Assembly: GCF_004365705.1 (NCBI RefSeq)
Contig: NZ_SOBN01000003.1
Coordinates: 806,001-870,000 of the forward strand
DNA: 64,000 nucleotides
Direction of reading: 5' to 3'
DNA from: Streptomyces sp. 846.5
GTDB taxonomy: Bacteria > Actinomycetota > Actinomycetes > Streptomycetales > Streptomycetaceae
Under the pieces are notes generated by a model. It was not told the DNA's origin. It did no database searches and saw only the letters and a program-made list of their open reading frames with translations. The translations under genes were made by a program, and so were the position numbers. Below, one piece after another: positions 1-64,000 of the stretch (position 1 is its first letter; each line of letters opens with the position of its first letter).

Positions 1-425
1 TCGGGCTCGGTCATGCAGAAGGCGCTGCGGATCTCGCCCTCCAGCAGCGGCTCCAGCCAGCGCTTGCGCTGTTCGGGGGAGCCGAACTCGGCCAGCACCT
101 CCATGTTGCCGGTGTCGGGCGCGGCGCAGTTGAGCGCCTCGGGCGCGAGGTGCGGCACATGGCCGGTGATCTCGGCCAACGGCGCGTACTGGAGGTTGGT
201 CAGCCCCGCGCCGCCGTGCTCCGTACCCGGCAAGAAGAGATTCCACAGGCCACGACGGCGAGCCTCGGCCTTCAGCTCCGCCATCACCGGCGGCCGGGTC
301 CACTCGGTGCCGGCCTCGGCGAGCTGCCGTGCGGCGACCGCCTCGGCCGGATAGACCATCTCGTCCATGAAGGCGAGCAGTCGTTCCTGCAGTTCAACGG
401 TGCGTTCGTCGTACCGGAAGTCCAT
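1..425 (-). CDS. Acyl-CoA dehydrogenase, N-terminal part (cut by window edge)
   Basis: Only the first 141 residues are inside the window; the gene runs off the left edge. The protein begins MDFRYDERTVELQ and continues as the all-alpha N-terminal domain of flavin-dependent acyl-CoA dehydrogenases. The visible part ends in SAFCMTEP, which matches the conserved strand near the FAD and substrate in this family. Its ATG overlaps the stop codon of the upstream phosphotransferase gene by one base (TGATG), so the two are probably cotranslated. Such pairs resemble the two halves of eukaryotic ACAD10/ACAD11, which act on unusual or hydroxylated acyl-CoAs. The family call is firm; the substrate is not known. 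Confidence 0.88.
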   Translation of the reverse strand, partial: MDFRYDERTVELQERLLAFMDEMVYPAEAVAARQLAEAGTEWTRPPVMAELKAEARRRGLWNLFLPGTEHGGAGLTNLQYAPLAEITGHVPHLAPEALNCAAPDTGNMEVLAEFGSPEQRKRWLEPLLEGEIRSAFCMTEP

Positions 426-1468
426 CAGTCTGCCTCCAGCTTGAGAAGGGTCTCCAGGGCGGAGGTGACCAGTGGCGCGACCATCGCGCCCACGTGCGAG
501 AAGCCCTCGCCGACGGTCTTGCCCTGGGTGTAGCGGAAGTGGATGCCCTCGGCGATGACCGCCAGCTTGTAGCCGGCGAAGGCCGTGTACCAGGGGAGCG
601 GGGCGAGGTCCAGGCCGGTGCGCTCGGCGTAGCGGTCCAGCAGGTCGTCCATGGCGGGGAAGCCGGCCGCGGCGCTGACCGCCCCGGCGACCGGGTTGCC
701 GGGCAGGTCGCGGGAGATGTCCCAGTAGACCTTCATCAGGCCGACGTCGGCGAGCGGGTCGCCCAGGGTCGCCATCTCCCAGTCGAGCACCGCGGCGACG
801 CTGTCGTCCTCGGCGATCACGGTGTTGTCCAGGCGGTAGTCGCCGTGCACGATCGCGGGCCGCTGACTGGCCGGGACGCCCTGGCCGAGCCGCCGCTGCA
901 GTTCGTCCATGCCCGGGATCTCCCGGCTCCGGGACGCCTCGAACTGCCGGAACCAGCGTGCGACCTGACGTTCCAGGTAGCCCTCCGGGCGGCCGAACTC
1001 GGCCAGCCCCACCGCTGCCGGGTCGACGGCGTGCAGCTCGGCCAGCACGTCGACCAGCCGGTAGGAGAGCGCCCTGGCCCGCTCGGGGCCGAGGCCGGCC
1101 GAGTCCCCGGCGAAGCGGTAGACCCGTCCGGGGACCTCGTCCATCAGGTAGAAGGGTGCGCCGAGCACCTCGGCGTCGGTGCACAGCAGGTGCACCCCGG
1201 GCACCGGGACCAGGCTGTCCGCCAGCGCGGCTATCACCTGGTACTCGCGGGACATGTCGTGCGCGGTCGCCAGCACATGGCCCAGCGGCGGGCGGCGCAG
1301 CACCCAGCGGTGCCGGTCGTCGTGCAGCCGGTAGGTCAGGTTGGACTTGCCGCCGGTGATCAGCTCCGCGCCGAGCGGCCCTTCGACCAGCGCGGGACGA
1401 ACCCGGTCGAGGTGGTCGCGCAGGCGGCCCAGGTCGAGGCCGGGGGGATCGAGCGATTGCTCGGGCAT
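425..1468 (-). CDS. APH-family phosphotransferase (ACAD10/11-like kinase)
   Basis: A 347-aa protein of the aminoglycoside phosphotransferase/choline kinase-like fold. The catalytic loop HGDYRLDN lies near residue 206 and the metal-binding DWEMATLGDP near residue 227. The start chosen is the ATG at 1468, which has AGGAGGT a few bases upstream; an in-frame start at 1540 lacks this. In this family, members paired with an acyl-CoA dehydrogenase are thought to phosphorylate hydroxyacyl substrates rather than antibiotics. The one-base overlap with the dehydrogenase supports that role, so this is probably not a resistance gene. Transcription runs away from the TetR gene across a shared palindrome. 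Confidence 0.85.
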   Translation of the reverse strand: MPEQSLDPPGLDLGRLRDHLDRVRPALVEGPLGAELITGGKSNLTYRLHDDRHRWVLRRPPLGHVLATAHDMSREYQVIAALADSLVPVPGVHLLCTDAEVLGAPFYLMDEVPGRVYRFAGDSAGLGPERARALSYRLVDVLAELHAVDPAAVGLAEFGRPEGYLERQVARWFRQFEASRSREIPGMDELQRRLGQGVPASQRPAIVHGDYRLDNTVIAEDDSVAAVLDWEMATLGDPLADVGLMKVYWDISRDLPGNPVAGAVSAAAGFPAMDDLLDRYAERTGLDLAPLPWYTAFAGYKLAVIAEGIHFRYTQGKTVGEGFSHVGAMVAPLVTSALETLLKLEAD

Positions 1469-1537
1469 GCGTACCTCCTGGCTCGGGATGCGGCAGAGTG
1501 GTGCGCATGGTGGGGCACCGGTGCCGCTGCCCGCCAC

Positions 1538-1557
1538 CATACCGACTGGTAGGTATG
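1538..1557. promoter_or_regulatory. Palindromic operator between divergent genes
   Basis: An inverted repeat, CATACC-N8-GGTATG, sits in the 141-base gap between the phosphotransferase gene and the divergent TetR gene. Position and symmetry fit autoregulation and local control by the TetR protein. No binding data are available here; the assignment is inference. Confidence 0.55.
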
Positions 1558-1609
1558 TCGGCTAGAGTGGTCCCGGACACACGCCGGGAGCACGCCGGAG
1601 AGGAAGGCC

Positions 1610-2209
1610 ATGGCCACAGCGACACGCGGTACGGCCGCGCCCGTGCAGGAGCGCCTGCTCGCCGCCGCCAGCAGGCTGTTCGCCGAGCGCGGCTTCGCGC
1701 TGACCTCCGTCCAGGAGATCGTCGAGCGCGCCGGGGTGACCAAGGGGGCGATGTACCACTACTACGCGTCCAAGGACGACCTGCTCCAGCAGATCTACAC
1801 CCGGCTGCTGGACGTGCAGTCGGCCAGGCTGGAGGCGATAGCCGGCACCGGCCTGCCGGTACGCCGGCGGCTCCGCGCCGCCGCGGCCGACGTGGTGGTC
1901 AGCACCCTGGAGAACCTGGACGACGCGATGGTCTCCTGGCGTTCCATGCACATGCTCCCGCAGGAGCGGCTGGCCCAGGTGCGGCTGGAGCGGCGGCGCT
2001 ACCACGAGCGGTTCCGGGCGCTGATCGAGCAGGGGCAGGCCGAGGGCGTGCTCAGGACCGACGTCTCCGCCGACCTGGCCACCCACCAGTTCTTCGGTGG
2101 GGTGCACCACCTCGGCAGCTGGTACCACGCCGACGGCGAGCTCACCCCTTCCTCCATCGGTGAGACCTTCGCCGATCTTCTGCTCCGTGGACTTGATCCG
2201 TCCGGATGA
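1610..2209 (+). CDS. TetR/AcrR-family transcriptional regulator
   Basis: A 199-aa regulator with an N-terminal helix-turn-helix at about residues 15-60 (RLFAERGF, then VTKGAMYHYYASKDDLL, typical of TetR) and a divergent ligand-binding C-terminal domain. The ATG at 1610 follows GAGAGGAAGG. It is transcribed away from the phosphotransferase/acyl-CoA dehydrogenase pair, and the palindrome at 1538-1557 lies between them. It probably represses that pair and itself and may respond to an acyl-CoA-type ligand; this is inferred from context. Confidence 0.88.
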   Translation: MATATRGTAAPVQERLLAAASRLFAERGFALTSVQEIVERAGVTKGAMYHYYASKDDLLQQIYTRLLDVQSARLEAIAGTGLPVRRRLRAAAADVVVSTLENLDDAMVSWRSMHMLPQERLAQVRLERRRYHERFRALIEQGQAEGVLRTDVSADLATHQFFGGVHHLGSWYHADGELTPSSIGETFADLLLRGLDPSG

Positions 2210-2247
2210 TCGTGTATGACCGGAACGGACCATCCCGGATCACGATT
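2208..2247 (+). terminator. Possible stem-loop after the TetR gene
   Basis: ATCGTG directly after the TetR stop pairs with CACGAT about 27 bases later, and an inner CCGG pairs with CCGG. There is no clear T-run. It is a weak terminator candidate. Confidence 0.35.
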
Positions 2248-2292
2248 AGGCTGCAGGTCCGATCGGCGTGTCGTCTGGCTTCGGTTGGTTTG

Positions 2293-2298
2293 TATAGT
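2293..2298 (+). promoter_or_regulatory. Possible -10 box for the MarR gene
   Basis: TATAGT lies in an otherwise GC-rich gap and is a good match to the SigA-type -10. The -35 region (TGTCGT, 18 bases upstream) is poor. If used, the mRNA has a leader of about 165 bases before the MarR start. Confidence 0.35.
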
Positions 2299-2469
2299 GT
2301 GCGCCAGCAGCCGTCGGTTGCTCGGTGAAACCTCCCCGCACGACCGGCCCCGGCCGGGAGCCAGCGGGAAGCAGGTACGCCGCTGCCATGCCGCGTGTCA
2401 CCCTCCCACGGGGGGCGTGCGAAGGCGTTTTACTAGGGACGGTTCTCTATGGTGCTGGGGGAGATCGAT

Positions 2470-3351
2470 ATGACGGGTGCTCCGCTCCGCCTCTCCCAGT
2501 CACCGGGACAGCTGCTTCGGATAGCCCAACAGGTCCATACCCGGCTCTGGGCCGAGCACGTCGGCCAGGACCTGACCGCGCCGCAGTACGCCGCGCTGAT
2601 CGCCCTGGCCGTCGAGCCCGGCGCCGACCAGCGCACGGTGGGCGAGCGGGCGTCGCTGGACAAGGCGACGATGGCCGAGATGGTGGGCCGGCTAGTACGG
2701 CGCGGCCTGGTGCTGCGCCGCCGCGACCCGGCCGACGGGCGGCGCAAGCTGCTCACCCTGTCCCCGTTGGGCGTCCGGATCGTCGACGAGGTGTCCCCGG
2801 GCGTGGCCCGGGTGCAGCAGGGGCTACTGGAGCCGCTCACCGAGCCGCAGCGCAGCGACCTGATGTCGGCGCTGGCCCGGATGGCTCGGATGGAGGACGT
2901 GGCGCTGGAGACCATGGTCGAGGCCAGGCCCATCCTGGACGCGCCCAGGGTCGTCGGCTACCTGATCCGGGTGGCCCAGCAGGTGCACACCCGGCTGTGG
3001 ACCGAGCTCGCCTCCGGCGAGCTCACCGCGCCGCAGCACGCGGTGCTGGCGGCCCTGGCCGAGGAGCCCGGCATCGACCAGCGCACGGTGGGGGAGCGCG
3101 CCTCGCTGGACAAGGCGACGATGGCCGAGCTGATCAGCCGGCTGGTACGGCGCGGCCTGGTGCTGCGCCGCCGCGACCCCTCGGACGGCCGCCGCAACCT
3201 GCTGGCGCTGGCCCCGGCCGGGGCCCAGCTGCTGGAGCAGGTCAACCCCGGGGTGACCGAGGTGCAGAACCGGATGCTCGCCCCGCTGGAGCCCGCCGAG
3301 CGGGAGCGCGTCGTCGAGCTGCTGGCCGTGGTGGCGCGCATCGCGCAGTAG
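2470..3351 (+). CDS. Tandem double-MarR regulator
   Basis: A 293-aa protein made of two complete MarR-type winged-helix domains in one chain. The first runs from about residue 10 to 150 and the second from about 160 to 290. The shared block QRTVGERASLDKATMAE (recognition-helix region) and the wing RRGLVLRRRDP occur in both, offset by 150 residues. MarR proteins normally have about 150 aa and act as homodimers, so this chain could fold as a covalent dimer. The ATG at 2470 is preceded by GGGGGAGA; an ATG at 2449 is less well placed. A strong hairpin follows the gene. The target and ligand are unknown; the downstream ABC exporter is a possible target. Confidence 0.88.
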   Translation: MTGAPLRLSQSPGQLLRIAQQVHTRLWAEHVGQDLTAPQYAALIALAVEPGADQRTVGERASLDKATMAEMVGRLVRRGLVLRRRDPADGRRKLLTLSPLGVRIVDEVSPGVARVQQGLLEPLTEPQRSDLMSALARMARMEDVALETMVEARPILDAPRVVGYLIRVAQQVHTRLWTELASGELTAPQHAVLAALAEEPGIDQRTVGERASLDKATMAELISRLVRRGLVLRRRDPSDGRRNLLALAPAGAQLLEQVNPGVTEVQNRMLAPLEPAERERVVELLAVVARIAQ

Positions 3352-3411
3352 CGGAGCGGTAGCGCAGCAGAGCAGTAGCGCGGCTGTGAGGTAGTGCAGC
3401 AGTGACGTAGT

Positions 3412-3444
3412 GCGGCCCCGGTACCGGATCGGTACCGGGGCCGC
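3412..3444 (+). terminator. Strong hairpin after the MarR gene
   Basis: GCGGCCCCGGTACCG and CGGTACCGGGGCCGC form a perfect 15-bp stem with a 3-base loop, followed by GTTTAATT. It should separate the MarR transcript from the ABC operon. Confidence 0.8.
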
Positions 3445-3592
3445 GCCGCGTTTAATTCGGTTGCCGGAGGGCGGCGGCAGGCGTCATCGTCAATGGCTAT
3501 GCGCAGCTTCTGACGTGATGTCAACCCCGCCCTCCCCGTGACCACTCCGGCGAGCGGCTGTTCCTGCCCGCACACCGCATCGACGGAGCGTC

Positions 3593-5389
3593 ATGCCGCT
3601 TGTCAAACTTCCGCTGTCCGATCCGGGCAGCCCCGATCTGCGTTCCCCGGGCCGGTTCCTGGCCTGGCTGGCCCGCTCCCAGCGCCGGGGCCAGTGGATG
3701 TCCATGCTGTGGGGGACGCTGTTCCTCGGCTGCCGCAGCGCGGTTCCGTTCTGCATCGGCGCCGGAATCCAGGCCGTCGTGGAGCACCGCCGCGGCGAAC
3801 TGTGGGCTGCGGGGGCCGTCGCGCTCGCGCTCGGCGCCGTCCAGACCGCCGCCTCCTCGCTCTGGCACCGGCAGGCCGTGTGGAACTGGATCCACGCCGC
3901 CGCGCAGACCCGCCAGCTCGTCGCCCGCCAGGCCTCCCGGCTGGGCTCGGGCCTGGCCCGCCGGATCGCCACCGGTGAGATGGTCGCGGTCAGTTCCGGC
4001 GACGTGGAGAAGATCGGCTGGTTCGTGGAGACCAGCTCCCGCTGCGCCGCGGCGCTGACCACCTGGCTCGGCCTGTCCGCGGTGGTGCTCTACCGCGAAC
4101 CCAGGCTCGGCCTGGCCGTGCTGCTGGGCGTCCCGCTGCTGGCCGTCGCCGTCTGGCCGCTGCTCGGCCCGCTGGAGCAGCGCTACACCCGGCAGCGCGA
4201 ACTCGGCGGCAAGGCGGCCGAGTTGGCCGCCGACACGGTCGCCGGGCTGCGGGTGCTGCGCGGGATCGGCGGCGAGCAGCTGTTCCTGGAGCGCTACCGG
4301 GCCGCCTCGCAGCGGGTCCGCGGCGCGGCCGTCCGCACCGCCCGGACAAGCTCCCTGATGCAGGCTCAGCAGCTGCTGCTGCCAGGGCTGTTCATCCTCG
4401 GGGTGACCTGGTACGGGGCCCGGCTGGTGGTGTCCGGTGACATCGGCGTCGGTGAACTGGTCGCGGTCTACGGGGCCGGCGCCTCGCTGTCCTGGCCGCT
4501 GATGCTGATCGGCGAGACCGCGGAGTCCTGGACGGCGGCCCGGGTCGCCGCCGCGCGCGCCGTCCGGGTGCTCGCAGTGACCCGCGACGACGCCGTTGCC
4601 GACACGCCGACGGACCCGGCGACTGACACGGCGCCGCTGTCCGCGCCCGAACGGTCGGACCTGCACGACCCGGTGACCGGTCTGACCGCCGTCGCAGGCC
4701 GACTCACCGCCGTGGTCTGCGGCGACCCGGACCAGGCAGGTGCGTTGGCGGCCCGGCTCGGCGGGCATGTGGCCGGCAGCGGCGGCGCCGAAGGCGGCGA
4801 GCCGTCGGCGACCCTCGGCGGGCGCGCGCTGGACCGCGTGCCGCTGGGGGCGGCCCGCGCGGCCGTCCTGGTCCACGACAAGGACCCGGTGCTGCTCTCC
4901 GGGACCCTCGCCGAGCTGTTCGACGTCCCCCGGTCCGGCGGGGTCACCCCCGGGCGCGCCCTCGCCGCCGCCTGCGCCGACGACGTCCTGGCCGCCCTGC
5001 TCGACGCCTCGCCCGATGCCGTCGGCGACCCGATGCGGGCCCGGATCACCGAACGCGGCCGCTCCCTCTCGGGCGGTCAGCGGCAGCGCCTCGCCCTGGC
5101 CCGCTCGCTGGTCGTCGACCCGCCGGTGCTGGTCCTGGACGAGCCCACCAGCGCCGTCGACTCCCACACCGAGAGCCGGATCGCCGCCGGCATCGCCGAA
5201 CTGCGCCGGGGGCGCAGCACCGTGGTGCTGGCGACCAGCCCGCTGCTGCTGGACCGGGCCGACCAGGTCGTGCTGATCCAGGACGGCCGGGTCGCGGCCC
5301 GGGGCACCCACCGCGAGCTGATGCACGACGAACCGCGCTACCGCGCGGTGGTGACCCGCGAGAGCACTGAGGACCAGGTGACCGCATGA
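3593..5389 (+). CDS. ABC exporter half with degenerate Walker A site
   Basis: A 598-aa half-transporter with six transmembrane segments over about residues 20-300 and an ATPase domain over about 350-590. The Walker A position near residue 373 reads CGDPDQAG, lacking the GxxGxGKS/T lysine. The H-loop histidine is replaced (ATSPLLL, about residue 546). In contrast the signature LSGGQRQRLALAR (about 492) and Walker B VLVLDEPTSAVD (about 513) are intact. This is expected for the degenerate-site partner of a heterodimeric exporter. The stop overlaps the start of the next gene (ATGA), which encodes the complementary half. The substrate is unknown. Confidence 0.88.
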   Translation: MPLVKLPLSDPGSPDLRSPGRFLAWLARSQRRGQWMSMLWGTLFLGCRSAVPFCIGAGIQAVVEHRRGELWAAGAVALALGAVQTAASSLWHRQAVWNWIHAAAQTRQLVARQASRLGSGLARRIATGEMVAVSSGDVEKIGWFVETSSRCAAALTTWLGLSAVVLYREPRLGLAVLLGVPLLAVAVWPLLGPLEQRYTRQRELGGKAAELAADTVAGLRVLRGIGGEQLFLERYRAASQRVRGAAVRTARTSSLMQAQQLLLPGLFILGVTWYGARLVVSGDIGVGELVAVYGAGASLSWPLMLIGETAESWTAARVAAARAVRVLAVTRDDAVADTPTDPATDTAPLSAPERSDLHDPVTGLTAVAGRLTAVVCGDPDQAGALAARLGGHVAGSGGAEGGEPSATLGGRALDRVPLGAARAAVLVHDKDPVLLSGTLAELFDVPRSGGVTPGRALAAACADDVLAALLDASPDAVGDPMRARITERGRSLSGGQRQRLALARSLVVDPPVLVLDEPTSAVDSHTESRIAAGIAELRRGRSTVVLATSPLLLDRADQVVLIQDGRVAARGTHRELMHDEPRYRAVVTRESTEDQVTA

Positions 5390-7164
5390 AGGCCCCGGAA
5401 CGGCACGCGACCCAGACCACGGCGCTGCTCCCGGTCGGCTCGCCCGCCTCGGTGCGCCGCTACCTGCTGCTGCTGGCCCGCCGGCACCGCGGCGGCTTCG
5501 GCACCGCCGTCGGCCTGCACGCCGTCGGCGCGGCAGCCGGACTGGTCGGCCCCTGGGTGCTGGGCGAGGTGGTGCAGAGCCTGAGCACTGGCAGCACCGA
5601 CGCGTACATCACCCGCGCCGTCCTCTTCTATCTGGCCGCGCTGCTGGTGCAGTCCGTGTTCACCGGGCTGTCCCGGCTGCGCGGCGGCATCCTCGGCGAG
5701 GAGATCCTCGCCGACCTGCGCGAGGACTTCCTGGTCCGCTCGATCGCGCTGCCGCCCGGAGTACTGGAGCGGGCCGGCACCGGCGACCTGGTCTCCCGGG
5801 CCACCACCGACGTGGACCGGCTCGCGACCACCGTCCGCGACGCCGTCCCCGAACTGTCGGTCGCCGTGGTCTCGCTGGTGCTGATGCTCGGCGCGCTGTT
5901 CGCCACCTCCCCGCTGCTGGCGGTCACCGCGCTGGTGGGCACGCCGATCATCGCCTGCGGCTGCCGCTGGTACTTCCGCCGGGCCCCGCAGGCATACCGG
6001 GACGAGTCGGCGGCGTACGCGGCGATCAACACCGTGCTGGCCGAGACCGTGGACGCCGGGCACACCGTCGAGGCGCTGCGGCTCGGCCCGGAGCGGGTCG
6101 AGCTGACGGACCGCCGGATCAGCCACTGGATCGACTGGAGCCGCTACACCTTGTGGCTGCGGGCCAACGTCTTCTTCCCGTCCATCGACTTCCCCTACGC
6201 GCTGAGCCTGGTGGCCACCCTCACCCTGGGCGGCCTGTACACCCTGCACGGCTGGACCACTCCGGGCCAGCTCACCACCGGCGTGCTGTACGCGCAGATG
6301 CTGACCGGGCCGATCGACCTGATCCTGCGCTGGTACGACGAGATCCAGGTCGGGCAGGCGTCGATGGCCCGACTGGTCGGCGTCCGGGAGATCCCCGACG
6401 CCGAGTCCGACGACAGCCTGCGGCCGCAGGGCCGGGAGGTACGGGCGGACCGGGTCAGCTTCGGCTACCGCGAGGGCGCCGACGTGCTGCACGACATCAC
6501 TCTCGGCGTGGCGCCGGGCGCTCGGATCGCCCTGGTGGGGCCGTCCGGTGCGGGCAAGTCCACACTGGGGCGGCTGCTCGCGGGCATCTACACGCCGCGG
6601 GCGGGTGAGGTCACCCTGGGCGGGGCGAGGCTCTCCGAGATGCCGCCCGAGCGGGTGCGGGCCGAGGTGGCCCTGGTCAACCAGGAGCACCACGTCTTCG
6701 TCGGCACCCTGCGGGACAACCTGCGGCTGGCCCGTCCCGGCGCGGACGACCAGGAGCTGCGTGCGGCGCTGGACGCGGTGGACGCGGGGCACTGGGCTGA
6801 CGCCCTCCCTGACGGCCTCGACACCGCGGTGGGCTCCGGCGGCACCCAGCTCACCCCGGCCCAGGCCCAGCAACTGGCACTGGCCCGGCTGGTGCTGGCC
6901 GACCCGCACACCCTGGTCCTCGACGAGGCCACCTCCCTGCTGGACCCCCGCGCGGCCCGCCACCTCGAACGGTCCCTGGCCCGGGTGCTGGACGGCCGCA
7001 CGGTGATTGCCATCGCCCACCGCCTTCACACCGCGCACGACGCAGACCACATCGCCGTCGTGGAGGACGGCCGCATCACCGAACACGGCAGCCACCCCGA
7101 CCTCATCGCAGCCGGCGGCGCCTACGCTGCGCTATGGCAGAGCTGGCGCGACGACGGCACGTGA
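5386..7164 (+). CDS. ABC exporter half with canonical Walker A and altered signature
   Basis: A 592-aa transmembrane-ATPase half-transporter. Walker A is canonical (VGPSGAGKST, about residue 384), as are Walker B VLDEATSLLD (about 510) and the H-loop AHRLH (about 544). The ABC signature is degenerate: LTPAQAQQLALAR (about 488) replaces LSGGQ. Paired with the upstream protein, the consensus ATP site would use this Walker A/B with the partner's LSGGQ, while the second site would be catalytically weak. The genes overlap by ATGA, so both halves are probably made in equal amounts. A repeat-rich hairpin region follows the stop. Confidence 0.88.
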   Translation: MKAPERHATQTTALLPVGSPASVRRYLLLLARRHRGGFGTAVGLHAVGAAAGLVGPWVLGEVVQSLSTGSTDAYITRAVLFYLAALLVQSVFTGLSRLRGGILGEEILADLREDFLVRSIALPPGVLERAGTGDLVSRATTDVDRLATTVRDAVPELSVAVVSLVLMLGALFATSPLLAVTALVGTPIIACGCRWYFRRAPQAYRDESAAYAAINTVLAETVDAGHTVEALRLGPERVELTDRRISHWIDWSRYTLWLRANVFFPSIDFPYALSLVATLTLGGLYTLHGWTTPGQLTTGVLYAQMLTGPIDLILRWYDEIQVGQASMARLVGVREIPDAESDDSLRPQGREVRADRVSFGYREGADVLHDITLGVAPGARIALVGPSGAGKSTLGRLLAGIYTPRAGEVTLGGARLSEMPPERVRAEVALVNQEHHVFVGTLRDNLRLARPGADDQELRAALDAVDAGHWADALPDGLDTAVGSGGTQLTPAQAQQLALARLVLADPHTLVLDEATSLLDPRAARHLERSLARVLDGRTVIAIAHRLHTAHDADHIAVVEDGRITEHGSHPDLIAAGGAYAALWQSWRDDGT

Positions 7165-7169
7165 ACGCA

Positions 7170-7320
7170 GGTGCATGGTTGTTCGCGCAGTTCCCCGCGC
7201 CCCTGGGTAGGTGCAACTTCCCCTCGGCGGTTCAGTTGCAGCCCCTCAGGGGCGCGGGGAACTGCGCTGCCAACCATGCACCTTCGTAGAGGGCTGGTCG
7301 CGCAGTTCCCCGCGCCCCCT
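7170..7320. repeat. GC-rich inverted-repeat cluster between convergent genes
   Basis: Two 36-base arms (7170-7205 and 7247-7282) are inverted copies with three mismatches. Both carry the core GCGCAGTTCCCCGCGCCCC. A third copy of the core, in the orientation of the left arm, occupies 7291-7320 and reaches the ROK stop codon. A smaller TGCAACT/AGTTGCA pair lies in the loop. A related element is at 16043-16105. Lying between convergent stops, the structure could terminate transcription from both sides. Confidence 0.8.
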
Positions 7321-8557
7321 ACGTGGTTGCATGGTCCGCGTTGTGGGTGTCGAAGACCTTGGGGCGGGCTGAGCGCAACGCAGTTGTTATTGCGCCGAGG
7401 AGGACGGCGTCGTCGCCGAGTTGGCTGGGGGCGACGCGGGGGCGGAGTGGGGTGAGCAGGTGGAGGGTGTCCTCCACCGTCTGCAGCAGCAGGTCCGCGC
7501 TGTGGCCGACGCCGCCGCCCAGGACCACCAGGTCCGGGTCCAGGACGGAGGACACCGCCGCGACGACATGCGCCAGCCGCTCCCCCTCCTGCCGCACCGC
7601 GGCCACCCCCGCGGGGTCGCCCCTCCGCGCCGCCTCGAACACCTGCTTGGCGGTCAGCGCCTGCGCGCCCGTCATCCCGAGCTCGCGAGCCCCACGGACC
7701 ACCGCTTCGCCGGAGACCGCGTCCTCCAGGCTGCCCCGCCGCGGCGCGCCCTCCACCGGGGAGGGGCCGGACGGCGGCATCGGGTTGGTCAGCAGCGGCA
7801 GGAAGCCGATCTCGCCGGCCGCGCCGTGCGCCCCGCGGAACAGTTCGCCGTCGGCCACCACGCCCATGCCGAGCCCGGTGCCGATGAGGATGTAGACGAA
7901 GAGCCGGCTGTCCTTCCCCGCGCCGCAGGCGTACTCGCCGATCGCGGCCAGGTTGGCGTCATTGTGCAGGGTCAGCGAGGTGCCCAGGCCCTCCCGCATC
8001 CCGGCGACCAGGCCGCTGCGGCCCCACCCGGGGAGGTTGACCGCGTAGCGCACCCGTCCGGACTGCTCGTCGAACACACCGGGCGCGCCGACCACGGCCT
8101 CGACGATGTCGCCCCGGTCGAGACCGGCCGCCGCGGTGACCCGCCCGGCCGCGGCCAGCACCGCGTCCGCGACCGCGCTGCCGCTGCGGCCCTTGTTGGG
8201 GACGTCCTCGCGGGCCACCACGGTGCCCGCGAGGTCGGCCACGGCCAGCCGCAGCCAGGCCCGGCCGATGTCGACGCCGAGGACGTACCCCGCGGTGGGG
8301 TCGGCCTCGTAGAGCACCGCGGTACGGCCCCGGTCGGGTGCCACGGTGCCGGCCTCGCGGGCCAGTCCGGCCTGCTCCAGGGCGGCCAGGGCGGCGGAGA
8401 CGGTGGGCTTGGACAGCCCGGAGTCGCGGGCGAGCTGCGCCCGCGAGGCGGGCCCGGCCGTCCGCAGCCGCTCCAGCAGCAGCCATTCGTTGTTGCTGCG
8501 CAGCCGACGCCGGTTCCAGCGCTGGTCGACCGGTGGATCGGCGGGGTGCTCGGTCAT
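7319..8557 (-). CDS. ROK-family transcriptional regulator
   Basis: A 412-aa protein with an N-terminal winged helix (RAQLARDSGLSKPTVSAALAAL, about residues 35-58) and a C-terminal sugar-kinase fold typical of ROK repressors. Visible motifs are LGVDIGR (phosphate loop 1) and ILIGTGLGMG followed by HGAAGEIGFLPL. The cysteine-rich zinc motif of many ROK proteins (CxCGxxGC) is absent. The ATG at 8557 was chosen because the helix-turn-helix follows it directly; the frame upstream is not protein-like. It probably senses a sugar or sugar phosphate. It is divergent from the small membrane protein gene at 8684, with a palindrome between them. Confidence 0.85.
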   Translation of the reverse strand: MTEHPADPPVDQRWNRRRLRSNNEWLLLERLRTAGPASRAQLARDSGLSKPTVSAALAALEQAGLAREAGTVAPDRGRTAVLYEADPTAGYVLGVDIGRAWLRLAVADLAGTVVAREDVPNKGRSGSAVADAVLAAAGRVTAAAGLDRGDIVEAVVGAPGVFDEQSGRVRYAVNLPGWGRSGLVAGMREGLGTSLTLHNDANLAAIGEYACGAGKDSRLFVYILIGTGLGMGVVADGELFRGAHGAAGEIGFLPLLTNPMPPSGPSPVEGAPRRGSLEDAVSGEAVVRGARELGMTGAQALTAKQVFEAARRGDPAGVAAVRQEGERLAHVVAAVSSVLDPDLVVLGGGVGHSADLLLQTVEDTLHLLTPLRPRVAPSQLGDDAVLLGAITTALRSARPKVFDTHNADHATT

Positions 8558-8611
8558 GCCTGCTTGGCTGCCTCTCCGGTCCGACGACCAGTCCTCGACT
8601 CCTGCGGTGGT

Positions 8612-8627
8612 AAAGATACGTAACTTT
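8612..8627. promoter_or_regulatory. Candidate ROK operator
   Basis: AAAGATACGTAACTTT is a near-palindrome centred on ACGT, AT-rich against its surroundings. It lies between the ROK gene and the divergent small membrane protein gene and is a plausible autoregulatory site. Confidence 0.4.
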
Positions 8628-8683
8628 TCCCGGGCGGCGGAATCCAGCGAGCGGGGCCGGCTGTGCCTGCCCAGAATGAGTGC

Positions 8684-8932
8684 ATGGCCAGGAAGAGCGA
8701 CACCGCAGAGGGCCGCAAGATCGGCGGGCTGACCGTCAACGCGCGGATGGTGGTCTTCGCGGTCGTCGCGATCCTCGCCCTCTGGTTCATCCTGATGAAC
8801 ACCTCCTCGGTGAAGATCCACCTCTGGGGCCTCTCCACGGTCAGCTCGCCGCTGTGGCTGGTGCTGGCGGTGATCCTGGTGGCCGGGATGCTGCTGGGGT
8901 GGTTCGTGCGGCGGTACCGGGACCGCGGCTAG
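8684..8932 (+). CDS. Small LapA-like membrane protein
   Basis: An 82-aa protein with a short charged N-terminus, a transmembrane helix over about residues 23-41 (MVVFAVVAILALWFIL), a short polar segment SVKIHLWG, a second helix over about 54-73 and a basic tail WFVRRYRDRG. This matches the layout of LapA-domain (DUF1049) proteins, small membrane proteins of unclear function in actinobacteria. The ATG at 8684 was preferred over an in-frame GTG at 8663; neither has a strong ribosome-binding site. Confidence 0.7.
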   Translation: MARKSDTAEGRKIGGLTVNARMVVFAVVAILALWFILMNTSSVKIHLWGLSTVSSPLWLVLAVILVAGMLLGWFVRRYRDRG

Positions 8933-9469
8933 GGGTGCCGGAAGAGGCGTGCGAGGCTCCGGTTGCGCCCCCGCGAGGTGACCCCCGCCACATGGCCGGG
9001 GTCGTCCACGAAGCCCGATAGTTGATCCTTTCCTCACCTGGGAACAACCTGTCGTTCACCTGGGGGAGAGCTGTCCCCCACTTCGCCGAGGTCGGCGCCC
9101 AGCAGGTGTTTATCCCCTGCTCACACCTGTATGTCCGGATTTCGAAACAAGTGGAATCCGGTGTTTCGGTTGCCTCGGGGCGGGGTACTCCCGCGCCCGG
9201 AACGGCCTCACGAACGGTGTTCGACTACGGAGTCGCATAGTAATAGGGGCCTTGGACCTGGGCCGACGACCCGCTAAGAATGGCGAAGTCGTCACGGCGG
9301 CCCCGCTGATCGCAGTACCGATCGGAGTACTCATCCAGCGGGGTCGCCTTCATCCGGCACCAGCCGAAACCGGGGTGCCCCAGGCGCTGATCCGACTCCC
9401 CAGGGCACCTGTCCCGCCCTGAGGAATCAGTCGGCCAGTCGTCGAGCCAGCCGATTGAGGTCCTCTCCC
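8933..9469. other. Long intergenic region with stem-loops
   Basis: A stretch of 537 bases without a convincing gene. The left part has two CACCTGGG direct repeats (about 9038 and 9058) and an imperfect hairpin from CCGGATT to AATCCGG (about 9136-9163). The right part, from about 9261, has three successive stem-loops before the transglycosylase gene and is listed separately. Short open frames here lack ribosome-binding sites and protein-like composition. Confidence 0.6.
9261..9409 (+). promoter_or_regulatory. Structured leader upstream of a cell-wall enzyme gene
   Basis: Three hairpins occur in series: GACGAC (9265) with GTCGTC (9288); CCCCGCTG (9301) with CAGCGGGG (9336), enclosing AGTAC/GTACT; and GGTGCCC (9374) with GGGCACC (9403). 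The transglycosylase start follows 60 bases later. Peptidoglycan hydrolase genes in streptomycetes often carry c-di-AMP riboswitch leaders, but the core of that class was not recognisable here. A cis-regulatory RNA is possible but unproven. Confidence 0.4.
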
Positions 9470-10243
9470 ATGCACCGCAAGCCTGTTCTTCGTGTGCCCA
9501 GGCGCACGGCTGCCATCATCGCCGCAGTCTCCGTGAGCGGCCTGGCCGTCGCCGGCGTCGTGGTCGCCGAAACCTCCGCCGCGACCCCGACCGCAGCCGT
9601 CTCGCAGGCCGACAGCCTGCAGAAGGTCGCCGACCTGCAGACCGCCGCTTCCGCCTCGGCCTCTGCGTCCGCCCAGGCCGCCGCCGAGAAGGCCGCCGTC
9701 GCCAAGGCCGCGGCTCTGAAGGCCGCCGCTGTCCGGGCCTCCGCGTCCGCCTCCGCCGCAGCCAAGGCCGCTGCCGACAAGGCTGCCGCGGAGAAGGCTG
9801 CCGCTGCCAAGGTCGCTGCGGAGAAGGCCGCCGCCGAGAGGGCTGCCGCCGCCAAGGCCGCCGCCGACAGGCTCGCCGCGGAGAAGGCCGCCGCCGCCCG
9901 CGCCGCAGCCGCCGCCACGCAGGCCGCCTCCCGCTCGCAGACCCGGACCACCATCAGCGGCAGCCCGCAGTCGATAGCCGCGCAGATCGTCCCGGCCGAC
10001 CAGCTGGCCTCCTTCGACGAGATCATCTCCCACGAGAGCGGCTGGGACGTCCACGCCACCAACGCCTCCTCCGGCGCCTACGGCCTGGGCCAGGCCCTGC
10101 CCGGCTCCAAGATGGCCTCGGCCGGCTCCGACTGGCAGAACAGCGCCGAGACCCAGATCCGCTGGGCCCTCAGCTACATGAACGACCGCTACGGCAGCCC
10201 GAACGCCGCCTGGCAGTTCTGGCAGGCCAACAACTGGTACTGA
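9470..10243 (+). CDS. Secreted transglycosylase-like protein with Ala/Lys-rich stalk
   Basis: A 257-aa exported protein. Residues 1-40 form a signal peptide (basic HRKPVLRVPRR, then a hydrophobic run). Residues of about 55-160 are an Ala-rich coiled-coil stalk built on KAAA and EKAAA units. The C-terminal domain, about residues 170-257, resembles the lysozyme-like fold of transglycosylase/aggregation-promoting factors: EIISHESGWDVHATN holds the likely catalytic Glu, followed by SGAYGLGQ and ending AAWQFWQANNWY. It probably cleaves or binds peptidoglycan outside the cell. ATG 9470 follows GAGG at a spacing of nine bases. A very strong terminator hairpin follows. Confidence 0.82.
   Translation: MHRKPVLRVPRRTAAIIAAVSVSGLAVAGVVVAETSAATPTAAVSQADSLQKVADLQTAASASASASAQAAAEKAAVAKAAALKAAAVRASASASAAAKAAADKAAAEKAAAAKVAAEKAAAERAAAAKAAADRLAAEKAAAARAAAAATQAASRSQTRTTISGSPQSIAAQIVPADQLASFDEIISHESGWDVHATNASSGAYGLGQALPGSKMASAGSDWQNSAETQIRWALSYMNDRYGSPNAAWQFWQANNWY
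9640..9930 (+). repeat. Coding low-complexity repeat (Ala/Lys stalk)
   Basis: Reiterated codons for KAAA, EKAAA and AAAK units encode the stalk of the transglycosylase-like protein. The units vary in sequence and stay in frame. This is a protein-level repeat, not a separate DNA element. Confidence 0.75.
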
Positions 10244-10266
10244 CAGCCCTGTTGCTGCCGTCACCC

Positions 10267-10313
10267 CGCCGCCGCCCCGGACGGACCCGCAAGGGTCCTC
10301 CGGGGCGGCGGCG
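10267..10313 (+). terminator. Long two-part hairpin after the transglycosylase gene
   Basis: CGCCGCCGCCCCGG pairs with CCGGGGCGGCGGCG (14 bp), and inside it GGACCC pairs with GGGTCC around a GCAA tetraloop. It is a strong factor-independent terminator candidate. Confidence 0.85.
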
Positions 10314-10360
10314 TTCCGGGTCATCAACTGCCGTGCGGGTGCTACCCATTCCGAGTGATG

Positions 10361-10373
10361 TCACTAAAAGTGA
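10361..10373. promoter_or_regulatory. Short palindrome upstream of secreted protein gene
   Basis: TCACTAAAAGTGA is a perfect 5-bp inverted repeat around AAA, about 67 bases before the start at 10440. A second near-palindrome, GATGTAGCATC, lies about 20 bases further on. These look like operator sites, but no cognate regulator is evident. Confidence 0.4.
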
Positions 10374-10439
10374 GATAGCTGTGACGGAAGGTGATGTAGC
10401 ATCATCCCTGGTTCGCCCACGACCCAAGGAGTGGAACGC

Positions 10440-10997
10440 ATGCGCAGTACCCGAATGTTGGCCCTCACCGCTGCCCTCACCGTCCTGTTGGCGCTCACCG
10501 GTACAGGCACTGCGGGGGCGGCGGCCCTCGCCTCGCCGCGCAGCGCCGTGCACGCCGTCGCCGGCCACGCCCCGGTGCCCGGCCGACGGGACGGAAGTGC
10601 CCAACCGACCCTGGAACGTGCCGAACTCTTCACCCTCACCGGTGACAGCGACAACAAGGACCACGACACCGGTATCTACATCACCGTCAAAACGCATGAC
10701 GACAAGAGCCTGCTGGCCTCGGTCAACAACGCGGACAGTTCGGGCAAGGACATGACGACCTACAACGACGACTCGCACCACATCGTGCCGCTGGTCGTCG
10801 AGGGCCCCGGCACGTCCAAGGCGGACTGCGGCGGGTTCAAGGTCCGGATGTGGATCAAGACGAACGGCAACGACACCTGGCCGATCGACGACGCGCGCGT
10901 CACCCTCTACTTCAGCGACGGCACCACCCTCGTCGCCGAACAGCAGGGCATCACGCTCAAGAACGACGGAGCCAGCACCGAGTTCGCCGCCTCCTGA
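10440..10997 (+). CDS. Secreted protein of unknown function
   Basis: A 185-aa protein with a clear signal peptide (about residues 1-28, ending GTAGAAA). The mature part starts with a flexible Ala/Pro-rich stretch. About 120 residues of alternating strands follow, including AELFTLTGDSDNKDHDTG, IYITVKTHDD and ARVTLYFSDGT. The many Asp/Asn residues near GDSDNKDHD suggest a metal-binding beta-sandwich, possibly PLAT- or C2-like; this is only a fold guess. ATG 10440 has AAGGAG upstream. It has its own palindromic promoter region and a perfect terminator, so it is monocistronic. No specific family was recognised. Confidence 0.75.
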   Translation: MRSTRMLALTAALTVLLALTGTGTAGAAALASPRSAVHAVAGHAPVPGRRDGSAQPTLERAELFTLTGDSDNKDHDTGIYITVKTHDDKSLLASVNNADSSGKDMTTYNDDSHHIVPLVVEGPGTSKADCGGFKVRMWIKTNGNDTWPIDDARVTLYFSDGTTLVAEQQGITLKNDGASTEFAAS

Positions 10998-11018
10998 CGC
11001 CCGACCGCCCCGTCCCCC

Positions 11019-11049
11019 CGAAGAACCCTGCCTCCAGCAGGGTTCTTCG
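11019..11049. terminator. Bidirectional hairpin terminator
   Basis: GAAGAACCCTGC and GCAGGGTTCTTC form a perfect 12-bp stem with a 5-base loop between two convergent genes. It can serve the secreted-protein gene and the TrmB-type gene. Confidence 0.85.
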
Positions 11050-11083
11050 CACATGCGGTCACCTGCTCGACGAACTCCCTCTG

Positions 11084-11980
11084 CTACGAAGGGTCCTCCG
11101 CGGCGGCTTCGTCCTCGGCTTCGTCCTCGGCCGGCGCCGTCTCGGACCTTGACGCGGCGTCGCGCAGCTTCAGCGCCTCCTCCAGGGTGGGCGACTGCTC
11201 CCAGATGCTGTGGAAGGCCAGCCGCAGGGTCTCCGCCAGCGAGGGGTGCCGGATCACCAGTGCGGTGGTGGCGCCGGTCCTGGCCACCGGGTCGGGCATG
11301 TCGCACAGCACCGTGGAGCCGTCCGTGACGATCAGCTTCAGCGGCAGGCTGTCGGCGATCCTGATCTCCTCGCCGACCTCGGCGAAGCGGCGGATGACCT
11401 CCAGCATCGCCGGGTCGTCCAGCACGTCGCGGCTGTAGAGCGCGCGGTTGGTGCGGCCGGCGGCGTGCATCCGGGCGGTGGCCTCCAGGCCCGCGGTGTT
11501 CTCGGACGGGGTCACCCACGGCGGGCGGGAGAAGCTCAGCAGCTCGCGCTCGGCCTCGGACTGGATCCGGGCGAAGCGCTCGCTGATGTCGGCCGCGTCC
11601 CGCAGCACCTCGACGTAGTCCAGCGGGTCGGTGTGGGTGCGGCCGCTGTCCCAGGTCGGCAGCAGCTCCCGGGCGAGCTCGTCGGAGAGCCGCTCCAGCC
11701 GGCCAAGGGACCGGCGCTGCTGCTCCATCAGCCGGTCGACGGCGATCTCGGGGGCGACCGCGGAGTAGCCCGCCACCCGTCCCGGGTGCAGGACCGCGAG
11801 TTGGCGCCGGGTCAGGCCCTCCAGCACGTCGTACACCCGCTGCCTGGGTACCTGCGCCTCGCGGGCGACCTCCGCTGCAGTGAACACGTCACGCCGGATC
11901 AGCGCGAGATACACCCGCGCCTCGTAGTTGGTGAGGCCGAGCTCTTCGAGGTCCGCTGCGCGCCTGTCGTCCGTTTGCAT
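11084..11980 (-). CDS. TrmB-type transcriptional regulator
   Basis: A 298-aa regulator. The N-terminal winged helix (LGLTNYEARVYLALIRR, then AAEVAREAQVPRQRVYDVL, about residues 10-55) is characteristic of TrmB proteins. A coiled-coil linker (about 75-110) and a C-terminal effector domain follow. The last 30 residues are an acidic tail (AEDEAEDEAAAED), probably disordered. The start is uncertain: ATG 11980 has no obvious Shine-Dalgarno sequence and may be leaderless, while a GTG at 12028 would add 16 residues. It is divergent from the S53 peptidase gene and may control it. Confidence 0.8.
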   Translation of the reverse strand: MQTDDRRAADLEELGLTNYEARVYLALIRRDVFTAAEVAREAQVPRQRVYDVLEGLTRRQLAVLHPGRVAGYSAVAPEIAVDRLMEQQRRSLGRLERLSDELARELLPTWDSGRTHTDPLDYVEVLRDAADISERFARIQSEAERELLSFSRPPWVTPSENTAGLEATARMHAAGRTNRALYSRDVLDDPAMLEVIRRFAEVGEEIRIADSLPLKLIVTDGSTVLCDMPDPVARTGATTALVIRHPSLAETLRLAFHSIWEQSPTLEEALKLRDAASRSETAPAEDEAEDEAAAEDPS

Positions 11981-12093
11981 GGAGGCACCGTAGCGGCGAT
12001 GGTCCCCGCTTTGGCAAGCCGTGTCCACGTCCTGGTTGAAAGACCCCCCTCACAGGATTTTCCCAGGGAAGTGTGCTGATCGCTGAGAACTTC

Positions 12094-12122
12094 TTGTGGG
12101 CTTGTCATGTGTTCGCTAATCT
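12094..12122 (+). promoter_or_regulatory. Possible promoter of the S53 peptidase gene
   Basis: TTGTGG and TAATCT are separated by 17 bases, a fair SigA-like pair in the gap between the TrmB-type gene and the peptidase gene. An imperfect palindrome (GTCAGG..ATG, loop, CAT..CCTGAC, about 12152-12183) lies downstream and could be a regulatory site. Confidence 0.35.
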
Positions 12123-12258
12123 TCTCGGCGCTGAGCACCACTCAACGGGGTGTCAGGTACCATGCGTTGTCATGTGCCTGACGCTACCCCCGGTCGGTGG
12201 CGGGCCGCCCCACGAGGGCGTCCCGGATGCCGGCCTCATCCCCCTGGAGGGCCGTCTG

Positions 12259-14235
12259 TTGCACACCCCCAGCACCACTCGTCGAGGACTGCGCAGAGCC
12301 GCAGTCGCCGCAATCTCCGCCGCCGCGCTCGTCGGCGGGTTCTTCGCGGCTGCCGCCCCGGCGGGCGCGGCCACCAGCCAGAGCGGGTCATCCGCCGCGG
12401 TTCACGTCAAGCGGCTCTGCTCCGCTCCGGCGCACACGCACCAGATGGCCTGCCTCGCGCTGGCCAGGACCGACGTCACCCAGCCCTCGGCGTTCAAGGC
12501 CAACGCGGTCTCCCCGCTGGCCACCCCCTCGGGCTACGGCCCCACCAGCCTGAAGAGCGCCTACGCCCTGCCGTCCAACGGCGGCTCCGGCGCCACGGTG
12601 GCCATCGTGGACGCCCTGGACGACCCCAACGCGGAGTCCGACCTGGCCGCCTACCGCAGCCAGTACGGGCTGTCCGCCTGCACCACCGCCAACGGCTGCT
12701 TCAAGAAGGTCAACCAGACCGGCGGCACCAGCTACCCGACCGCCGACTCCGGCTGGGCCGGGGAGATCTCGCTGGACCTGGACATGGTCTCCGCGATCGC
12801 CCCCGCCGCCCACATCATCCTGGTCGAGGCCAGCTCGGCGACCATGAGCGACCTGGGCACGGCCGTCAACGAGGCCGTCGCGCTGGGCGCCAAGTACGTC
12901 TCCAACAGCTACGGCGGGTCCGAGGACTCCACCGACACCAGCTCCGACTCCAGCTACTTCAACCACCCGGGCGTGGCGATCACCGTCTCCGCCGGTGACA
13001 GCGCCTACGGCGCCGAGTACCCGGCCGCCTCCAAGTACGTCACCTCGGTCGGCGGCACCTCGCTGTCGACGTCGTCCAACTCCCGCGGCTGGACCGAGAG
13101 CGTGTGGTCCACCAGCAGCACCGAGGGCACCGGCTCCGGCTGCTCCGCCTACGACGCCAAGCCGACCTGGCAGACCGACACCGGCTGCACCAAGCGCACC
13201 ATCTCCGACGTCTCCGCCGTCGCCGACCCCGCCACCGGCGTGGCCGTCTACGACAGCTACGGCGCCTCCGGCTGGCAGGTCTACGGCGGCACCAGCGCCT
13301 CCTCCCCGATCATCGCCAGCGTCTACGCCGACGCGGGCACCCCGGGGTCGAGCGACTACCCGGCCAAGTACCCGTACCAGCACACCAGCGCCCTCAACGA
13401 CGTCACCAGCGGCAACAACGGCAGCTGCTCCCCGGCCTACCTCTGCACCGCCGAGGTCGGCTACGACGGTCCCACCGGTCTGGGCACCCCCAACGGCCTG
13501 ACCGCCTTCACCGCCGGGACCAGCACCGGCAACACCGTCACCGTCACCAGCCCCGGCACCCAGAGCACCACTGTCGGCACCGCGGTCTCGCTGCAGATCA
13601 GCGCGTCGGACTCGGCCAGCTCCACGCTGACCTACTCGGCCACCGGCCTGCCGGCCGGCCTGTCCATCAGCTCCTCCACCGGCCTGATCTCCGGCACCCC
13701 GACCACGGCGGGCACCTCCTCGGTGACCGTCACCGCCACCGACGCCACCGGGGCCTCCGGCAGCGCCTCCTTCAGCTGGACCGTCTCGACCACCGTCACC
13801 GGTGGTGTGACCAACGGCGGCTTCGAGACCGGCAGCCTGTCCGGCTGGACCTCGACCGGGATCACCGCGGTCACCGCGTCGGCGGCCCACAGTGGCAGCT
13901 ACGGTGCGATGGTCGGCTCCACCAGCCCGTCCAACACCTCCTCGGTGGCGCAGACCTTCACCGCGCCCACCGGCAGCACCAAGCTGTCCTTCGACTACAA
14001 CGTGACCTGCCCGGACACCGTCACCTACGACTGGGCCACCGCCACGCTGAAGGACAACACCTCCGGGACCACCACCACGGTGCTGGCCAAGACCTGCGTG
14101 TCCTCCTCCGGCTGGATCACCAAGTCCGCCACGATCACCGCGGGCCACTCCTACACCCTCACCCTGACCAGCAAGGACGACAACTACGCGGGTGACCCCA
14201 CGTACACCTACTACGACAATGTGACTGTCTCCTGA
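12259..14235 (+). CDS. Secreted S53 (sedolisin-type) serine-carboxyl peptidase
   Basis: A 658-aa exported acid-type peptidase. The TTG at 12259 was chosen because GGAGGG lies eight bases upstream and a textbook signal peptide (RRGLRRA, hydrophobic run, AGAA) follows. The S53 catalytic residues are visible: E169 and D173 (GEISLDLD), the oxyanion D247 (SAGDS) and S346 in GGTSAS. A calcium-site segment, NDVTSG...GYDGPTGLGTP, follows. The usual long pro-domain is almost absent: only about 50 residues separate the signal peptide from YGPTSLKSAY. After the catalytic domain come an Ig-like putative module (about 415-510) and a C-terminal jelly-roll-like binding domain (NGGFETGSLSGW onward). It probably degrades extracellular protein. 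Confidence 0.88.
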   Translation: MHTPSTTRRGLRRAAVAAISAAALVGGFFAAAAPAGAATSQSGSSAAVHVKRLCSAPAHTHQMACLALARTDVTQPSAFKANAVSPLATPSGYGPTSLKSAYALPSNGGSGATVAIVDALDDPNAESDLAAYRSQYGLSACTTANGCFKKVNQTGGTSYPTADSGWAGEISLDLDMVSAIAPAAHIILVEASSATMSDLGTAVNEAVALGAKYVSNSYGGSEDSTDTSSDSSYFNHPGVAITVSAGDSAYGAEYPAASKYVTSVGGTSLSTSSNSRGWTESVWSTSSTEGTGSGCSAYDAKPTWQTDTGCTKRTISDVSAVADPATGVAVYDSYGASGWQVYGGTSASSPIIASVYADAGTPGSSDYPAKYPYQHTSALNDVTSGNNGSCSPAYLCTAEVGYDGPTGLGTPNGLTAFTAGTSTGNTVTVTSPGTQSTTVGTAVSLQISASDSASSTLTYSATGLPAGLSISSSTGLISGTPTTAGTSSVTVTATDATGASGSASFSWTVSTTVTGGVTNGGFETGSLSGWTSTGITAVTASAAHSGSYGAMVGSTSPSNTSSVAQTFTAPTGSTKLSFDYNVTCPDTVTYDWATATLKDNTSGTTTTVLAKTCVSSSGWITKSATITAGHSYTLTLTSKDDNYAGDPTYTYYDNVTVS

Positions 14236-14265
14236 CACTCACCTGACCTGCGCCGATGTCACACA

Positions 14266-14304
14266 GGCTGCCCCTGCCACGGGTTTCCCGCGGCGGGGGC
14301 AGCC
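14266..14304 (+). terminator. Hairpin after the S53 peptidase gene
   Basis: GGCTGCCCCTGCC pairs with GGCGGGGGCAGCC (13 bp, one wobble pair) around a 13-base loop, shortly after the stop codon. Confidence 0.7.
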
Positions 14305-14419
14305 CTGCTCGTCCCCCTGGGAAAGGACGGCGTTCCGGATTGTCGGTGCCGCACGATACGGTGCCCACCTGCTCACATCCGAGCAGCGAACGGTGAACCA
14401 CCCAGGAGCACAGCCACCC

Positions 14420-16018
14420 ATGTCCGACTCCCCGGTCGACACAGCGACCGAACCCACCGCGACCCCGCCCGAGCCCGTACCGGAGGCGCCCGGCGACGGT
14501 CCCCACTACCTGAGTCACAAGCAGATCATGGTCGTCATGGGCGGCCTGATGGCGGGCATGCTGCTCGCCGCCCTCGACCAGAGCATCGTCGGCACCGCAC
14601 TGCCGACCATCGTCAGCCAGCTCGGCGGCATCGACAAGCTCTCCTGGGTGGTCACCGCCTATCTGCTCACCTCCACCGCGGCCACCCCGCTCTGGGGCAA
14701 GATCTCCGACCTCTACGGCCGCCGGATCATCTTCCAGTCCGCGATCGTGATCTTCCTGATCGGCTCCGCGCTCGCCGGGCTCAGCCAGAACATGGGCGAG
14801 CTGATCGGCTTCCGGGCGGTCCAGGGAATCGGCGGCGGCGGTCTGATGTCGCTCGCCTTCGCCATCATCGGCGACGTGATACCGCCTCGGGAACGGGGCC
14901 GCTACCAGGGGCTGATGGGTGCGGTCTTCGGCCTGTCCAGCGTGGCCGGACCGCTGCTCGGCGGCTGGTTCACCGACTCCATCGGCTGGCGCTGGATCTT
15001 CTACATCAACCTGCCGATCGGCCTGGGCGCGCTGGTGGTCTGCTCCTTCGCGCTGAAGCTGCCGGTCGACCGCCGCGAGCACAGCATCGACTACCTGGGC
15101 TCCGCCGCCATCGTCACCGGCGTCACCAGCCTGCTGCTGTACCTGAACTGGGCCGGCACCAGCTACGGCTGGGCCTCCTGGCAGGGCCTGCTGCTGCTCG
15201 GCGCCGCGGTGCTGCTGACCGCGGGCTTCATCGTGATCGAGCGCAGGGCGGCCGAGCCGATCCTGCCGCTGCGGCTGTTCCGCAACCCGATCTTCTCGGT
15301 GGGCAACGGCTTCGGCTTCTTCGCCGGGTTCGCCATGTTCGGCGGCATCATCTACCTGCCGGTCTATCTCCAGGCCGTGCAGGGGATGTCGGCCACCAAG
15401 TCCGGGCTGGGCATGCTGCCGGCCGTCGCCGGGATCATGGCCACCGCGATCAGCTCGGGCCGGCTGATGGCGAAGACCGGGAAGTACAAGATCTTCCCAA
15501 TCGTGGGCGTCGCGGTGATCATCGGCTCGCTGCTGCTGCTCAGCACGCTCAGCAACACCACCGCCTACTGGCAGGTGGCGCTGTACGCCTTCGCCTTCGG
15601 CGCGGGGCTGGGGCTGACCATGCAGACCATGGTCACCGCCATCCAGAACTCGGTGGACTTCCGCGACATGGGTGTGGCCACGGCCTCGGCCACCTTCTTC
15701 CGGCAGATCGGCGCGTCGATCGGCACCGCGATCTTCGGGACGGTGCTGACGAGCCGGCTGGCCCACTACATGAAGCAGGAGTTCGCCGGCGGCGGGGCCG
15801 GCAGCGGCGGTGGCGGCGGCGCGAAGCTGGATGCCAACAACGTTCAGGCGATACAGCACCTGCCGGCCGCGGTGAAGGAGCATGTCACGGCGGCGTTCGC
15901 GCACTCCATCGGAGACCTGTTCCTGACCGGCGTTCCGTTCATCGCCGTGGCGCTGGTGTTCGCGCTGGTGCTCAAGGAGAAGCCGCTCGCCACCGCTGCG
16001 GGGGCTCCGGTGCACTAG
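14420..16018 (+). CDS. MFS drug exporter, DHA2 (14-TM) type
   Basis: A 532-aa major-facilitator antiporter of the EmrB/QacA group. After a Pro/Glu-rich cytoplasmic N-terminus, the first helix leads into LDQSIVGTALPTI (motif D1 of 14-TM exporters). The loop 2-3 motif GKISDLYGRR matches motif A, and GPLLGGWFTDSIGWRWIFYIN matches motif C plus the following loop. A Gly-rich loop (GGGAGSGGGGG, about residue 460) precedes the last helix. It probably exports a toxic compound by proton antiport; the substrate is unknown. ATG 14420 has AGGAG 12 bases upstream; an in-frame GTG at 14393 is an alternative. Confidence 0.87.
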   Translation: MSDSPVDTATEPTATPPEPVPEAPGDGPHYLSHKQIMVVMGGLMAGMLLAALDQSIVGTALPTIVSQLGGIDKLSWVVTAYLLTSTAATPLWGKISDLYGRRIIFQSAIVIFLIGSALAGLSQNMGELIGFRAVQGIGGGGLMSLAFAIIGDVIPPRERGRYQGLMGAVFGLSSVAGPLLGGWFTDSIGWRWIFYINLPIGLGALVVCSFALKLPVDRREHSIDYLGSAAIVTGVTSLLLYLNWAGTSYGWASWQGLLLLGAAVLLTAGFIVIERRAAEPILPLRLFRNPIFSVGNGFGFFAGFAMFGGIIYLPVYLQAVQGMSATKSGLGMLPAVAGIMATAISSGRLMAKTGKYKIFPIVGVAVIIGSLLLLSTLSNTTAYWQVALYAFAFGAGLGLTMQTMVTAIQNSVDFRDMGVATASATFFRQIGASIGTAIFGTVLTSRLAHYMKQEFAGGGAGSGGGGGAKLDANNVQAIQHLPAAVKEHVTAAFAHSIGDLFLTGVPFIAVALVFALVLKEKPLATAAGAPVH

Positions 16019-16042
16019 GGTTTTCGGCTGCGGACCGTAGAT

Positions 16043-16105
16043 GGCTGGTCGCGCAGTTCCTCGCGCCCATACCCCCCAGGGGTGCGGGGAACTGCGCGAC
16101 CGGCC
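16043..16105. repeat. Second copy of the GC-rich inverted-repeat family
   Basis: Arms of 26 bases (16043-16068 and 16080-16105, three mismatches) carry the same core as the cluster at 7170-7320 (GCGCAGTTCC). The element again sits between convergent genes. It is a likely bidirectional terminator and part of a dispersed chromosomal repeat family. Confidence 0.75.
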
Positions 16106-16115
16106 AGGCATACGG

Positions 16116-16889
16116 CTAAGCGGATGCTCGGGCCATTTCGTCCAGGGCCTTGAGCAGGACGGTGAACTGCGGGCCGCAGCCGACCGGCAGGACCTCGTGA
16201 GGGGTGTCGTCGAAGAGGAGGACGATCAGGTCGCCCGTGCAAGCGGTCATGCTCCAGCCGGGGCCGTCCGCGCGGACCAGGCGGGTGTCCTCGCCGGCCG
16301 GGGAGGAGCGGACCCGCCCGGCCGGCGGCGGGGTCTCTGTGTACTCGCGTATCTCGGCCAGCACCCTGGCGATCCGCTCCGGGACCTCGTCGGGATGCTC
16401 GTCGAACTCCACCGACTCGGTGATCTGCTCGCGCCACAGCCGCCACTGGTGGGCGATGTCGTCGGCGCCCATCCGGCGCTGCGCCGGCCCCCACTCCTTG
16501 GGGTCGGGCGGGGTCAGCAGCGGGTGGTCGTCCTCGCCCGGCTCGGGGTCGTGCGGCTCGGGCAGCCCGGTGGTGCTCACGGTCAGTGACAGCGGCCAGC
16601 CGGGCAGCGAGTCCACCACGGTGCGCTCGGGCGGGGTCAGGTCGTAGGGCATCCCGCAGTCCCAGGCGGCGATGGCGCAGCCGACCAGGGCGGCGTCGTC
16701 GGAGACCACGGTCCACCGGGCGCCGGCCGAGTCCTGACCGAAGAGCAGCCCGTAGCCGTCGGCCCAGGCCTCCAGGCCCAGGGCGGCGCAGGCGGCCGGG
16801 TAGTCGTCCCCGAGCAGGCTCGGGAACTGCCCTGGCGTCAGCAGCACCGCGCTGAGCACGTAGAACGCGTCGTCGTCGACCTCCGCCAT
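16116..16889 (-). CDS. Conserved hypothetical acidic protein
   Basis: A 257-aa soluble, acidic protein with no signal peptide or membrane helix. It begins MAEVDDDAFYVLSAVLL. Several Trp-rich segments are visible (HQWRLWREQI; a Pro/Asp-rich middle, LPEPHDPEPGEDDH), and the C-terminus has CTGDLIVLLFDD and FTVLLKALDEMA. I do not recognise a named family. ATG 16889 is preceded by GAGAGGTGG. A terminator lies just upstream and the repeat element just downstream, so it appears to be transcribed alone. Confidence 0.65.
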   Translation of the reverse strand: MAEVDDDAFYVLSAVLLTPGQFPSLLGDDYPAACAALGLEAWADGYGLLFGQDSAGARWTVVSDDAALVGCAIAAWDCGMPYDLTPPERTVVDSLPGWPLSLTVSTTGLPEPHDPEPGEDDHPLLTPPDPKEWGPAQRRMGADDIAHQWRLWREQITESVEFDEHPDEVPERIARVLAEIREYTETPPPAGRVRSSPAGEDTRLVRADGPGWSMTACTGDLIVLLFDDTPHEVLPVGCGPQFTVLLKALDEMARASA

Positions 16890-16936
16890 GGGGGAGCCCC
16901 CACCTCTCTGCGCGTGTGCCTCCTGCCCCAGCGGCC

Positions 16937-16970
16937 CCGGGGTCGGCTCAGCCTAGTGAGCCGACCCCGG
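16937..16970 (-). terminator. Perfect 14-bp hairpin after hpnH
   Basis: CCGGGGTCGGCTCA and TGAGCCGACCCCGG form a perfect stem with a 6-base loop (GCCTAG), 38 bases beyond the hpnH stop. It also lies upstream of the hypothetical gene at 16889. Confidence 0.85.
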
Positions 16971-17007
16971 AAACGGCCAGAGGTTGCCACCCGCGCTCGG
17001 TGCGCGC

Positions 17008-18012
17008 TCAGCCCGCGGTGATCGCCCGGAGGCTCTCCTTGAGCGAGCCCATCGTCGCCAGCACGGCCGTCGGCTCGTAGCCGCAGTGCGCCATGCAGTT
17101 GTCGCAGCGGGGGTCCTTGCCGCGGCCGTAGTTCTCCCAGTCGGTGGTGTCCAGCAGCTCCTGGTAGGTGTCCACATAGCCGTCGGCCATCAGGTAGCAG
17201 GGCTTCTGCCACCCCTTCAGCGAGTAGGACGGGATCGCCCAGGGCGTGCACTCGAAGTCGGTCTTGCCCTCCAGGAAGTCCAGGTAGAGCGCCGAGTGGT
17301 TGAGCCGCCAGCTCTTGCGGCGGCCGTCGGCGAACGCCTTCTTGAACATCGCCCTGGTCTGCTCCACGCCCAGGAAGCGATCCTGGTCGGGGGCCTTCTC
17401 ATAGGCGTAGCCGGGCGAGATCTGCATCCGGTCGACCTTCAGGTCGTCGTTGAGGTACTGCAGCACCTCGATGACGTCCTGCGGGCTGTCGTTGTTGAAG
17501 AAGGTCGAGTTGGTGAAGACCTGGAAGCCGGCCGCCTTGGCCTGCTTGATGGCCTCGATCGCCTGGTCGAACACGCCGACCTTGCTGACCGACTCGTCGT
17601 GCCGCTCGCGCAGCCCGTCGATGTGCACCATCCAGGCGAAATTGCGGTGCGGCTTGAACTTGTGCAGATGCTTCGGGAGGAGCACGGCGTTGGTGCAGAG
17701 CACCACGAACTTGCCCTTCGCCAGCAGCGCCCGGGTCATCTCGTCGATCTGCGGGTGCATCAACGGCTCGCCGCCGGCCAGCGACACCATGGGCGCCCCG
17801 GCCTCCTCGACGGCCTTGACGACCTGTTCGACTGGCATGCGCTGCTTGAGGACGCTCGCCGGGTGCTGGATCTTTCCGCATCCGGCACAGGCGAGATTGC
17901 AGGCGAAAAGGGGTTCGACCTCCACGATCAACGGGAACTTTTCCCGCCGAAGGAGCTTCTGCTTGAGGAGGTACGTGCCCATCTTGACGGTCAGATTAAG
18001 TGGGAGTCCCAT
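17008..18012 (-). CDS. hpnH: Adenosyl-hopene transferase HpnH (radical SAM)
   Basis: A 334-aa radical SAM enzyme. The cluster motif is C38-xxx-C42-xx-C45 in FACNLACAGCGKIQHP, the sequence characteristic of HpnH. SLAGGEPLMHP (SAM-binding GGE motif) follows. The C-terminus has extra cysteines (RCDNCMAHCGYEPTA). HpnH attaches the adenosyl radical to diploptene/hopene, the first step of making C35 bacteriohopanepolyols in the membrane. ATG 18012 has GGAG nine bases upstream. No other hopanoid gene (shc, hpnC/D/E/G) lies nearby, so this copy is outside a hopanoid cluster. It is divergent from a TetR gene with a palindrome between them. Confidence 0.92.
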   Translation of the reverse strand: MGLPLNLTVKMGTYLLKQKLLRREKFPLIVEVEPLFACNLACAGCGKIQHPASVLKQRMPVEQVVKAVEEAGAPMVSLAGGEPLMHPQIDEMTRALLAKGKFVVLCTNAVLLPKHLHKFKPHRNFAWMVHIDGLRERHDESVSKVGVFDQAIEAIKQAKAAGFQVFTNSTFFNNDSPQDVIEVLQYLNDDLKVDRMQISPGYAYEKAPDQDRFLGVEQTRAMFKKAFADGRRKSWRLNHSALYLDFLEGKTDFECTPWAIPSYSLKGWQKPCYLMADGYVDTYQELLDTTDWENYGRGKDPRCDNCMAHCGYEPTAVLATMGSLKESLRAITAG

Positions 18013-18061
18013 GATCACTGTCTCCGTTCCCCCGGGCCCCAGGTTTGGTGCCCCCCACTAA

Positions 18062-18076
18062 CATACAGACTGTATG
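18062..18076. promoter_or_regulatory. TetR operator palindrome
   Basis: CATACAG-A-CTGTATG is a perfect 15-base palindrome in the gap between hpnH and the divergent TetR gene, 16 bases before the preferred TetR start. This is a typical autoregulatory TetR site and may also affect hpnH. Confidence 0.7.
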
Positions 18077-18091
18077 GAACAGGATGTAGGT

Positions 18092-18751
18092 ATGTCAGTA
18101 CCCCGGATCAGGCGGAGTCGTAGCGCGGAGCACGTCGCGGACACCCGGCGTGCGCTCCTGCGCGCTGCGCGTGAGCTGTTCGCCGAGCGTGGCTACGCCG
18201 CGACCGGGACCGAGGACATCGTGGCCGCCGCCGCGGTGACCCGTGGTGCGCTCTACCACCACTTCAAGGACAAGGCGGACCTGTTCCGGGCAGTGATGGC
18301 GGAGTGCGCCCAGGAGATGGCGGAGCGCCTGGTCGCCCAGGAGACCGCCCGCGCCGAGGAGCACCCCGGCGACGCCTGGCAGCTGCTGCGCAGCGGCTTC
18401 CAGTCCTTCCTGGACGCCTGCAACGACGCCCAGTTCCAGCGCATCGTACTGATCGAGGGCCCGGCTGTGCTGGGACACAGCGCCTGGGACGCGCTGGTGG
18501 AGGAGCACGGGTACGTGCTGCTGGCCGAGGCGCTGACCGACGCGATCCGCGAGGGCAACGTCGAGGAGCTGCCGGTGGGGCCGCTGACCCGGATGCTGGC
18601 GGCGCTGATCTCCGAGGCCAGCCTCTACATCGCCCGCGCCGAGGACCATGTCAGGGCGCGCCAGGAGGCGGGTCTGGTGCTGGAGCGACTGCTCATCGGA
18701 TTGGGCCGCGTCCCGGGCGTGTCGCCCGCGCTTGTTACCGGCCAGTCATAA
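18092..18751 (+). CDS. TetR/AcrR-family transcriptional regulator
   Basis: A 219-aa TetR protein. The helix-turn-helix covers about residues 20-62 (ARELFAERGYAATGTEDIV, then VTRGALYHHFKDKADLF). The start at 18092 (MSVPRI) was chosen because AGGA lies upstream. The ATG at 18074 falls inside the operator palindrome, so it is an unlikely start. The gene precedes and is co-oriented with a Baeyer-Villiger monooxygenase and an SDR, a common arrangement in which the TetR protein represses the catabolic operon. Confidence 0.87.
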   Translation: MSVPRIRRSRSAEHVADTRRALLRAARELFAERGYAATGTEDIVAAAAVTRGALYHHFKDKADLFRAVMAECAQEMAERLVAQETARAEEHPGDAWQLLRSGFQSFLDACNDAQFQRIVLIEGPAVLGHSAWDALVEEHGYVLLAEALTDAIREGNVEELPVGPLTRMLAALISEASLYIARAEDHVRARQEAGLVLERLLIGLGRVPGVSPALVTGQS

Positions 18752-18855
18752 GTCTTCCCGGGCGGGCCGGAGTGCCCTACCCTCCTGATTGCGCCACTGA
18801 TTACTGGCACAGTGGATCAGGTCCGCGTGCTTGCAGGTCCGCTGGGAGGAATGCG

Positions 18856-20379
18856 ATGAGCAGCAGTGCCGAAGAGCCGGTGCAGCACGTCAGGGTCGCC
18901 GTCGTCGGCTCCGGCTTCGGCGGTCTGGGGGCCGCGGTGCGGCTGCGCCAGGCGGGCGTCACCGACTTCGTCGTGCTGGAGCGCGACACCTCCGTCGGCG
19001 GGACCTGGCGCGACAACAGCTACCCGGGCTGCGCCTGCGACGTCCCCTCGCACCTGTACTCGTTCTCCTTCGCGCCCAACCCCGACTGGCCGCGCACCTA
19101 CTCGGGGCAGCCGGAGATCCGGGCCTATCTGGAGCGCATCGCCGACCGCTTCCAGCTCCGCCCGCACCTGCGCTTCGACCACGAGCTGCGGGGCGCCCGC
19201 TGGGACGCCGCGGCGGCCCACTGGGAGCTGGACACCAGTCAGGGCCGCTACACCGCCGAGGTGCTGGTCGCCGCCTGCGGGGCGTTGTCCGACCCGGTCG
19301 TCCCGGACCTGCCGGGCATCGCCGACTTCCCCGGCGAGGTGTTCCACTCGTCACGCTGGAGCCACGACTACGACCTGGCCGGCAAGCGGGTGGCCGTGGT
19401 CGGCACCGGGGCCTCCGCGATCCAGATCGTGCCGATGATCCAGCCGCAGGTCGAGAAGCTGGTGCTGCTGCAGCGCACCCCGCCGTGGGTGATGCCCCGG
19501 ATGGACCGCGACATCGCCCCCGCCGAGCGCTGGCTCTACCGGCACGTCCCGGCCACCCAGCGGGCCCTGCGCACCGCGCAGTGGGCCATCAGGGAGAGCC
19601 AGACCGGGATGTTCGTGAAGCGTCCCGCGCTGCTGCGGCTCGCCGAGCGGATGGCCAGGCGCAATCTGGACCGCCACATCAAGGACCCGGCGCTGCGGGC
19701 CGGACTGACCCCCGACTACCGCTTCGGCTGCAAGCGGGTGCTGCTGTCCAACACCTACTACCCGGCGCTGGCGCAGCCCAATGTGGAGGTGGTCGCCTCC
19801 GCGCTGGAGCAGGTGCGCGGCAGCAGCGTGGTCGCCGCGGACGGCAGCGAGCACGAGGTCGACGCGATCGTCTTCGGCACCGGGTTCCACGTCACGGACA
19901 TGCCCATCGGCAGCCGGATCACCGGCGCGGCCGGGCGCACCCTGGCCGAGGAGTGGAAGGACGGCATGGCCGCCCTGCGCGGCACCACCGTCAGCGGCTT
20001 TCCCAACCTGCTGTTCGTCGTCGGCCCCAACACCGGTCTCGGCAGCAGCTCCATGGTGCTGCAGATCGAGTCCCAGCTGAACTACCTCGTCGACTACCTG
20101 CGCCGGCTGGACGCCACCGGCTCCGCCGCGCTGGACGTCACGCCCGAAGCCCAGCGGCGCTGGAACGAGGAGGTGCAGCGGCGGATGGCCGGCACCGTCT
20201 GGAGCACCGGCGGCTGCCACAGCTGGTACCTGGACGCCAACGGCACCAACACCACGCTGTGGCCCGGCACCACCGCCCAGTTCCGCCGCGAGACCCGGAC
20301 CGTCGACCTCGCCGAGTACCAGCCCGTCCGCAGGCAGGCGCCGGTGACCCCCACGGCCCCCGTCCGCGCAGACGCCTGA
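18856..20379 (+). CDS. Flavin-dependent Baeyer-Villiger-type monooxygenase
   Basis: A 507-aa class B flavoprotein monooxygenase. The FAD-binding motif is GSGFGGLG (about residues 18-25), the NADPH-binding motif VVGTGASAIQ (about 180), and between them lies the Baeyer-Villiger fingerprint FPGEVFHSSRW (F158, G160, H164, W168). It probably converts a ketone to an ester or lactone with NADPH and O2. ATG 18856 follows GGGAGGAA; an ATG five bases earlier is in another frame and stops at once. It is followed after 15 bases by an SDR, which could make the ketone substrate from an alcohol. The substrate is unknown. Confidence 0.9.
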   Translation: MSSSAEEPVQHVRVAVVGSGFGGLGAAVRLRQAGVTDFVVLERDTSVGGTWRDNSYPGCACDVPSHLYSFSFAPNPDWPRTYSGQPEIRAYLERIADRFQLRPHLRFDHELRGARWDAAAAHWELDTSQGRYTAEVLVAACGALSDPVVPDLPGIADFPGEVFHSSRWSHDYDLAGKRVAVVGTGASAIQIVPMIQPQVEKLVLLQRTPPWVMPRMDRDIAPAERWLYRHVPATQRALRTAQWAIRESQTGMFVKRPALLRLAERMARRNLDRHIKDPALRAGLTPDYRFGCKRVLLSNTYYPALAQPNVEVVASALEQVRGSSVVAADGSEHEVDAIVFGTGFHVTDMPIGSRITGAAGRTLAEEWKDGMAALRGTTVSGFPNLLFVVGPNTGLGSSSMVLQIESQLNYLVDYLRRLDATGSAALDVTPEAQRRWNEEVQRRMAGTVWSTGGCHSWYLDANGTNTTLWPGTTAQFRRETRTVDLAEYQPVRRQAPVTPTAPVRADA

Positions 20380-20394
20380 AAGGACCCCACCGGC

Positions 20395-21294
20395 ATGCCC
20401 AAGAAGTCCCTCGAAGGACAGGTCGCCGTCGTCACCGGCGCGGCGCGCGGCGTCGGCGCCGAGCTGGCCCGCGCTCTGGCCGCGCGCGGCGCCACCGTCG
20501 CCCTGGTCGGGCTCGAACCGGAGGTGCTGGAGCGCGCCGCCGCCGAGTGCGGCCCGAAGGCCGGCTGGTGGGAGGCGGACGTCACCGACCTGACGGCGCT
20601 TCAGGCCGTCGCCGACCAGGTCGTCGCGCGCTTCGGCCGGGTCGACGTCGTGGTGGCCAACGCCGGGATCGCCATCGGCGGCACCTTCCTGGACTCCGAC
20701 CCCGCCGCCTTCCAGCGGGTGATCGAGGTCAACCTGCTCGGCAGCGCCACCACGGCCCGGGCGTTCCTGCCCGCGCTGGTCGCCTCCCGGGGCTACCTGC
20801 TGCAGATCGCCTCGCTGGCGGCGATGGTCCCGGCGCCGCTGATGACCGCCTACTGCGCCAGCAAGTCCGGCGTGGAGGCCTTCGCCCACGCGCTCCGCGG
20901 GGAGGTCGCCAACCAGGGCGTCAAGGTCGGCGTCGGCTATCTGAGCTGGACCGACACCGACATGGTGCGCGGCGCGGACGAGGACGAGGTGATGCGCGAG
21001 ATGCGCTCCCACCTGCCCTGGCCCACCAACCGCACCTATCCGCTGGCCCCCGCCGTGCAGCGGATCGCCGACGGCATCGCCCGCCGCTCGGTCCATGTCT
21101 ACGCCCAGGGCTGGCTGCGCTCCTACCAGCTGATCAGGGGTCAGGCCCCGCTGGTCATCGGCCGGTTCGCACCGACGCAGCTGCGCTCGCTGGAACCCCG
21201 GCTGCGGGCCACCGCTGCGGACCGCCGCGGCCTGGTGGGGCGCGGCGGCGCGGCCGACGAGCAGGCGCGGGCCGCCCGGGGCGCGGCTCGGTAG
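20395..21294 (+). CDS. Short-chain dehydrogenase/reductase
   Basis: A 299-aa classical SDR. The cofactor motif TGAARGVG (about residues 14-21), NAG (about 90), the catalytic Ser in LQIASLAAM (about 141) and YCASK (about 155-159) are all present. The Arg/Ala-rich tail beyond residue 265 is longer than the family core. It likely oxidises an alcohol or reduces a ketone in the same pathway as the preceding monooxygenase, with which it forms an operon. An AAAGGA sequence precedes the ATG. Confidence 0.87.
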   Translation: MPKKSLEGQVAVVTGAARGVGAELARALAARGATVALVGLEPEVLERAAAECGPKAGWWEADVTDLTALQAVADQVVARFGRVDVVVANAGIAIGGTFLDSDPAAFQRVIEVNLLGSATTARAFLPALVASRGYLLQIASLAAMVPAPLMTAYCASKSGVEAFAHALRGEVANQGVKVGVGYLSWTDTDMVRGADEDEVMREMRSHLPWPTNRTYPLAPAVQRIADGIARRSVHVYAQGWLRSYQLIRGQAPLVIGRFAPTQLRSLEPRLRATAADRRGLVGRGGAADEQARAARGAAR

Positions 21295-21300
21295 CGAGCG

Positions 21301-21323
21301 CCCCCACGTCGGTACCGTGGGGG
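21301..21323 (+). promoter_or_regulatory. Hairpin covering the ribosome-binding region of the next gene
   Basis: CCCCCACG pairs with CGTGGGGG (8 bp, 7-base loop). The right arm ends one base before the ATG at 21325, and its GGGGG is the only Shine-Dalgarno-like sequence. The hairpin may both attenuate transcription from the SDR operon and mask the start. Confidence 0.5.
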
Positions 21324-21324
21324 C

Positions 21325-22215
21325 ATGACCTCCTCAACTGCTTCGCGTCCGCTCCAGGTGGCCCTGTTCGGGGCCGGGATCATGGGTGCGGCCATGGCCC
21401 GCAACCTGCTGAAGGCCGGCCACCGGGTGACCGTGTGGAACCGCACGCCCGAACGGGCGCAGGCGCTGACCGCCGACGGCGCGCGGTTCGCGGCGGACCC
21501 GGCCGAGGCCGTCCGCGACGCCGACCTGATCCTGACGATTCTGCTCGACGGCCCCGCGGTGCTGGCCGCCCTGCGGGACGCGGCGCCCGCGCTGCGGCCG
21601 GGCACGGTCTGGGCGCAGTGCAGCACGGTCGGCCTGGAGGCGCTGGACGGCCTGGCCGCCTTCGCCGCCGAGCACGGCCTGCTGCTGGTCGACTCCCCGG
21701 TGCTGGGCACCCGGCAGCCCGCCGAGGCGGGGCAGTTGACCGTGCTGGCGGCGGGCCCGGCCGAGGCCCGCCCGCTGGCGGACCAGGTGTTCGACGTGAT
21801 CGGCGGGTCCACCCGCTGGCTCTCCGAGGACGCCGCCGGGGGCGCCGCCAGCCGGCTCAAGCTGGTGCTCAACGGCTGGGTGCTGACCCTGGTCAACGGG
21901 ACCGCCGAGGCGCTGACCCTGGCCGAGGGCCTGGGCGTGGACCCGCAGGCGTTCCTGGACACGGTGGCCGGCGGCGGGCTCGACGTGCCCTACCTCCAGG
22001 CCAAGGGCCGGGCCATGCTCAGCGGCGACTTCACCCCCAGCTTCACCCTGGACGGCGCCCTCAAGGACGCCCGGCTGATCGCCGCCGCCGGCGAGCAGGC
22101 CGGGGTCGTCCTGGACCTGGCCCCGGCGGCGGTGACCCGTCTCGCCCGGGCCCAGGCCCAGGGCCACGGCGCCGAGGACATGGCGGCCAGCTGGTTCGCC
22201 AGCCGTCCCTCCTGA
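21325..22215 (+). CDS. Beta-hydroxyacid dehydrogenase/imine reductase-like oxidoreductase
   Basis: A 296-aa NAD(P)-binding protein of the 6-phosphogluconate/3-hydroxyisobutyrate dehydrogenase superfamily. The dinucleotide motif is GAGIMGAAMARNL (about residues 16-28) with NRT after the second strand, which favours NADP. The substrate-site segment DSPVLGTRQPAEAGQLTVLAAG replaces the usual DAPVSGG form, and the likely catalytic Lys lies in ASRLKLVLNG (about residue 178). It could reduce hydroxyacids or imines. The start lies behind a hairpin that includes its ribosome-binding site. It converges with the aldo/keto reductase gene with a gap of only 13 bases. Confidence 0.82.
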   Translation: MTSSTASRPLQVALFGAGIMGAAMARNLLKAGHRVTVWNRTPERAQALTADGARFAADPAEAVRDADLILTILLDGPAVLAALRDAAPALRPGTVWAQCSTVGLEALDGLAAFAAEHGLLLVDSPVLGTRQPAEAGQLTVLAAGPAEARPLADQVFDVIGGSTRWLSEDAAGGAASRLKLVLNGWVLTLVNGTAEALTLAEGLGVDPQAFLDTVAGGGLDVPYLQAKGRAMLSGDFTPSFTLDGALKDARLIAAAGEQAGVVLDLAPAAVTRLARAQAQGHGAEDMAASWFASRPS

Positions 22216-22228
22216 AGCCGGCTGCCAA

Positions 22229-23056
22229 TCAGTTGACCGAGTCCGGGTCGGGGCCGATCCGTCCGGCGTCGCCCTGGTCGAGGGCGGTGACGGCGGTCAT
22301 GTCGGCCTCGTCCAGGGTGAAGCCGAAGACGTCGGCGTTCTGCCGGATCCGCTCCGGGGTGACCGACTTGGGGATCACGATGGTGCCCTGCTGCAGGTGC
22401 CAGCGCAGGATGACCTGGGCCGGGGTGCGGCCCAGCCGCTGGGCGATGCCGGTGAGCACCGGGTGCTGCAGCAGCGAGCCCTGCGCGAGCGGGCTCCAGG
22501 CCTCGGTGGCGATGCCGTGCTCGGCGTGGAAGGCGCGCAGCTCCTGCTGCTGGAGCAGCGGGTGCAGCTCGACCTGGTTGACCGCGGGGACCACGCCGGT
22601 CTCGTCGATCAGCCGGCGCAGATGGGCGGGCCTGAAGTTGGACACGCCGATGGCGCGGGCCCGTCCGTCGGCGAGGATCTTGCCCAGCGCGCGCCAGGTG
22701 TCGAGGTAGGCGTCCCGCTCCGGGGCCGGCCAGTGGATCAGGTAGAGGTCGACATGGTCCAGGCCGAGCTTCTCCAGGCTGGCGTCGAAGCCGGCCAGGG
22801 TCCGGTCCCGGCCCTGGTCGCTGTTCCACAGCTTGGTGGTGACGAACAGCTCCTCCCGGGGCAGCCCGGAGGCGGCGATCGCGGCGCCGGTGCCCCTCTC
22901 GTTGCCGTAGATCGCGGCCGTGTCGATGCTGCGGTAGCCGGCCTCCAGAGCGGTGCCGACCGCGGCGGCGGTCTCGGTGTCCGGCACCTGCCAGACGCCG
23001 AAGCCCAGCTGGGGGATCTGGACGCCGTTGTTGAGGGTGACTACGGGCTGGTTCAC
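22229..23056 (-). CDS. Aldo/keto reductase
   Basis: A 275-aa AKR-family NADPH oxidoreductase. The catalytic tetrad is visible: Asp and Tyr in SIDTAAIYGNE, Lys in FVTTKLWN and His in DLYLIHWP. The NADPH site near the C-terminus reads IPKSVTPERIRQN. It resembles 2,5-diketo-gluconate reductase/prostaglandin synthase-like members. The start was set at the GTG at 23056, which has GAAGGA seven bases upstream and gives the usual family length; frames further upstream are not conserved-looking. The promoter region contains a TTGCAA-type inverted repeat. Confidence 0.88.
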   Translation of the reverse strand: MNQPVVTLNNGVQIPQLGFGVWQVPDTETAAAVGTALEAGYRSIDTAAIYGNERGTGAAIAASGLPREELFVTTKLWNSDQGRDRTLAGFDASLEKLGLDHVDLYLIHWPAPERDAYLDTWRALGKILADGRARAIGVSNFRPAHLRRLIDETGVVPAVNQVELHPLLQQQELRAFHAEHGIATEAWSPLAQGSLLQHPVLTGIAQRLGRTPAQVILRWHLQQGTIVIPKSVTPERIRQNADVFGFTLDEADMTAVTALDQGDAGRIGPDPDSVN

Positions 23057-23099
23057 GGAAAGTCCTTCGGTACGACGGTGTGGGGCTCCCTGCAAAAGT

Positions 23100-23126
23100 A
23101 GTTGCAAGCGCTGGCTATTGCAAACT
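23100..23126. promoter_or_regulatory. TTGCAA inverted repeat before the aldo/keto reductase
   Basis: AGTTGCAA-N10-TTGCAAACT lies 44-70 bases upstream of the GTG start. The symmetry and the AT-rich half-sites suggest a repressor operator. No cognate regulator is adjacent. Confidence 0.45.
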
Positions 23127-23130
23127 CTCT

Positions 23131-25245
23131 CTATTGCTGCTTGCGCAGTGCCTGCTGCAGCCCCTCCAGCGCCGCCACCAGGTAGCCGGCGTCCCGGACC
23201 ACGAGATGGCGCGGGTCGGTGCTCTCCTCGTCGGGGTCGGGCAGCTCCGCCGCCCAGGACTCGTACTGCAGCCGGACCGGGGTCAGGTCGACCGGCTGGT
23301 CCAGGCGGACGGCCTCGGCGGCGCGCGCCGTCTCCTCCCGGAGTACCGCCGCGAAGCGCTCGGCGCCGGGGACGGGGTCGGGCCCGGGTGCTGACAGTTC
23401 GGATCCGGATCCGCCGGCGAGCGGCGGCAGGTGCGCCTCCAGCAGCAGCGCGGTGCGGCCCAGCCCGGCCATCGCCGAGCGGGCCCCGCTGATCTGCGAG
23501 TTGCGCAGGCCCCGGTGCCGTACCGGTTCGTCCGCCGCCTGGGCGCTGGCCGTCAGCAGCTCGGCGCGGGCCTGCCGGTGGTCCAGCAGGGCCTCCCTGA
23601 CGGCGCGGTAGGAGTCCGCGGAGGGCGCCCCGAACGCGGCCACCGCCGCAGCCGCATAGCGGCCGCCGGCCTCGATGTAGGCGGCGAGGCGGTCCGGCAG
23701 CCGTACCGTCTGCCAGGTGGGGAAGACGGCGTAGGCGATCAGCGCCAGGGCCCCGCCGAGCAGGGTCTGGCCGACCCGCTCCTCGGCCGTGCTGACCAGG
23801 CCGGTGCTGCCCATCGCCAGCAGGAACACCACGTACGCGGCGATGCAGGTGCTCATCGCCGCGTACCCGGTGAGGATGGTGAGGTAGGCGCCGCCGATGG
23901 CGACCACGGCCAGGGCCGTGAGCCCCCAGTCGTTCGGCGCGGCGGCCCGGATCACCAGGGAGGCCAGGACCACGCCGAGGGCGGTGCCCGCGATCCTGGC
24001 CACGCCCCTGGAGTAGGTCTGCGAGAAGTCCGGCCGCATCACCATCACCGCGGTCAGCGGCGCCCAGTAGCCGTGCCCGAACGGCAGCAGCATGCCGATG
24101 GTCTCGCCCACCGCCGCCACCACCCCCACCCGCACCGCGTGCCGCAGCACCGGGGAGGACCAGCGCCAGTTGCGGCGCACGGCATGGGCGGCGACCGGCA
24201 GCAGCTCATGGACCGAGGGGCGGGAGAGGTTGCCCAGCGCGGAGCCGTCCCCGTCGCCGCCGGGCGACTCCAGCGAGTCTGCGGTGTCGGCCAGCAGCCC
24301 GATCAGCAGCAGCGCGGACTGCCGGGCTGCGCCGGTGAGGATGGGTCCGGTCGAGCGCACCGCCAGCGATCGGTAGGTGCGCTCGGGGACGCCGACCGGA
24401 TCGCCGGTGCGGATGGAGTGGGCCATCGCGTCCAACACCTCGGCGGCGGCGCCGAGGATCTCCCGGGCCCGGTCCCGCTCGGGGCCCTCCTCGGCCGCGC
24501 CGACTCGGGGGTCGGCGAGCGCCGCCATGGCCGGACGCATCCGCTCCATGGTGTGGCGGCGGCCGCCAAGCTCGGGCGGGCGGTTCCGGGCCTGACGGCG
24601 GGTCACCGTGGCCGCGTTCCTGGCCGTCATCAGCGGGTCCGGGTCGAATGCGGCGAAGGGGTCGTGCCGCAGCCGCCGGGCGTAGTCGGCCATCGAGGCG
24701 TAGGCGTCGGCCAGGGCGTCGCGCTGCACGCCCCAGCGCCGGATCGGCCACACCACCACCAGCAGCGCCTGGACCAGGCCGCCGACCGCGATCACCCCGG
24801 CGTGCCGCAGCGCCTGCGGGATGTTCTCGGTCAGCGCGACCACGACCAGCATGGCCGGGACGGTGTTGGTCGCGACCACGCCCGCGGCCGGCCCGAGCGA
24901 CCAGGCCAGCCCGCCCATGAACGCCCATACGCCGACCACCAGCACGAACAGCGGCGCCCAGGGCGAGGCGAGATAGCCGACAAAGGTGCTCAGCGACAGC
25001 CCGACGGCCGCGGCCAGCGCCAGCAGCGGACGGGGCCGGTAGCTGCGCTGGAAGGTCGCCACCCCGGCGATGAACGCGCCGATCGCGGCCGAGACCGCCA
25101 GCTGGGGAGTGCCCAGCAGCAGCGCGCCGAAGGCGCTGATCCCGGCCCCGACCGCACCGCGCAGCGCCCGCAGCGGCTCGTTGTAGGCGCGCTGCAGGGT
25201 GAAGCCGGAGCGGGCGGTGCGCTTGAGGGCCGTGATCCAGGGCAT
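23131..25245 (-). CDS. FUSC-family membrane protein (aromatic acid exporter-like)
   Basis: A 704-aa integral membrane protein with two blocks of hydrophobic helices. The first block is about residues 30-170, the second about 350-510 (VVAAVGETIGMLLPFGHGYWAPLTAVMVMRPDF lies in the second). The segment GYWAPLTAVMVMRPDF followed by TYSRGVARIAGTALGVVLA is typical of FUSC/YccS/AaeB proteins, which export aromatic acids or other small organic acids. The cytoplasmic parts are charged and helical. ATG 25245 was taken. The substrate is unknown. Confidence 0.82.
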   Translation of the reverse strand: MPWITALKRTARSGFTLQRAYNEPLRALRGAVGAGISAFGALLLGTPQLAVSAAIGAFIAGVATFQRSYRPRPLLALAAAVGLSLSTFVGYLASPWAPLFVLVVGVWAFMGGLAWSLGPAAGVVATNTVPAMLVVVALTENIPQALRHAGVIAVGGLVQALLVVVWPIRRWGVQRDALADAYASMADYARRLRHDPFAAFDPDPLMTARNAATVTRRQARNRPPELGGRRHTMERMRPAMAALADPRVGAAEEGPERDRAREILGAAAEVLDAMAHSIRTGDPVGVPERTYRSLAVRSTGPILTGAARQSALLLIGLLADTADSLESPGGDGDGSALGNLSRPSVHELLPVAAHAVRRNWRWSSPVLRHAVRVGVVAAVGETIGMLLPFGHGYWAPLTAVMVMRPDFSQTYSRGVARIAGTALGVVLASLVIRAAAPNDWGLTALAVVAIGGAYLTILTGYAAMSTCIAAYVVFLLAMGSTGLVSTAEERVGQTLLGGALALIAYAVFPTWQTVRLPDRLAAYIEAGGRYAAAAVAAFGAPSADSYRAVREALLDHRQARAELLTASAQAADEPVRHRGLRNSQISGARSAMAGLGRTALLLEAHLPPLAGGSGSELSAPGPDPVPGAERFAAVLREETARAAEAVRLDQPVDLTPVRLQYESWAAELPDPDEESTDPRHLVVRDAGYLVAALEGLQQALRKQQ

Positions 25246-25285
25246 GCCGCTGAGCCTAGATGTTCGACCGGATCATGACGATATG

Positions 25286-25400
25286 TCAGCCGTGGGTGCG
25301 CGGGATGCGGCGCTCCCAGCGGCGTTGGAACAGGGTCCTGCCGTCCTCCTCGGCGGTCACCCGGTTGTCGGTCAGGAAGCGGCCGGCGTGCCGGACCGCC
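25286..25400 (-). pseudogene. C-terminal remnant, possibly of a CocE/NonD-type hydrolase
   Basis: Directly after the stop of the phosphatase gene, a different minus-strand frame reads RFLTDNRVTAEEDGRTLFQR then RWERRIPRTHG and stops at 25286. This looks like real protein, with no start of its own. Its ending resembles the tail of CocE/NonD or X-Pro dipeptidyl-peptidase-type hydrolases. I infer a deletion remnant fused behind the phosphatase gene. The family guess is tentative. Confidence 0.4.
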
Positions 25401-26003
25401 CTACGTACGCGGGCGCTCGTTCCAGGCGGCCATGGCGTGCTTGTCGTGCTCGACGCCGAGCCGGCTGATCGTCCCGGTGGCCAGCATGAAGAGGGAGCCG
25501 GAGGCGGCGGGCAGCCCCAGGTAGCGGGCCGTCAGCACGCGCAGGAAATGGGCGTGCGCGACCAGGGCGACGTCGCCGCCGCCGGCGGCGCGGAGCTCCT
25601 GGTCGACCAGGGCCAGGACCCGGTCGGCGCGGGCGCCGATCTCCCCGGGAGTCTCGCCCGGGTGGCCCTCCGGGCCCGGCGGCACGCCGTCCGTCCAGAG
25701 GTCCCAGGTGGGGCGGGTGCGGTGGATCTCGGCGGTGGTGATGCCCTCGTAGCCGCCGTAGTCCCACTCGTGCATGTCCTCGACGATGCGGGGGCTGTCG
25801 AGACCGGCCAGCTTGGCCGTGCTCCGGGCCCGGAGCATCGGGCTGCACAGCGTCACCGCGATCGGGTGCTCGGCCAGCATCCCCGCCAGCGCGACTGCCT
25901 GCCGCTCGCCGTTCTCCGTCAGCGGACGGTCGGTGTAGCTGGTGTGCCGCCCGGCCTCGCTCCAGTCGGTAGCGCCGTGCCGGACCAGGATCACATCGCC
26001 CAT
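25401..26003 (-). CDS. Histidine phosphatase (phosphoglycerate mutase-like)
   Basis: A 200-aa protein of the histidine phosphatase superfamily. The catalytic RHG is at residues 8-10 (ILVRHGATDWS), with the supporting acid near HEWDYGGYEG and the second catalytic His in LVAHAHFLRVL. The size and the YTDRPLTENGERQA segment match broad-specificity sugar-phosphate phosphatases such as those acting on pentose phosphates or cobalamin intermediates. ATG 26003 was chosen by the motif position. A possible hydrolase gene remnant lies directly downstream. Confidence 0.87.
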   Translation of the reverse strand: MGDVILVRHGATDWSEAGRHTSYTDRPLTENGERQAVALAGMLAEHPIAVTLCSPMLRARSTAKLAGLDSPRIVEDMHEWDYGGYEGITTAEIHRTRPTWDLWTDGVPPGPEGHPGETPGEIGARADRVLALVDQELRAAGGGDVALVAHAHFLRVLTARYLGLPAASGSLFMLATGTISRLGVEHDKHAMAAWNERPRT

Positions 26004-26056
26004 GCCGCTCTCACTCCCACGCGTCGAATCACGGTCTGTCCACCTTCATCGATCTT

Positions 26057-26085
26057 CGCACGCCGCTGTTTCGGTGCGGCGTGCG
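26057..26085 (-). terminator. Hairpin after the NAD(P)-binding protein gene
   Basis: CGCACGCCGC and GCGGCGTGCG form a perfect 10-bp stem with a 9-base loop, 16 bases beyond the stop codon at 26101. Confidence 0.75.
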
Positions 26086-26100
26086 GCAGCGGTGGGCGGT

Positions 26101-26778
26101 TTACCCGGCCAGGCGGTTGATCGCGGCCGGGTCGAGGACGTGCGGGGTGTCGGTCGAGTCGGCCGGGCCTGCGGTGGCCACGGCCAGCATGGCGCGGGCG
26201 ATCTGTTCGGTGCTGGTGATGCGGTTGGGAGCGAGGCGGCGGAGCAGGGGGAGGAGCGGGCCGAACAGGGTGTAGATGATGCGGTAGGAACGCGTCTTCG
26301 ACACGGCACCGTGCAACGGCTGGATGAACGCCGGGCGGAACATGTAGGCCTGGAAAGGGAGCTTGAGCAGGTCGTTCTCGGTGCGGCCCTTGACCCGCGC
26401 CCACATGGCCCGGCCCTTCTCGGAGCTGTCGGTGCCGGCGCCGGAGACGTAGCAGAACACCAGCTCCGGGTTGGCCTCGGCGAGCGGGCGGGCCACGGCG
26501 AGGGTGAGGTCGTAGGTGATCGCCCGGTAGGCGTCCTCCGTCATCCCCGCGGCGGAGACGCCCAGGCAGAAGAAGCAGGCGTCGTACTCCGCGAGTTCGG
26601 CGGCTACGGCGGAGAGGTCGCTGGGGTCCGCCTGGACCAGTTCCCGCAGCTTGGGGTGCTCGACGCCGATGGCGGTACGGCCGACCACCAGCACCCGTCC
26701 CACCCGGTCGTCCAGCAGGCACTCGCGCAGCACGCCCTGGCCGACCATGCCGGAGGCGCCGAAGATGATGACATTCAT
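26101..26778 (-). CDS. NAD(P)-binding atypical SDR (NAD(P)H-binding protein)
   Basis: A 225-aa Rossmann-fold protein. It begins MNVIIFGASGMVGQGVLREC, with GASGMVGQG as the dinucleotide motif; VSGAGTDSSEKGRAMWARVKG holds the usual Ser...Lys region, but there is no clear YxxxK. Related proteins are annotated as NAD-dependent epimerases or TIP30/HTATIP2-like oxidoreductases. The start at 26778 puts the Rossmann motif at residue 7, as usual. It is divergent from the XRE-cupin gene with an operator-like palindrome between them, so it may be under that regulator. Confidence 0.82.
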   Translation of the reverse strand: MNVIIFGASGMVGQGVLRECLLDDRVGRVLVVGRTAIGVEHPKLRELVQADPSDLSAVAAELAEYDACFFCLGVSAAGMTEDAYRAITYDLTLAVARPLAEANPELVFCYVSGAGTDSSEKGRAMWARVKGRTENDLLKLPFQAYMFRPAFIQPLHGAVSKTRSYRIIYTLFGPLLPLLRRLAPNRITSTEQIARAMLAVATAGPADSTDTPHVLDPAAINRLAG

Positions 26779-26822
26779 GGCGCAATCGTAGGGGTCCGGT
26801 GACAGCCTCCACCGGGCTCTTT

Positions 26823-26837
26823 TTGCCTCAGAGGCAA
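26823..26837. promoter_or_regulatory. Operator palindrome for the XRE-cupin regulator
   Basis: TTGCCTC-A-GAGGCAA is a perfect 15-base palindrome, followed six bases later by a further half-site TTTGCCT. It lies between the divergent NAD(P)-binding protein gene and the XRE-cupin gene, 42 bases before the latter's start. Confidence 0.65.
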
Positions 26838-26878
26838 GATGTTTGCCTGCCGCTGGCCTGCGGTGTGACGCTGGGGTC

Positions 26879-27466
26879 GTGGACATCAACGGCGAGGTAC
26901 CCGGGCTCGGGGCCCGGCTGCGGGAGCGGCGGCTGCGCAGTCGGCTGACGCTGGAGGCGGCGGCCGCGCGGGTCGGGCTTTCGCCCGCGCACCTCTCCCG
27001 GCTGGAGACCTCCAAGCGCCAGCCCTCGCTGCCGGTGCTGCTGGGCCTGTCCCGAGCCTACGGCGTCCCCGTCGAAGTCCTGCTGGGAGAGGAGAGTGAG
27101 GCGTCGCCGCTGGTCAGGGCGCCGGTGCTGCGGGCGGGGGAGGGCGAGCCGACCGTGGCCGGGGGCTGGACCTACCGCCCGGCGGGGGTGCCGGGGCGCG
27201 CGATGCAGGCCCTGCGCGTGCACATCCCGGTGCGGGTGCAGGACGCGGTGGTCCGGGTCCACCCGGGCGAGGAGTGGCTCTACGTCCTGGAGGGACGCCT
27301 GCTGCTCACCCTCGACCGCGAGCAGCACCTCCTCACCCCGGGGGATTCGGCCCACTTCGACTCCATGCGGCCGCACCGGCTGGTGGCCGAGGAGGAGCCC
27401 GGCGTGGAGCTGCTCTTCGTCCACACCCTGCTGCAGTCGCCGACCGCCGAGCTCTGCATTCACTGA
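26879..27466 (+). CDS. XRE-family regulator with cupin sensor domain
   Basis: A 195-aa protein. The N-terminal helix-turn-helix (ARLRERRLRSRLTLEAAAARVGLSPAHLSRLE is its span, about residues 10-42) is followed by a cupin barrel over about 105-190, with HPGEEWLYVLEG as the first cupin motif and PGDSAHFDSMRPH as the second. The start is the GTG at 26879, preceded by GGGG. It probably represses itself and the divergent gene through the palindrome. Eighteen bases downstream is a small membrane-protein gene, a pairing often seen in streptomycetes. Confidence 0.86.
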   Translation: MDINGEVPGLGARLRERRLRSRLTLEAAAARVGLSPAHLSRLETSKRQPSLPVLLGLSRAYGVPVEVLLGEESEASPLVRAPVLRAGEGEPTVAGGWTYRPAGVPGRAMQALRVHIPVRVQDAVVRVHPGEEWLYVLEGRLLLTLDREQHLLTPGDSAHFDSMRPHRLVAEEEPGVELLFVHTLLQSPTAELCIH

Positions 27467-27484
27467 AACGAAGGGATCATCACC

Positions 27485-27631
27485 ATGGCCAGTACGCAGT
27501 TCCCGGTCGAGGACGGCAGCACCCGGACCGAGCGCCGGGTCGGCATCCGGGTCTTCATCTACGTCATCGGCCTGCATGTGTTCGCGGGCTTCGCGATGCT
27601 GCTCTACTACGTGGGGCAGCACGGTCGGTGA
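27485..27631 (+). CDS. DUF6126-like small membrane protein
   Basis: A 48-aa protein with a charged N-terminus (TRTERRVGIR) and a single transmembrane helix (VFIYVIGLHVFAGFAMLLYY), ending in a short polar tail. The motif IRVFIYVIGLH matches my memory of the DUF6126 family, tiny streptomycete proteins encoded beside XRE-cupin regulators. The ATG follows GAAGGGATCATCACC with AAGGG as the ribosome-binding site. It forms a two-gene operon with the upstream regulator. The function is unknown. Confidence 0.72.
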   Translation: MASTQFPVEDGSTRTERRVGIRVFIYVIGLHVFAGFAMLLYYVGQHGR

Positions 27632-27639
27632 CCTTCCGA

Positions 27640-28836
27640 TCAGGAGTGGTGGTGGTCCATCGCGGAGTGGTCGCCGTGTCCGCTGTGGGGGCCGTCCGGG
27701 GAGCCGCCCATCATGCGGAGCATGGCGCGGCCGCCGGTGCGGGCGAAGCGGTAGGTGAGGGCGGCGGCGAGGAGGAGGAAGGCGATGTTGAGCCAGGTGG
27801 TGTAGTTCCAGCTGACGCCGTCCATCGGGATCTTCGCCCGGGACTGCTGGGGGATCAGGCCCAGGCCGCCGAAGGCGAGTTCGACCACGTAGCCGGCGAC
27901 GACCATCGCGGCGTAGAAGGTCGCGGCGAGGAAGGCGGTCATCCGGAGGCCGTAGTACTTCCGGTAGATGTTGAGGATGGGGAGGATCAGCAGGTCGGCG
28001 AAGATGAAGGCGACCACGCCGCCGAAGCTGATGCCGCCCTTCCAGAGCACCACCGCCAGCGGGACGTTGCCGATGGAGCAGACGAAGGAGACCATCGCGA
28101 CCAGTGGGCCGATGAGCGGACCCCATAGCTTCGCGGCGAGAGGGTGCCCGTCGAAGAAGAAGGTGCGCCAGAAGCTGTCGGGGACCCAGGCGGCGATGGC
28201 CCCGGCGATGAGCAGGCCGACGACCAGGTCGCGCAGGATCGCCGCCCATTCCATGACGAACACGTGCGCGACCGAGGTCCAGCCCTCGCGGGAGAGCAGC
28301 CGCCGGGCGAAGGAGCCCTCGCCGCTGACGGACATGTCCATCGCGGCGTGGCCCTCCATCGAGCCGGCCCGGCCGTGGTCGGCCTGCTCGCGGGCCTCGC
28401 GGAGCAGTCGGTCGCGCAGGAAGAGGCGGAACAGGACGGCGAGGACCACGATCATGATCGGTCCGCCGACGAACTCGGCCGCGGTGAACTGCCAGCCCAT
28501 CAGCAGGGCCAGGATCACGCCGAGTTCGACCACCAGATTGGTCGACGCGATCTCGAAGGCCATCGCCGCGGTGAAGTTCGCGCCCTTGCGGAACAGCGAG
28601 CGGGCCAGCGCCACGGCGGCGTAGGAGCACGAGGACGAGGCGGCGCCGAGCAGTGAGGCGAGGGCCAGGGTGCGCGGACGGTCGTCCCCGAGCAGGCGGA
28701 CGATGGTGGACTTGCGGACCACCGCCTGGACGACGGCCGAGAGGGTGAATCCCAGGATCAGGGCCCAGGTGATCTCCCAGGTCATGGCTTCGGTGATGGA
28801 GAGTGCGTGGGTGAGGGCGTGCCAGAGGTCGTTCAT
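27640..28836 (-). CDS. ArsP/DUF318-type permease with His/Met-rich segments
   Basis: A 398-aa permease with about eight to ten transmembrane helices. LGAASSSCSYAAVALARSLF is the conserved first half motif of the DUF318/ArsP family, and SFVCSIGNVPLAVVLWKGG is the second, each with a Cys. A cytoplasmic loop (about residues 145-165) has MEGHAAMDMSVSG, and the C-terminus is His-rich (HSGHGDHSAMDHHHS); both look metal-binding. A CsoR-type operator lies 58 bases upstream, which points to copper control. ArsP exports organoarsenicals, but here a copper-linked role is inferred. ATG 28836 was taken. Confidence 0.82.
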   Translation of the reverse strand: MNDLWHALTHALSITEAMTWEITWALILGFTLSAVVQAVVRKSTIVRLLGDDRPRTLALASLLGAASSSCSYAAVALARSLFRKGANFTAAMAFEIASTNLVVELGVILALLMGWQFTAAEFVGGPIMIVVLAVLFRLFLRDRLLREAREQADHGRAGSMEGHAAMDMSVSGEGSFARRLLSREGWTSVAHVFVMEWAAILRDLVVGLLIAGAIAAWVPDSFWRTFFFDGHPLAAKLWGPLIGPLVAMVSFVCSIGNVPLAVVLWKGGISFGGVVAFIFADLLILPILNIYRKYYGLRMTAFLAATFYAAMVVAGYVVELAFGGLGLIPQQSRAKIPMDGVSWNYTTWLNIAFLLLAAALTYRFARTGGRAMLRMMGGSPDGPHSGHGDHSAMDHHHS

Positions 28837-28893
28837 GTCGCGCCGTCCGGGGGGTGAGTGGCCGTGAGAGCGTCTGCGTCCTGACGAACGACT

Positions 28894-28911
28894 ATACCCC
28901 CCAGGGGTATT
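28894..28911. promoter_or_regulatory. CsoR-type copper operator
   Basis: TATACCCCCCAGGGGTAT matches the actinobacterial CsoR/RicR box (ATACCC...GGGTAT type) recognised in copper-stress genes. It lies between the ABC exporter stop and the permease start, so it should control the permease. No csoR gene is in the window. Confidence 0.72.
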
Positions 28912-28920
28912 CCAGGATGG

Positions 28921-30738
28921 TTAGACCGCGGGCTCCAGCGTGCTGTCCCGGGAGACCAGGGCCGCGTAGTGGCCGCCCAGGGCGAGGAGCTCGTCGTGGG
29001 TGCCGCGTTCGGCGATCCGGCCCTCGTCCAGGACCACGATCTGGTCGGCGTCGCGGACGGTGGAGAGCCGGTGGGCGATGGTGATGGTGGTTCGGCCGGC
29101 CGAGAGGGTGTCCAGCGCCTGCTGCACCGCCTGCTCGGTCTGGGTGTCCAGCGCGCTGGTGGCCTCGTCCAGGACCAGCACCGGCGGGTCGCGCAGGATG
29201 GTGCGGGCGATGGCCAGCCGCTGCTTCTCGCCGCCGGAGAAGCGGTAGCCGCGTTCGCCGACCATGGTCGCGTAGCCGTCGGGGAGCGCGGCGATGTGGT
29301 CGTGGATCTGCGCCGCGCGGGCCGCCTCGTGCAGCTCCTCGTCGGTGGCGTCGGGCTTGGCGAAGCGCAGGTTGTCCGCGACCGAGGCGTGGAAGAGGTA
29401 GGTCTCCTGGGAGACCACGCCGACGGTGTCGGCCAGCGACTCGAAGCTGAGGTCGCGGACGTCGGTGCCGTCGATCAGCACCCGGCCCGAGGTCACGTCG
29501 TAGAGGCGGGGGACCAGGTAGCTGAGGGTGGTCTTGCCGGATCCGGTCTCGCCGACGACGGCCAGGCTGGTGCCGGCCGGGACGGTGAGGTCGATGTCGT
29601 CCAGGGTGGGACGGGTCCCGGCGGCGGGGTCGTAGCTGAAGCCGACGTGGTCGAAGCGGACCTCGCCCGCGCCCGCCCTGCGGGTGACCGGGTCGGGGCG
29701 CTCGGTGATGTCGGGGACCAGGTCCAGGTACTCGAAGATCCGCTGGAACAGTGCCAGTGAGACCTGGACGGCGACGCCGACCTGGAGCAACTGCACGGTG
29801 GGCCGGAACAGGCTCTGCTGCAGCGAGGTGAAGGCGACCAGAGTGCCGATGGACACCGCGGTGGTGTGGCCGTGGCCGCCGGTCAGGCCGGCCGCCCAGT
29901 AGATCACCGCGGGCATCGCGGCCATCACGATCTGGATGGTGGACTGCCGCCAGCGGCCCGCCATGTCGGCGCGGACCTCCAGGTCGGCCAGGGCGTCGGA
30001 CTCGCGGGCGAACTCGTCGCTGAGGCCGCGGGAACGGCCCATGGTGCGGCCGAGCAGGATGCCGCTGACGGACAGCGACTCCTGCATGATCGAGGAGATC
30101 GCCGCGAGCTGCTTCTGGCGCTCGGTGGCGATCTTGCGGCGCTCGTTGCCGACCCGGCGGCTGATCCACACGAACAGCGGGAGCAGCAGCAGCGAGACGA
30201 TGGTGAGCTTCCAGTCCAGGGCCACCATGGCGACCACGGTGGCGACCACCGTGGTGAGGCTGGAGACCAGCGCGGTCGCGGTGCTGGTCACGGTGGACTG
30301 CATGCCGCCGATGTCGTTGGCGATGCGGGACTGCACCTCGCCGGTGCGGGTGCGGGTGAAGAAGGCCAGCGGCATCCGCTGGAGATGGGCGTAGACGCTG
30401 GTGCGCAGGTCGTGCATGACCCGCTGGCCGACGCTGGTGCTGAGGTAGGTCTGCAGCACGTTGAAGACCGAGTTGGCGACCGCGACCGCGATCATGCCGA
30501 GGGCCAGCAGGCTCAGCAGGCCGGTACGGCCCTGCGGGATGGCGGTGTCGAGGACGGCTCGCAGCAGGAACGGCGAGGCCACCGAGACCAGGGAGGACAG
30601 GCCGACGAACATGCCGACGGCGATCAGCTTGCCCCGGTAGGGGCGGAACAGGCGCAGGATGCGGCGCAGCTGCGCGGGTGCCTTGGGTGCGCCCGGCTTG
30701 CGGGCGGGTGGAGTCCAGTCGGGACCTGGGGTGCGCAT
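28921..30738 (-). CDS. ABC exporter, full TMD-NBD half-transporter
   Basis: A 605-aa MsbA/MdlB-type half-transporter. The six-helix membrane domain spans about residues 40-320. The ATPase has a canonical Walker A (VGETGSGKTT, about 388), signature FSGGEKQRLAIAR (about 488), Walker B VLVLDEATSALD (about 510) and H-loop AHRLS (about 545). All residues for two active sites in a homodimer are present, in contrast to the degenerate pair at 3.6-7.2 kb. The substrate is unknown. ATG 30738 begins a Pro/Lys-rich N-terminus. The gene is divergent from the LacI gene. Confidence 0.87.
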   Translation of the reverse strand: MRTPGPDWTPPARKPGAPKAPAQLRRILRLFRPYRGKLIAVGMFVGLSSLVSVASPFLLRAVLDTAIPQGRTGLLSLLALGMIAVAVANSVFNVLQTYLSTSVGQRVMHDLRTSVYAHLQRMPLAFFTRTRTGEVQSRIANDIGGMQSTVTSTATALVSSLTTVVATVVAMVALDWKLTIVSLLLLPLFVWISRRVGNERRKIATERQKQLAAISSIMQESLSVSGILLGRTMGRSRGLSDEFARESDALADLEVRADMAGRWRQSTIQIVMAAMPAVIYWAAGLTGGHGHTTAVSIGTLVAFTSLQQSLFRPTVQLLQVGVAVQVSLALFQRIFEYLDLVPDITERPDPVTRRAGAGEVRFDHVGFSYDPAAGTRPTLDDIDLTVPAGTSLAVVGETGSGKTTLSYLVPRLYDVTSGRVLIDGTDVRDLSFESLADTVGVVSQETYLFHASVADNLRFAKPDATDEELHEAARAAQIHDHIAALPDGYATMVGERGYRFSGGEKQRLAIARTILRDPPVLVLDEATSALDTQTEQAVQQALDTLSAGRTTITIAHRLSTVRDADQIVVLDEGRIAERGTHDELLALGGHYAALVSRDSTLEPAV

Positions 30739-30874
30739 GGGCGGCTCCGGGAAGTAGGGATGACGGGCTTGCTACGTCCCGTCCAACGGAGCATAGCTCA
30801 TCTTTATTCCGGCTAATAGTGAGTAAGGCTCAGTGATATGTGGGTGCTGAGCGGCGCGGTTGGTCGAAGGGGGT

Positions 30875-30888
30875 GGAGAGCGCTCTCC
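30875..30888. promoter_or_regulatory. LacI-family operator (autoregulation)
   Basis: GGAGAGCGCTCTCC is a perfect 14-base palindrome, 20 bases before the LacI gene start. The same core recurs three times upstream of the glycoside hydrolase operon. Confidence 0.78.
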
Positions 30889-30908
30889 GGTTCTGTTATA
30901 AACACGGC

Positions 30909-31961
30909 ATGGACGAGCCCCGCAGCGCCGCCGCCGGAACCGCTCCGACCTTGGAGGACGTGGCCAGGGTCGCCGGGGTCTCCCGGGCCACGGTCTCCAG
31001 GGTGGTGAATCGCACCCGCAATGTCGACCCCGCGATCCAGGAGGCGGTGCGTCAGGCCGTTGCCGCGGTGGGGTATGTGCCCAACGGCGCGGCACGCTCG
31101 CTGATCACCCGCCGGAGCGGGTCGGTCGCGCTGGTGGCCTCCGGTGCGGGGGAGGGGCAGGAGGAGGAGTTCCGGACCCGGTTCTTCACCGACCCCTTCT
31201 TCAGCCGGGTGGTGAACGGGGTGATGGGTTTCCTGCGGCCGCGCGGGATGCACCCGGTGCTGATGCTGGCCGAGACCGAGGAGGCCAGGGCGGAGGTCGT
31301 CGCCTATCTGCGGCAGCGCAGCGCGGACGGGGCGCTGGTGGTGTCCACCCACGCCGACGACCCGCTGCCGGAGCTGCTGGTGGCGGCGGGGCTGCCCGCG
31401 GTGCTCTTCGCCCGGCCGGCCCGTCCGGTACCGATCGGCTTCGTGGACCTGGCGCACCAGAAGGGCGCGCGGCTGGCCGCCGACCGGCTGGTGGGCCAGG
31501 GCTGCCGGCGGGTGGCGGTGATCTCCGGGCCGCTGGACATCCGGGCGGCGCGGGAGCGCCAGGACGGTTTCCTGGAGGCGATGGCCCGGCACGGCGAGGC
31601 GGTGGTGCCCACCGCGGAGGGGAACTTCACCCAGGCCAGCGGGGAGGCCGCGATGCAGCGGCTGCTGCTGGAACGTCCGGACCTGGACGGGGTGTTCGCC
31701 GCCAACGACCTGATGGCGCGGGGGGCGCTGCACATCCTGCGCGAGCACGGGCGACGGGTGCCGGAGCACGTCCGGGTGGTCGGCTTCGACGACAGCAGCG
31801 CCGCCGTCGACAGCCGTCCGGCGCTCACCACGGTGCGGCAGCCGGTCGAGGAGATGGCGGCGGAGATGGCGCGGCTGCTGCTGGACCGGATCGAGGGCAG
31901 GGCGGACGGGCCGAGGTCGGCGGTGTTCGACCCGGTGCTGGTAGTGCGGCAGTCGGGCTGA
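30909..31961 (+). CDS. LacI-family transcriptional repressor
   Basis: A 350-aa LacI/GalR regulator. The helix-turn-helix and hinge are at about residues 14-67 (TLEDVARVAGVSRATVSRVV, YVPNGAARSL). The periplasmic-binding-protein-like core follows, with VFAANDLMARGAL and VRVVGFDDSS as family hallmarks. The ATG at 30909 places the HTH at its usual position. The operator before it and the three identical cores before the next operon indicate that it represses itself and the polysaccharide-degrading genes. The inducer is probably an oligosaccharide released by those enzymes (inference). A strong hairpin ends the gene. Confidence 0.9.
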   Translation: MDEPRSAAAGTAPTLEDVARVAGVSRATVSRVVNRTRNVDPAIQEAVRQAVAAVGYVPNGAARSLITRRSGSVALVASGAGEGQEEEFRTRFFTDPFFSRVVNGVMGFLRPRGMHPVLMLAETEEARAEVVAYLRQRSADGALVVSTHADDPLPELLVAAGLPAVLFARPARPVPIGFVDLAHQKGARLAADRLVGQGCRRVAVISGPLDIRAARERQDGFLEAMARHGEAVVPTAEGNFTQASGEAAMQRLLLERPDLDGVFAANDLMARGALHILREHGRRVPEHVRVVGFDDSSAAVDSRPALTTVRQPVEEMAAEMARLLLDRIEGRADGPRSAVFDPVLVVRQSG

Positions 31962-31988
31962 GCGGCCCGTCCTTGATTCGGACCCTCC

Positions 31989-32020
31989 GCTCCGGGCGGG
32001 GAGGCACCCCCGCCCGGAGC
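31989..32020 (+). terminator. Hairpin after the LacI gene
   Basis: GCTCCGGGCGGGG and CCCCGCCCGGAGC form a perfect 13-bp stem with a 6-base loop, 27 bases after the stop. Confidence 0.82.
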
Positions 32021-32031
32021 GTGCTCCTGGG

Positions 32032-32051
32032 AATGGAGAGCGCTCTCCATT
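32032..32051. promoter_or_regulatory. Distal LacI-family operator
   Basis: AATGGAGAGCGCTCTCCATT is a perfect 20-base palindrome containing the shared core. It lies about 190 bases upstream of the proximal sites, a spacing that could allow DNA looping. Confidence 0.75.
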
Positions 32052-32181
32052 TGACTCAAGGTTCCGCATGCCGGCGCGGTCCGTCAAGGGTGGGGGCGGT
32101 TCTCTGATGCCCTGAATATTCGGTAATGAACGTATATATGACATCCATTTAGTACCGGAACCGCGTCTTCTGACAAAACTC

Positions 32182-32210
32182 TTGACGACCGTGAAACAAG
32201 AGCGCAACCA
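32182..32210 (+). promoter_or_regulatory. Promoter-like pair before the glycoside hydrolase gene
   Basis: TTGACG is a strong -35 match; after 17 bases CAACCA is a weak -10. The double operator starts 11 bases further on, where a bound repressor would block transcription. Confidence 0.5.
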
Positions 32211-32220
32211 TCGCCCGATG

Positions 32221-32249
32221 GGAGAGCGCTCTCTGGGTGAGCGCTCTCC
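32221..32249. promoter_or_regulatory. Double LacI-family operator
   Basis: GGAGAGCGCTCTCT is followed after one base by GGTGAGCGCTCTCC. The two sites together also form 11-bp inverted arms (GGAGAGCGCTC / GAGCGCTCTCC) around a 7-base centre, so the transcript could fold here too. Confidence 0.75.
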
Positions 32250-32282
32250 GAGCCTCAGGCCCACCCCCTGTCAGGAGTCCCC

Positions 32283-35200
32283 ATGGGAGCACCACCCCTT
32301 GGTTCCGCGCGCAGTTCCGCGCGCACTCTGCTGAGAACGGCGGCGCTGGCCGCCGTAGCGCTCTCGCTGTTCTTCTACGCCCTGGTCGCCGGGCCGGTCA
32401 CGGCCCGTGCGGCCGACACCCTGCTCTCCCAGGGCAAGCCGGCCACCTCCTCGTCCACCGAGACGACCGGCGCCGGGCTGGCCGCGGCCAACGCCGTGGA
32501 CGGCAACACCGGCACCCGCTGGGCCAGCGCCTGGAGCGACCCGCAGTGGCTGCAGGTCGACCTCGGCAGCAGTTACAGCATCGACAAGGTGGTGCTGAAC
32601 TGGGAGAACTACGCGACGGCGTACCAGATCCAGGTGTCGAACGACGCCGGCAACTGGACCAGCGTCTACTCCACCACCACCGGCGCCGGCGGCACCGAGA
32701 CCCTGAACGTCAGCGGCACCGGCCGCTATGTGCGGATGTACGGGACGGTGCGCGAGAACGGCTACGGCTACTCGCTGTGGGAGTTCCAGGTGTACGGCCT
32801 GGCCTCCTCCGCCACCCCGACGCCCTCCGCCACGCCGACCCCGACGCCCACTGCCACCGGGTCCACCCCGCCCGGCAATTGGACCAGCGTCTGGAGCGAC
32901 AACTTCTCCGGCGGGTCCGGCAGCGCGCCCTCCTCGGCCAACTGGATCACCGACACCGGCACCCAGTACCAGAACGGCGCCGCCAACTGGGGCACCGGCG
33001 AGGTCGAGACCGACACCAACAGCGCCGCCAATGTCGCGGTCGACGGCAGCGGCCACCTCAACCTCACCGCGGTCAGGGACGGCAGCGGCAACTGGACCTC
33101 GGGTCGGGTGGAGACCCAGCGCAGCGACTTCGCGGCGCCCGCCGGCGGCCAGCTGATGATCTCCGCCTCCGTCAAGCAGCCCAACCCGGCCAACGGGCTG
33201 GGCTACTGGCCCGCCTTCAAGGCGGTCGGCGCCCAGTACCGCAGCGACATGACCACCTGGCCGCAGATGGGTGAGAGCGACATCCTGGAGGACGTCAACG
33301 GCCGCAGCCAGCTCTCGGCGACCCTGCACTGCGGGACCGCGCCCAACGGCAACTGCAACGAGTACAACGGCATGACCAGCGGACTGGCCAGCTGCACCGG
33401 CTGCCAGACCGGATACCACACCTACACCGAGATCATCGACCGCACCCAGTCCGACGAGCAGATCCGCTACTACCTGGACAACCAGCAGGTGTGGCAGGTC
33501 AATGAATCCCAGGTCGGCGTCGCCACCTGGCAGGCGGCCGTGGACCACGGCTTCTACCTGGTCGCGGACCTGGGCATCGGCGGCTCCTACCCCAACGCGG
33601 TCTGTGGCTGCACCTCGCCGAGCAGCGCCACCAGTTCGGGCGGCGCGCTGAGCATCGGCGCGGTCACGGTGTCCACCACCACCGGCACCCCGCCCACCCC
33701 GCTGACCGACCCGGCGGTGCCGACCGGCGCCAGTACCGTGCACGTCACCGGCGCGCAGGGGAACTGGCAGCTTAGCGTCAACGGGGCGCCGTACCAGGTC
33801 AAGGGAGTGACCTGGGGTCCCTCGACGGCCACCGCCATGGCCCATATGCGGGACCTGAAGTCACTGGGCGTCAACACCGTCCGCACCTGGGGCACCGACG
33901 GCACCACCCAGCCGCTGCTGGACGCCGCCTCCGCCTTCGGGGTCAAGGTGATCAACGGCTTCTGGCTGAACCAGGGCGCCGACTACGTCAACGACACCGC
34001 GTACAGGACCAGCACCCTCAACTCCATCGTGTCCTGGGTCGACGCCTACAAGAACGACCCGGCGGTGCTGATGTGGGACGTCGGCAACGAGGTGATCCTG
34101 ACCACCCAGGACCACTACACCGGCGCGGCGGTGGAGCAGCAGCGGATCGCCTACGCCCAGTACGTGGAACAGATCGTCCAGGCGATCCACGCGGCCGACC
34201 CCAACCACCCGGTGACCTCGACCGACGCCTACACCGGCGCCTGGCCGTACTACAAGCAGTACACCCCGGACCTGGACCTCTACGCCGTCAACTCCTACGG
34301 CGCGGTGTGCAATGTGAAGACCGACTGGGTCAACGGCGGTTACACCAAGCCCTACATCGTCACCGAGTCCGGTGACTCCGGGGAGTGGGAGGTCCCCAAC
34401 GACGCCAACGGCGTGCCCACCCAGCCCACCGACGTCCAGATGCGCGACGGCTACACCAGCGCCTGGAACTGCATCTCCGGTCACACCGGGGTCTCCTTCG
34501 GCGGCACCCTGTTCAACTACGGCCAGGAGAACGACTTCGGCGGCATCTGGTTCAACCTGATCCCGGAGGCCTGGAAGCGGCTGTCCTACTACTCGGTGGC
34601 CAAGGACTACGGCGGCAGCCCGCAGCAGAACACCCCGCCGGTGATCACCAGCATGACGCTGAGCAACACCACCACCGTTCCGTCCGGCGGCACCTTCAAC
34701 GTCACCACCGGCACCAGCGACCCCAACGGCGACCTGATCCGCTACAACCTGATGTACAGCAGCAAGTACGTGGACGGCGGCACCGGGCTGCAGCAGGTGA
34801 CGTTCACCCAGACCGGGGACGGGCAGTTCACCGCCACCGCGCCGAAGACCCTGGGCGTCTGGAAGGTCTACGTCTACGCCTACGACGGGCACGGCAACGT
34901 CGGTGTGGAGACCCGCTCGTTCAGGGTGGTCGCCCCGCCGGTGAACGGGACGAACGTGGCCAAGGGCAAACCCACCACGGCGTCTTCCTTCCAGACCGCC
35001 AACGGCAACTTCACCCCCGGCCAGGCCACCGACGGTGACTGGACCACCCGTTGGGCCAGCAACTGGGACGACGCCGAGTGGCTGCAGGTCGACCTGGGCC
35101 AGACCACCGCGATCCACCACGTCCAACTCGGCTGGGAGGCCGCGTACGGCAAGGCGTACCAGGTCCAGGTGTCCAACGACGGCGCCAACTGGACCACGGT

Positions 35201-35336
35201 CTACTCCACCACCACGGCGACCGGCGGCGTCGACGACTTCGACGTCACCGGGTCGGGCCGCTATGTGCGGCTGAACCTCACCCAGCGCGGCACCGCCTAC
35301 GGCTACTCGCTGTACGAGTTCGGCGTCTACGCCTGA
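32283..35336 (+). CDS. Secreted multidomain glycoside hydrolase (GH16 plus clan-A TIM barrel)
   Basis: A 1017-aa exported enzyme. In order: signal peptide (about 1-43); discoidin/F5-8C (CBM32-like) domain (about 45-178); a Thr/Pro linker; a GH16 beta-jelly-roll (about 200-465) with catalytic motif ESDILE (E331, D333, E336); a second linker; a TIM barrel (about 485-780) with WDVGNE (acid/base E603) and VTESGDSG (nucleophile E695), as in clan GH-A; an Ig-like domain (about 785-890); and a second discoidin domain (about 895-1017). GH16 enzymes cut beta-1,3/1,4-glucans or galactans, so the protein may combine endo- and exo-cleavage of one polysaccharide. Substrate not determined. ATG 32283 follows AGGAG. 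It is under LacI-type control. Confidence 0.87.
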   Translation: MGAPPLGSARSSARTLLRTAALAAVALSLFFYALVAGPVTARAADTLLSQGKPATSSSTETTGAGLAAANAVDGNTGTRWASAWSDPQWLQVDLGSSYSIDKVVLNWENYATAYQIQVSNDAGNWTSVYSTTTGAGGTETLNVSGTGRYVRMYGTVRENGYGYSLWEFQVYGLASSATPTPSATPTPTPTATGSTPPGNWTSVWSDNFSGGSGSAPSSANWITDTGTQYQNGAANWGTGEVETDTNSAANVAVDGSGHLNLTAVRDGSGNWTSGRVETQRSDFAAPAGGQLMISASVKQPNPANGLGYWPAFKAVGAQYRSDMTTWPQMGESDILEDVNGRSQLSATLHCGTAPNGNCNEYNGMTSGLASCTGCQTGYHTYTEIIDRTQSDEQIRYYLDNQQVWQVNESQVGVATWQAAVDHGFYLVADLGIGGSYPNAVCGCTSPSSATSSGGALSIGAVTVSTTTGTPPTPLTDPAVPTGASTVHVTGAQGNWQLSVNGAPYQVKGVTWGPSTATAMAHMRDLKSLGVNTVRTWGTDGTTQPLLDAASAFGVKVINGFWLNQGADYVNDTAYRTSTLNSIVSWVDAYKNDPAVLMWDVGNEVILTTQDHYTGAAVEQQRIAYAQYVEQIVQAIHAADPNHPVTSTDAYTGAWPYYKQYTPDLDLYAVNSYGAVCNVKTDWVNGGYTKPYIVTESGDSGEWEVPNDANGVPTQPTDVQMRDGYTSAWNCISGHTGVSFGGTLFNYGQENDFGGIWFNLIPEAWKRLSYYSVAKDYGGSPQQNTPPVITSMTLSNTTTVPSGGTFNVTTGTSDPNGDLIRYNLMYSSKYVDGGTGLQQVTFTQTGDGQFTATAPKTLGVWKVYVYAYDGHGNVGVETRSFRVVAPPVNGTNVAKGKPTTASSFQTANGNFTPGQATDGDWTTRWASNWDDAEWLQVDLGQTTAIHHVQLGWEAAYGKAYQVQVSNDGANWTTVYSTTTATGGVDDFDVTGSGRYVRLNLTQRGTAYGYSLYEFGVYA

Positions 35337-35389
35337 TGTCGCTGCCGCCGGCAGTCCCGCGGTCCCAACCCACCCACCAGGAGGTCTTC

Positions 35390-36799
35390 ATGAAAGTCCG
35401 TCACCGGATTCGGTCCAGTCCCGGGCGGATCCCGCGGCACAGGGCCGCGCTGCCCGTCGTCCTCGCGCTGCTGCTGTCGCTGATCGGCCTCGGCGCCTCG
35501 ATGGCCGGGGCCAGTGCCGCCACCGGGACGCTGATCTCGCAGTCCCGTCCGGTCGTCGCCTCGTCGCTGGAGAGCGCCAACTTCCCGGCCGGCGCGGTGG
35601 TCGACGGCGACCCGACCACGCGGTGGGCCAGCGCCTGGAGCGATCCCCAGTGGATCCAGATCGACCTGGGCGGCAACGCCACCGTCAACCAGGTCGAGCT
35701 GGACTGGGAGACCGCGTACGCCAGCGCCTTCCAGATCCAGACCTCGCCGGACGCCAGCACCTGGACGTCGATCTACTCGACGACCACCAGCACCGGCGGC
35801 AACCAGGTGCTCGCGGTGAGCGGTACCGGCCGCTACATCAGGATGCTGGCCACCGCGCGCGGCACCCAGTACGGCTACTCGCTCTACGAGTTCAAGGTGT
35901 ACGGCTCGGTGACGCTCAGCACCAGCGGCTACGTCCTCGCGGATCCGCCGGTCACCGGGGTGACCCCGTCCAGCTATGTGCCGCCGAACGCGTACTTCCA
36001 CGAGTTCCAGGCGCAGTGCAGTGCCAACCACGTTCTCCCGGACGACCCGATCGTCTTCCCCGGGAAGCCCGGTGCCTCGCATCTGCACACCTTCATGGGC
36101 AACACCACCACCGACGCCAACACCACCGCGGCCTCGCTGCAGGCCGGTGGCACCACCTGTATGGCGCCCGGTGACAAGTCCGCCTACTGGATGCCGACGG
36201 TGCTCAACGGCACCACCCAGGTGCTACCCGTCGGCACGCAGACCATCTACTACAAGTCAGGAGTCATCGACTACACCAGCGTCCGGCCCTTCCCGACCGG
36301 GCTGCGCTTCGTGGTCGGCAGCCCGGCCGCGAGCGCGACCCAGTTCTCCACCGACCCCGGCTGGGTCGCCGGCTGGGAGTGCGGCAACAGCTACGGGAAC
36401 ATCGACATCCCGCCGAGCTGCCCGGCCGGCAGCGACCTGGAGATCCGCTACCAGGCTCCGAGTTGCTGGGACGGGATCCACCTGGACACCCCGGACCACA
36501 AGAGCCACATGGCCTACCCGATCAACGGCGTCTGCCCGGTCGACCACCCGGTCGCCGTGCCGATGATCGAGTTCAAGATGGCCTTCCCGGTGAACGGCGA
36601 CATGTCGCAGGTGCACCTGTCCAGCGGTCGCGGATTCTCCTTCCACTACGACTTCTTCAACGGCTGGGACACCGCCACCCTCGCCGCCCTGGTCACCCAC
36701 TGCGTGGTCGGTGGCCTGCAGTGCGACGACCGCGGCTACGACCAGAACCAGCCGCAGAAGGGCGCGGTACTGAACGACCAGTACCTGCTGCCTTCCTGA
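35390..36799 (+). CDS. Secreted discoidin-DUF1996 protein
   Basis: A 469-aa exported protein. The signal peptide covers about residues 1-43, a discoidin/F5-8C domain about 45-178 (closely like those of the preceding enzyme, e.g. RWASAWSDPQW), and a DUF1996 domain about 200-465 (FQAQCSANHVLPDDPIVFPG; HLHTFMGNT; CWDGIHLDTPDHKSHMAYP). DUF1996 is common in secreted fungal and actinobacterial proteins; its biochemical role is unknown. ATG 35390 follows AGGAGG. The 53-base gap from the glycoside hydrolase gene indicates one operon and a shared role in polysaccharide use. Confidence 0.88.
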   Translation: MKVRHRIRSSPGRIPRHRAALPVVLALLLSLIGLGASMAGASAATGTLISQSRPVVASSLESANFPAGAVVDGDPTTRWASAWSDPQWIQIDLGGNATVNQVELDWETAYASAFQIQTSPDASTWTSIYSTTTSTGGNQVLAVSGTGRYIRMLATARGTQYGYSLYEFKVYGSVTLSTSGYVLADPPVTGVTPSSYVPPNAYFHEFQAQCSANHVLPDDPIVFPGKPGASHLHTFMGNTTTDANTTAASLQAGGTTCMAPGDKSAYWMPTVLNGTTQVLPVGTQTIYYKSGVIDYTSVRPFPTGLRFVVGSPAASATQFSTDPGWVAGWECGNSYGNIDIPPSCPAGSDLEIRYQAPSCWDGIHLDTPDHKSHMAYPINGVCPVDHPVAVPMIEFKMAFPVNGDMSQVHLSSGRGFSFHYDFFNGWDTATLAALVTHCVVGGLQCDDRGYDQNQPQKGAVLNDQYLLPS

Positions 36800-36846
36800 C
36801 GAACCGACAGCAGGTGTGCCCGCTGCCCCCACCGGGAGGAACCGAC

Positions 36847-37374
36847 ATGAACCGACGAACGGGCCACCAGGTGGGGGCTGCCCTGTTGCTGCTCGCCGTC
36901 GCGGGGTGCGCCTCGGCGCGCCCCGCGACGGCGGGCACGCAGGGCCCTTCGGGCCCCTCCGCCGCGGCCAGGATGGTCTGCGCGGAGGAGGCCCAGAAGG
37001 ACATCTCCGGCGCCCTCGGCGCCACGACCACCGAGCCGGTCCGGCCGACCTGGTCGAACCGGCTCTACTCCTGCCGCTACGCGTACCGGGACGGCTCCCT
37101 GCTGCTCTCGGTCAAGGACCTGCCGGACGCCGCCGCCACCCAGGCCTGGTTCACCAGCCTGCGGACGGCAGCGCCCGGCACCACCCCGCTCACCGGCCTC
37201 GGCGACGCCGCCTTCGCCGAACCGAACGGGACGGTGGTGCTCCGCAAGGACGCCACGGTGCTGACGGTGGACGTCAGCGCGCTCCCGACCAGCTTCGGCA
37301 AGCCGGCCCGGTCGCGTGCGTCGGCGGCGCGGACTGTCGCGACGACGGTGCTGCTCTGCTGGAAGGAGGGCTGA
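36847..37374 (+). CDS. Putative lipoprotein
   Basis: A 175-aa protein with a lipobox at the end of its signal peptide (LLLLAVAGC, Cys at about residue 20), so it is probably anchored outside the membrane. The mature part has a two-Cys region (MVCAEEAQKDI...YSCRYAY) and a C-terminal Cys (VLLCWKEG), which may form disulfides. The motif TGLGDAAFAEPNGTVVLRKD resembles DUF3558-type actinobacterial lipoproteins. ATG 36847 has GGGAGGAA upstream. It lies 47 bases behind the DUF1996 gene and could belong to that operon. Confidence 0.72.
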   Translation: MNRRTGHQVGAALLLLAVAGCASARPATAGTQGPSGPSAAARMVCAEEAQKDISGALGATTTEPVRPTWSNRLYSCRYAYRDGSLLLSVKDLPDAAATQAWFTSLRTAAPGTTPLTGLGDAAFAEPNGTVVLRKDATVLTVDVSALPTSFGKPARSRASAARTVATTVLLCWKEG

Positions 37375-37479
37375 TGGGATGTCGGCTGCGGGGCGCCACA
37401 TCGCCCCCGTGCAGAGCACCGACGGAGGTGTGGGTATGCTCCGGCGCGCAGGTGGCGTCACTTGAGAGCGGGGCATGGC

Positions 37480-38061
37480 GTGACGACGGAGGACGGGGAA
37501 GCTTCCCGGGATGCGCACGGAACCATCGTGTTGTCGAGGGCCAAGGGCGGCTACCGCGATGTTTTCCGACGTTACAGAGTGATCATCGATGACACCCAGG
37601 TCGGTCTGATCGGCCGGGGGCAGACGCTGCGCTTCGATGTACCGGCCGGGGCCCATCAGCTCCAGCTCAAGATCGACTGGTGTTCCAGTGCGCCGCTGAC
37701 CGCAGTGGTCGAAGCGGGCGAGGCCGTCTGCTTTGTCTGCGCCCCGGGGGATGAGATGTCCGAGGCACTCAACTCCGTCACCGCGGCCAAGAACGACTAC
37801 ATCATCCTGCAGCCGACAACGGAGCCACCCGACGTAGTCAGTACCCCGCAGAGTCGGGCAGCCCGGTTCCGCCTGGCTACCGCATTCGGCTTCTTCGGCG
37901 GATGCCTCACCCTCATCGGGGCCTGGATCTGGCACTTCACAGGCGTGGCGCCCGGCGCGGACAACACAGTCGGCCTCGTGAGCCTGCTGGTCACCCTTGC
38001 CTGCATGATCGCATTTCGGACCGGCGGACCCGGGAAGGACGGGCAGCGCCGTCACGAGTGA
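37480..38061 (+). CDS. Hypothetical membrane protein
   Basis: A 193-aa protein with a soluble N-terminal half of predicted strands (RYRVIIDDTQVGLIGRGQ, then LRFDVPAGAHQLQLKID) that resembles small carbohydrate-binding-like or PEGA-type beta-sandwich domains. Two transmembrane helices follow (about residues 128-150 and 157-177) and a basic tail. The start is uncertain: the GTG at 37480 or the TTG at 37462. I do not recognise a function. Its base composition is a little less GC-rich than its neighbours. Confidence 0.6.
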   Translation: MTTEDGEASRDAHGTIVLSRAKGGYRDVFRRYRVIIDDTQVGLIGRGQTLRFDVPAGAHQLQLKIDWCSSAPLTAVVEAGEAVCFVCAPGDEMSEALNSVTAAKNDYIILQPTTEPPDVVSTPQSRAARFRLATAFGFFGGCLTLIGAWIWHFTGVAPGADNTVGLVSLLVTLACMIAFRTGGPGKDGQRRHE

Positions 38062-38124
38062 TCATGCATGGTCTGTACCAGGACAGCTCAGAGTCAGCTG
38101 GCCAAAGGTGCCCTGAAGGGACGG

Positions 38125-38485
38125 GTGAGTGCTGTGGACACGGACGACCCCACCGACGCAGAGCTCGTCAGAGCCGCCCGGCACGGCGAGGTGGCGGCTG
38201 TGGGGGGTGTTGCTGGAGCGGCATGGGGCGCGGATGCGGGCGGTGGTGGTGGTGAGTGTGCTGGGGCCGGGGGCGGATGCTGAGGACGTGCTGCAGGATG
38301 CTGCGGTGATCGCGTTGCGGCGGGTTGGGGAGGTGCGGGATCCCGGGGCGGTCGGGGCCGAGGAACTGCACGCCCTGGTCCCCCGGTCGGAGCTGGTGGT
38401 CCTCGAGAGCAGCGGGCACTTCGCGCACATAGAGGAGCCGCAGCGGTTCGCCGGGGTCGTGGAGGGGTTCGTGGCCGCGCCCTGA
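38125..38485 (+). pseudogene. Chimeric remnant: ECF-type sigma factor fused to alpha/beta-hydrolase tail
   Basis: The start region (GTG 38125 after GAAGGGACGG) encodes VDTDDPTDAELVRAARHGEV, a typical sigma-70-family N-terminus. At a run of six Gs (about 38200) the frame shifts by one base. The second frame then continues the sigma region 2 core: LLERHGARMRAVVVVS, then ADAEDVLQDAAVIALRR. Near 38360 sigma similarity ends and the frame becomes ELHALVPRSELVVLESSGHF, the C-terminus of an alpha/beta hydrolase with the catalytic His in SGHFAHIEEP. So at least one indel and one deletion-type fusion are visible. The pieces are recognised by eye only. Confidence 0.7.
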
Positions 38486-38524
38486 CGGAGGGTCGTTGCG
38501 GGCCACCTGCTTGGAGCAGCGTGG

Positions 38525-38549
38525 GGGAGGGGCTCGCCGAGGCCCTCCC
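38525..38549 (+). terminator. Hairpin after the chimeric pseudogene
   Basis: GGGAGGG pairs with CCCTCCC, with inner CTC/GAG pairing, in the 255-base gap before the esterase gene. No T-run is present. Nothing else was recognised in that gap apart from a ribosome-binding site for the next gene. Confidence 0.5.
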
Positions 38550-38740
38550 TACCGCTCTGACCTGCTCTTTCGCTGCGTCACGACGGACCTTCGGCGGCGA
38601 TCTGACCACGCGTTCAAAAGGGCCTCGGGAGAGGTTTGACCGACGGCGTCCACCCGTGCAGCCGATCCTGAGGTTGGGGTTTCGTCGCGACGGACAGCAT
38701 CCGACTGCCACAGCGGTTGAACGTACCCGGAGGGTGACGC

Positions 38741-39826
38741 ATGGCCCTGAACGGTCTTCCGTTCCTCGTCGCGACCATCGTGTTCGCACTGGTACTGACT
38801 CTGCTCACGCTCGCGGTCTGGAACCGGCTCCCCGGTCCGAAGGCGGTGCGGGTCGGCGTGCGGATGATGATGCTGACGGTGACCCAGGGTGCGGCGGTGC
38901 TGGTGACGCTGGTGTGCGTGAACAACAGCTACGCCTTCTACGACTCCTGGTCGGACCTGATGGGGACGCAGACCGGAGCGGCGCAGTTCGAGGACGGGAC
39001 CGCCGGCATACGGCAGAGCTCGCTGAGCGCAGCGGTGCCGGTGCTCGCCAGCTTCCACCAGGGGGCGCAGGGGCTCCAGGTCGCCGACCCGGTCGGAGCC
39101 CGGTCGCACATCCACGGTCAGCTGCTGGTCTGGCTGCCGCCCGAGTACGACGACCCCGCGCACGCCGGGGAGCGCTTCCCGGTGGTGATGCTGCTGCCGG
39201 GGCAGCCGGGCACCCCGATGTCCTGGTTCGACGCCATGAACGGGCAGGACGAGCTGGCCCGGCTGGTGGAGGCGCACGAGGCCCGGCCGATGATCCTGGT
39301 CGCGGCCAAGTCGAACACCCTGGGCACCGAGGACGCCGGCTGCGTCGACCTCCCCGGCGGGCCGAAGACCGACACCTGGCTCGCCAAGGACGTCCCGGCG
39401 ATCGTCAAGAGCCGGTTCCGGGTCTCCAACGACCCCTACGACTGGTCGGTGATGGGCTATTCGGCCGGCGGCTACTGCGCCACCGACCTGGCCGTGCACC
39501 ACCCCAATGTGTTCCACTCCGCGGTCAGCATCTCCGGGTACAACGCCCCGGAGGCCGGGGTGGTGCTGCGCCGGCCTGCGCTGCGGGCGGCGAACAACCC
39601 GCTGCTGGTGATGAGGCGGGCGGCCCGCCAGCCGGACGTCGCGCTGCTGCTCACCGGCAGCCTGGAGGACGGCGACACGGTGCGGGACGCCCGCGCCCTG
39701 GTGAACGCGCTGCGGGCGCCGGCCACCGGCGACGTGGCCACGGTCGCGCGCGGCGGCCACAACATGGACGTCTGGCAGGAGATGCTGCCGACCGCGTTCC
39801 AGTGGATCTCCCGGCACCTGCGCTGA
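38741..39826 (+). CDS. Membrane-anchored esterase (alpha/beta hydrolase, esterase D/Ag85-like)
   Basis: A 361-aa protein. Two hydrophobic helices at the N-terminus (about residues 5-25 and 43-60) anchor it, with the rest outside. The hydrolase domain has the nucleophile elbow GYSAGG (about residue 244), typical of the esterase D/Fes and mycolyltransferase-like group. FPVVMLLPGQPG is the oxyanion-strand region and the C-terminal GGHNMDVW holds the catalytic His. ATG 38741 follows GGAGGG. It could act on cell-envelope acyl esters; this is inferred from the fold. Downstream, after 77 bases, is a PAP2 phosphatase. Confidence 0.83.
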   Translation: MALNGLPFLVATIVFALVLTLLTLAVWNRLPGPKAVRVGVRMMMLTVTQGAAVLVTLVCVNNSYAFYDSWSDLMGTQTGAAQFEDGTAGIRQSSLSAAVPVLASFHQGAQGLQVADPVGARSHIHGQLLVWLPPEYDDPAHAGERFPVVMLLPGQPGTPMSWFDAMNGQDELARLVEAHEARPMILVAAKSNTLGTEDAGCVDLPGGPKTDTWLAKDVPAIVKSRFRVSNDPYDWSVMGYSAGGYCATDLAVHHPNVFHSAVSISGYNAPEAGVVLRRPALRAANNPLLVMRRAARQPDVALLLTGSLEDGDTVRDARALVNALRAPATGDVATVARGGHNMDVWQEMLPTAFQWISRHLR

Positions 39827-39936
39827 ACCGGCGGTTCTGACGTACCTTTGCGCGGGGGGCGTGTGGTGTCAGGTGGCGCCAAGGGCTCGGGTGGGAGTGG
39901 GAGTTGAATCGTGTCCGGCAGACGGAGGGCGACGGT

Positions 39937-40596
39937 GTGCGGGTGGCCGGTCGCCCGGCGCACGCGATACTCCCTCCGGCACTGCGCGGGTGGCTCGGGC
40001 CGGTCGCGGCTCTCGCCGCGCTGGTGGTCGTCGTGCTCGGGGTCTGCTTCGCCGGACACCACCAGCCCGGCACGGTGGACGGGTGGCTCCGGTCGGCGGT
40101 GGTCCGGGTGCGGCCCCCCGGGTGGCAGTCCGTCGCCCTCGACCTGGACGCGATGGGGGAGCCCACCGGCGCGGTGACGCTGGTCGTGACGCTCGTGGTG
40201 GGTTGTCTGCTGCTGCGGCGTCCGCGCGCGGCGGTGCTCACCGCGGCCGGGGCCGGCCTGGCCGTGGTGGCGTCGAGTCTGCTCAAGCATGTGGTGGGAC
40301 GCACCATCCACGGTGAGAACCTGTCCTACCCCAGCGGGCACACCGCTTTCGCCACCGCCCTCGCCCTCGCGGTGGCGCTGCTCGCGGCCGAGCGTCTGGG
40401 CCGGCCGGCCGGCTTCCTGCTCGTGCTGACTGCGGCGCTCGTGGCCGGCGCCGCCATGGGCTGGGCGGAGATCGCCCTGGACGCGCACTACCCGACCGAC
40501 GTCCTCGGCGGCTGGTGCGTGGCACTGGCGGTGGTACCGGCGACCGCGTCGCTGGTCGACTGGACAGCCGACGTCGGTCGCCGGGAGCGCCGCTGA
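39937..40596 (+). CDS. PAP2-type membrane phosphatase
   Basis: A 219-aa protein with about six transmembrane helices. The three PAP2 motifs are visible: KHVVGR, PSGHTAF and a third (EIALDAHYPTDVLGG) in which the His and Asp of SRxxxxxHxxxD are kept and the SR pair is altered. It probably dephosphorylates lipid phosphates such as undecaprenyl pyrophosphate or phosphatidic acid at the outer membrane face. The GTG at 39937 has GGAGG eight bases upstream; an in-frame TTG at 39904 is a reasonable alternative. It lies next to the polysaccharide locus and could recycle its lipid carrier (inference). Confidence 0.82.
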   Translation: MRVAGRPAHAILPPALRGWLGPVAALAALVVVVLGVCFAGHHQPGTVDGWLRSAVVRVRPPGWQSVALDLDAMGEPTGAVTLVVTLVVGCLLLRRPRAAVLTAAGAGLAVVASSLLKHVVGRTIHGENLSYPSGHTAFATALALAVALLAAERLGRPAGFLLVLTAALVAGAAMGWAEIALDAHYPTDVLGGWCVALAVVPATASLVDWTADVGRRERR

Positions 40597-40649
40597 GAGC
40601 AGGGCACGTTACTCCGTCTGAACTGGCGGGGTCCGGCCCTGAGACCCCT

Positions 40650-40704
40650 GCCACCTGGGGTTTGCGTGGGGGCGCGGGGGTCGCCCCCGGAGAATCGGAG
40701 TATG
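40650..40704 (+). repeat. Direct repeat, left copy
   Basis: Begins GCCACCTGGGGTTTGCGTGG and runs through a GGGGGCG/CGCCCCC hairpin to GGAGTATG. It is about 70-75 percent similar by eye to 42060-42117 in the same orientation. The two copies bracket the aminotransferase gene. Confidence 0.65.
40668..40688. terminator. Hairpin between convergent genes
   Basis: GGGGGCG and CGCCCCC form a 7-bp stem with a 7-base loop between the PAP2 and aminotransferase stops. It is a likely terminator for the polysaccharide locus. Confidence 0.6.
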
Positions 40705-42033
40705 TCACGCCAGTCGGCGGAACACGGGCTTCACCGGTCGCCCGCCCACCCAGGGGGTCGGGTCGGCGGCGTCCAGCGCCTTCCGGTACACCGCACAGGC
40801 CTGGGCCACCACCTCGACGGTGCGGTCGATGTCGGCGTCGCTGAGAGCGCTGCTCACCACGAACGACGGGGCCAGCACCCCGCCCGCGAGGAGTTCGCGC
40901 AGGAACAGGGTGCGGTACGGCTGCGACGGCTGCAGGTTCTCGTCCAGGGTGTTGAAGACCAGGTTGCTGGCCCGGCCCCGGACGACGACGTGTTCGCCGA
41001 CCCCGTGGCTGGCCGCGGCGTCGCGGACGCCGGCGGCCAGCCGCTCGCCGAGGGCGTGCAGCCGCGCGGTGACGCCCTCCTCCACATAGGTGCTGAGCAC
41101 GGCCATCGCGGCGGCCAGCGAGTGCGTCTCCGCACCGTGCGTGGTGGACAGCAGGAACACCCGGTCGCCGGAGTGACGCAGCCCGCCCCGCTCCATCACC
41201 TCGCGACGCCCGGCCAGCGCGGAGACGGCGAACCCGTTGCCCAGCGCCTTGCCAAAGGTGGAGAGGTCGGGAACGACGCCGTACAGGCCCTGGGCGCCCG
41301 CCTCGGACCAGCGCAGGCCGGTGATCATCTCGTCGAAGACGAGCAGGCAGCCGTGGCGGTCGGCCAGCTCCCGGAGGCCGGCCAGGTACCCGGGCGGCGG
41401 CTCGGTGCCCGCGGCGGGTTCCAGGATCAGGCAGGCGACCTCGCCCTGGTAGCGGGTGAGCAGTTCCTCCGTGGCGGCGAGGTCGCCGTAGGGGAACGCC
41501 ACGGTGAGCTCCGTGGTGGCCGCGGGGATGCCGGCGGACATCGGGGTGGTGCCGATGAACCAGTCGTCGACGGAGAAGAACGGGTGGTCGCTGCAGACGG
41601 CCACCCGCAGGCGTCCGGTGACGGCGCGGGCGAGGCGCACCGCGGCGGTGGTGACATCGGAGCCGTTCTTCGCGAACTTCACCATCTCCGCGGTCGGCAC
41701 CGTGGCCAGGAAGCGCTCCGCGGCCTCCACCTCGATGATGGACGGCCGGACGAAGTTGCTGCCGCGGTCGAGTTCCCGCCGCACCGCCTCGATCACGCGT
41801 GGGTGGGCGTGGCCGAGGCTGACCGACCGCAGGCCGGAGCCGTACTCGAGATAGCTGTTGCCGTCCACGTCCCACACCCGGGCGCCGTGGCCGTGGCTGA
41901 TGACCGGGGCCAGACCTTCGGGGTACTGGTCGTCTCCCTTGGAGTAGGTGTGCGCGCCGCCGGGGATCAGGGTGTGCAGCCGCTCGTTCGCCTGACGCGA
42001 CCGGGGCAGGAGGGATTCATTGCTCAGGTTCAT
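40705..42033 (-). CDS. Class III aminotransferase (glutamate-1-semialdehyde aminomutase-like)
   Basis: A 442-aa PLP enzyme. The PLP lysine is K262 in STFGKALGNG. Upstream, GSDVTTAAVRLARAVTG, the LVFDEMITGLR strand and the phosphate-binding STTHG segment all match the HemL-like group. In polysaccharide and natural-product loci such proteins aminate sugar or polyol intermediates rather than make tetrapyrroles. ATG 42033 has GGCGGAGGA upstream. It is the last gene of the locus, separated by 97 bases from the others and flanked by direct repeats, so it may be a later addition. Confidence 0.85.
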   Translation of the reverse strand: MNLSNESLLPRSRQANERLHTLIPGGAHTYSKGDDQYPEGLAPVISHGHGARVWDVDGNSYLEYGSGLRSVSLGHAHPRVIEAVRRELDRGSNFVRPSIIEVEAAERFLATVPTAEMVKFAKNGSDVTTAAVRLARAVTGRLRVAVCSDHPFFSVDDWFIGTTPMSAGIPAATTELTVAFPYGDLAATEELLTRYQGEVACLILEPAAGTEPPPGYLAGLRELADRHGCLLVFDEMITGLRWSEAGAQGLYGVVPDLSTFGKALGNGFAVSALAGRREVMERGGLRHSGDRVFLLSTTHGAETHSLAAAMAVLSTYVEEGVTARLHALGERLAAGVRDAAASHGVGEHVVVRGRASNLVFNTLDENLQPSQPYRTLFLRELLAGGVLAPSFVVSSALSDADIDRTVEVVAQACAVYRKALDAADPTPWVGGRPVKPVFRRLA

Positions 42034-42059
42034 CGAGTGGGTTCCTCCGCCTTACGCCC

Positions 42060-42117
42060 GCCACCAGCGGGTTTCGTGGGGGTACGGGGGGTCGCTCCCC
42101 GGGAAACTGGAGTGGTG
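42060..42117 (+). repeat. Direct repeat, right copy
   Basis: Begins GCCACCAGCGGGTTTCGTGG and ends GGAGTGGTG. It contains a GGGG/CCCC hairpin like the left copy at 40650-40704. It fills most of the gap between the RmlC-like gene and the aminotransferase gene. Confidence 0.65.
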
Positions 42118-42130
42118 TTCAACGCCAACC

Positions 42131-42697
42131 TCAACTCTCTTTCGGCTCCAGGACCTGGGCGAGGCTCGGCGCCTCCCGGTCCCGCTGGGACATCGAGGTG
42201 ACCGGCAGCGGCCAGGGGATGGCGAGCTCCGGGTCGTCGAAGGCGATCGTCACGTCCTCGGTCGGATCGTGCGGGCGGTCGATCCGGTAGGAGACGTCGG
42301 CGGGTTCCGTCAGCGCCTGGAAGCCGTGCGCGCACCCGGCCGGGATGTAGAGGGTCGCCTGCGTCTCCCCGGACAGTTCGAAGGAGGCCCAGTTGCGGTA
42401 GGTCGGCGAGTCCGTGCGCAGGTCCACGACGACGTCGAAGACCCTCCCGTAGGAGCAGCGCACGAGTTTGGCCTCGCCGGCGCCGGAGCGCAGGTGCAGG
42501 CCGCGCAGCACGCCCTGGACCGAGCGGGACACGCTGTCCTGGACGAAGGCGTTCGGGTCCAGGCCGACCGCGCGGATCACGTCGGCGTCGAAGGTGCGGC
42601 AGAAGTAGCCGCGCTCGTCGGCGTACGCCGTCGGCTCGAACAGGTAGGCGCCGGCGATCGCCGGGACTTCGGTGGCCTTCATTCCTGCCGCTTTCAT
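42131..42697 (-). CDS. RmlC-like NDP-4-keto-sugar 3,5-epimerase
   Basis: A 188-aa cupin-fold enzyme of the dTDP-4-dehydrorhamnose 3,5-epimerase family. The catalytic His is H68 in LRGLHLRSG, and Arg/Lys-rich strands follow (AKLVRCSYGRVFDVVVDLR). IPAGCAHGFQAL is another hallmark. It inverts C3 and/or C5 of a 4-keto-6-deoxy sugar nucleotide. No RmlA/B/D set is in the window, so its substrate may come from the locus NTase/epimerase pair or from genes elsewhere. ATG 42697 has GGAGG upstream and overlaps the previous stop by ATGA. Confidence 0.87.
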   Translation of the reverse strand: MKAAGMKATEVPAIAGAYLFEPTAYADERGYFCRTFDADVIRAVGLDPNAFVQDSVSRSVQGVLRGLHLRSGAGEAKLVRCSYGRVFDVVVDLRTDSPTYRNWASFELSGETQATLYIPAGCAHGFQALTEPADVSYRIDRPHDPTEDVTIAFDDPELAIPWPLPVTSMSQRDREAPSLAQVLEPKES

Positions 42698-43941
42698 GAA
42701 GCCTCCTGCGAGGCGTTGACGTGTCCGGTCCCCGGGTACAGCACCGCGCTCAGGGCGGTGAACTGGTGCTCGAGCTGCCGGGCGGCGGCCCGGGTCCGCT
42801 CGGGGAGCTCACGCCGCAGCTCCGCCGACCGCTGCTCCAGCGCCCGGAACTGCTCCAGCAGCCGGTCGGCGTCGACCTCGCGGGCCGGGTGGCAGAACTC
42901 GCCCAGTCCCATCCCCTCCAGCAGCGCCTCGCTCTTGGCCGCGTAGCAGAGCGCGAGCGTCGGCGTGCCGACCTTCAGCGCGCAGATCAGGTTGTGGTAG
43001 CGGGTCGCCACCACGGTGTCGACGGCGGCCACCTCCTTCATCAGGTCGGCCAGCGAGGACGTCTCGGCGAGGGTGACCAGCGGCGAGTCCACCGCGTCCA
43101 GGACCTCGGCGACCGCCGCCGCGTCCACGTCGTCGCCGGTGATCAGCCGGACCGTCCTGCCGTCCTCGACCATCGTGCGGACGAAGCGGGTCATCCCGTC
43201 CAGGTAGCGGCGGTGGATCTGCTCGGCCCGGGCGCGGTCGTCGTTGCCGCCGTAGAAGGCCATGACGCCGACGCCGACCGCGCCACGCGGTTCTGCGGGC
43301 GCGCTCGACGGCTGCGACGGCAGCGAGAAGGCGAGGTCCGGGTAGACCTCGTCGTGCGAGGTGTCCACGCCCATCGCCCGCATCGCGTCGCGGGACTGGG
43401 CGTCCCGGTAGGACCGGTACGCCGCCAGCCGCCCCGACCAGCTGACCAGCGTGCGGACCGACCGACGGCCGATGGTGGCGGCGCCGACGCTGACCAGCGC
43501 GACCCTGGTGCCGAACAGCCGGCCCGAGGCGCAGAGCAGGAACAGCGAGTAGGGGAAGCCCCACGGCCGCAGCGGCAGCGTGGCCTCCAGGACGCCCATG
43601 CCCGGCACGATCACCACATCGTGCCGCCGCACCCAGGCGGCGGTGCGGATGATGTCGACCAGTTTGCCCAGGCCCTTCCCGGCGACGGCACCCGCCCGCG
43701 ACGCGGTCCGGTACTCCCCGGCGTACCAGTGCAGCCGGGTCGCGGGGATCCCGAACCGGGTGGTGACGGCCTCGGGCCCGCCGCACAGCGCGTCCACGAC
43801 CGCTTCCGGGTGTTCGGCGCGGAGGTAGCCGAGTACGGCTTCGAGGGACCCGTCGTTGCCGAGGTTGCCGGAGCCGAGCAGGCCGAACACCCCGACCCGT
43901 ACCGGGGTCCCGTTCCTGGGATTCTCCTGAGCCGATGTCAT
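42694..43941 (-). CDS. Polysaccharide pyruvyltransferase family protein
   Basis: A 415-aa protein. The N-terminal GVFGLLGSGNLGNDGSLEA and the C-terminal VATRYHNLICALKVGTPTLAL (RxHxxIxA motif) identify the PS_pyruv_trans family, a GT-B-like fold. Such enzymes add ketal-linked pyruvate from PEP to sugars, although some members do other transfers. It probably decorates the glycan on the cytoplasmic side. It overlaps both neighbours by 4 bases, so it is tightly coupled to the GT2 and RmlC-like genes. Confidence 0.83.
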   Translation of the reverse strand: MTSAQENPRNGTPVRVGVFGLLGSGNLGNDGSLEAVLGYLRAEHPEAVVDALCGGPEAVTTRFGIPATRLHWYAGEYRTASRAGAVAGKGLGKLVDIIRTAAWVRRHDVVIVPGMGVLEATLPLRPWGFPYSLFLLCASGRLFGTRVALVSVGAATIGRRSVRTLVSWSGRLAAYRSYRDAQSRDAMRAMGVDTSHDEVYPDLAFSLPSQPSSAPAEPRGAVGVGVMAFYGGNDDRARAEQIHRRYLDGMTRFVRTMVEDGRTVRLITGDDVDAAAVAEVLDAVDSPLVTLAETSSLADLMKEVAAVDTVVATRYHNLICALKVGTPTLALCYAAKSEALLEGMGLGEFCHPAREVDADRLLEQFRALEQRSAELRRELPERTRAAARQLEHQFTALSAVLYPGTGHVNASQEAS

Positions 43942-44897
43942 GACTGCCTCCCCTCACGGCCGGCGACGAGGGCGTCGATGGAGACGGTGAGCCGGTCCGG
44001 GTCGACCGGGGCGCGGTCCTCGACCCGCTCGCCGGCGCCCGGCCGGACCCGGCTGGCCATCCACGCGGCCAGGTGGCGGTAGCACGCGCGCCGGTCGGCC
44101 CGGGACAGCGGCGCCCGTTGGATCGCCGCGACGAAACCCCAGACGTACTCGGCGAGCAGCCGGGGCGTCGGGTGCAGCGGGCCTGCCCGGCGCGGGTCCA
44201 GGTTGACGCACCGGGCGCGCATGCCCGGGTTGGCCCGCTCGGCGCGGGTGGGGTGGTCGCGGCGGAAGTACAGCACCTCCGGCACCTGGTGGAAAGGGCC
44301 GTGCAGGGTGAGCTCGGCGACGAAGGTGCGGTCCGCGTGGTGGTAGCTGTCCAGCGGCTTCACCCGGCGCAGCACGTCGGCCCGCATCACCCCGTAGAAG
44401 TCGTCGCCACCGGGCTCGAACAGCAGACTGCGGAAGCGCTCCGGCGGGTGCGGCGAGTCGGTGGCGAGCCCGTACTCGTACGGGACCTTCACCTTGCTGT
44501 CGCCGTCGATGACCGCCTGGCCGGTGTGCGCGAGGAACACCTCCGGGCGCTCGTCCAGCGCCTCCACGCAGCGCCGCAGCAGGTCCCGGGCGTACAGGTC
44601 GTCGTGCGAGGCCCACTTGAACAGCTCGCCGCGGGACTCTTCGAAGACACGGTTGTGGTTCGGTGTGGCGCCGATGTTGCGGGGCAGCCGGAGGTACCGG
44701 ATGCGGGAGTCCTTCTCGGCGTACCGGCGGCAGATCTCCTCGGTCCCGTCGGTCGAGGCGTTGTCGGAGACGATCAGCTCGAAGTCCTCGTAGGTCTGGC
44801 CGAGCAGGGCGTCGAACGACTCGGCCAGGTACTCCTCGCCGTTGTACACGGGCAGACCGATGCTCAGCCGGGGCCGAGCCGCCTTGGGCGCGGTCAT
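43938..44897 (-). CDS. Family 2 glycosyltransferase
   Basis: A 319-aa GT-A glycosyltransferase. It begins PRLSIGLPVYNGEEYL with SDNASTDGT as the nucleotide-binding strand; the DxD-like metal site is WASHDDLYARD (about residues 88-97). The acceptor half is Arg/His-rich. ATG 44897 has GAGGA upstream and marks the change from non-coding-like to GT2 sequence. It probably adds one sugar to the lipid-linked repeat unit at the inner membrane face. It overlaps both neighbours by ATGA. Confidence 0.88.
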   Translation of the reverse strand: MTAPKAARPRLSIGLPVYNGEEYLAESFDALLGQTYEDFELIVSDNASTDGTEEICRRYAEKDSRIRYLRLPRNIGATPNHNRVFEESRGELFKWASHDDLYARDLLRRCVEALDERPEVFLAHTGQAVIDGDSKVKVPYEYGLATDSPHPPERFRSLLFEPGGDDFYGVMRADVLRRVKPLDSYHHADRTFVAELTLHGPFHQVPEVLYFRRDHPTRAERANPGMRARCVNLDPRRAGPLHPTPRLLAEYVWGFVAAIQRAPLSRADRRACYRHLAAWMASRVRPGAGERVEDRAPVDPDRLTVSIDALVAGREGRQS

Positions 44898-46204
44898 GTC
44901 GTCCTCACTTCGTGGATGGGATGGTGGTCGCGCCCGCGCAGGGCGGACCGCAGCTGCAGCCACCACACGGCCGAGCTGCTGATGGTCGCGGCGGCCACGC
45001 CCCAGGCCGAGCCGACGGTGCCGTCCACGACGGCACCGCCGATCCCGCCGACGGCGTAGCAGGCGGAGGCGAACAGCTGGACGCGCAGGCTGAGCCGGGC
45101 CGCGCCGAGCGCGCGCAGCCCGGCGGTCGCGCCGATGCCGAGGCTGGCGCCCGCGACGCTGAGCGTGGCCGGCAGGATGAGCGCCGAGGCGGATTGCCAG
45201 ACGCCGCCGAGCAGCAGCACCCCGACCCGGTCCGGCAGCAGCAGCAGTGCCCCGCCCCAGAGCAGCGCGGCGGCGGCCTGCCCGCCGCTGAGCAGCAGGC
45301 AGAACATGCCCAGTCGGTGCGGGGCCTGCCGCAGCACCCGTCCCGCCTCCGCGACGGTGACCAGCGCCAGCCCGGTCAACACGGCGTAGAACGGGCCGAG
45401 CAGCAGCTCGGCGCCGCGGACCACGCCCACGGCGCTGACCCCGACGATGGCGCTGAGCCCCCACGCCCGCAGCTGGTAGGCGCCGCTGAGGCTGACGTTC
45501 TCGACCAGGTACCGGTAGCCGAGGTCGCGCTGCTCGCGCAGCCACTCACGCGCTCCGGTCAGCCGGGGCCGGATGCCGGACTGGAGGCAGCCGAACCCCG
45601 CGGCCACGGCGGCGGACGCGCCCCAGGCGAGCAGGAAGGCGGGCACGCTGCCCACGCGGGCCGCCACCACCATGGCCGGGACCAGCGCGATGTCCCAGAC
45701 GAGGTCGTTGAGGAACGCCTTCTTCCCGGTGCCGGCGGCGAAGAAGGCGAACCGCCAGGCGTCCTGCAGCAGCAGCGCCGGCAGGATCACGCCGAGACTG
45801 GCGTACGCGGAACCCACATGGCCGCCGACAGCCAGCCCGGCCGCCAGGCACACCGCGCCGATGGCGAGACCGACGCCGAGCGCGGTGCCCGAGGACCGGG
45901 CCACCGCCGGTCGCCAGGACGCCTCCGGCACGCCGCTGAAGCGCACCACGAGCGGGTCGGTGGCCAGCCCGCGGGAGACGTTGAGCACCACGCCGTAGGT
46001 CGCCCAGGCCAGGCTGAACACGCCGAACGCGGTCAGCCCCAGCTCGCGCGCCACATAGATCCCCACCGCGAAGTTGCTCAGGCTGCAGGCCGCCTGGTCG
46101 GCCAGCCCCCAGGACAGCCGTCCGGCTATGCCTCGTCCGGCGCTCTTCCGGGCGTGCCGGCCATGGGCCACCGGCGCCGTCACCGTCCCGCTCTCGGTGG
46201 TCAT
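44894..46204 (-). CDS. Wzx-like polysaccharide flippase
   Basis: A 436-aa integral membrane protein with about 12 hydrophobic helices and a short charged N-terminus (HGRHARKSAGRGIAGRL). The sequence GLADQAACSLSNFAVGIYVAR is like the first helix of MATE/Wzx-type exporters (PST family). It would flip the lipid-linked repeat unit to the outside, where the Wzy-like protein polymerises it. The start at 46204 was chosen because it forms the ATGA overlap with the preceding stop. The family is called from topology and position in the locus. Confidence 0.8.
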   Translation of the reverse strand: MTTESGTVTAPVAHGRHARKSAGRGIAGRLSWGLADQAACSLSNFAVGIYVARELGLTAFGVFSLAWATYGVVLNVSRGLATDPLVVRFSGVPEASWRPAVARSSGTALGVGLAIGAVCLAAGLAVGGHVGSAYASLGVILPALLLQDAWRFAFFAAGTGKKAFLNDLVWDIALVPAMVVAARVGSVPAFLLAWGASAAVAAGFGCLQSGIRPRLTGAREWLREQRDLGYRYLVENVSLSGAYQLRAWGLSAIVGVSAVGVVRGAELLLGPFYAVLTGLALVTVAEAGRVLRQAPHRLGMFCLLLSGGQAAAALLWGGALLLLPDRVGVLLLGGVWQSASALILPATLSVAGASLGIGATAGLRALGAARLSLRVQLFASACYAVGGIGGAVVDGTVGSAWGVAAATISSSAVWWLQLRSALRGRDHHPIHEVRTT

Positions 46205-47484
46205 CCGCCCCCCGCCTTGATCAGGCCGGCCTCCCGCAGGGCGTCGGCCGCGACGGCGACGGTGTCGAAGGGCAGCGCGGACCGCTCGGCGACGTCCAGC
46301 AGACTGTGCTCGCCGTCGGAGAGGCTGAGCACCCAGAGCATGGCCAGCTGGGCCTCCTTGGCGTCGCTGCGGCCGCCGAGCGAGTCGTACAACCCGCGCC
46401 GCCCCAACTGCGGTTCGCCGTAGGGGCTGAGGTTGAGGTAACGCCGGTTGCGGTCGAGCACGGCGAACGCCTCGCGGCAGACCGCGAGGGTGTCCTCCAT
46501 CGCCTCCGGGGTGACGAAGTCCGGGTTGTCCGCCGAGGTGTGGTACTCGGGGTACCCGGCGTACGGGGTCCGGCTGAGCGAGCCCACGCCGAGGTCGAAC
46601 CCGGGCGAGCAGTACTGCCGCTCGTCGTAGCCATACGGGGTGAACTCGTTGACCCGGTGCGGCCGTTCGGAGACGGTCAGGACATGGCGCAGCACCCGGT
46701 CGATCTCCGCGTCGCCGCGTCGGCTCTGCTTGTACGTCAGTTGGCCCGAGTCGCCGGCGCAGGCCAGCACCAGCCCGTGTTTCACCCGCTCCAGCCGCTC
46801 CGTGTTGCGGGCCAGCCAGGTGATCGCCCCGATGGTGCCGGGCGCGAAGATGAACCGGTAGGTGTACCACGGCGTCTGCTGGGCCAGCTCCTGGGCCAGC
46901 GAGACCGCCACCGCGATGCCGGCCAGGTTGTCGTTGGCGAGCGAAGGGTGGCAGGTGTGGCAGGAGACGATCACCTCGTCGGCGACCTGCCCCGGGACCA
47001 CGTGCTCGGCGTAGGTGAGGTGGCCGTCGGCGAGGGTGGAGTCGATGCGCACCTCGTACTCGGCTTCCGGCAGCGCGTCCAGGACCTCCTGGGCCAGGCA
47101 GAACCCCCACGTCGGCGTGTAGTAGCTGGTGCGGTACGGCACCAGGGAGGGCTGGTCCGGCAGGGTGTGCAGGTGTGCGCGCAGCTCGGCCAGCGGCATG
47201 GTCGCCGCCACCGGGACGCTGTAGCCGAGCACATGCAGGTTGGACGCGGCGAAGTCGACGACCCGCCGACCGGCGGGGTCGGCGATGTAGGCGTCCCGGA
47301 TGTTCCACTCCTGCGGCACCGTCCAGTCGAGCACCGGAGTCCCCGTCGGCACCTCGTGCACCTGCAGCGGGAGGTACTCGCCGACGATGTCCAGGGTGGC
47401 CCGCACCCCGTCGCCGGTGATGCTCCGGCAGAGCGGGTACAGCCGCTCCACCAGCGCGTGCATCTGCTCGCCGACCCCGGTCAC
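46201..47484 (-). CDS. DUF4910 aminopeptidase-like protein with winged-helix tail
   Basis: A 427-aa protein. The central domain resembles M28-type zinc peptidases, with VIVSCHTCHPSLANDNLAG (about residues 168-186) providing His and Asp metal ligands; YHTSADNPDFVTPEAM carries a second His. The C-terminus (about 360-427) looks like a small winged helix (LDVAERSALPFDTVAVAADAL). This is the layout of DUF4910 proteins, found in surface-glycan and natural-product loci and without an agreed function. It could hydrolyse or form an amide on a sugar intermediate. GTG 47484 overlaps the preceding stop (GTGA). Confidence 0.8.
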   Translation of the reverse strand: MTGVGEQMHALVERLYPLCRSITGDGVRATLDIVGEYLPLQVHEVPTGTPVLDWTVPQEWNIRDAYIADPAGRRVVDFAASNLHVLGYSVPVAATMPLAELRAHLHTLPDQPSLVPYRTSYYTPTWGFCLAQEVLDALPEAEYEVRIDSTLADGHLTYAEHVVPGQVADEVIVSCHTCHPSLANDNLAGIAVAVSLAQELAQQTPWYTYRFIFAPGTIGAITWLARNTERLERVKHGLVLACAGDSGQLTYKQSRRGDAEIDRVLRHVLTVSERPHRVNEFTPYGYDERQYCSPGFDLGVGSLSRTPYAGYPEYHTSADNPDFVTPEAMEDTLAVCREAFAVLDRNRRYLNLSPYGEPQLGRRGLYDSLGGRSDAKEAQLAMLWVLSLSDGEHSLLDVAERSALPFDTVAVAADALREAGLIKAGGG

Positions 47485-48506
47485 CGGCGCCACCGCAGGG
47501 TGTCGTCGACGGCGCCGGCCTCGGACGCCGCGCGCAGTACGGCGAGCCGGGTGAAGCGGTCCTGGAAGTCCTCGGCGGTCAGCCCGTGTTCGCGGTACGC
47601 CTCGGCGAGCTCCAGCGCCCCTCGCTTCACCGACCACTCGCAGTCGAAGCCGGGTATCGCGGCGCGGAAGCGGGAGAAGTCCACCCGGTAGGACCGCGGA
47701 TCGGCGCCGTTCTCGCCGGTGATCACCACCTTCGATCCCGGCACCGCCTCGGCGACCTGCCCGGCGATCTCGGCGACGGTGACGTTGTTGACCTCGCTGC
47801 CGATGTTGAACGCCTGGTCGTGCACGGCATCCTGAGGTGCCGTCAGGGCTGCGGTGAAGGCGCGCGCGATGTCGGCCGCGTGCACCAGCGGACGCCAGGG
47901 GGTGCCGTCGGAGAGCACCAGCACCTCGCCGGACAGGTAGGCATGGCCCACCAGGTTGTTCAGCACGATGTCGGCGCGCAGCCGGGGCGAGTAGCCGAAG
48001 GCGGTGGCGTTGCGCATGTACACCGGGCTGAAGTCGCCGTCGGCGAGGGCGTGCAGGTCGTCCTCCACCCGCACCTTGGACTCCGCGTACGGCGTCACCG
48101 GGCGCAGCGGGGCGTCCTCGGCCACCAGGGCGTCGCCGCCGGAGGCGCCGTACACCGAACAGGTCGACGCGTACAGGAAGCGTCGCACTCCGGCGTCGCG
48201 GGCCAGCTCGGCCAGCCGCACGGAGGCGTGGTGGTTGATGTCGTAGGTGAGCTCCGGCGCCAGCGATCCCAGCGGGTCGTTGGAGAGCGCGGCCAGGTGG
48301 ATCACGGCGTCCACCCCGGCCACGTGTTCGGCGGTGACATCGCGCAGGTCCACCCGCTGTCCCGGCGGGTCGGCCGGCTGCGGGCCCAGCACGCAGTCGG
48401 CGAACAGGCCGGCGTCCAGCCCGACGACCTCGTGGCCGGCGGCGGCGAGTACCGGGGCCATCACGGTGCCCAGGTAGCCCTGGTGTCCGGTCAGTAGCAC
48501 GCGCAT
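47481..48506 (-). CDS. NAD-dependent sugar epimerase/dehydratase
   Basis: A 341-aa extended SDR. The Rossmann motif is GHQGYLG (residues 7-13), followed by DLRDVT and HLAALS; the catalytic triad is Ser/Thr in STCSVYG with YAESK (about residue 147). It acts on a nucleotide sugar, either as epimerase, reductase or 4,6-dehydratase; the exact reaction cannot be told. It sits between the nucleotidyltransferase/deacetylase pair and the DUF4910 gene, so it probably works on the sugar activated by the nucleotidyltransferase. Confidence 0.85.
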   Translation of the reverse strand: MRVLLTGHQGYLGTVMAPVLAAAGHEVVGLDAGLFADCVLGPQPADPPGQRVDLRDVTAEHVAGVDAVIHLAALSNDPLGSLAPELTYDINHHASVRLAELARDAGVRRFLYASTCSVYGASGGDALVAEDAPLRPVTPYAESKVRVEDDLHALADGDFSPVYMRNATAFGYSPRLRADIVLNNLVGHAYLSGEVLVLSDGTPWRPLVHAADIARAFTAALTAPQDAVHDQAFNIGSEVNNVTVAEIAGQVAEAVPGSKVVITGENGADPRSYRVDFSRFRAAIPGFDCEWSVKRGALELAEAYREHGLTAEDFQDRFTRLAVLRAASEAGAVDDTLRWRR

Positions 48507-48509
48507 GGG

Positions 48510-49157
48510 TCATTCCCCCAGGTCGAGTATGAGTTTGGTGACGGCGAACGCCTCGGCGTAGCGCTCGTTGCATTCGATGCCGCGGATCCGGGCCAGCCCG
48601 AGGAAAGCCTCCCGGTCGTACCAGGACCGGTGCCGCTGGGAAGGGTAGTGCTCCTCCAGGAGCTGCACCTTTCGTTCCGCGATCTCCGGCGACAGCGGCT
48701 GGTACGCGACCGGACGGCCGAGGTCGCCGTCCCATTTGACGATCTCGTAGCCGAGCACCAGGTGGTCGCGGAACGCGGTGGTGACCAACTGGGCCAGGCC
48801 GCGGTGGTCCTGGTGCGCGTCCTCGGTGCGCGGGGCGAGCACCAGGTCCGGATCGGTCTCCGCGCGCAGGTCCTCGATCGCCTCCTTGGCCTCGGACCAG
48901 TGCGCGGGCAGCCTGCCGTCCGGCAGTTTGAGGACGTTGAGCCGCAGGTCGGCGCCGGGGCAGAAGGCGGCCAGCGCGGCCTGCTCCTCCTGCTCCCGCT
49001 CGCTGCCGCCGCCGGAGAGCACCAGCGCGTCGACGCGGATGCCGGGTTGGGCGAGGCAGAGCGTCAGCAGTGTGCCGCCGGCGCCGATGGCGAGGTCGTC
49101 GCAGTGCGCGGCCAGTGCGACGATCCGGTTGCGGCGCCCGGCCCCGAGCCGGATCAT
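48510..49157 (-). CDS. PIG-L family deacetylase
   Basis: A 215-aa protein of the LmbE/PIG-L fold. The zinc motif is AAHCDDLAIGAGG (H18, D20, D21) in place of the usual PHPDD, and the second metal site is HQDHRG. PIG-L enzymes remove N-acetyl groups from GlcNAc-type sugars. Here it may deacetylate a sugar nucleotide or lipid-linked sugar, freeing an amine for a later step. ATG 49157 overlaps the preceding nucleotidyltransferase stop by ATGA. Confidence 0.85.
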   Translation of the reverse strand: MIRLGAGRRNRIVALAAHCDDLAIGAGGTLLTLCLAQPGIRVDALVLSGGGSEREQEEQAALAAFCPGADLRLNVLKLPDGRLPAHWSEAKEAIEDLRAETDPDLVLAPRTEDAHQDHRGLAQLVTTAFRDHLVLGYEIVKWDGDLGRPVAYQPLSPEIAERKVQLLEEHYPSQRHRSWYDREAFLGLARIRGIECNERYAEAFAVTKLILDLGE

Positions 49158-49954
49158 GCGGTCTCCATGGCGGCCTGGCAGTCCCGTTCCCACACGGCCC
49201 ACGGACGGTCGCCCCGGGCGTAGGCGGCGTCGAGTGCCGCCCGCTCCTTCACGGTGTCGGTCGGCTTCCAGAAGCCGCGGTGCTGGTAGGCCAGCAGGCG
49301 GCCGCGCTTGGCCAGTTCGGCGCATCCGTCGGCGACCAGGTCCCCGTTCTCCGGTATGTGGTCGAAGACCTCCTGGCGGAGCACGAAGTAGCCGCCGTTC
49401 TCCCACAGCGGCAGTTCGCTCACCGCGGTGATGCCCCCCACCAGGCCGTCCTCGCCCAGGTCCACGCAGTGGAACGAGGACTGCGGCGGCACCACCATCA
49501 TCTGCGCACCGGCGTCGCTCCGGGCGAACCGGTCGATCATCTCCGGCAGCGGGGCGTCGGTGAGCACGTCGGCGTAGTTGGCGAGGAACATCTCGTCGCC
49601 GTCCAGGTGGTGCCGCACCCGGCGCAGCCGCTCCCCGATCGGTGACTCGGTGCCGGTCTGCGCGAAGGTGATGGTCCAGTCGGCGATGTCGGTGGAGAGC
49701 AGCTCGGGCCGCCCGTTGCGCAGCACGAAGTCGTTGGACGTCGTCTCCTCGTAGTTGAGGAAGAAGTCCTTGATGTGATGGGCCCCGTAGCCGAGGCAGA
49801 GGATGAACTCCTTGTGCCCGTAGTGCGCGTAGTAGCGCATGACGTGCCAGATCAGCGGCCGGGGGCCGACCATCGCCATCGGTTTGGGCGTGTCGTCGGC
49901 GGTGCCGTTGCGCATGCGCAGCCCGTATCCGCCGCAGAAGAGTACGACCTTCAC
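49154..49954 (-). CDS. Sugar-1-phosphate nucleotidyltransferase (glucose-1-phosphate cytidylyltransferase-like)
   Basis: A 266-aa nucleotidyltransferase. The N-terminal MKVVLFCGGYGLRMR and TPKPMAMVGPRPLIWHVM contain the signature GGxGxR and the catalytic Lys. The pattern YGHKEFILCLGYGAHHIKDF, then DWTITFAQTGTES, is closest to RfbF, which makes CDP-glucose from CTP and glucose-1-phosphate. It would start a CDP-sugar branch for the C-methyltransferase and epimerase. The exact nucleotide is inferred from family resemblance. Confidence 0.85.
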   Translation of the reverse strand: MKVVLFCGGYGLRMRNGTADDTPKPMAMVGPRPLIWHVMRYYAHYGHKEFILCLGYGAHHIKDFFLNYEETTSNDFVLRNGRPELLSTDIADWTITFAQTGTESPIGERLRRVRHHLDGDEMFLANYADVLTDAPLPEMIDRFARSDAGAQMMVVPPQSSFHCVDLGEDGLVGGITAVSELPLWENGGYFVLRQEVFDHIPENGDLVADGCAELAKRGRLLAYQHRGFWKPTDTVKERAALDAAYARGDRPWAVWERDCQAAMETA

Positions 49955-51186
49955 GATTCCACCTCGACAATGCTGAGTTCGGGGATGGGGAAGACCAGTC
50001 GGCCGCCCCAGGCGTGTACGAAGGACAACTGCTCGGTCAGTTCGGCCCGCAGGTTCCAGGGCAGGACGAGCACATAGTCGGGTCGGTCGATGCTGATCTG
50101 CTCGGGCGGCAGGATCGGGATGCGGGTGCCCGGGGTGAACCTGCCGTGCTTGTAGGGGTTGCGGTCGACCGTGTAGGCGAGCAGGTCCGGCCGGACGCCG
50201 CAGTGGTTGAGCAGGGTGTTGCCCTTGCCGGGGGCGCCGTAGCCGACGACCGTCTCGCCGCGTTCGGCCGCATCGATGAGGAACCGCAGCAGGTCCCGGC
50301 GGACCTTGGCCACCCGGGCGGAGAACTCGGTGTACCCGGAGAGCTCCTGCAGTCCGGCGGCCTTCTCCCGGGACAGGACGTCCGCCACGCGCTGACTCGG
50401 CTCACCGGCGGCCTCGGCGGGGCGGGCCCACAGCCGGATGGATCCGCCGTGCGTGGGCAGCAGTTCGACGTCCACCAGGGCGAGTCCGCCGCTCGCCAGC
50501 GCCCGGATCGCGGACGCGACCGTGTAGTACTGGAAGTGCTCGTGGTAGATCGTGTCGTACTGGTTCTCCTCGATCAGGGTCAGCAGGTGCTGCACCTCGA
50601 TGGAGACCCAGCCGTCGTCGGCGACCAGGGCGCGCAGCCCCTGGGTGAAGCCGACCACGTCGGGGATGTGCGCGTACACGTTGTTGGCCACGACCAGGTC
50701 GGCCGGGCCGTGCTCGGCTCGGACGGCGGCGCCGACCTCGGGGCCCAGGAACTCGGTGAGCGTGGGCACCCCCGCCTCCCGCGCCGCCGCGCCCACGTTC
50801 ACCGACGGCTCGATGCCCAAGCAGCGGATCCCGCGGTCCACCATGTGCCGGAGCAGGTACCCGTCGTTGCTCGCGACCTCGACCGCGAAGGCGTCGGGGC
50901 CGAGGCCCAGCCGCTCCACGGCGCCGGCGACAAAGGTGCGCGCGTGCTCCACCCAGGAGGTCGAGTAGGAGGAGAAGTACGCGTACTGCGTGAACGTCTC
51001 CTCCGGCGTGATCAGCGGCGGGATCTGCGCCAGCCAGCAGTCGGTGCAGACCCGCAGGTGCAGCGGGTAGGTCGGCTCCGGTCCGTCCAACTGCTCCGCG
51101 GCGAGAAAGCTCTCGCACGGTGGCGTCGCCCCCAGATCGACGACGCTCTCCAGCGCCGCCGAGCCGCAGAGTCGGCATCCTGTCAT
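49951..51186 (-). CDS. Sugar C-methyltransferase (zinc-binding, TylC3/NovU-like)
   Basis: A 411-aa SAM methyltransferase of the sugar C3/C5-methyltransferase group. The N-terminal zinc site uses C4, C7, C46 and C49 (MTGCRLCG, RVCTDCW). The SAM-binding core is FAVEVASNDGYLL (about residues 100-112), and the C-terminal domain has YGAPGKGNTLLNH, as in NDP-4-keto-sugar C-methyltransferases. It probably adds a branched methyl to a keto-sugar nucleotide, giving an unusual tertiary-carbinol sugar. It overlaps both neighbours by ATGA. Confidence 0.87.
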   Translation of the reverse strand: MTGCRLCGSAALESVVDLGATPPCESFLAAEQLDGPEPTYPLHLRVCTDCWLAQIPPLITPEETFTQYAYFSSYSTSWVEHARTFVAGAVERLGLGPDAFAVEVASNDGYLLRHMVDRGIRCLGIEPSVNVGAAAREAGVPTLTEFLGPEVGAAVRAEHGPADLVVANNVYAHIPDVVGFTQGLRALVADDGWVSIEVQHLLTLIEENQYDTIYHEHFQYYTVASAIRALASGGLALVDVELLPTHGGSIRLWARPAEAAGEPSQRVADVLSREKAAGLQELSGYTEFSARVAKVRRDLLRFLIDAAERGETVVGYGAPGKGNTLLNHCGVRPDLLAYTVDRNPYKHGRFTPGTRIPILPPEQISIDRPDYVLVLPWNLRAELTEQLSFVHAWGGRLVFPIPELSIVEVES

Positions 51187-52415
51187 CGCTTGCTCCCACT
51201 CATACTTGCGCGGGTGTCCCCGCCGCCGGACCGGGCCGCGATCGCCGCCCGGTACCCCTCCTCCAGACGCTCCAGCCCGACAGCCGGACTGAAGCCCTGC
51301 TCATAGCGGCGCCGGGCCGCCCGGCCCAGCTCCCGACCGCCGTCGGCGTCCGCCGTGATCCGGCGCAGGCACTGGGCGAGTGACGCGGCGTCACCCGGCT
51401 GGTGCAGCAGCCCGGTCACCCCGTCCTCGACGAGTTCGACGAAGGCGCCGTGGCCGGCGGCGACGGTCGGGACCCCGGCCGCCATCGCCTCCACGACCAC
51501 CAGGCCGAACGCCTCCAGCCAGGTCGAGGGCGCCACCACCGCGACCGACCGCGCGATGACCCGGCGGCTCTCTGCCGGGTCGCACAGGCCGATGAACCGC
51601 ACGTCCTCCCGGCCCGCCGCCCAGGCGGCCACCTCGGGCTCCAGCGGCCCGGCGCCGGCGACCACCAGCGGCACACCGACACCGCCCTGCGCAGCGACTT
51701 CGTCCCACGCGGCCATCAGCAGCCGCACCCCCTTGGCCTCCGCGAGCCGGCCCAGGTAGAGCAGATGCTCGCCGGGCCCCTCGCGTACGGCACCCGGTTC
51801 CGGCACGAAGTTGTGCTTCACCGTCAGCCGCTCCGGCGGCATGCCGGAGCGCACCAGGACGTCGCGCTGCGCCGCGGAGATGCAGAAGAAGCGGTCCACG
51901 CCGGACCACCACCGCCGCCGGTTGACCGCCAGACTGACCGCCAGCGGCACCGTTGCCAGCCGGGAGTTCCGGTAGCAGCCGTGCCGGACGGCGGGCAGCG
52001 GGACCGCCGACCCGACGCATTCGGTGCACGGCAGGCCGTCCCGCTGCAGCGTGCCGGGCGGGCAGACCTGGGTGTAGTTGTGCAGCGTGGCGACGACCGG
52101 CACGTCGGCGTCGGCGCAGGCGGCCAGCACCGCGGGTGACAGCAGCGGGAAGACGTTGTGGACGTGCACCACGTCCGGCCGCTCGGCCCGCAGCCGGGCG
52201 GCGAGCTCGGAGCGGACCGCCGGGTTCCACGGCACCAGCAGCGGCAGCGCGGCCTTGCCCGGCAGGGACCGGGCGGCGATGTCGTCGCTGCGCCGCTCGA
52301 ACAGCTCCACCCGGTGGCCGGCCCAGCGCAGCAGCTCCACCTCCTGGTCGACGACGTTGTTCTCCCCGCTCGGCTGCGCCGAGGAGTAGCGGTTGTGCAC
52401 CACGAGCACATGCAT
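51183..52415 (-). CDS. Family 4 glycosyltransferase
   Basis: A 410-aa GT-B glycosyltransferase. The N-terminal part holds VLVVHNRYSS and VHVHNVFPLLSP with ATLHNYTQVCP (a Cys-rich acceptor region); the donor-binding half has YLGRLAEAKGV and the EX7E motif in EAFGLVVVEAMAAG. The Cys cluster (CPPGTLQRDGLPCTECVG) is shared by a subgroup of GT4 enzymes. It probably extends the repeat unit in the cytoplasm. GGAGG lies ten bases before the ATG; two bases separate it from the polymerase stop. Confidence 0.88.
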   Translation of the reverse strand: MHVLVVHNRYSSAQPSGENNVVDQEVELLRWAGHRVELFERRSDDIAARSLPGKAALPLLVPWNPAVRSELAARLRAERPDVVHVHNVFPLLSPAVLAACADADVPVVATLHNYTQVCPPGTLQRDGLPCTECVGSAVPLPAVRHGCYRNSRLATVPLAVSLAVNRRRWWSGVDRFFCISAAQRDVLVRSGMPPERLTVKHNFVPEPGAVREGPGEHLLYLGRLAEAKGVRLLMAAWDEVAAQGGVGVPLVVAGAGPLEPEVAAWAAGREDVRFIGLCDPAESRRVIARSVAVVAPSTWLEAFGLVVVEAMAAGVPTVAAGHGAFVELVEDGVTGLLHQPGDAASLAQCLRRITADADGGRELGRAARRRYEQGFSPAVGLERLEEGYRAAIAARSGGGDTRASMSGSKR

Positions 52416-52417
52416 GG

Positions 52418-53755
52418 TCAGGCCACCTCCAGTTCCGGTCGCTGGGCTGCGGTACGCCGGGCCTCCCGGGGGCGCGACAGCGAGAGCCGGCGCCGACGGT
52501 CCTGGGGCGCGGGTAGGGGCACCGCCTCGGTGGGCGCCGCCAGCAGTGAGGCGGCCACGGCCAGATGCAGCAGGTACGGCGAGGCGTCGCCCAGTCCGAC
52601 CTCGGTGTACGAGGCGATCACGCAGTAGCTGATCAGGAAGATGGCACAGGCCCTCGGCAGCGACGGCGGCCGCAGCAGCGCGATGCCGCCCAGCACGACG
52701 ACGATCGCCGCCACCAGGGTGACGCCGAGCAGGCCCTGCTCGTGGAAGACGGCCAGCCAGCTGTCGTCGATCGGCAGCCCACCGTAGGACTTGTCGCCCA
52801 GGCCCACGCCGAAGATGTCCTGCGAGACGGTCCGGGGGGCGCTCAGCAGGGCGTTCCAGACCTTCGCCCGGCCGGTGAGGCTGGCGAAGTTCTCCTGGCT
52901 CTGTCCGCGCAGGAACCAGGTCTGCAGCGCGGAGCTGAACCCGATCGCGGCCACCAGTGAGCCCAGCACCACCCAGGTGAAGAACCGGCGGGCGGCGGCG
53001 CTGGTCAGGATGAGCGAGCTGATCGCCAGCGCCAGCCCGACGAGCATGCCGAGGGTGGCGGTCCGGGTATGGGTCAGTGCCAGCAGGACGAACGACGGCA
53101 CGATGACCACCGCCGCACCGGTCCAGCTGGTCCGGCGGCCCACGGCGAGCAGCACGGTGAGCCCGATGATCACTGCCGCGTACTGTCCGATCTGCGGCGG
53201 GGTCAGCGGCCACAGATCGCCGACCAGCCGCCCGCCGTAGAGGCCGGGCATGGCCGCCCCCGGTGAGACGAACAGACCGGCCGCCACCGGCACCAGCACC
53301 AGGAAGTACATCCGGATGTGGTGCACTACAAAGGTCAGGCTGCCGTCCCACCAACGGCTCAGCAGCCACAGCGAGCTGACGAAGAGCAGCAGCCGGAAGC
53401 AGCGGAACAGCGATCCGTACCCGGACTCCAGGCGCGCGCTGGAGATCACGCTCGCCACCAGCAGCAGGGTGAGCAGGAACATGTAGGCGCTGGGGCGGAT
53501 GCGCAGCCGCAGATTGAGCGTCAGCGCCAGCACGAACGCGGTGACCAGCGCGCCCATGGTGACCAGCTGGATGAAGGAGCGGGGCAGCGGGATGATGGTC
53601 CTCGCTCCGGCCGAGCCGAGCGTGTTGAGGATCAGCAGACCCCAGGCCGTCCCGACGAGCTTCGGCGGATCGGCAGGGCGCAGCTCGGTGCCGGACTGCT
53701 GGCCTGTCGCGTCCGGCCCCTGCGGCGTCTCGCCGCGCATCAGGTCCCCGACCAT
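52418..53755 (-). CDS. Wzy-like O-antigen polymerase/ligase
   Basis: A 445-aa membrane protein with about ten to twelve helices and one long extracellular loop (WFLRGQSQENFASLTGRAKVWNALL, about residues 285-320), as in the O-antigen ligase/polymerase (Wzy_C) family. The GDKSYGGLPIDDSWLAVFHEQGLLG segment is like the conserved H-G pair region. It would join flipped repeat units on the outer face. ATG 53755 nearly touches the preceding stop; an internal ATG at 53740 has a better GGGGA and is an alternative. Confidence 0.82.
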   Translation of the reverse strand: MVGDLMRGETPQGPDATGQQSGTELRPADPPKLVGTAWGLLILNTLGSAGARTIIPLPRSFIQLVTMGALVTAFVLALTLNLRLRIRPSAYMFLLTLLLVASVISSARLESGYGSLFRCFRLLLFVSSLWLLSRWWDGSLTFVVHHIRMYFLVLVPVAAGLFVSPGAAMPGLYGGRLVGDLWPLTPPQIGQYAAVIIGLTVLLAVGRRTSWTGAAVVIVPSFVLLALTHTRTATLGMLVGLALAISSLILTSAAARRFFTWVVLGSLVAAIGFSSALQTWFLRGQSQENFASLTGRAKVWNALLSAPRTVSQDIFGVGLGDKSYGGLPIDDSWLAVFHEQGLLGVTLVAAIVVVLGGIALLRPPSLPRACAIFLISYCVIASYTEVGLGDASPYLLHLAVAASLLAAPTEAVPLPAPQDRRRRLSLSRPREARRTAAQRPELEVA

Positions 53756-53756
53756 C

Positions 53757-55337
53757 TCAACCACCGGCCTGCGGGCCGAAGGTGCTGCCGGAGTCCTGCC
53801 GGTACGGCGCTCCCTGCCACTGCTTGACATCGAGCACCAGGCCCTGGTCGTGGGCGACGAAGCTCCACGGTCCGACGTAGACGTTGTCGTACCAGCGGTT
53901 CTGCTGGGTGAAGGTGATCGCCTGCGCCACCCGGTCGCCCTTGTACGGTGACCAGTCCGGATAGCTGCCGTAGTTGGACAGCACCGCCATCCGGCCGCAC
54001 TGTCCCGCGCATCCGGCGGTGGACGCGCCCTGGACGAAGCGGTTGCCGTGGATGTCCACCCGCTGGGTCTTCCACCGGCAGTCAGAGGAGAGCGGAGCCT
54101 TGGCGATGGCCGGCTGCGCGCAGCGCTTGACGTCCGGCACCAGCAGCGTGCAGTCACCCGACGAGGTGTTGGCCGGGCTGTTGCAGAACCGGTCGGCGTT
54201 CTCCCACAGGGTGATCCCGGACCAGTTGTCCTCCAGCACATTGCCGTAGACGTCGATCCTGTCCGTACGGGCCCGGATCCGCGGTTCGCCGCCGGACTCG
54301 GACAGGTAGACGGTCCCGTACGGGAAGTCGTCGCCGGTGGCGGCGGCCGTGCGGCCCTCGACCAGGTTGTTCCGCCGGATGGTGTTGTACCGGATGACCG
54401 CGTTGTAGCTGGCCTCATAGATCAGCGCGGCACCGTCGTTGGCCTCGATGACGTTGTCCTCGATAAGGAAGTCGTTGTTGTTGGTGTCCGCCCACAGCCC
54501 GGTGCCACGGTTGTCGTGCACCCAGTTGCCGCGGACGTCGGAGCCGTTGACGGCCCAGAACTTGATGCCCCCGCTGCAGCCGCAGCCCGGCTGCCGCCGC
54601 TCCCAGTCGCCGGTGTTGTTGCCGGTGATCTCATTGCCCTGGACCACCAGGCCGGTGAGGGCGCCGTCGCCCTTGTACGCGTTCATGCCGTACTGGCCGT
54701 TGCGGCGCAGGCAGTCGGAGCGGACCTGCTGGCGGGCGCCGGCCATCAGACCGGCGCCGGAGTTGTCCTGCACCGTCGTGTGCTCGATCACCCACCCGTC
54801 GGCGGAGTCGTGGTTGACCACGCCCTCGTCCTGCGGGGCGGCGAAGTGCTGCACCGTCAGATGGCTGATGGTGACGTCCACGGCGCTGCCGGCGAACGCG
54901 GACTGGTTGACCTTCTGGCCGTCGAGCACCGCCCCCGGCGCGCCCAGGTAGACGTCCCCGTCCTTGGGGACGACCTGGTCGTAGGGGCCCGACCCGATCC
55001 TGTGCGTGCCCGGTCGAAGCCAGAACGTGGTGTGCGGGGGGCTGTTCAGGGTCTTCGCGGCCAGGTCGCCGACCACCGCGGGGTCGACCGTCACCGCGCC
55101 CGCCGGCGCCTCGGCCGGCCCGGCGGGGATCCGGTCGCAGACCGGGGTCACGGAGGCCGGCGCTGCGCCGGTCGGCTCGGCGGTGGGCACGCCGGAGGGC
55201 GCGGCGGACGTTCCGGCGGACGGCACGCCGGTCGGCCCCGCCTGACCGTCCGGCGTTCCCCCGCAGCCGGCGATCGTCAGCAGGGCCGTCGCCGACAACG
55301 CCGTCGACCACGCTCCGTGCCGCAACTTCCCCCCCAC
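53757..55337 (-). CDS. Right-handed parallel beta-helix lipoprotein
   Basis: A 526-aa exported protein with a lipobox (LLTIAGC, Cys at about residue 25), then a Pro/Ala-rich spacer and a right-handed beta-helix rich in N/G/D turns (e.g. VIEHTTVQDNSGAGL, FLIEDNVIEANDGAAL). This fold is used by polysaccharide lyases and carbohydrate-processing enzymes. Eight or more Cys suggest disulfides outside the cell. The GTG at 55337 has GGGAG eight bases upstream. It probably trims or modifies the glycan during export, as AlgG-like epimerases or lyases do elsewhere; the activity is not proven. Confidence 0.8.
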   Translation of the reverse strand: MGGKLRHGAWSTALSATALLTIAGCGGTPDGQAGPTGVPSAGTSAAPSGVPTAEPTGAAPASVTPVCDRIPAGPAEAPAGAVTVDPAVVGDLAAKTLNSPPHTTFWLRPGTHRIGSGPYDQVVPKDGDVYLGAPGAVLDGQKVNQSAFAGSAVDVTISHLTVQHFAAPQDEGVVNHDSADGWVIEHTTVQDNSGAGLMAGARQQVRSDCLRRNGQYGMNAYKGDGALTGLVVQGNEITGNNTGDWERRQPGCGCSGGIKFWAVNGSDVRGNWVHDNRGTGLWADTNNNDFLIEDNVIEANDGAALIYEASYNAVIRYNTIRRNNLVEGRTAAATGDDFPYGTVYLSESGGEPRIRARTDRIDVYGNVLEDNWSGITLWENADRFCNSPANTSSGDCTLLVPDVKRCAQPAIAKAPLSSDCRWKTQRVDIHGNRFVQGASTAGCAGQCGRMAVLSNYGSYPDWSPYKGDRVAQAITFTQQNRWYDNVYVGPWSFVAHDQGLVLDVKQWQGAPYRQDSGSTFGPQAGG

Positions 55338-55372
55338 GTGCCCGTCTCCCTAGCTGTGTGCGAACAACCGGC

Positions 55373-57337
55373 CTAACAGCGGAACTTGAGCAGCGAAGTT
55401 AACCCCTCCCCGCCGTCCACGGAACCGCTGCCGACGAGCGTGGTGGCGGGCTGCTTGCGACCGAAGCCGGCGGAGTACCAGCCCAGCGGTGGGTCGGTCT
55501 TGCCGCGATGCGCCTGCCAGTCCAGTTGCCCGGGCAGATCGAGGACCGCGGAGCGGTCCTCGCCGTCCACGGCCCAGGTGAGTTGGACCCGGTTTCCCAC
55601 CAGCTCCGCGGCGATCGCAGGGCCGAGGTGGAACGCCAGGCGCACCTCCTGGCGCGGGCCGCGCACCTCGTCGACGATCAGCAACTCCCGGCTCGCGGCG
55701 GTCAGTTGCACCTGGCGACGGTGCACGGAGCCCCGGTAGCCGTCGTGTTCGGCACTCCAGCGGCCGACGCCCCCGCCCGAGGTGTCCGCGGTCAGGACCC
55801 GGCTGCGGGCGTGCCGGGTCCACAGGAACGGGCCGCCGGAGCCGGACTGGTCAACGCCGCCCAGCTGGAGGGTGTTGTGGCCCAGGGTCGACCGGAAGTA
55901 CTGCCGCCACTCGGGCTGCCCGTGGTAGCAGAACGTCCCCGGGTCGGCGAGCACGTCGACCCCGTCGTGCCGGACCTCCACGGACAGCGCGTCGGCGTGG
56001 GCGTGCGCGGCGATGGACAGGAAGCCGTGCGGACCGCCGTCGCAGCGGCACCAGATCTCCTCCGGACCGCGCAGCACGGTCAGGCCCGCGTCGGCGAAAT
56101 GGGCCGGCCGCTGGGCCGGGCGGATCGCCGCCGGTGCGGTTCTGTCCGACGAGGTGCTCCGGATGAGCGCGGCCAGCAGTGGGGTGCGCACATCGGTGCC
56201 GGTCACGGCCGGCCACCAGTCGCGCCGGCCGAACACGGCGTCGCCGGTGGACAGCAGCGAACCCCAGCGGTCGGTGCCCGCGCCGTCCACGACCAATCCG
56301 TGTCCGTCGTCGGCGTCGCCCTGGCGCGGCGGACGCAGGCGGTTGTCCACGACGGCCGCCAGTGCGTCGGTCATCCGCAGCAGTACCAGCCGGACCGACG
56401 CGGGGACCGGCACCTCGGCGGCATCCGCCTCGGCCACCGCGGCCAAGCCGAGTTCCAGCACCAGTCCGTGGTACTCGGTGGCCAGCTCGCGGTTGAGTCC
56501 CGAGTCGAAGGTGTTGCTGTGCAGGTGCCGCTCCAGCGAGCGCAGCGCGTCGGCCCGCCAGCGCGCCGATTCGGGGAACCAGTCGAACGCGCAGGCCCCG
56601 GCGAACTGTCCGGCGGCCTCGGCGATGATGTGGTTGTTCGCCGAGGACCCCCGGCTGGGGAAGGCGGACAGCCAGCGCTGGTGGTGCCAGATCTGCTGCA
56701 GCGCCACCGGGTTGCCCTCGAACAGCGCGGACGCACCCGCCCATCCTTCGAGCAGCCGGCGGACCCACACCCAGGACAGCAGCCGGATGCCCAGCTCGAT
56801 GCCGCTGACCCAGTGGACCCCCCGCAGCGGCGGGTTGGCCTCCCACCACGACGTCAGGTGCTCGGCCACGCGCTCGGCGTAACGGTTCTCCCCGGTGAGC
56901 GCATAGGCGGCGGCGAGCACGGTCAGGTGGTGGTGCCGGGACAGCTCCCAGATCTGCTTGACGTCCCCGACCGCGTCCTCGTCGCGGTACGGCACGTTGA
57001 AGGCGTAGCCCGCCGGAGCGCGGCGCCCGGTCTTCGGGTCGTACCACCAGTCCGGGGCGACGAGGTCGTCGCGGGGCACGCCGAAGTACTCGGCGTGACC
57101 CTCCATCAGCCGGTCCGCCTCGGCGACCAGACGCTTGGCGGCGTCCGGCGGCACGTCGGCGAGGGTCCCGGCGGGCAGCACGGCGGTGAACCGGGCGCCG
57201 GTCACGCTCGGGGCGTCGGGCAGCGCGGACCGCCACCGACGCCTGCGCACCGTGTCGGCCACCCGGCCGCCGACCTCCCGCGGACCCATCCGGGACAGCC
57301 GCCGCAGGTACCAGCCTGCGGTCGTACCCGCGGTCAT
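55373..57337 (-). CDS. Heparinase II/III-family polysaccharide lyase-like protein
   Basis: A 654-aa protein with an alpha-toroid N-terminal half (about residues 60-360) and a beta-sandwich C-terminal half. Family motifs include SSANNHIIAEAAG, ATEYHGLVLELG and the HAHADALSVEV segment with its catalytic/metal His. Such proteins cut uronic-acid glycans by beta-elimination and occur in polysaccharide loci with asparagine-synthase and ADH-GFO/IDH/MocA genes. There is no signal peptide, so export is unclear. Leu-646 is encoded by TTA (55400-55402), the only TTA codon I noticed in the window. ATG 57337 overlaps the preceding stop. Confidence 0.85.
   Translation of the reverse strand: MTAGTTAGWYLRRLSRMGPREVGGRVADTVRRRRWRSALPDAPSVTGARFTAVLPAGTLADVPPDAAKRLVAEADRLMEGHAEYFGVPRDDLVAPDWWYDPKTGRRAPAGYAFNVPYRDEDAVGDVKQIWELSRHHHLTVLAAAYALTGENRYAERVAEHLTSWWEANPPLRGVHWVSGIELGIRLLSWVWVRRLLEGWAGASALFEGNPVALQQIWHHQRWLSAFPSRGSSANNHIIAEAAGQFAGACAFDWFPESARWRADALRSLERHLHSNTFDSGLNRELATEYHGLVLELGLAAVAEADAAEVPVPASVRLVLLRMTDALAAVVDNRLRPPRQGDADDGHGLVVDGAGTDRWGSLLSTGDAVFGRRDWWPAVTGTDVRTPLLAALIRSTSSDRTAPAAIRPAQRPAHFADAGLTVLRGPEEIWCRCDGGPHGFLSIAAHAHADALSVEVRHDGVDVLADPGTFCYHGQPEWRQYFRSTLGHNTLQLGGVDQSGSGGPFLWTRHARSRVLTADTSGGGVGRWSAEHDGYRGSVHRRQVQLTAASRELLIVDEVRGPRQEVRLAFHLGPAIAAELVGNRVQLTWAVDGEDRSAVLDLPGQLDWQAHRGKTDPPLGWYSAGFGRKQPATTLVGSGSVDGGEGLTSLLKFRC
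55400..55402 (-). promoter_or_regulatory. TTA (bldA-dependent type) codon in the heparinase-like gene
   Basis: The codon for residue 646 of 654 is TTA, in GEGLTSLL. In streptomycetes TTA is read by the bldA tRNA, which is fully active only late in development, so full-length product may depend on it. The frame was checked against the gene start. Confidence 0.6.
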
Positions 57338-59505
57338 CGAGTCCGCTCCAACGTCACCGGCGCGCCGGCGGCCAGGCTGGCCCGGACGGCGAAGGTGGCG
57401 GCCGTGGTGGCGGCCAGCGACTCCAGCGGCACCGGCATCGGACCTCCGGTCCGCACGGCCTCCAGGAACGCGTCCAGCTCGGCGCGCTGGCCCTTGTCCC
57501 TGGCCTTGGGCAGCCGCGAACTGACCCACCGCTTACTGCCATGGACCGAGGCGCGGACGAAGTCGTCGAGCCGTAGCACTTGGCCGTCCGAAATCAGGTC
57601 CAGCGTCTCCTTGGGGAAGCCGGGCGCGCCGTTGGAGACGTAGCTGATGGTCGCGGTGGACCCGCCCGGGTAGCGCAGCAGAACCTGCAGGTCCTCGTTG
57701 CCGGGCGTGGTGACCGCGTACACCGAGACCGGGTCGGCCCCCAGCAGCCAGCTCGCCGTGTCGATGAAGTGCCCGCCCTCGCCCTCGAACCGCGAGCCCT
57801 CGGTGTCCTGCTTGAGGTACCAGCTGCCGTGCTCCAGCTTGCCCGCGTTGACCAGGTAGCGCAGGCTCGCTGGGCCGGTCGGGGTGCCGAACCGGCCCCT
57901 CGCCTCCTGCAGCAGCGGCGCGAACCGCCGGTTGAAGCCCACCTGCAGCCGGTCGTTCCCGGACTCCTCCACGGCCGCGAGCACACCGGCCAGTTCGTCC
58001 CCGGTGAGCGCCAGCGGCTTCTCCACGAACACGGTCTTCCCGGCCCGCAGCGCCCGTTCGGTCAGTGCGGCGTGCGAACTGTGCCGGGTGGCCACGAACA
58101 CCGCGTCGACGGACGGGTCGCCGAGCACGGTGTCGAGGTCGGTGGTCGCCTCGGCGAAGCCGAACTTGCGCTGCGCGTTGGCCGCGGACAGCGCCGTCGT
58201 GGTGACCACGGTGGCCAGCTCGACGCCCTCGCGCCGGGCCAGGTGCGGCAGCAGCATCGACGTCGCGTAGTTCCCCGCGCCGATGAACGCCAGCCGCACG
58301 GTCGCCTTGGCAGGCCGGGCCGGGGCCGGGCGCGCGGCCACCGCGGGCACGTCCACCGCTGCGGACACCGCCTCAACCGCAGCTTCGGGATACTGGAACA
58401 GCACCGCCACGGCCTTCAGGCCGCCGTCCTTCAGCAGTTGGTACGTCTCCACGGCGTCGTCGAAGTCGGCGACCTTGGAGACCAGGGGCTCCACGTCGAC
58501 GCTGCCCCGGGCCAGCAGGTCGAGGAAGCAGGCCAGGTTGCGGCGCTCGGTCCAGCGCACATAGCCGATCGGGTAGTCCCGGCCCTCCAGTTCGTACGCC
58601 GGGTCGTAGCGCCCGGGGCCGTACGAGCGGGAGAACCGGACGTCCAACTCCTTCTCGTAGTACGCGTTCCAGGGAAGGTCCAGACGGCACTTGCCGATGT
58701 CGACGATCCGGCCGCGGTCCCGGCTCAACTGCGCGGCCAGCTCGACCGGCTGGTTGCTGCTGCCTCCGGCGGCCAGGTACACCTGGTCCACGCCGTGACC
58801 GCCGGTGAGCTCGGCGACGGCGGCCGCCACGCCGGCGGACGCGGGATCGCCGCAGGCCGTGGCGCCCAGGCGCTCGGCGAGCTCGCAGCGCGTCGGGTCG
58901 GGGTCCACGCCGACCACGCGCACTCCCGAGGCGGCCAGCAGCTGCACCACCAGCTGCCCGATCAGGCCCAGGCCGATGACCAGCGCCACCTCGCCGAGCT
59001 GCGGCTCACCCTGGCGGACGCCCTGCATCGCGATCGACCCGACGGTGCCGAAGGCGGCGTGCCGCGGCGCGAGGCCGTCCGGCACCCGGGCGTAGAGGTT
59101 CTGCGGCACCCAGTTCAGCTCGGCGTGCAGCGCGAACTCATTGCCGGCGCAGGCCACCAGGTCGCCGACCGCCACATCGTCGACGCCGGCGCCGACCTGC
59201 TCGACCACCCCGCACAGCGAGTAGCCCAGCGGCGTGTAGGAGTCCAGCTTGTTCATCACCTTGCGGTAGGTGGCGCCGACTCCATTGGTGGCCACGCTCT
59301 GCATGACCTTGGCCACCTGGTCCGGACGGGAGCGGGCCTTGCCCACCATCGACATGCCGGCCTCGGAGACCTTCATCATCTCGGTGCCGGTGGATATCAG
59401 CGAGTAGAGGCTCCGGACCAGCACACCGCCCGGTTTGCACCCCGGCACCGGCACGTCGAGCAGCGCCAGCTCACCGCTCTTGTAGTTCTGCACAACCTGC
59501 TTCAC
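57334..59505 (-). CDS. Bi-domain oxidoreductase: zinc-type alcohol dehydrogenase fused to GFO/IDH/MocA
   Basis: A 723-aa fusion. Residues 1 to about 350 are a medium-chain dehydrogenase (ISTGTEMMKV, then the NAD motif GLGLIGQLVVQLL, about residue 180). From about residue 400 a second Rossmann domain begins (LAFIGAGNYATSMLLPHL) with VFVEKPLALT, as in GFO/IDH/MocA enzymes. Such fusions recur in polysaccharide loci and probably oxidise a sugar nucleotide or lipid-linked sugar, for example to a uronic acid. GTG 59505 overlaps the asparagine-synthase stop (GTGA), and its own stop overlaps the heparinase-like start. Confidence 0.88.
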   Translation of the reverse strand: MKQVVQNYKSGELALLDVPVPGCKPGGVLVRSLYSLISTGTEMMKVSEAGMSMVGKARSRPDQVAKVMQSVATNGVGATYRKVMNKLDSYTPLGYSLCGVVEQVGAGVDDVAVGDLVACAGNEFALHAELNWVPQNLYARVPDGLAPRHAAFGTVGSIAMQGVRQGEPQLGEVALVIGLGLIGQLVVQLLAASGVRVVGVDPDPTRCELAERLGATACGDPASAGVAAAVAELTGGHGVDQVYLAAGGSSNQPVELAAQLSRDRGRIVDIGKCRLDLPWNAYYEKELDVRFSRSYGPGRYDPAYELEGRDYPIGYVRWTERRNLACFLDLLARGSVDVEPLVSKVADFDDAVETYQLLKDGGLKAVAVLFQYPEAAVEAVSAAVDVPAVAARPAPARPAKATVRLAFIGAGNYATSMLLPHLARREGVELATVVTTTALSAANAQRKFGFAEATTDLDTVLGDPSVDAVFVATRHSSHAALTERALRAGKTVFVEKPLALTGDELAGVLAAVEESGNDRLQVGFNRRFAPLLQEARGRFGTPTGPASLRYLVNAGKLEHGSWYLKQDTEGSRFEGEGGHFIDTASWLLGADPVSVYAVTTPGNEDLQVLLRYPGGSTATISYVSNGAPGFPKETLDLISDGQVLRLDDFVRASVHGSKRWVSSRLPKARDKGQRAELDAFLEAVRTGGPMPVPLESLAATTAATFAVRASLAAGAPVTLERTR

Positions 59506-61421
59506 GCCAGCTCCTTGTTGTCCATCGCGCCGCGGTACCAGTACTCGAGGGTCAGCACATGCCACAGATGCTTGGAGTAGTCCTGCTGCCCGGCGGCGTC
59601 CGCGGCGACCATCCGGGCCAGCGCGTCGCGGCGCAGGATTCCGGAGCGGACCAGCTCGCCGTCGTTCACCACCTCGCGCACCAGCGGCGCCAGATCCCGG
59701 CTCATCCAGGCCCGCAGCGGGGCGCTGAACAGGCCCTTGGGCCGGTGGACGATCTCGCGCGGCAGGATCGAGAGGGCCGCTTCCTTGAGCACGGCCTTGC
59801 TCTGCCGTCCGACGATCTTGCGGTCGCCGGGCACCGCGAACGCCGCCCTGACCACCTCGACGTCCACGTACGGCACCCGCACCTCGGTCGACGCGGCCAT
59901 GCTGGACCGGTCCGTGTAGGCGAGGTTGAGGCCCGGCAGGAACATCCGGGAGTCGGCCAGGCACATCCGGTTGACGAAGTCGTCGAGCTCGTTGTCCTGG
60001 TAGACGTCCCGGTGCTCGGTCAGCACGTCCTCGACCGTCCAGGCCAGGTCCGGATTGACCAGGGCCAGCAACTCGTCCTGGTCGTACATGGTGTAGCTGC
60101 GCCGGAACGCGGTCTCCTCGGGCAGGTCGGCGAAGGAGAGGAACCGCTTCGCGAAGCGCACCGACCGGTACCCCCGGTTGGCCGTGGCGACCGGCAGCCG
60201 GTTCACCGTCGCGGACACCCCGCGCCGCAGCGGCCCCGGGATGCGCTGGTAGCGCAGCGCGAGCTGGTTGGCCAGGTGCTTGCGGTAGCCGGCGAACAGC
60301 TCGTCGGCGCCCATGCCCGAGAGCATCACCTTGACCCCGGCCTCCCTGGCGGCCTGGCAGATCAGGAAGGTGTTGATCGCGGCGGGGTCGCCGATCGGCT
60401 CGTCCAGGTGGTACGCCATCTTCGGCAGCAGGTCCAGGACCTGCGGTGCGATCTCGATCTCGTGCAGGTCGACGCCGAACTGCTCGGCCACCTGCCGGGC
60501 GTAGCGCAGATCGTCCGGCATCGCCTCGAACCTGGCGTCCTCGGCCCGGAACCCGATCGTGTAGGCGGAGATGCCGGACTGGTGGCGGGCCGCCAGCGCG
60601 GTCAGGTAGCTGGAGTCGAGACCGCCGGAGAGGAAGGTCGCCACTGGTACGTCGGACAGCAGATGACGCCGGGTCGAGTCCTCGACGATGGCGGCCAGGT
60701 CCGGGAGTTCGCCGCTGAGGGCGCGCTCCCGCCCCTCGGCGGCGACGTCCTTCAGGTTCCAGAACCGGCCACGCTGCACGCTGCCGTCGGGCCGGCACCG
60801 CAGCCAGCTCCCCGGCGGCAGCTTCTCCGCCTCGCGGAAGGCACAGCGCGAGTCCGGCACCCAGTAGTACAGCAGTGAGGCCACCAGCGCCGCCTGGTCC
60901 ACCTCCAGTGACCCGCCGCTCACGGCGGCGAGCGCCTTGAGCTCGGAGGCGAACACCAGGCCGGTGCCGCGCCGGAGCAGGAACAGCGGCTTGATGCCGA
61001 GCTGGTCGCGGGCGAGCACCAGCTCACCGGTGCGCTCGTCGAAGACCGCGAACGCGAACATGCCGCGCAGCCGGGGCAGGCAGTCCGTGCCCCAGCGCCG
61101 CCAGGCCTCCAGCAGCACCTCGGTGTCGGAGCTGCCCCGGAAGCGCACCCCGGCGGCGGCCAGCTCGGCACGCAGCTCGGGTGCGTTGTACAGCTCGCCG
61201 TTGTAGGAGAGGGAGAGGCCGTCCGAGACCATCGGCTGGGCGCCGGTCTCGGACAGGTCGATGATGGCCAGCCGACGGTGCCCCAGGTGCACCTCGCTGT
61301 CACCGACGGCGTGGCTGTACCGGCCCTCCCCGTCCGGACCGCGGTGGGCGAGGATGTCGGTGAGCCGGTCGGTGACGGCCTTCCCGTCCGGCCATCGGTA
61401 AGCGCCTGCTATGCCGCACAT
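59502..61421 (-). CDS. asnB: Asparagine synthase (glutamine-hydrolysing)-like amidotransferase
   Basis: A 639-aa AsnB-type enzyme. The N-terminal MCGIAGAYR has the nucleophile Cys2, with RGPDGEG and SYNGELYN as further glutaminase motifs. The synthetase half has the PP-loop FLSGGLDSS (about residue 262) and MLSGMGADELFAGY. In polysaccharide loci such proteins are thought to amidate uronic acid carboxyls rather than aspartate. The bi-domain oxidoreductase directly downstream could supply that uronate (inference). The start at 61421 follows the Wzz-like stop by two bases. Confidence 0.88.
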   Translation of the reverse strand: MCGIAGAYRWPDGKAVTDRLTDILAHRGPDGEGRYSHAVGDSEVHLGHRRLAIIDLSETGAQPMVSDGLSLSYNGELYNAPELRAELAAAGVRFRGSSDTEVLLEAWRRWGTDCLPRLRGMFAFAVFDERTGELVLARDQLGIKPLFLLRRGTGLVFASELKALAAVSGGSLEVDQAALVASLLYYWVPDSRCAFREAEKLPPGSWLRCRPDGSVQRGRFWNLKDVAAEGRERALSGELPDLAAIVEDSTRRHLLSDVPVATFLSGGLDSSYLTALAARHQSGISAYTIGFRAEDARFEAMPDDLRYARQVAEQFGVDLHEIEIAPQVLDLLPKMAYHLDEPIGDPAAINTFLICQAAREAGVKVMLSGMGADELFAGYRKHLANQLALRYQRIPGPLRRGVSATVNRLPVATANRGYRSVRFAKRFLSFADLPEETAFRRSYTMYDQDELLALVNPDLAWTVEDVLTEHRDVYQDNELDDFVNRMCLADSRMFLPGLNLAYTDRSSMAASTEVRVPYVDVEVVRAAFAVPGDRKIVGRQSKAVLKEAALSILPREIVHRPKGLFSAPLRAWMSRDLAPLVREVVNDGELVRSGILRRDALARMVAADAAGQQDYSKHLWHVLTLEYWYRGAMDNKELA

Positions 61422-61423
61422 GT

Positions 61424-63025
61424 CTACCGCGTCTCCTGCTCGTTGTCCGGGACCCGCACGGGCCATGACGGCCGCCTCATCTGCAAGGTGGTCGTCCCGT
61501 CCGTCCGGCCCGTTCCGTCCGGCCTGCTGGTCCCGTCCGGCCTGGCCGTCGCAGCCAGCCGTGCCGACCACTCGTTCCCGACCCGCAGCGCGGTCTGCGC
61601 GCCGTCCCACAGGGTTCCGTCGGTGCGGTCGCGCGGATCGGGGTCGATCAGCACCACGCCGGCCACCGCGATGCGCAGGTCCGCGAGCTGCCGTGCCACG
61701 GTGTGCAGCCAGGCGGCGCTGCCGTGCCCGGCGCGGACCACGAGCACGGTACGGGTGCCGAGGTACTGGAGGTCGGTCCAGGCCGTGCCGGGCGCGACCG
61801 AGCCGACGCCGATCCGGTCGCTCTGGGGCGCCCTGGCCGCGACGTACTCGCCGCGGACCACGACCGGGTCTCCCGGCGCCCGGTGGCCGGGGAAGCGCCC
61901 GTCGGGCAGACCGTCGACGACCACCAGCGGCTCCTCCTGCGCCAGCGCCCTGGCCAGGTCCATGGCGATCACGGCCGTGCTGGGCGCGCAGCCGAGTTCC
62001 AGCAGCGACACCGGTTCGGTCGAGCTGAGCAGGGTGCGGACCAGGGTCCTGGTGAGCTGCTGGTGCGCGTCCTTGGTGCTTCGGCGCTGCCACAGCCTGA
62101 GCGGCCGGCGGGGTGCGGGGCGCAGCTCGGCGATGACCGAGGCCCCCAGGTTCGCGGCGATGTCGCGGCGCAGCACCGGACGGTCCGCCACCACCGTGCC
62201 GATCGCGGCCAGCGCGATCCCGAGGACGAGCCCCAGGACGGACCCGATCCCGGCGTCGGTGACCCCGGTCTTGGCCAAGGAGTGCTTCACCAGGTGCGGA
62301 ACGTCCACGACCTGCGTGCCGGAGATGAGTTGCGGTGTGCCCACCCGCGCCTCCTGGGCGCGCTGGTCGAAGTCGGCGATCTGCGAGGTGAGCGCGGCCC
62401 GGCGGGTGTAGAGCGACTCGAGGGTCGCCGCCGAGCCCGGGTCCTTCGTCGAAGACCCGTTGCCGATCGACTTGTTGACCTGGGCGAGTTCGCTCCGCAG
62501 GCTGTTGCCCTGCTGGAGCAGGGCGTCGGCCTGGGCGTTCGCGTCCGCGTTCAGCCGCGCCACATGGTCCGCGACGAAGGCGTCCGCCAGCGCCTTGGCC
62601 TTGGCCAGCGCGTCCGCGGGGCTGGTGCCCTTCACGGTGATCTGCAGCACGTTGTTGGTCAGGCCGATGCCCTGGTAGTCCGCGAGGAAGGCCTCCGGGG
62701 TCTCCGGGGTCCCCGAGGACTTGAGGGTCGCCAGGGCCTTGCCGGCGATCCGGGTGGTCTTCAGCAGCGCCACGTCCGTTTTGATCAGCGTTCCGGGATC
62801 GTTGGGCTGGTCCTGCGCATGCGCGACCAGGACCTCGGTCGCCGCGGTCGGGGCTGCCGGCAGCAGCACCGCGATCGCCCCGCCGAGCAACAACCCCAAC
62901 AGCGCCAGCGTGCCCCAGAGCCGGCGGCGTCGGCGCACCGCCACCACCAGCGCGCCCACGTCCACCAGCGGAGTGGCGGACGGCGGTTCCCCGGGCAGGT
63001 TCGTCATGGACGGGTTCGTCGTCAC
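61424..63025 (-). CDS. Wzz/Wzc-like polysaccharide co-polymerase with degenerate kinase domain (copy B)
   Basis: A 533-aa membrane protein. Two transmembrane segments (about residues 38-58 and 262-284) flank a coiled-coil extracytoplasmic region (QGNSLRSELAQVNKS), as in Wzz chain-length regulators. The C-terminal part (about 330-500) has the layout of a BY-kinase P-loop domain, but at the Walker A position it reads CAPSTAVIAMDLARALA, lacking GxxGxGKS/T, and Walker A-prime has VVDGLPD. The tail has three PDGT/TDGT repeats. It probably controls chain length without phosphotransfer. GTG 63025 overlaps the next gene's stop. Confidence 0.82.
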   Translation of the reverse strand: MTTNPSMTNLPGEPPSATPLVDVGALVVAVRRRRRLWGTLALLGLLLGGAIAVLLPAAPTAATEVLVAHAQDQPNDPGTLIKTDVALLKTTRIAGKALATLKSSGTPETPEAFLADYQGIGLTNNVLQITVKGTSPADALAKAKALADAFVADHVARLNADANAQADALLQQGNSLRSELAQVNKSIGNGSSTKDPGSAATLESLYTRRAALTSQIADFDQRAQEARVGTPQLISGTQVVDVPHLVKHSLAKTGVTDAGIGSVLGLVLGIALAAIGTVVADRPVLRRDIAANLGASVIAELRPAPRRPLRLWQRRSTKDAHQQLTRTLVRTLLSSTEPVSLLELGCAPSTAVIAMDLARALAQEEPLVVVDGLPDGRFPGHRAPGDPVVVRGEYVAARAPQSDRIGVGSVAPGTAWTDLQYLGTRTVLVVRAGHGSAAWLHTVARQLADLRIAVAGVVLIDPDPRDRTDGTLWDGAQTALRVGNEWSARLAATARPDGTSRPDGTGRTDGTTTLQMRRPSWPVRVPDNEQETR

Positions 63026-64000
63026 GCCGAACCTCCCCTCAGGTCCGCGCCCACCGTGACCGCCGGTGCGGCATTGTCCGCGGGACGGTCGGCGGAGCGC
63101 ATCGGACGAGTACGGACCGTCGTGGCCACGACATAGCCGACGACCTCGTGCCGGGCGTCCTCACAGGCCTCGGCGATGCCGCCGAGCTCCCCTCCGCTCA
63201 GGCTGCCCGCGCTGAGCAGGACCAGGGCGCCGGACTCGGTGACGCGGTCCGGCACCACCGGCCGGGAGGCCGAGACCCGTACCACCCGCAGCGCGGGATC
63301 GCTTCCGGACTCGGCGACGAGCCGGGCGGCGGCGCGCCCGGCGCTCTCGTCGTCCTCCGGGACGACGACCAGCAGCCGCCGGGGGGCCGGCAGTTGCTCC
63401 CTGAGTCGGATGCCCACCCGCCGGTAGCGGATCTGCCGGCTGGCCTCGTCACCCGAGGTCCGCGCGGTCGGCAGGTCCCACCGGGTGTCGACGCCCAGCA
63501 GCCATCGGATCCAGCCGATCGCGCCGCGGCCCCGCGGCCCGCGCGCCCGCCCTTCACCGGGTACGTCGACGGTGCCCAGCAGCACCGACCCCAGCGCGGC
63601 GCTGATCTCCCGCTCGGTGCGCGCCCGGCGGCCGGACCGTGCGGCGGTGAGATGGCCGATGACGGTGAGCAGGAGGAACAGCAGTGCCCCGCCGCCGACG
63701 AGCTCCGCCCTGGTCGGCGGTGCCTCACTGGTCGGCAGGGCCGCCGACCCCACCACGACCATGCTGCCCTGGTTGGACGCCGGGGCGGTCTGGTCCAGTT
63801 TGGTGACGGCCTCCTCCAGTGCGGTGCGCAGCTGTTCGAGCTCGGTGCGGGCCTGGACGCCCTCCACGGTCTGCCCCGGACTGACCCCCTCGGACAGGGC
63901 GGTGATCCGGCTGCTGGTCTGCGTCACCAGCTTCTGCAGCGCCGCCGTCTGCGTCGCCGAGGCGGAGTCGGCATTGGTGTTGGCGATCTGCGAGGCGAAG
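63022..64000 (-). CDS. Wzz/Wzc-like co-polymerase with degenerate kinase domain (copy A, cut by window edge)
   Basis: The C-terminal 325 residues are visible; the start lies beyond the right edge. A coiled-coil region (LEQLRTALEEAVTKLDQ) leads to a transmembrane helix (GGGALLFLLLTVIGHL), then a basic linker and a P-loop-like domain. Its Walker A position reads VVPEDDESAGRAAARLVAE, without GKS/T, so it is again degenerate. The ATP-site Asp region SGALVLLSAGSLSGGELGGI differs from active BY-kinases. It overlaps copy B by GTGA. It is very likely the first visible gene of the locus. Confidence 0.8.
   Translation of the reverse strand, partial: FASQIANTNADSASATQTAALQKLVTQTSSRITALSEGVSPGQTVEGVQARTELEQLRTALEEAVTKLDQTAPASNQGSMVVVGSAALPTSEAPPTRAELVGGGALLFLLLTVIGHLTAARSGRRARTEREISAALGSVLLGTVDVPGEGRARGPRGRGAIGWIRWLLGVDTRWDLPTARTSGDEASRQIRYRRVGIRLREQLPAPRRLLVVVPEDDESAGRAAARLVAESGSDPALRVVRVSASRPVVPDRVTESGALVLLSAGSLSGGELGGIAEACEDARHEVVGYVVATTVRTRPMRSADRPADNAAPAVTVGADLRGGSA

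Follow-up and report, generated by a model that had tools for sequence, protein, structure and literature searches.

A Wzx/Wzy-type exopolysaccharide operon in Streptomyces sp. 846.5, a probable orthologue of the ste (ebosin) and SCO0381-SCO0401 clusters

Streptomyces sp. 846.5 contains a run of glycan genes at the right-hand end of the window, the 64,000-nucleotide stretch analysed here (contig NZ_SOBN01000003.1, positions 806,001 to 870,000). Codon-based gene calling places 18 closely packed genes on the minus strand between 40705 and 64000, the same count of coupled one-strand genes as in the preliminary description. The last of these (63022-64389) extends beyond the window end at 64000; with the right-hand extension, the whole locus comprises 21 genes and 27.8 kb. 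Twelve of its 20 junctions are 4-base overlaps, four are gaps of 1-3 bases and four are gaps of 28-97 bases. Genes of the run are all on the minus strand and are given below in window numbering with their SCO and ste counterparts; ste names other than ste5, ste7, ste8, ste9, ste10, ste15, ste17 and ste22 are assigned by position. The nearly complete Wzx/Wzy-type surface-glycan pathway that had been proposed is borne out by gene calls and family searches.

No initiating phosphoglycosyltransferase (PGT) had been seen in the window, and one was expected to the right. It lies there, 3 kb beyond the window end (66977-68503; SCO0381, ste5; PF02397 215.4 bits; Bac_transf match at C3:872998-873561, 218.2 bits). 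A GT4 (64386-65588; ste7; PF13692 82.8 bits) and an NDP-sugar dehydrogenase (65632-66948; ste6; TIGR03026 380.3 bits, cut-off 189.8) are in between. The PGT is a predicted polyprenyl-phosphate sugar-1-phosphate transferase, and its KFRTM, SLVGPRP and QISGRS motifs are 95-100% conserved (107 sequences). Two Wzz-type co-polymerases follow. One (61424..63025; SCO0385, ste9) exceeds the PF02706 cut-off of 25.5 bits with 34.4 bits and has two hydrophobic segments; the other (63022..64389; SCO0384, ste8) falls below it at 20.4 bits. Neither contains a Walker A kinase motif.

The flippase (44894..46204; SCO0397, ste21) has no Pfam match, and a sequence search against the PDB returned nothing at E <= 10. 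Its AlphaFold model (pLDDT 85.9, pTM 0.84) resembles MATE, WzxE and MurJ (Foldseek probability 1.00), although fold alone does not fix the substrate; WzxE (9g9n) is at rank 2 (E 8.0e-8, TM 0.67/0.70). The model supports its assignment as a WzxE-like member of the MOP superfamily. The candidate Wzy polymerase (52418..53755; SCO0390, ste14) has a predicted WaaL/SEDS-like fold and a Wzy family match of 20.3 bits, below the cut-off of 31.7. Its best solved fold is that of WaaL, a ligase, which would also suit a transferase of the O-antigen-ligase type that acts on a short oligosaccharide, with a glycolipid or glycoprotein glycan as product. This is very improbable: Wzy and WaaL have a common fold, and two Wzz-like proteins in the operon imply control of chain length. 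The predicted structure supports the label of a putative polymerase.

Three further genes encode candidates for remodelling a uronic acid. These are an asparagine-synthase-type amidotransferase (59502..61421; SCO0386, ste10; PF00733 314.9 bits), a bi-domain oxidoreductase fusing a Zn-dehydrogenase to a Gfo/Idh/MocA domain (57334..59505; SCO0387, ste11; PF00107 63.3 bits, PF01408 85 bits), and a heparinase II/III-type lyase or epimerase (55373..57337; SCO0388, ste12; PF07940 167.4 bits). The last has no hydrophobic N-terminal segment by hydropathy; its NNH, EYH, HAHAD and GHN motifs are 96-100% conserved (112 sequences). A right-handed beta-helix lipoprotein (53757..55337; SCO0389, ste13; PF13229 53.6 bits) has a lipobox at residue 22. 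Chain-building enzymes within the window are a GT4 (51183..52415; SCO0391, ste15; PF13692 98.8 bits) and a GT2 (43938..44897; SCO0398, ste22; PF00535 98.6 bits). The GT2 gene is next to that of a polysaccharide pyruvyltransferase (42694..43941; SCO0399, ste22b; PF04230 84 bits).

Enzymes for an unusual sugar had also been proposed, and family matches place a sugar cassette in the locus. It contains a sugar C-methyltransferase (49951..51186; SCO0392, ste16; PF08484 212.9 bits), a glucose-1-phosphate cytidylyltransferase-like enzyme (49154..49954; SCO0393, ste17), a PIG-L de-N-acetylase (48510..49157; SCO0394, ste18; PF02585 57.4 bits), and an SDR-type NDP-sugar epimerase/dehydrogenase (47481..48506; SCO0395, ste19; PF01370 162.4 bits). 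Also present are an RmlC-type 3,5-epimerase (42131..42697; SCO0400, ste23; TIGR01221 167.2 bits, cut-off 155.75) and a class-III PLP aminotransferase or HemL-like aminomutase (40705..42033; SCO0401, ste24; NF004856 705.4 bits, cut-off 486). Motifs are conserved at 97-100% in the SDR (STCSVYG and YAESK, 108 sequences) and 94-100% in the epimerase (RGLH). The best solved relative of the C-methyltransferase is the D-mycarose 3-C-methyltransferase 4rv9 (294.8 bits). The remaining cassette member is a DUF4910 peptidase-like protein (46201..47484; SCO0396, ste20; PF16254 383 bits); it shares this family with its solved relative CA_C2195 (PDB 3k9t, 474.3 bits), whose neighbouring gene set in Clostridium is unlike the present locus. 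According to the available part of PMC4000134, the DUF4910 family of CA_C2195 is linked in many phyla to genes for sugar modification, and the authors propose that it contributes to modified surface carbohydrate.

The cytidylyltransferase scores 188.3 bits, below the curated TIGR02623 cut-off of 300.25, which counts against the pathway proposed below. The classical CDP-4-keto-6-deoxyglucose (RfbF/RfbG) route was rejected, as no CDP-glucose 4,6-dehydratase (TIGR02622) passes the cut-off of 278.45 bits anywhere in the genome; the best match is 86.5 bits, and the SDR of the locus reaches 22.3 bits.

Convergent with the operon, on the plus strand, is a gene for a PAP2-family membrane phosphatase (40024..40596; PF01569 51.6 bits). 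It is matched in 32/32 same-type loci with the 3' side covered (30/30 plus both further plasmid loci), the match in G142 spanning just 23% of the gene. Its PSGH and HYPTD motifs are 97-100% conserved (31 sequences). The protein, which the preliminary description does not name, is a candidate enzyme for recycling of undecaprenyl pyrophosphate.

The locus had been described as unassigned and its combination of genes as unrecognised. This label does not hold, because the printed gene order matches both SCO0381-SCO0401 of S. coelicolor and the ste cluster, each a previously described cluster. SCO0381-SCO0401, termed a 'deoxysugar/glycosyltransferase cluster', also has 21 genes, and the functions printed in the part of PMC3610822 available are in the same order; the match was judged from printed annotation against the gene calls here. 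Five SCO genes are listed as 'hypothetical' and one as 'membrane protein', and therefore these six do not discriminate. SCO0399 is printed as a 'possible membrane protein', whereas its counterpart here, the pyruvyltransferase, has no hydrophobic segment. SCO0381-SCO0401 is a possible single operon, and two of its genes, SCO0383 and SCO0399, are reported to contain TTA codons. In the present locus, by contrast, just one TTA occurs in the 21 genes, as codon 646 in the heparinase-like gene; TTA codons are frequent in the first two genes of same-type loci but absent there in this genome.

The ste cluster of Streptomyces sp. 139, a strain with the GenBank record CP043959, makes the exopolysaccharide ebosin, according to excerpts of PMC11078827, PMC8902715 and PMC4347597. 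In the same excerpts, the functions of ste5, ste7, ste8, ste9, ste10, ste15, ste17 and ste22 fit by position. The two clusters are termed orthologous in the accessible text of PMC4398421, a DasR paper. The ste cluster has extras, namely the DasR/DasABC-like ste1-ste4, ste25-27 and orf1-2 (PMC8902715 and PMC11078827, in part); no match to genes of these kinds was found among the three right-flank genes searched. The portion of PMC11078827 available classes ste13 and ste22b under polymerisation and export, a poor fit to the beta-helix and pyruvyltransferase genes here.

Published ste primers provide a second link. Those for ste17 match without mismatch at 49590 and with 1 mismatch at 49462, inside the cytidylyltransferase gene, and those for ste5 match in the PGT gene with 3 and 4 mismatches. 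When one 20-kb stretch was put through 50 simple shuffles, the best totals were 8 and 12 mismatches respectively. Across 80 loci, the ste17 primers fall inside the cytidylyltransferase ORF in 76/76 with that ORF called, and the ste5 primers inside the PGT in 75/76. Mapping of ste8 is weak: here the reverse primer alone matches, with 4 mismatches, and the pair falls inside the Wzz1 ORF in 19/77 loci. With <=2 mismatches, the ste8 forward primer matches 58/394 family genomes, about as freely as a reversed control pattern; among the matches listed, none is at the polymerase coordinates of a locus-bearing genome. The operon is very probably a Wzx/Wzy-dependent exopolysaccharide locus orthologous to ste and SCO0381-SCO0401, the orthology being drawn from the printed tables, the primer matches and the DasR paper.

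The usual listing of the S. coelicolor locus is a different one, namely a cluster for a glycosylated secondary metabolite carrying a deoxysugar, and the literature available in part handles it among specialised-metabolite clusters. The C-methyltransferase is indeed TylC3-like. However, searches of the 21 genes gave no PKS, NRPS or other scaffold family, the PGT, Wzx, Wzy and Wzz proteins constitute polymer machinery, and replacement of ste7 altered exopolysaccharide composition (PMC4347597, in the part available), so that a metabolite cluster is highly unlikely. A wall- or lipid-anchored glycan, capsular or teichuronic-like, is less remote but still rather doubtful. The PGT/Wzx/Wzy/Wzz logic is common to capsules, and the beta-helix lipoprotein could retain or trim polymer at the surface. 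Against anchoring, no enzyme that would attach the polymer could be recognised in the 21-gene set, although one may sit elsewhere, and ebosin comes from culture supernatant according to the same portion of PMC4347597. The locus is best taken as one more representative of a streptomycete exopolysaccharide type that is already known.

All 21 genes are in order in 26/29 inspected genomes and on three Streptomyces plasmids. Syntenic identities in the inspected genomes are 60-90%, and these relatives show no loss of the core, which would have spoken against the proposed pathway. A rearranged locus in G179 was rejected; it looks split because one contig ends inside it. Loss of the PGT in G009 was likewise rejected, its locus being at a contig end. 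The beta-helix lipoprotein gene is missing in G294. Polymerase and DUF4910 gene co-occur in an identical 107/394 family genomes, and the polymerase is wholly absent from the other 287/394.

Polymer core and C-methyl-sugar cassette are also found separately. Loci of the core type in other actinomycete families (G474, G439, G444) share the NDP-sugar dehydrogenase, GT4, amidotransferase, bi-domain oxidoreductase, heparinase-like enzyme and Wzy at 40-69% identity; these stretches have no C-methyl sugar cassette, GT2 or pyruvyltransferase, the surroundings of G474 and G444 being partly covered. The wps clusters of Actinoplanes (PMC13390465) were left out of the comparison. The cassette is hosted by rhizobial plasmids and other actinomycetes: in Shinella (L176), Mesorhizobium (L177), Nonomuraea (L178), G686, G476 and G446, the C-methyltransferase, nucleotidyltransferase, PIG-L, SDR, DUF4910 and RmlC genes are together, while BDLC, heparinase-like enzyme, amidotransferase and Wzy were not found in these stretches. 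The aminomutase is present only in the Shinella stretch. Outside the family, the pyruvyltransferase is near the sugar cassette in 2/7 loci, a weak link.

For the pathway, sugar identities, the assignment of enzymes to transfers and the part played by PAP2 are inferred, whereas gene content, order and occurrence, the predicted folds of Wzx and Wzy and the match to published gene tables are direct results. The WbaP-like PGT would put the first sugar phosphate onto undecaprenyl phosphate, and two GT4s and one GT2 would lengthen the chain to about a tetrasaccharide; with four sugar transferases, about four sugars per repeat are therefore expected. The NDP-sugar dehydrogenase would supply a uronic acid, which the bi-domain oxidoreductase, heparinase-like enzyme and amidotransferase may remodel to an epimerised, amidated uronate. 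A C-methylated amino sugar would come from the cytidylyltransferase, SDR, RmlC, C-methyltransferase, aminotransferase, PIG-L and DUF4910 proteins; the GT2 perhaps transfers it, and the pyruvyltransferase may ketalise it. Wzx would flip the repeat unit, Wzy would polymerise flipped units under both Wzz proteins, and PAP2 may recycle the lipid carrier.

Excerpts of PMC4347597 and PMC11078827 report eight or so monosaccharides in ebosin, which fits poorly with a repeat of about four sugars; in the same excerpts, the published compositions disagree among themselves. A tentative reading, which we hold possible but would not favour, is that the locus makes one constant streptomycete exopolysaccharide, bldA-timed in many species and kept like enterobacterial common antigen, unlike most Wzx/Wzy glycans, which are varied. 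Its repeat of about four sugars would include a uronamide formed by remodelling and a C-methyl amino sugar bearing pyruvate. The latter would arise by a CDP route independent of a 4,6-dehydratase, the SDR oxidising C4. If this were true, the printed many-sugar composition of ebosin would not apply to what this operon makes.

In Streptomyces, this gene set has already been published in this order as the ebosin cluster. With the mistaken 'unassigned' label removed, a single locus links a 'deoxysugar' cluster of S. coelicolor that had been an orphan, an exopolysaccharide cluster studied for its pharmacology, and roughly one in four of the family genomes sampled. The constancy of its gene order, the joint occurrence of its genes and its modular make-up allow concrete predictions about a repeat unit for which the published compositions conflict.

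The surface-glycan operon of Streptomyces sp. 846.5 is real and complete. The genome comprises 9.03 Mb in five contigs, of which C1, C3 and C4 are mentioned here; the window is C3:806001-870000. Genes called with a codon-usage model trained on the clear genes form a minus-strand run of 21 at 40705-68503. Eighteen of these reach into the window, bearing out the count of 18 one-strand genes from 40705 in the preliminary description, and 12 of the 20 gene junctions are 4-base overlaps. The initiating phosphoglycosyltransferase (PGT) lies to the right of the window, where it had been predicted: a PF02397 match of 218.2 bits is found at C3:872998-873561 on the same strand. Between the window end and the PGT gene, profile searches place two more minus-strand genes, for a GT4 at 64386-65588 and for an NDP-sugar dehydrogenase at 65632-66948. 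PF02397 matches occur in five places in this genome; C4:41627-88645 and C1:1995096-1996684 hold further PGT genes with dehydratase-like genes close by, hinting at other surface-glycan loci. On the plus strand of the window, 32283-36799 encodes two neighbouring proteins that both contain F5/8-type domains; one also shows a weak glycoside-hydrolase-2-like match, and the other also carries DUF1996.

The operon belongs to a known kind of locus. It had been called unassigned; it matches, in order, the printed gene lists of the S. coelicolor 'deoxysugar cluster' SCO0381-SCO0401 and of ste, the ebosin exopolysaccharide cluster of Streptomyces sp. 139. The S. coelicolor order printed in PMC3610822 is glycosyl transferase, dehydrogenase, hypothetical and two exopolysaccharide transport proteins (SCO0381-SCO0385); asparagine synthetase, bi-domain oxidoreductase, hypothetical, lipoprotein and hypothetical (SCO0386-SCO0390); transferase, methyltransferase, transferase, hypothetical and epimerase/dehydratase (SCO0391-SCO0395); and peptidase, hypothetical, glycosyl transferase, possible membrane protein, epimerase and glutamate-1-semialdehyde aminomutase (SCO0396-SCO0401). 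The named functions coincide with our genes by position, the five 'hypothetical' entries being uninformative, with one exception: the 'possible membrane protein' position is here a pyruvyltransferase without a hydrophobic segment. For ste, functions per gene number are listed in PMC11078827; ste5, ste8 (Wzz) and ste17 (glucose-1-phosphate cytidylyltransferase) are named in PMC8902715, and ste10 is an asparagine synthetase according to a reference title in PMC4347597. Counting from ste5 as the PGT, the genes with their own printed function (ste5, 7, 8, 9, 10, 15, 17 and 22) coincide with the matching genes. The broad class printed for ste13 and ste22b (polymerisation and export) is a poor fit to the beta-helix and pyruvyltransferase genes. 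The position of ste22b is taken from its name, and those of ste23 and ste24 depend on it. The original description of ste is said to be that of Wang in 2003 (FEMS Microbiol Lett). PMC4398421 states that the S. coelicolor cluster resembles ste, terms the two orthologous and reports that ste is needed for ebosin. The link between them is thus already in print; its extension to this genome is added here.

Published ste17 qPCR primers match the cytidylyltransferase gene of the window in the correct orientation with 0 and 1 mismatch. The ste5 primers match the PGT gene of this genome with 3 and 4 mismatches; for ste8, the reverse primer alone lies in the expected gene (4 mismatches). Among 80 named loci, which are the best-ranked of 420 candidates and not a random draw, the ste17 pair falls inside the expected ORF in all 76 loci with that ORF called (0-4 mismatches in total, 145-bp product). 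The ste5 pair does so in 75 of 76 (5-10 mismatches) and the ste8 pair in 19 of 77 (7-13 mismatches). The best pairs in a control, for which a single 20-kb stretch was put through 50 simple shuffles and limits were slightly tighter than in the loci, had 8 (ste17), 12 (ste5) and 12 (ste8) mismatches. The ste8 primers are hardly informative, since their mismatches in the loci overlap the shuffled best.

SCO0381-0401 is upregulated in the second, differentiating mycelium, by log2 0.8 to 4.0 among the rows covered of PMC3610822. Four of five measured proteins of the cluster decreased in an S. coelicolor bldA mutant, six of its genes decreased in an ECF-sigma mutant, and SCO0381 and SCO0382 were lower in a dispersed-growing strain. 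Among called ORFs of the 80 best-ranked loci, 41 of 76 PGT genes and 34 of 77 dehydrogenase genes contain TTA codons, and 44 of 76 loci have TTA in one or other of the two. The species are related, so the counts do not represent separate events, and for the PGT some codons near the 5' end hinge on which start is chosen. Counts in these loci are intermediate for the heparinase-like (15/80), amidotransferase (13/80) and beta-helix (9/78) genes, and five other genes have TTA in 1-4 ORFs. The C-methyltransferase, nucleotidyltransferase, PIG-L and SDR genes have none in 74-76 ORFs each, and 0-2 of 107-110 in a wider set. The PGT and dehydrogenase genes of strain 846.5 itself lack TTA codons, so bldA control of its locus is unsupported.

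The PGT and three glycosyltransferases predict a repeat of about four sugars. Two published ebosin sugar lists (PMC4347597 and PMC11078827) disagree with each other, and both exceed this number; the excess could be contamination, several polymers or the product of a transferase encoded elsewhere.

The nearest solved structure to the C-methyltransferase is D-mycarose 3-C-methyltransferase. The SDR keeps the S/T, Y and K residues; its motif reads STCSVYG in place of the Asp-Glu pair of 4,6-dehydratases. Among solved structures its nearest relative is 6vo6, a heptose enzyme of Campylobacter that catalyses oxidation at C4. A profile search of the whole genome found no CDP-glucose 4,6-dehydratase above the cut-off. 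Our guess from this is that the activated sugar would be oxidised at C4 without 6-deoxygenation. The heparinase-like enzyme keeps putative catalytic motifs; since it has neither a hydrophobic segment nor a lipobox, its site of action may be intracellular, and it could be a uronate epimerase.

The Wzy-like polymerase is found in 107 of 394 family genomes (identity at least 67%) and DUF4910 likewise in 107 of 394, the same genomes when the lists were compared by eye. Three of 14 same-genus genomes have the polymerase, and these also have the full-length bi-domain oxidoreductase at 87-100%. Of the 106 other polymerase-positive genomes, 29 were hand-picked across the ranking; all 21 genes lie on a single strand and in the same order in 26 of these 29. 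Of the exceptions, G009 stops at a contig border, G179 is split across two contigs and G294 lacks the beta-helix gene only. The polymerase occurs in 3 of 72,556 plasmid records, all with the 21 genes in order plus the convergent phosphatase gene PAP2. PAP2 was matched in 30 of 30 inspected loci with the 3' side covered and in two further plasmid loci; in genome G142 the stretch includes only a piece of it, separated from the aminomutase gene by about 3 kb. Median identity across the 21 proteins ranges from 62% (Wzz1, the ste8-position co-polymerase) to 91% (C-methyltransferase).

Several loci show local peculiarities. In the first 4.7 kb of the G142 stretch (L136), the C-terminus of the aminomutase occurs again about 3 kb off, beside the PAP2 piece, which suggests that an insertion was accompanied by duplication. 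DUF4910 of G106 and G391 aligns as two pieces in a single open frame 22-25 codons longer than the query, as would be expected if both genes had gained an in-frame insertion at about residue 233. The linear plasmid of Streptomyces sp. KN37 (L107) carries, about 1 kb past PAP2, a lanthipeptide locus of the SapB/AmfS type (34600-40986) with lanKC, the peptide and two ABC transporters. An 18.7-kb contig (L039) of a MAG labelled Hamadaea sp. is filled by fifteen operon genes, which are 62-92% identical and keep their order; their presence in a bin of another genus reflects transfer or mis-binning.

The polymerase is matched in 14 of 394 class genomes, 10 in this family and 4 elsewhere. G474, G439 and G444 have a core (dehydrogenase, GT4, amidotransferase, bi-domain oxidoreductase, heparinase-like enzyme and polymerase; other genes vary), and the sugar cassette is absent from the stretches covered, less certainly in G474 and G444, whose contigs run out within the range; in G444 the left side also falls outside the stretch. 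G742 has core, cassette, GT2 and pyruvyltransferase. Of 388 class genomes, a sample not quite identical to the 394, 57 carry DUF4910, and for 46 of the 57 no polymerase match is listed. Nine of these 46 were inspected: three have C-methyltransferase, nucleotidyltransferase, PIG-L, SDR and DUF4910 with order kept, three have DUF4910 with the nucleotidyltransferase only (32-35% identity), and three have other or weak partners. On Shinella and Mesorhizobium plasmids, the cassette adjoins other glycan genes. DUF4910 with sugar-modifying genes across many phyla has already been reported (PMC4000134); no published account of the distribution of the locus or its two-module structure was found in a literature search with most subscription journals outside its scope. 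A GT2 match lies near 7 of 7 cassettes outside the family (24-57%, often partial) and a pyruvyltransferase match near 2 of 7 (Shinella and G742). Since GT2 enzymes are widespread and the pyruvyltransferase is near two cassettes only, the tie of these genes to the cassette is weak. We infer that the locus is built of two units that can be exchanged, one being the core and the other a cassette for a single activated sugar.
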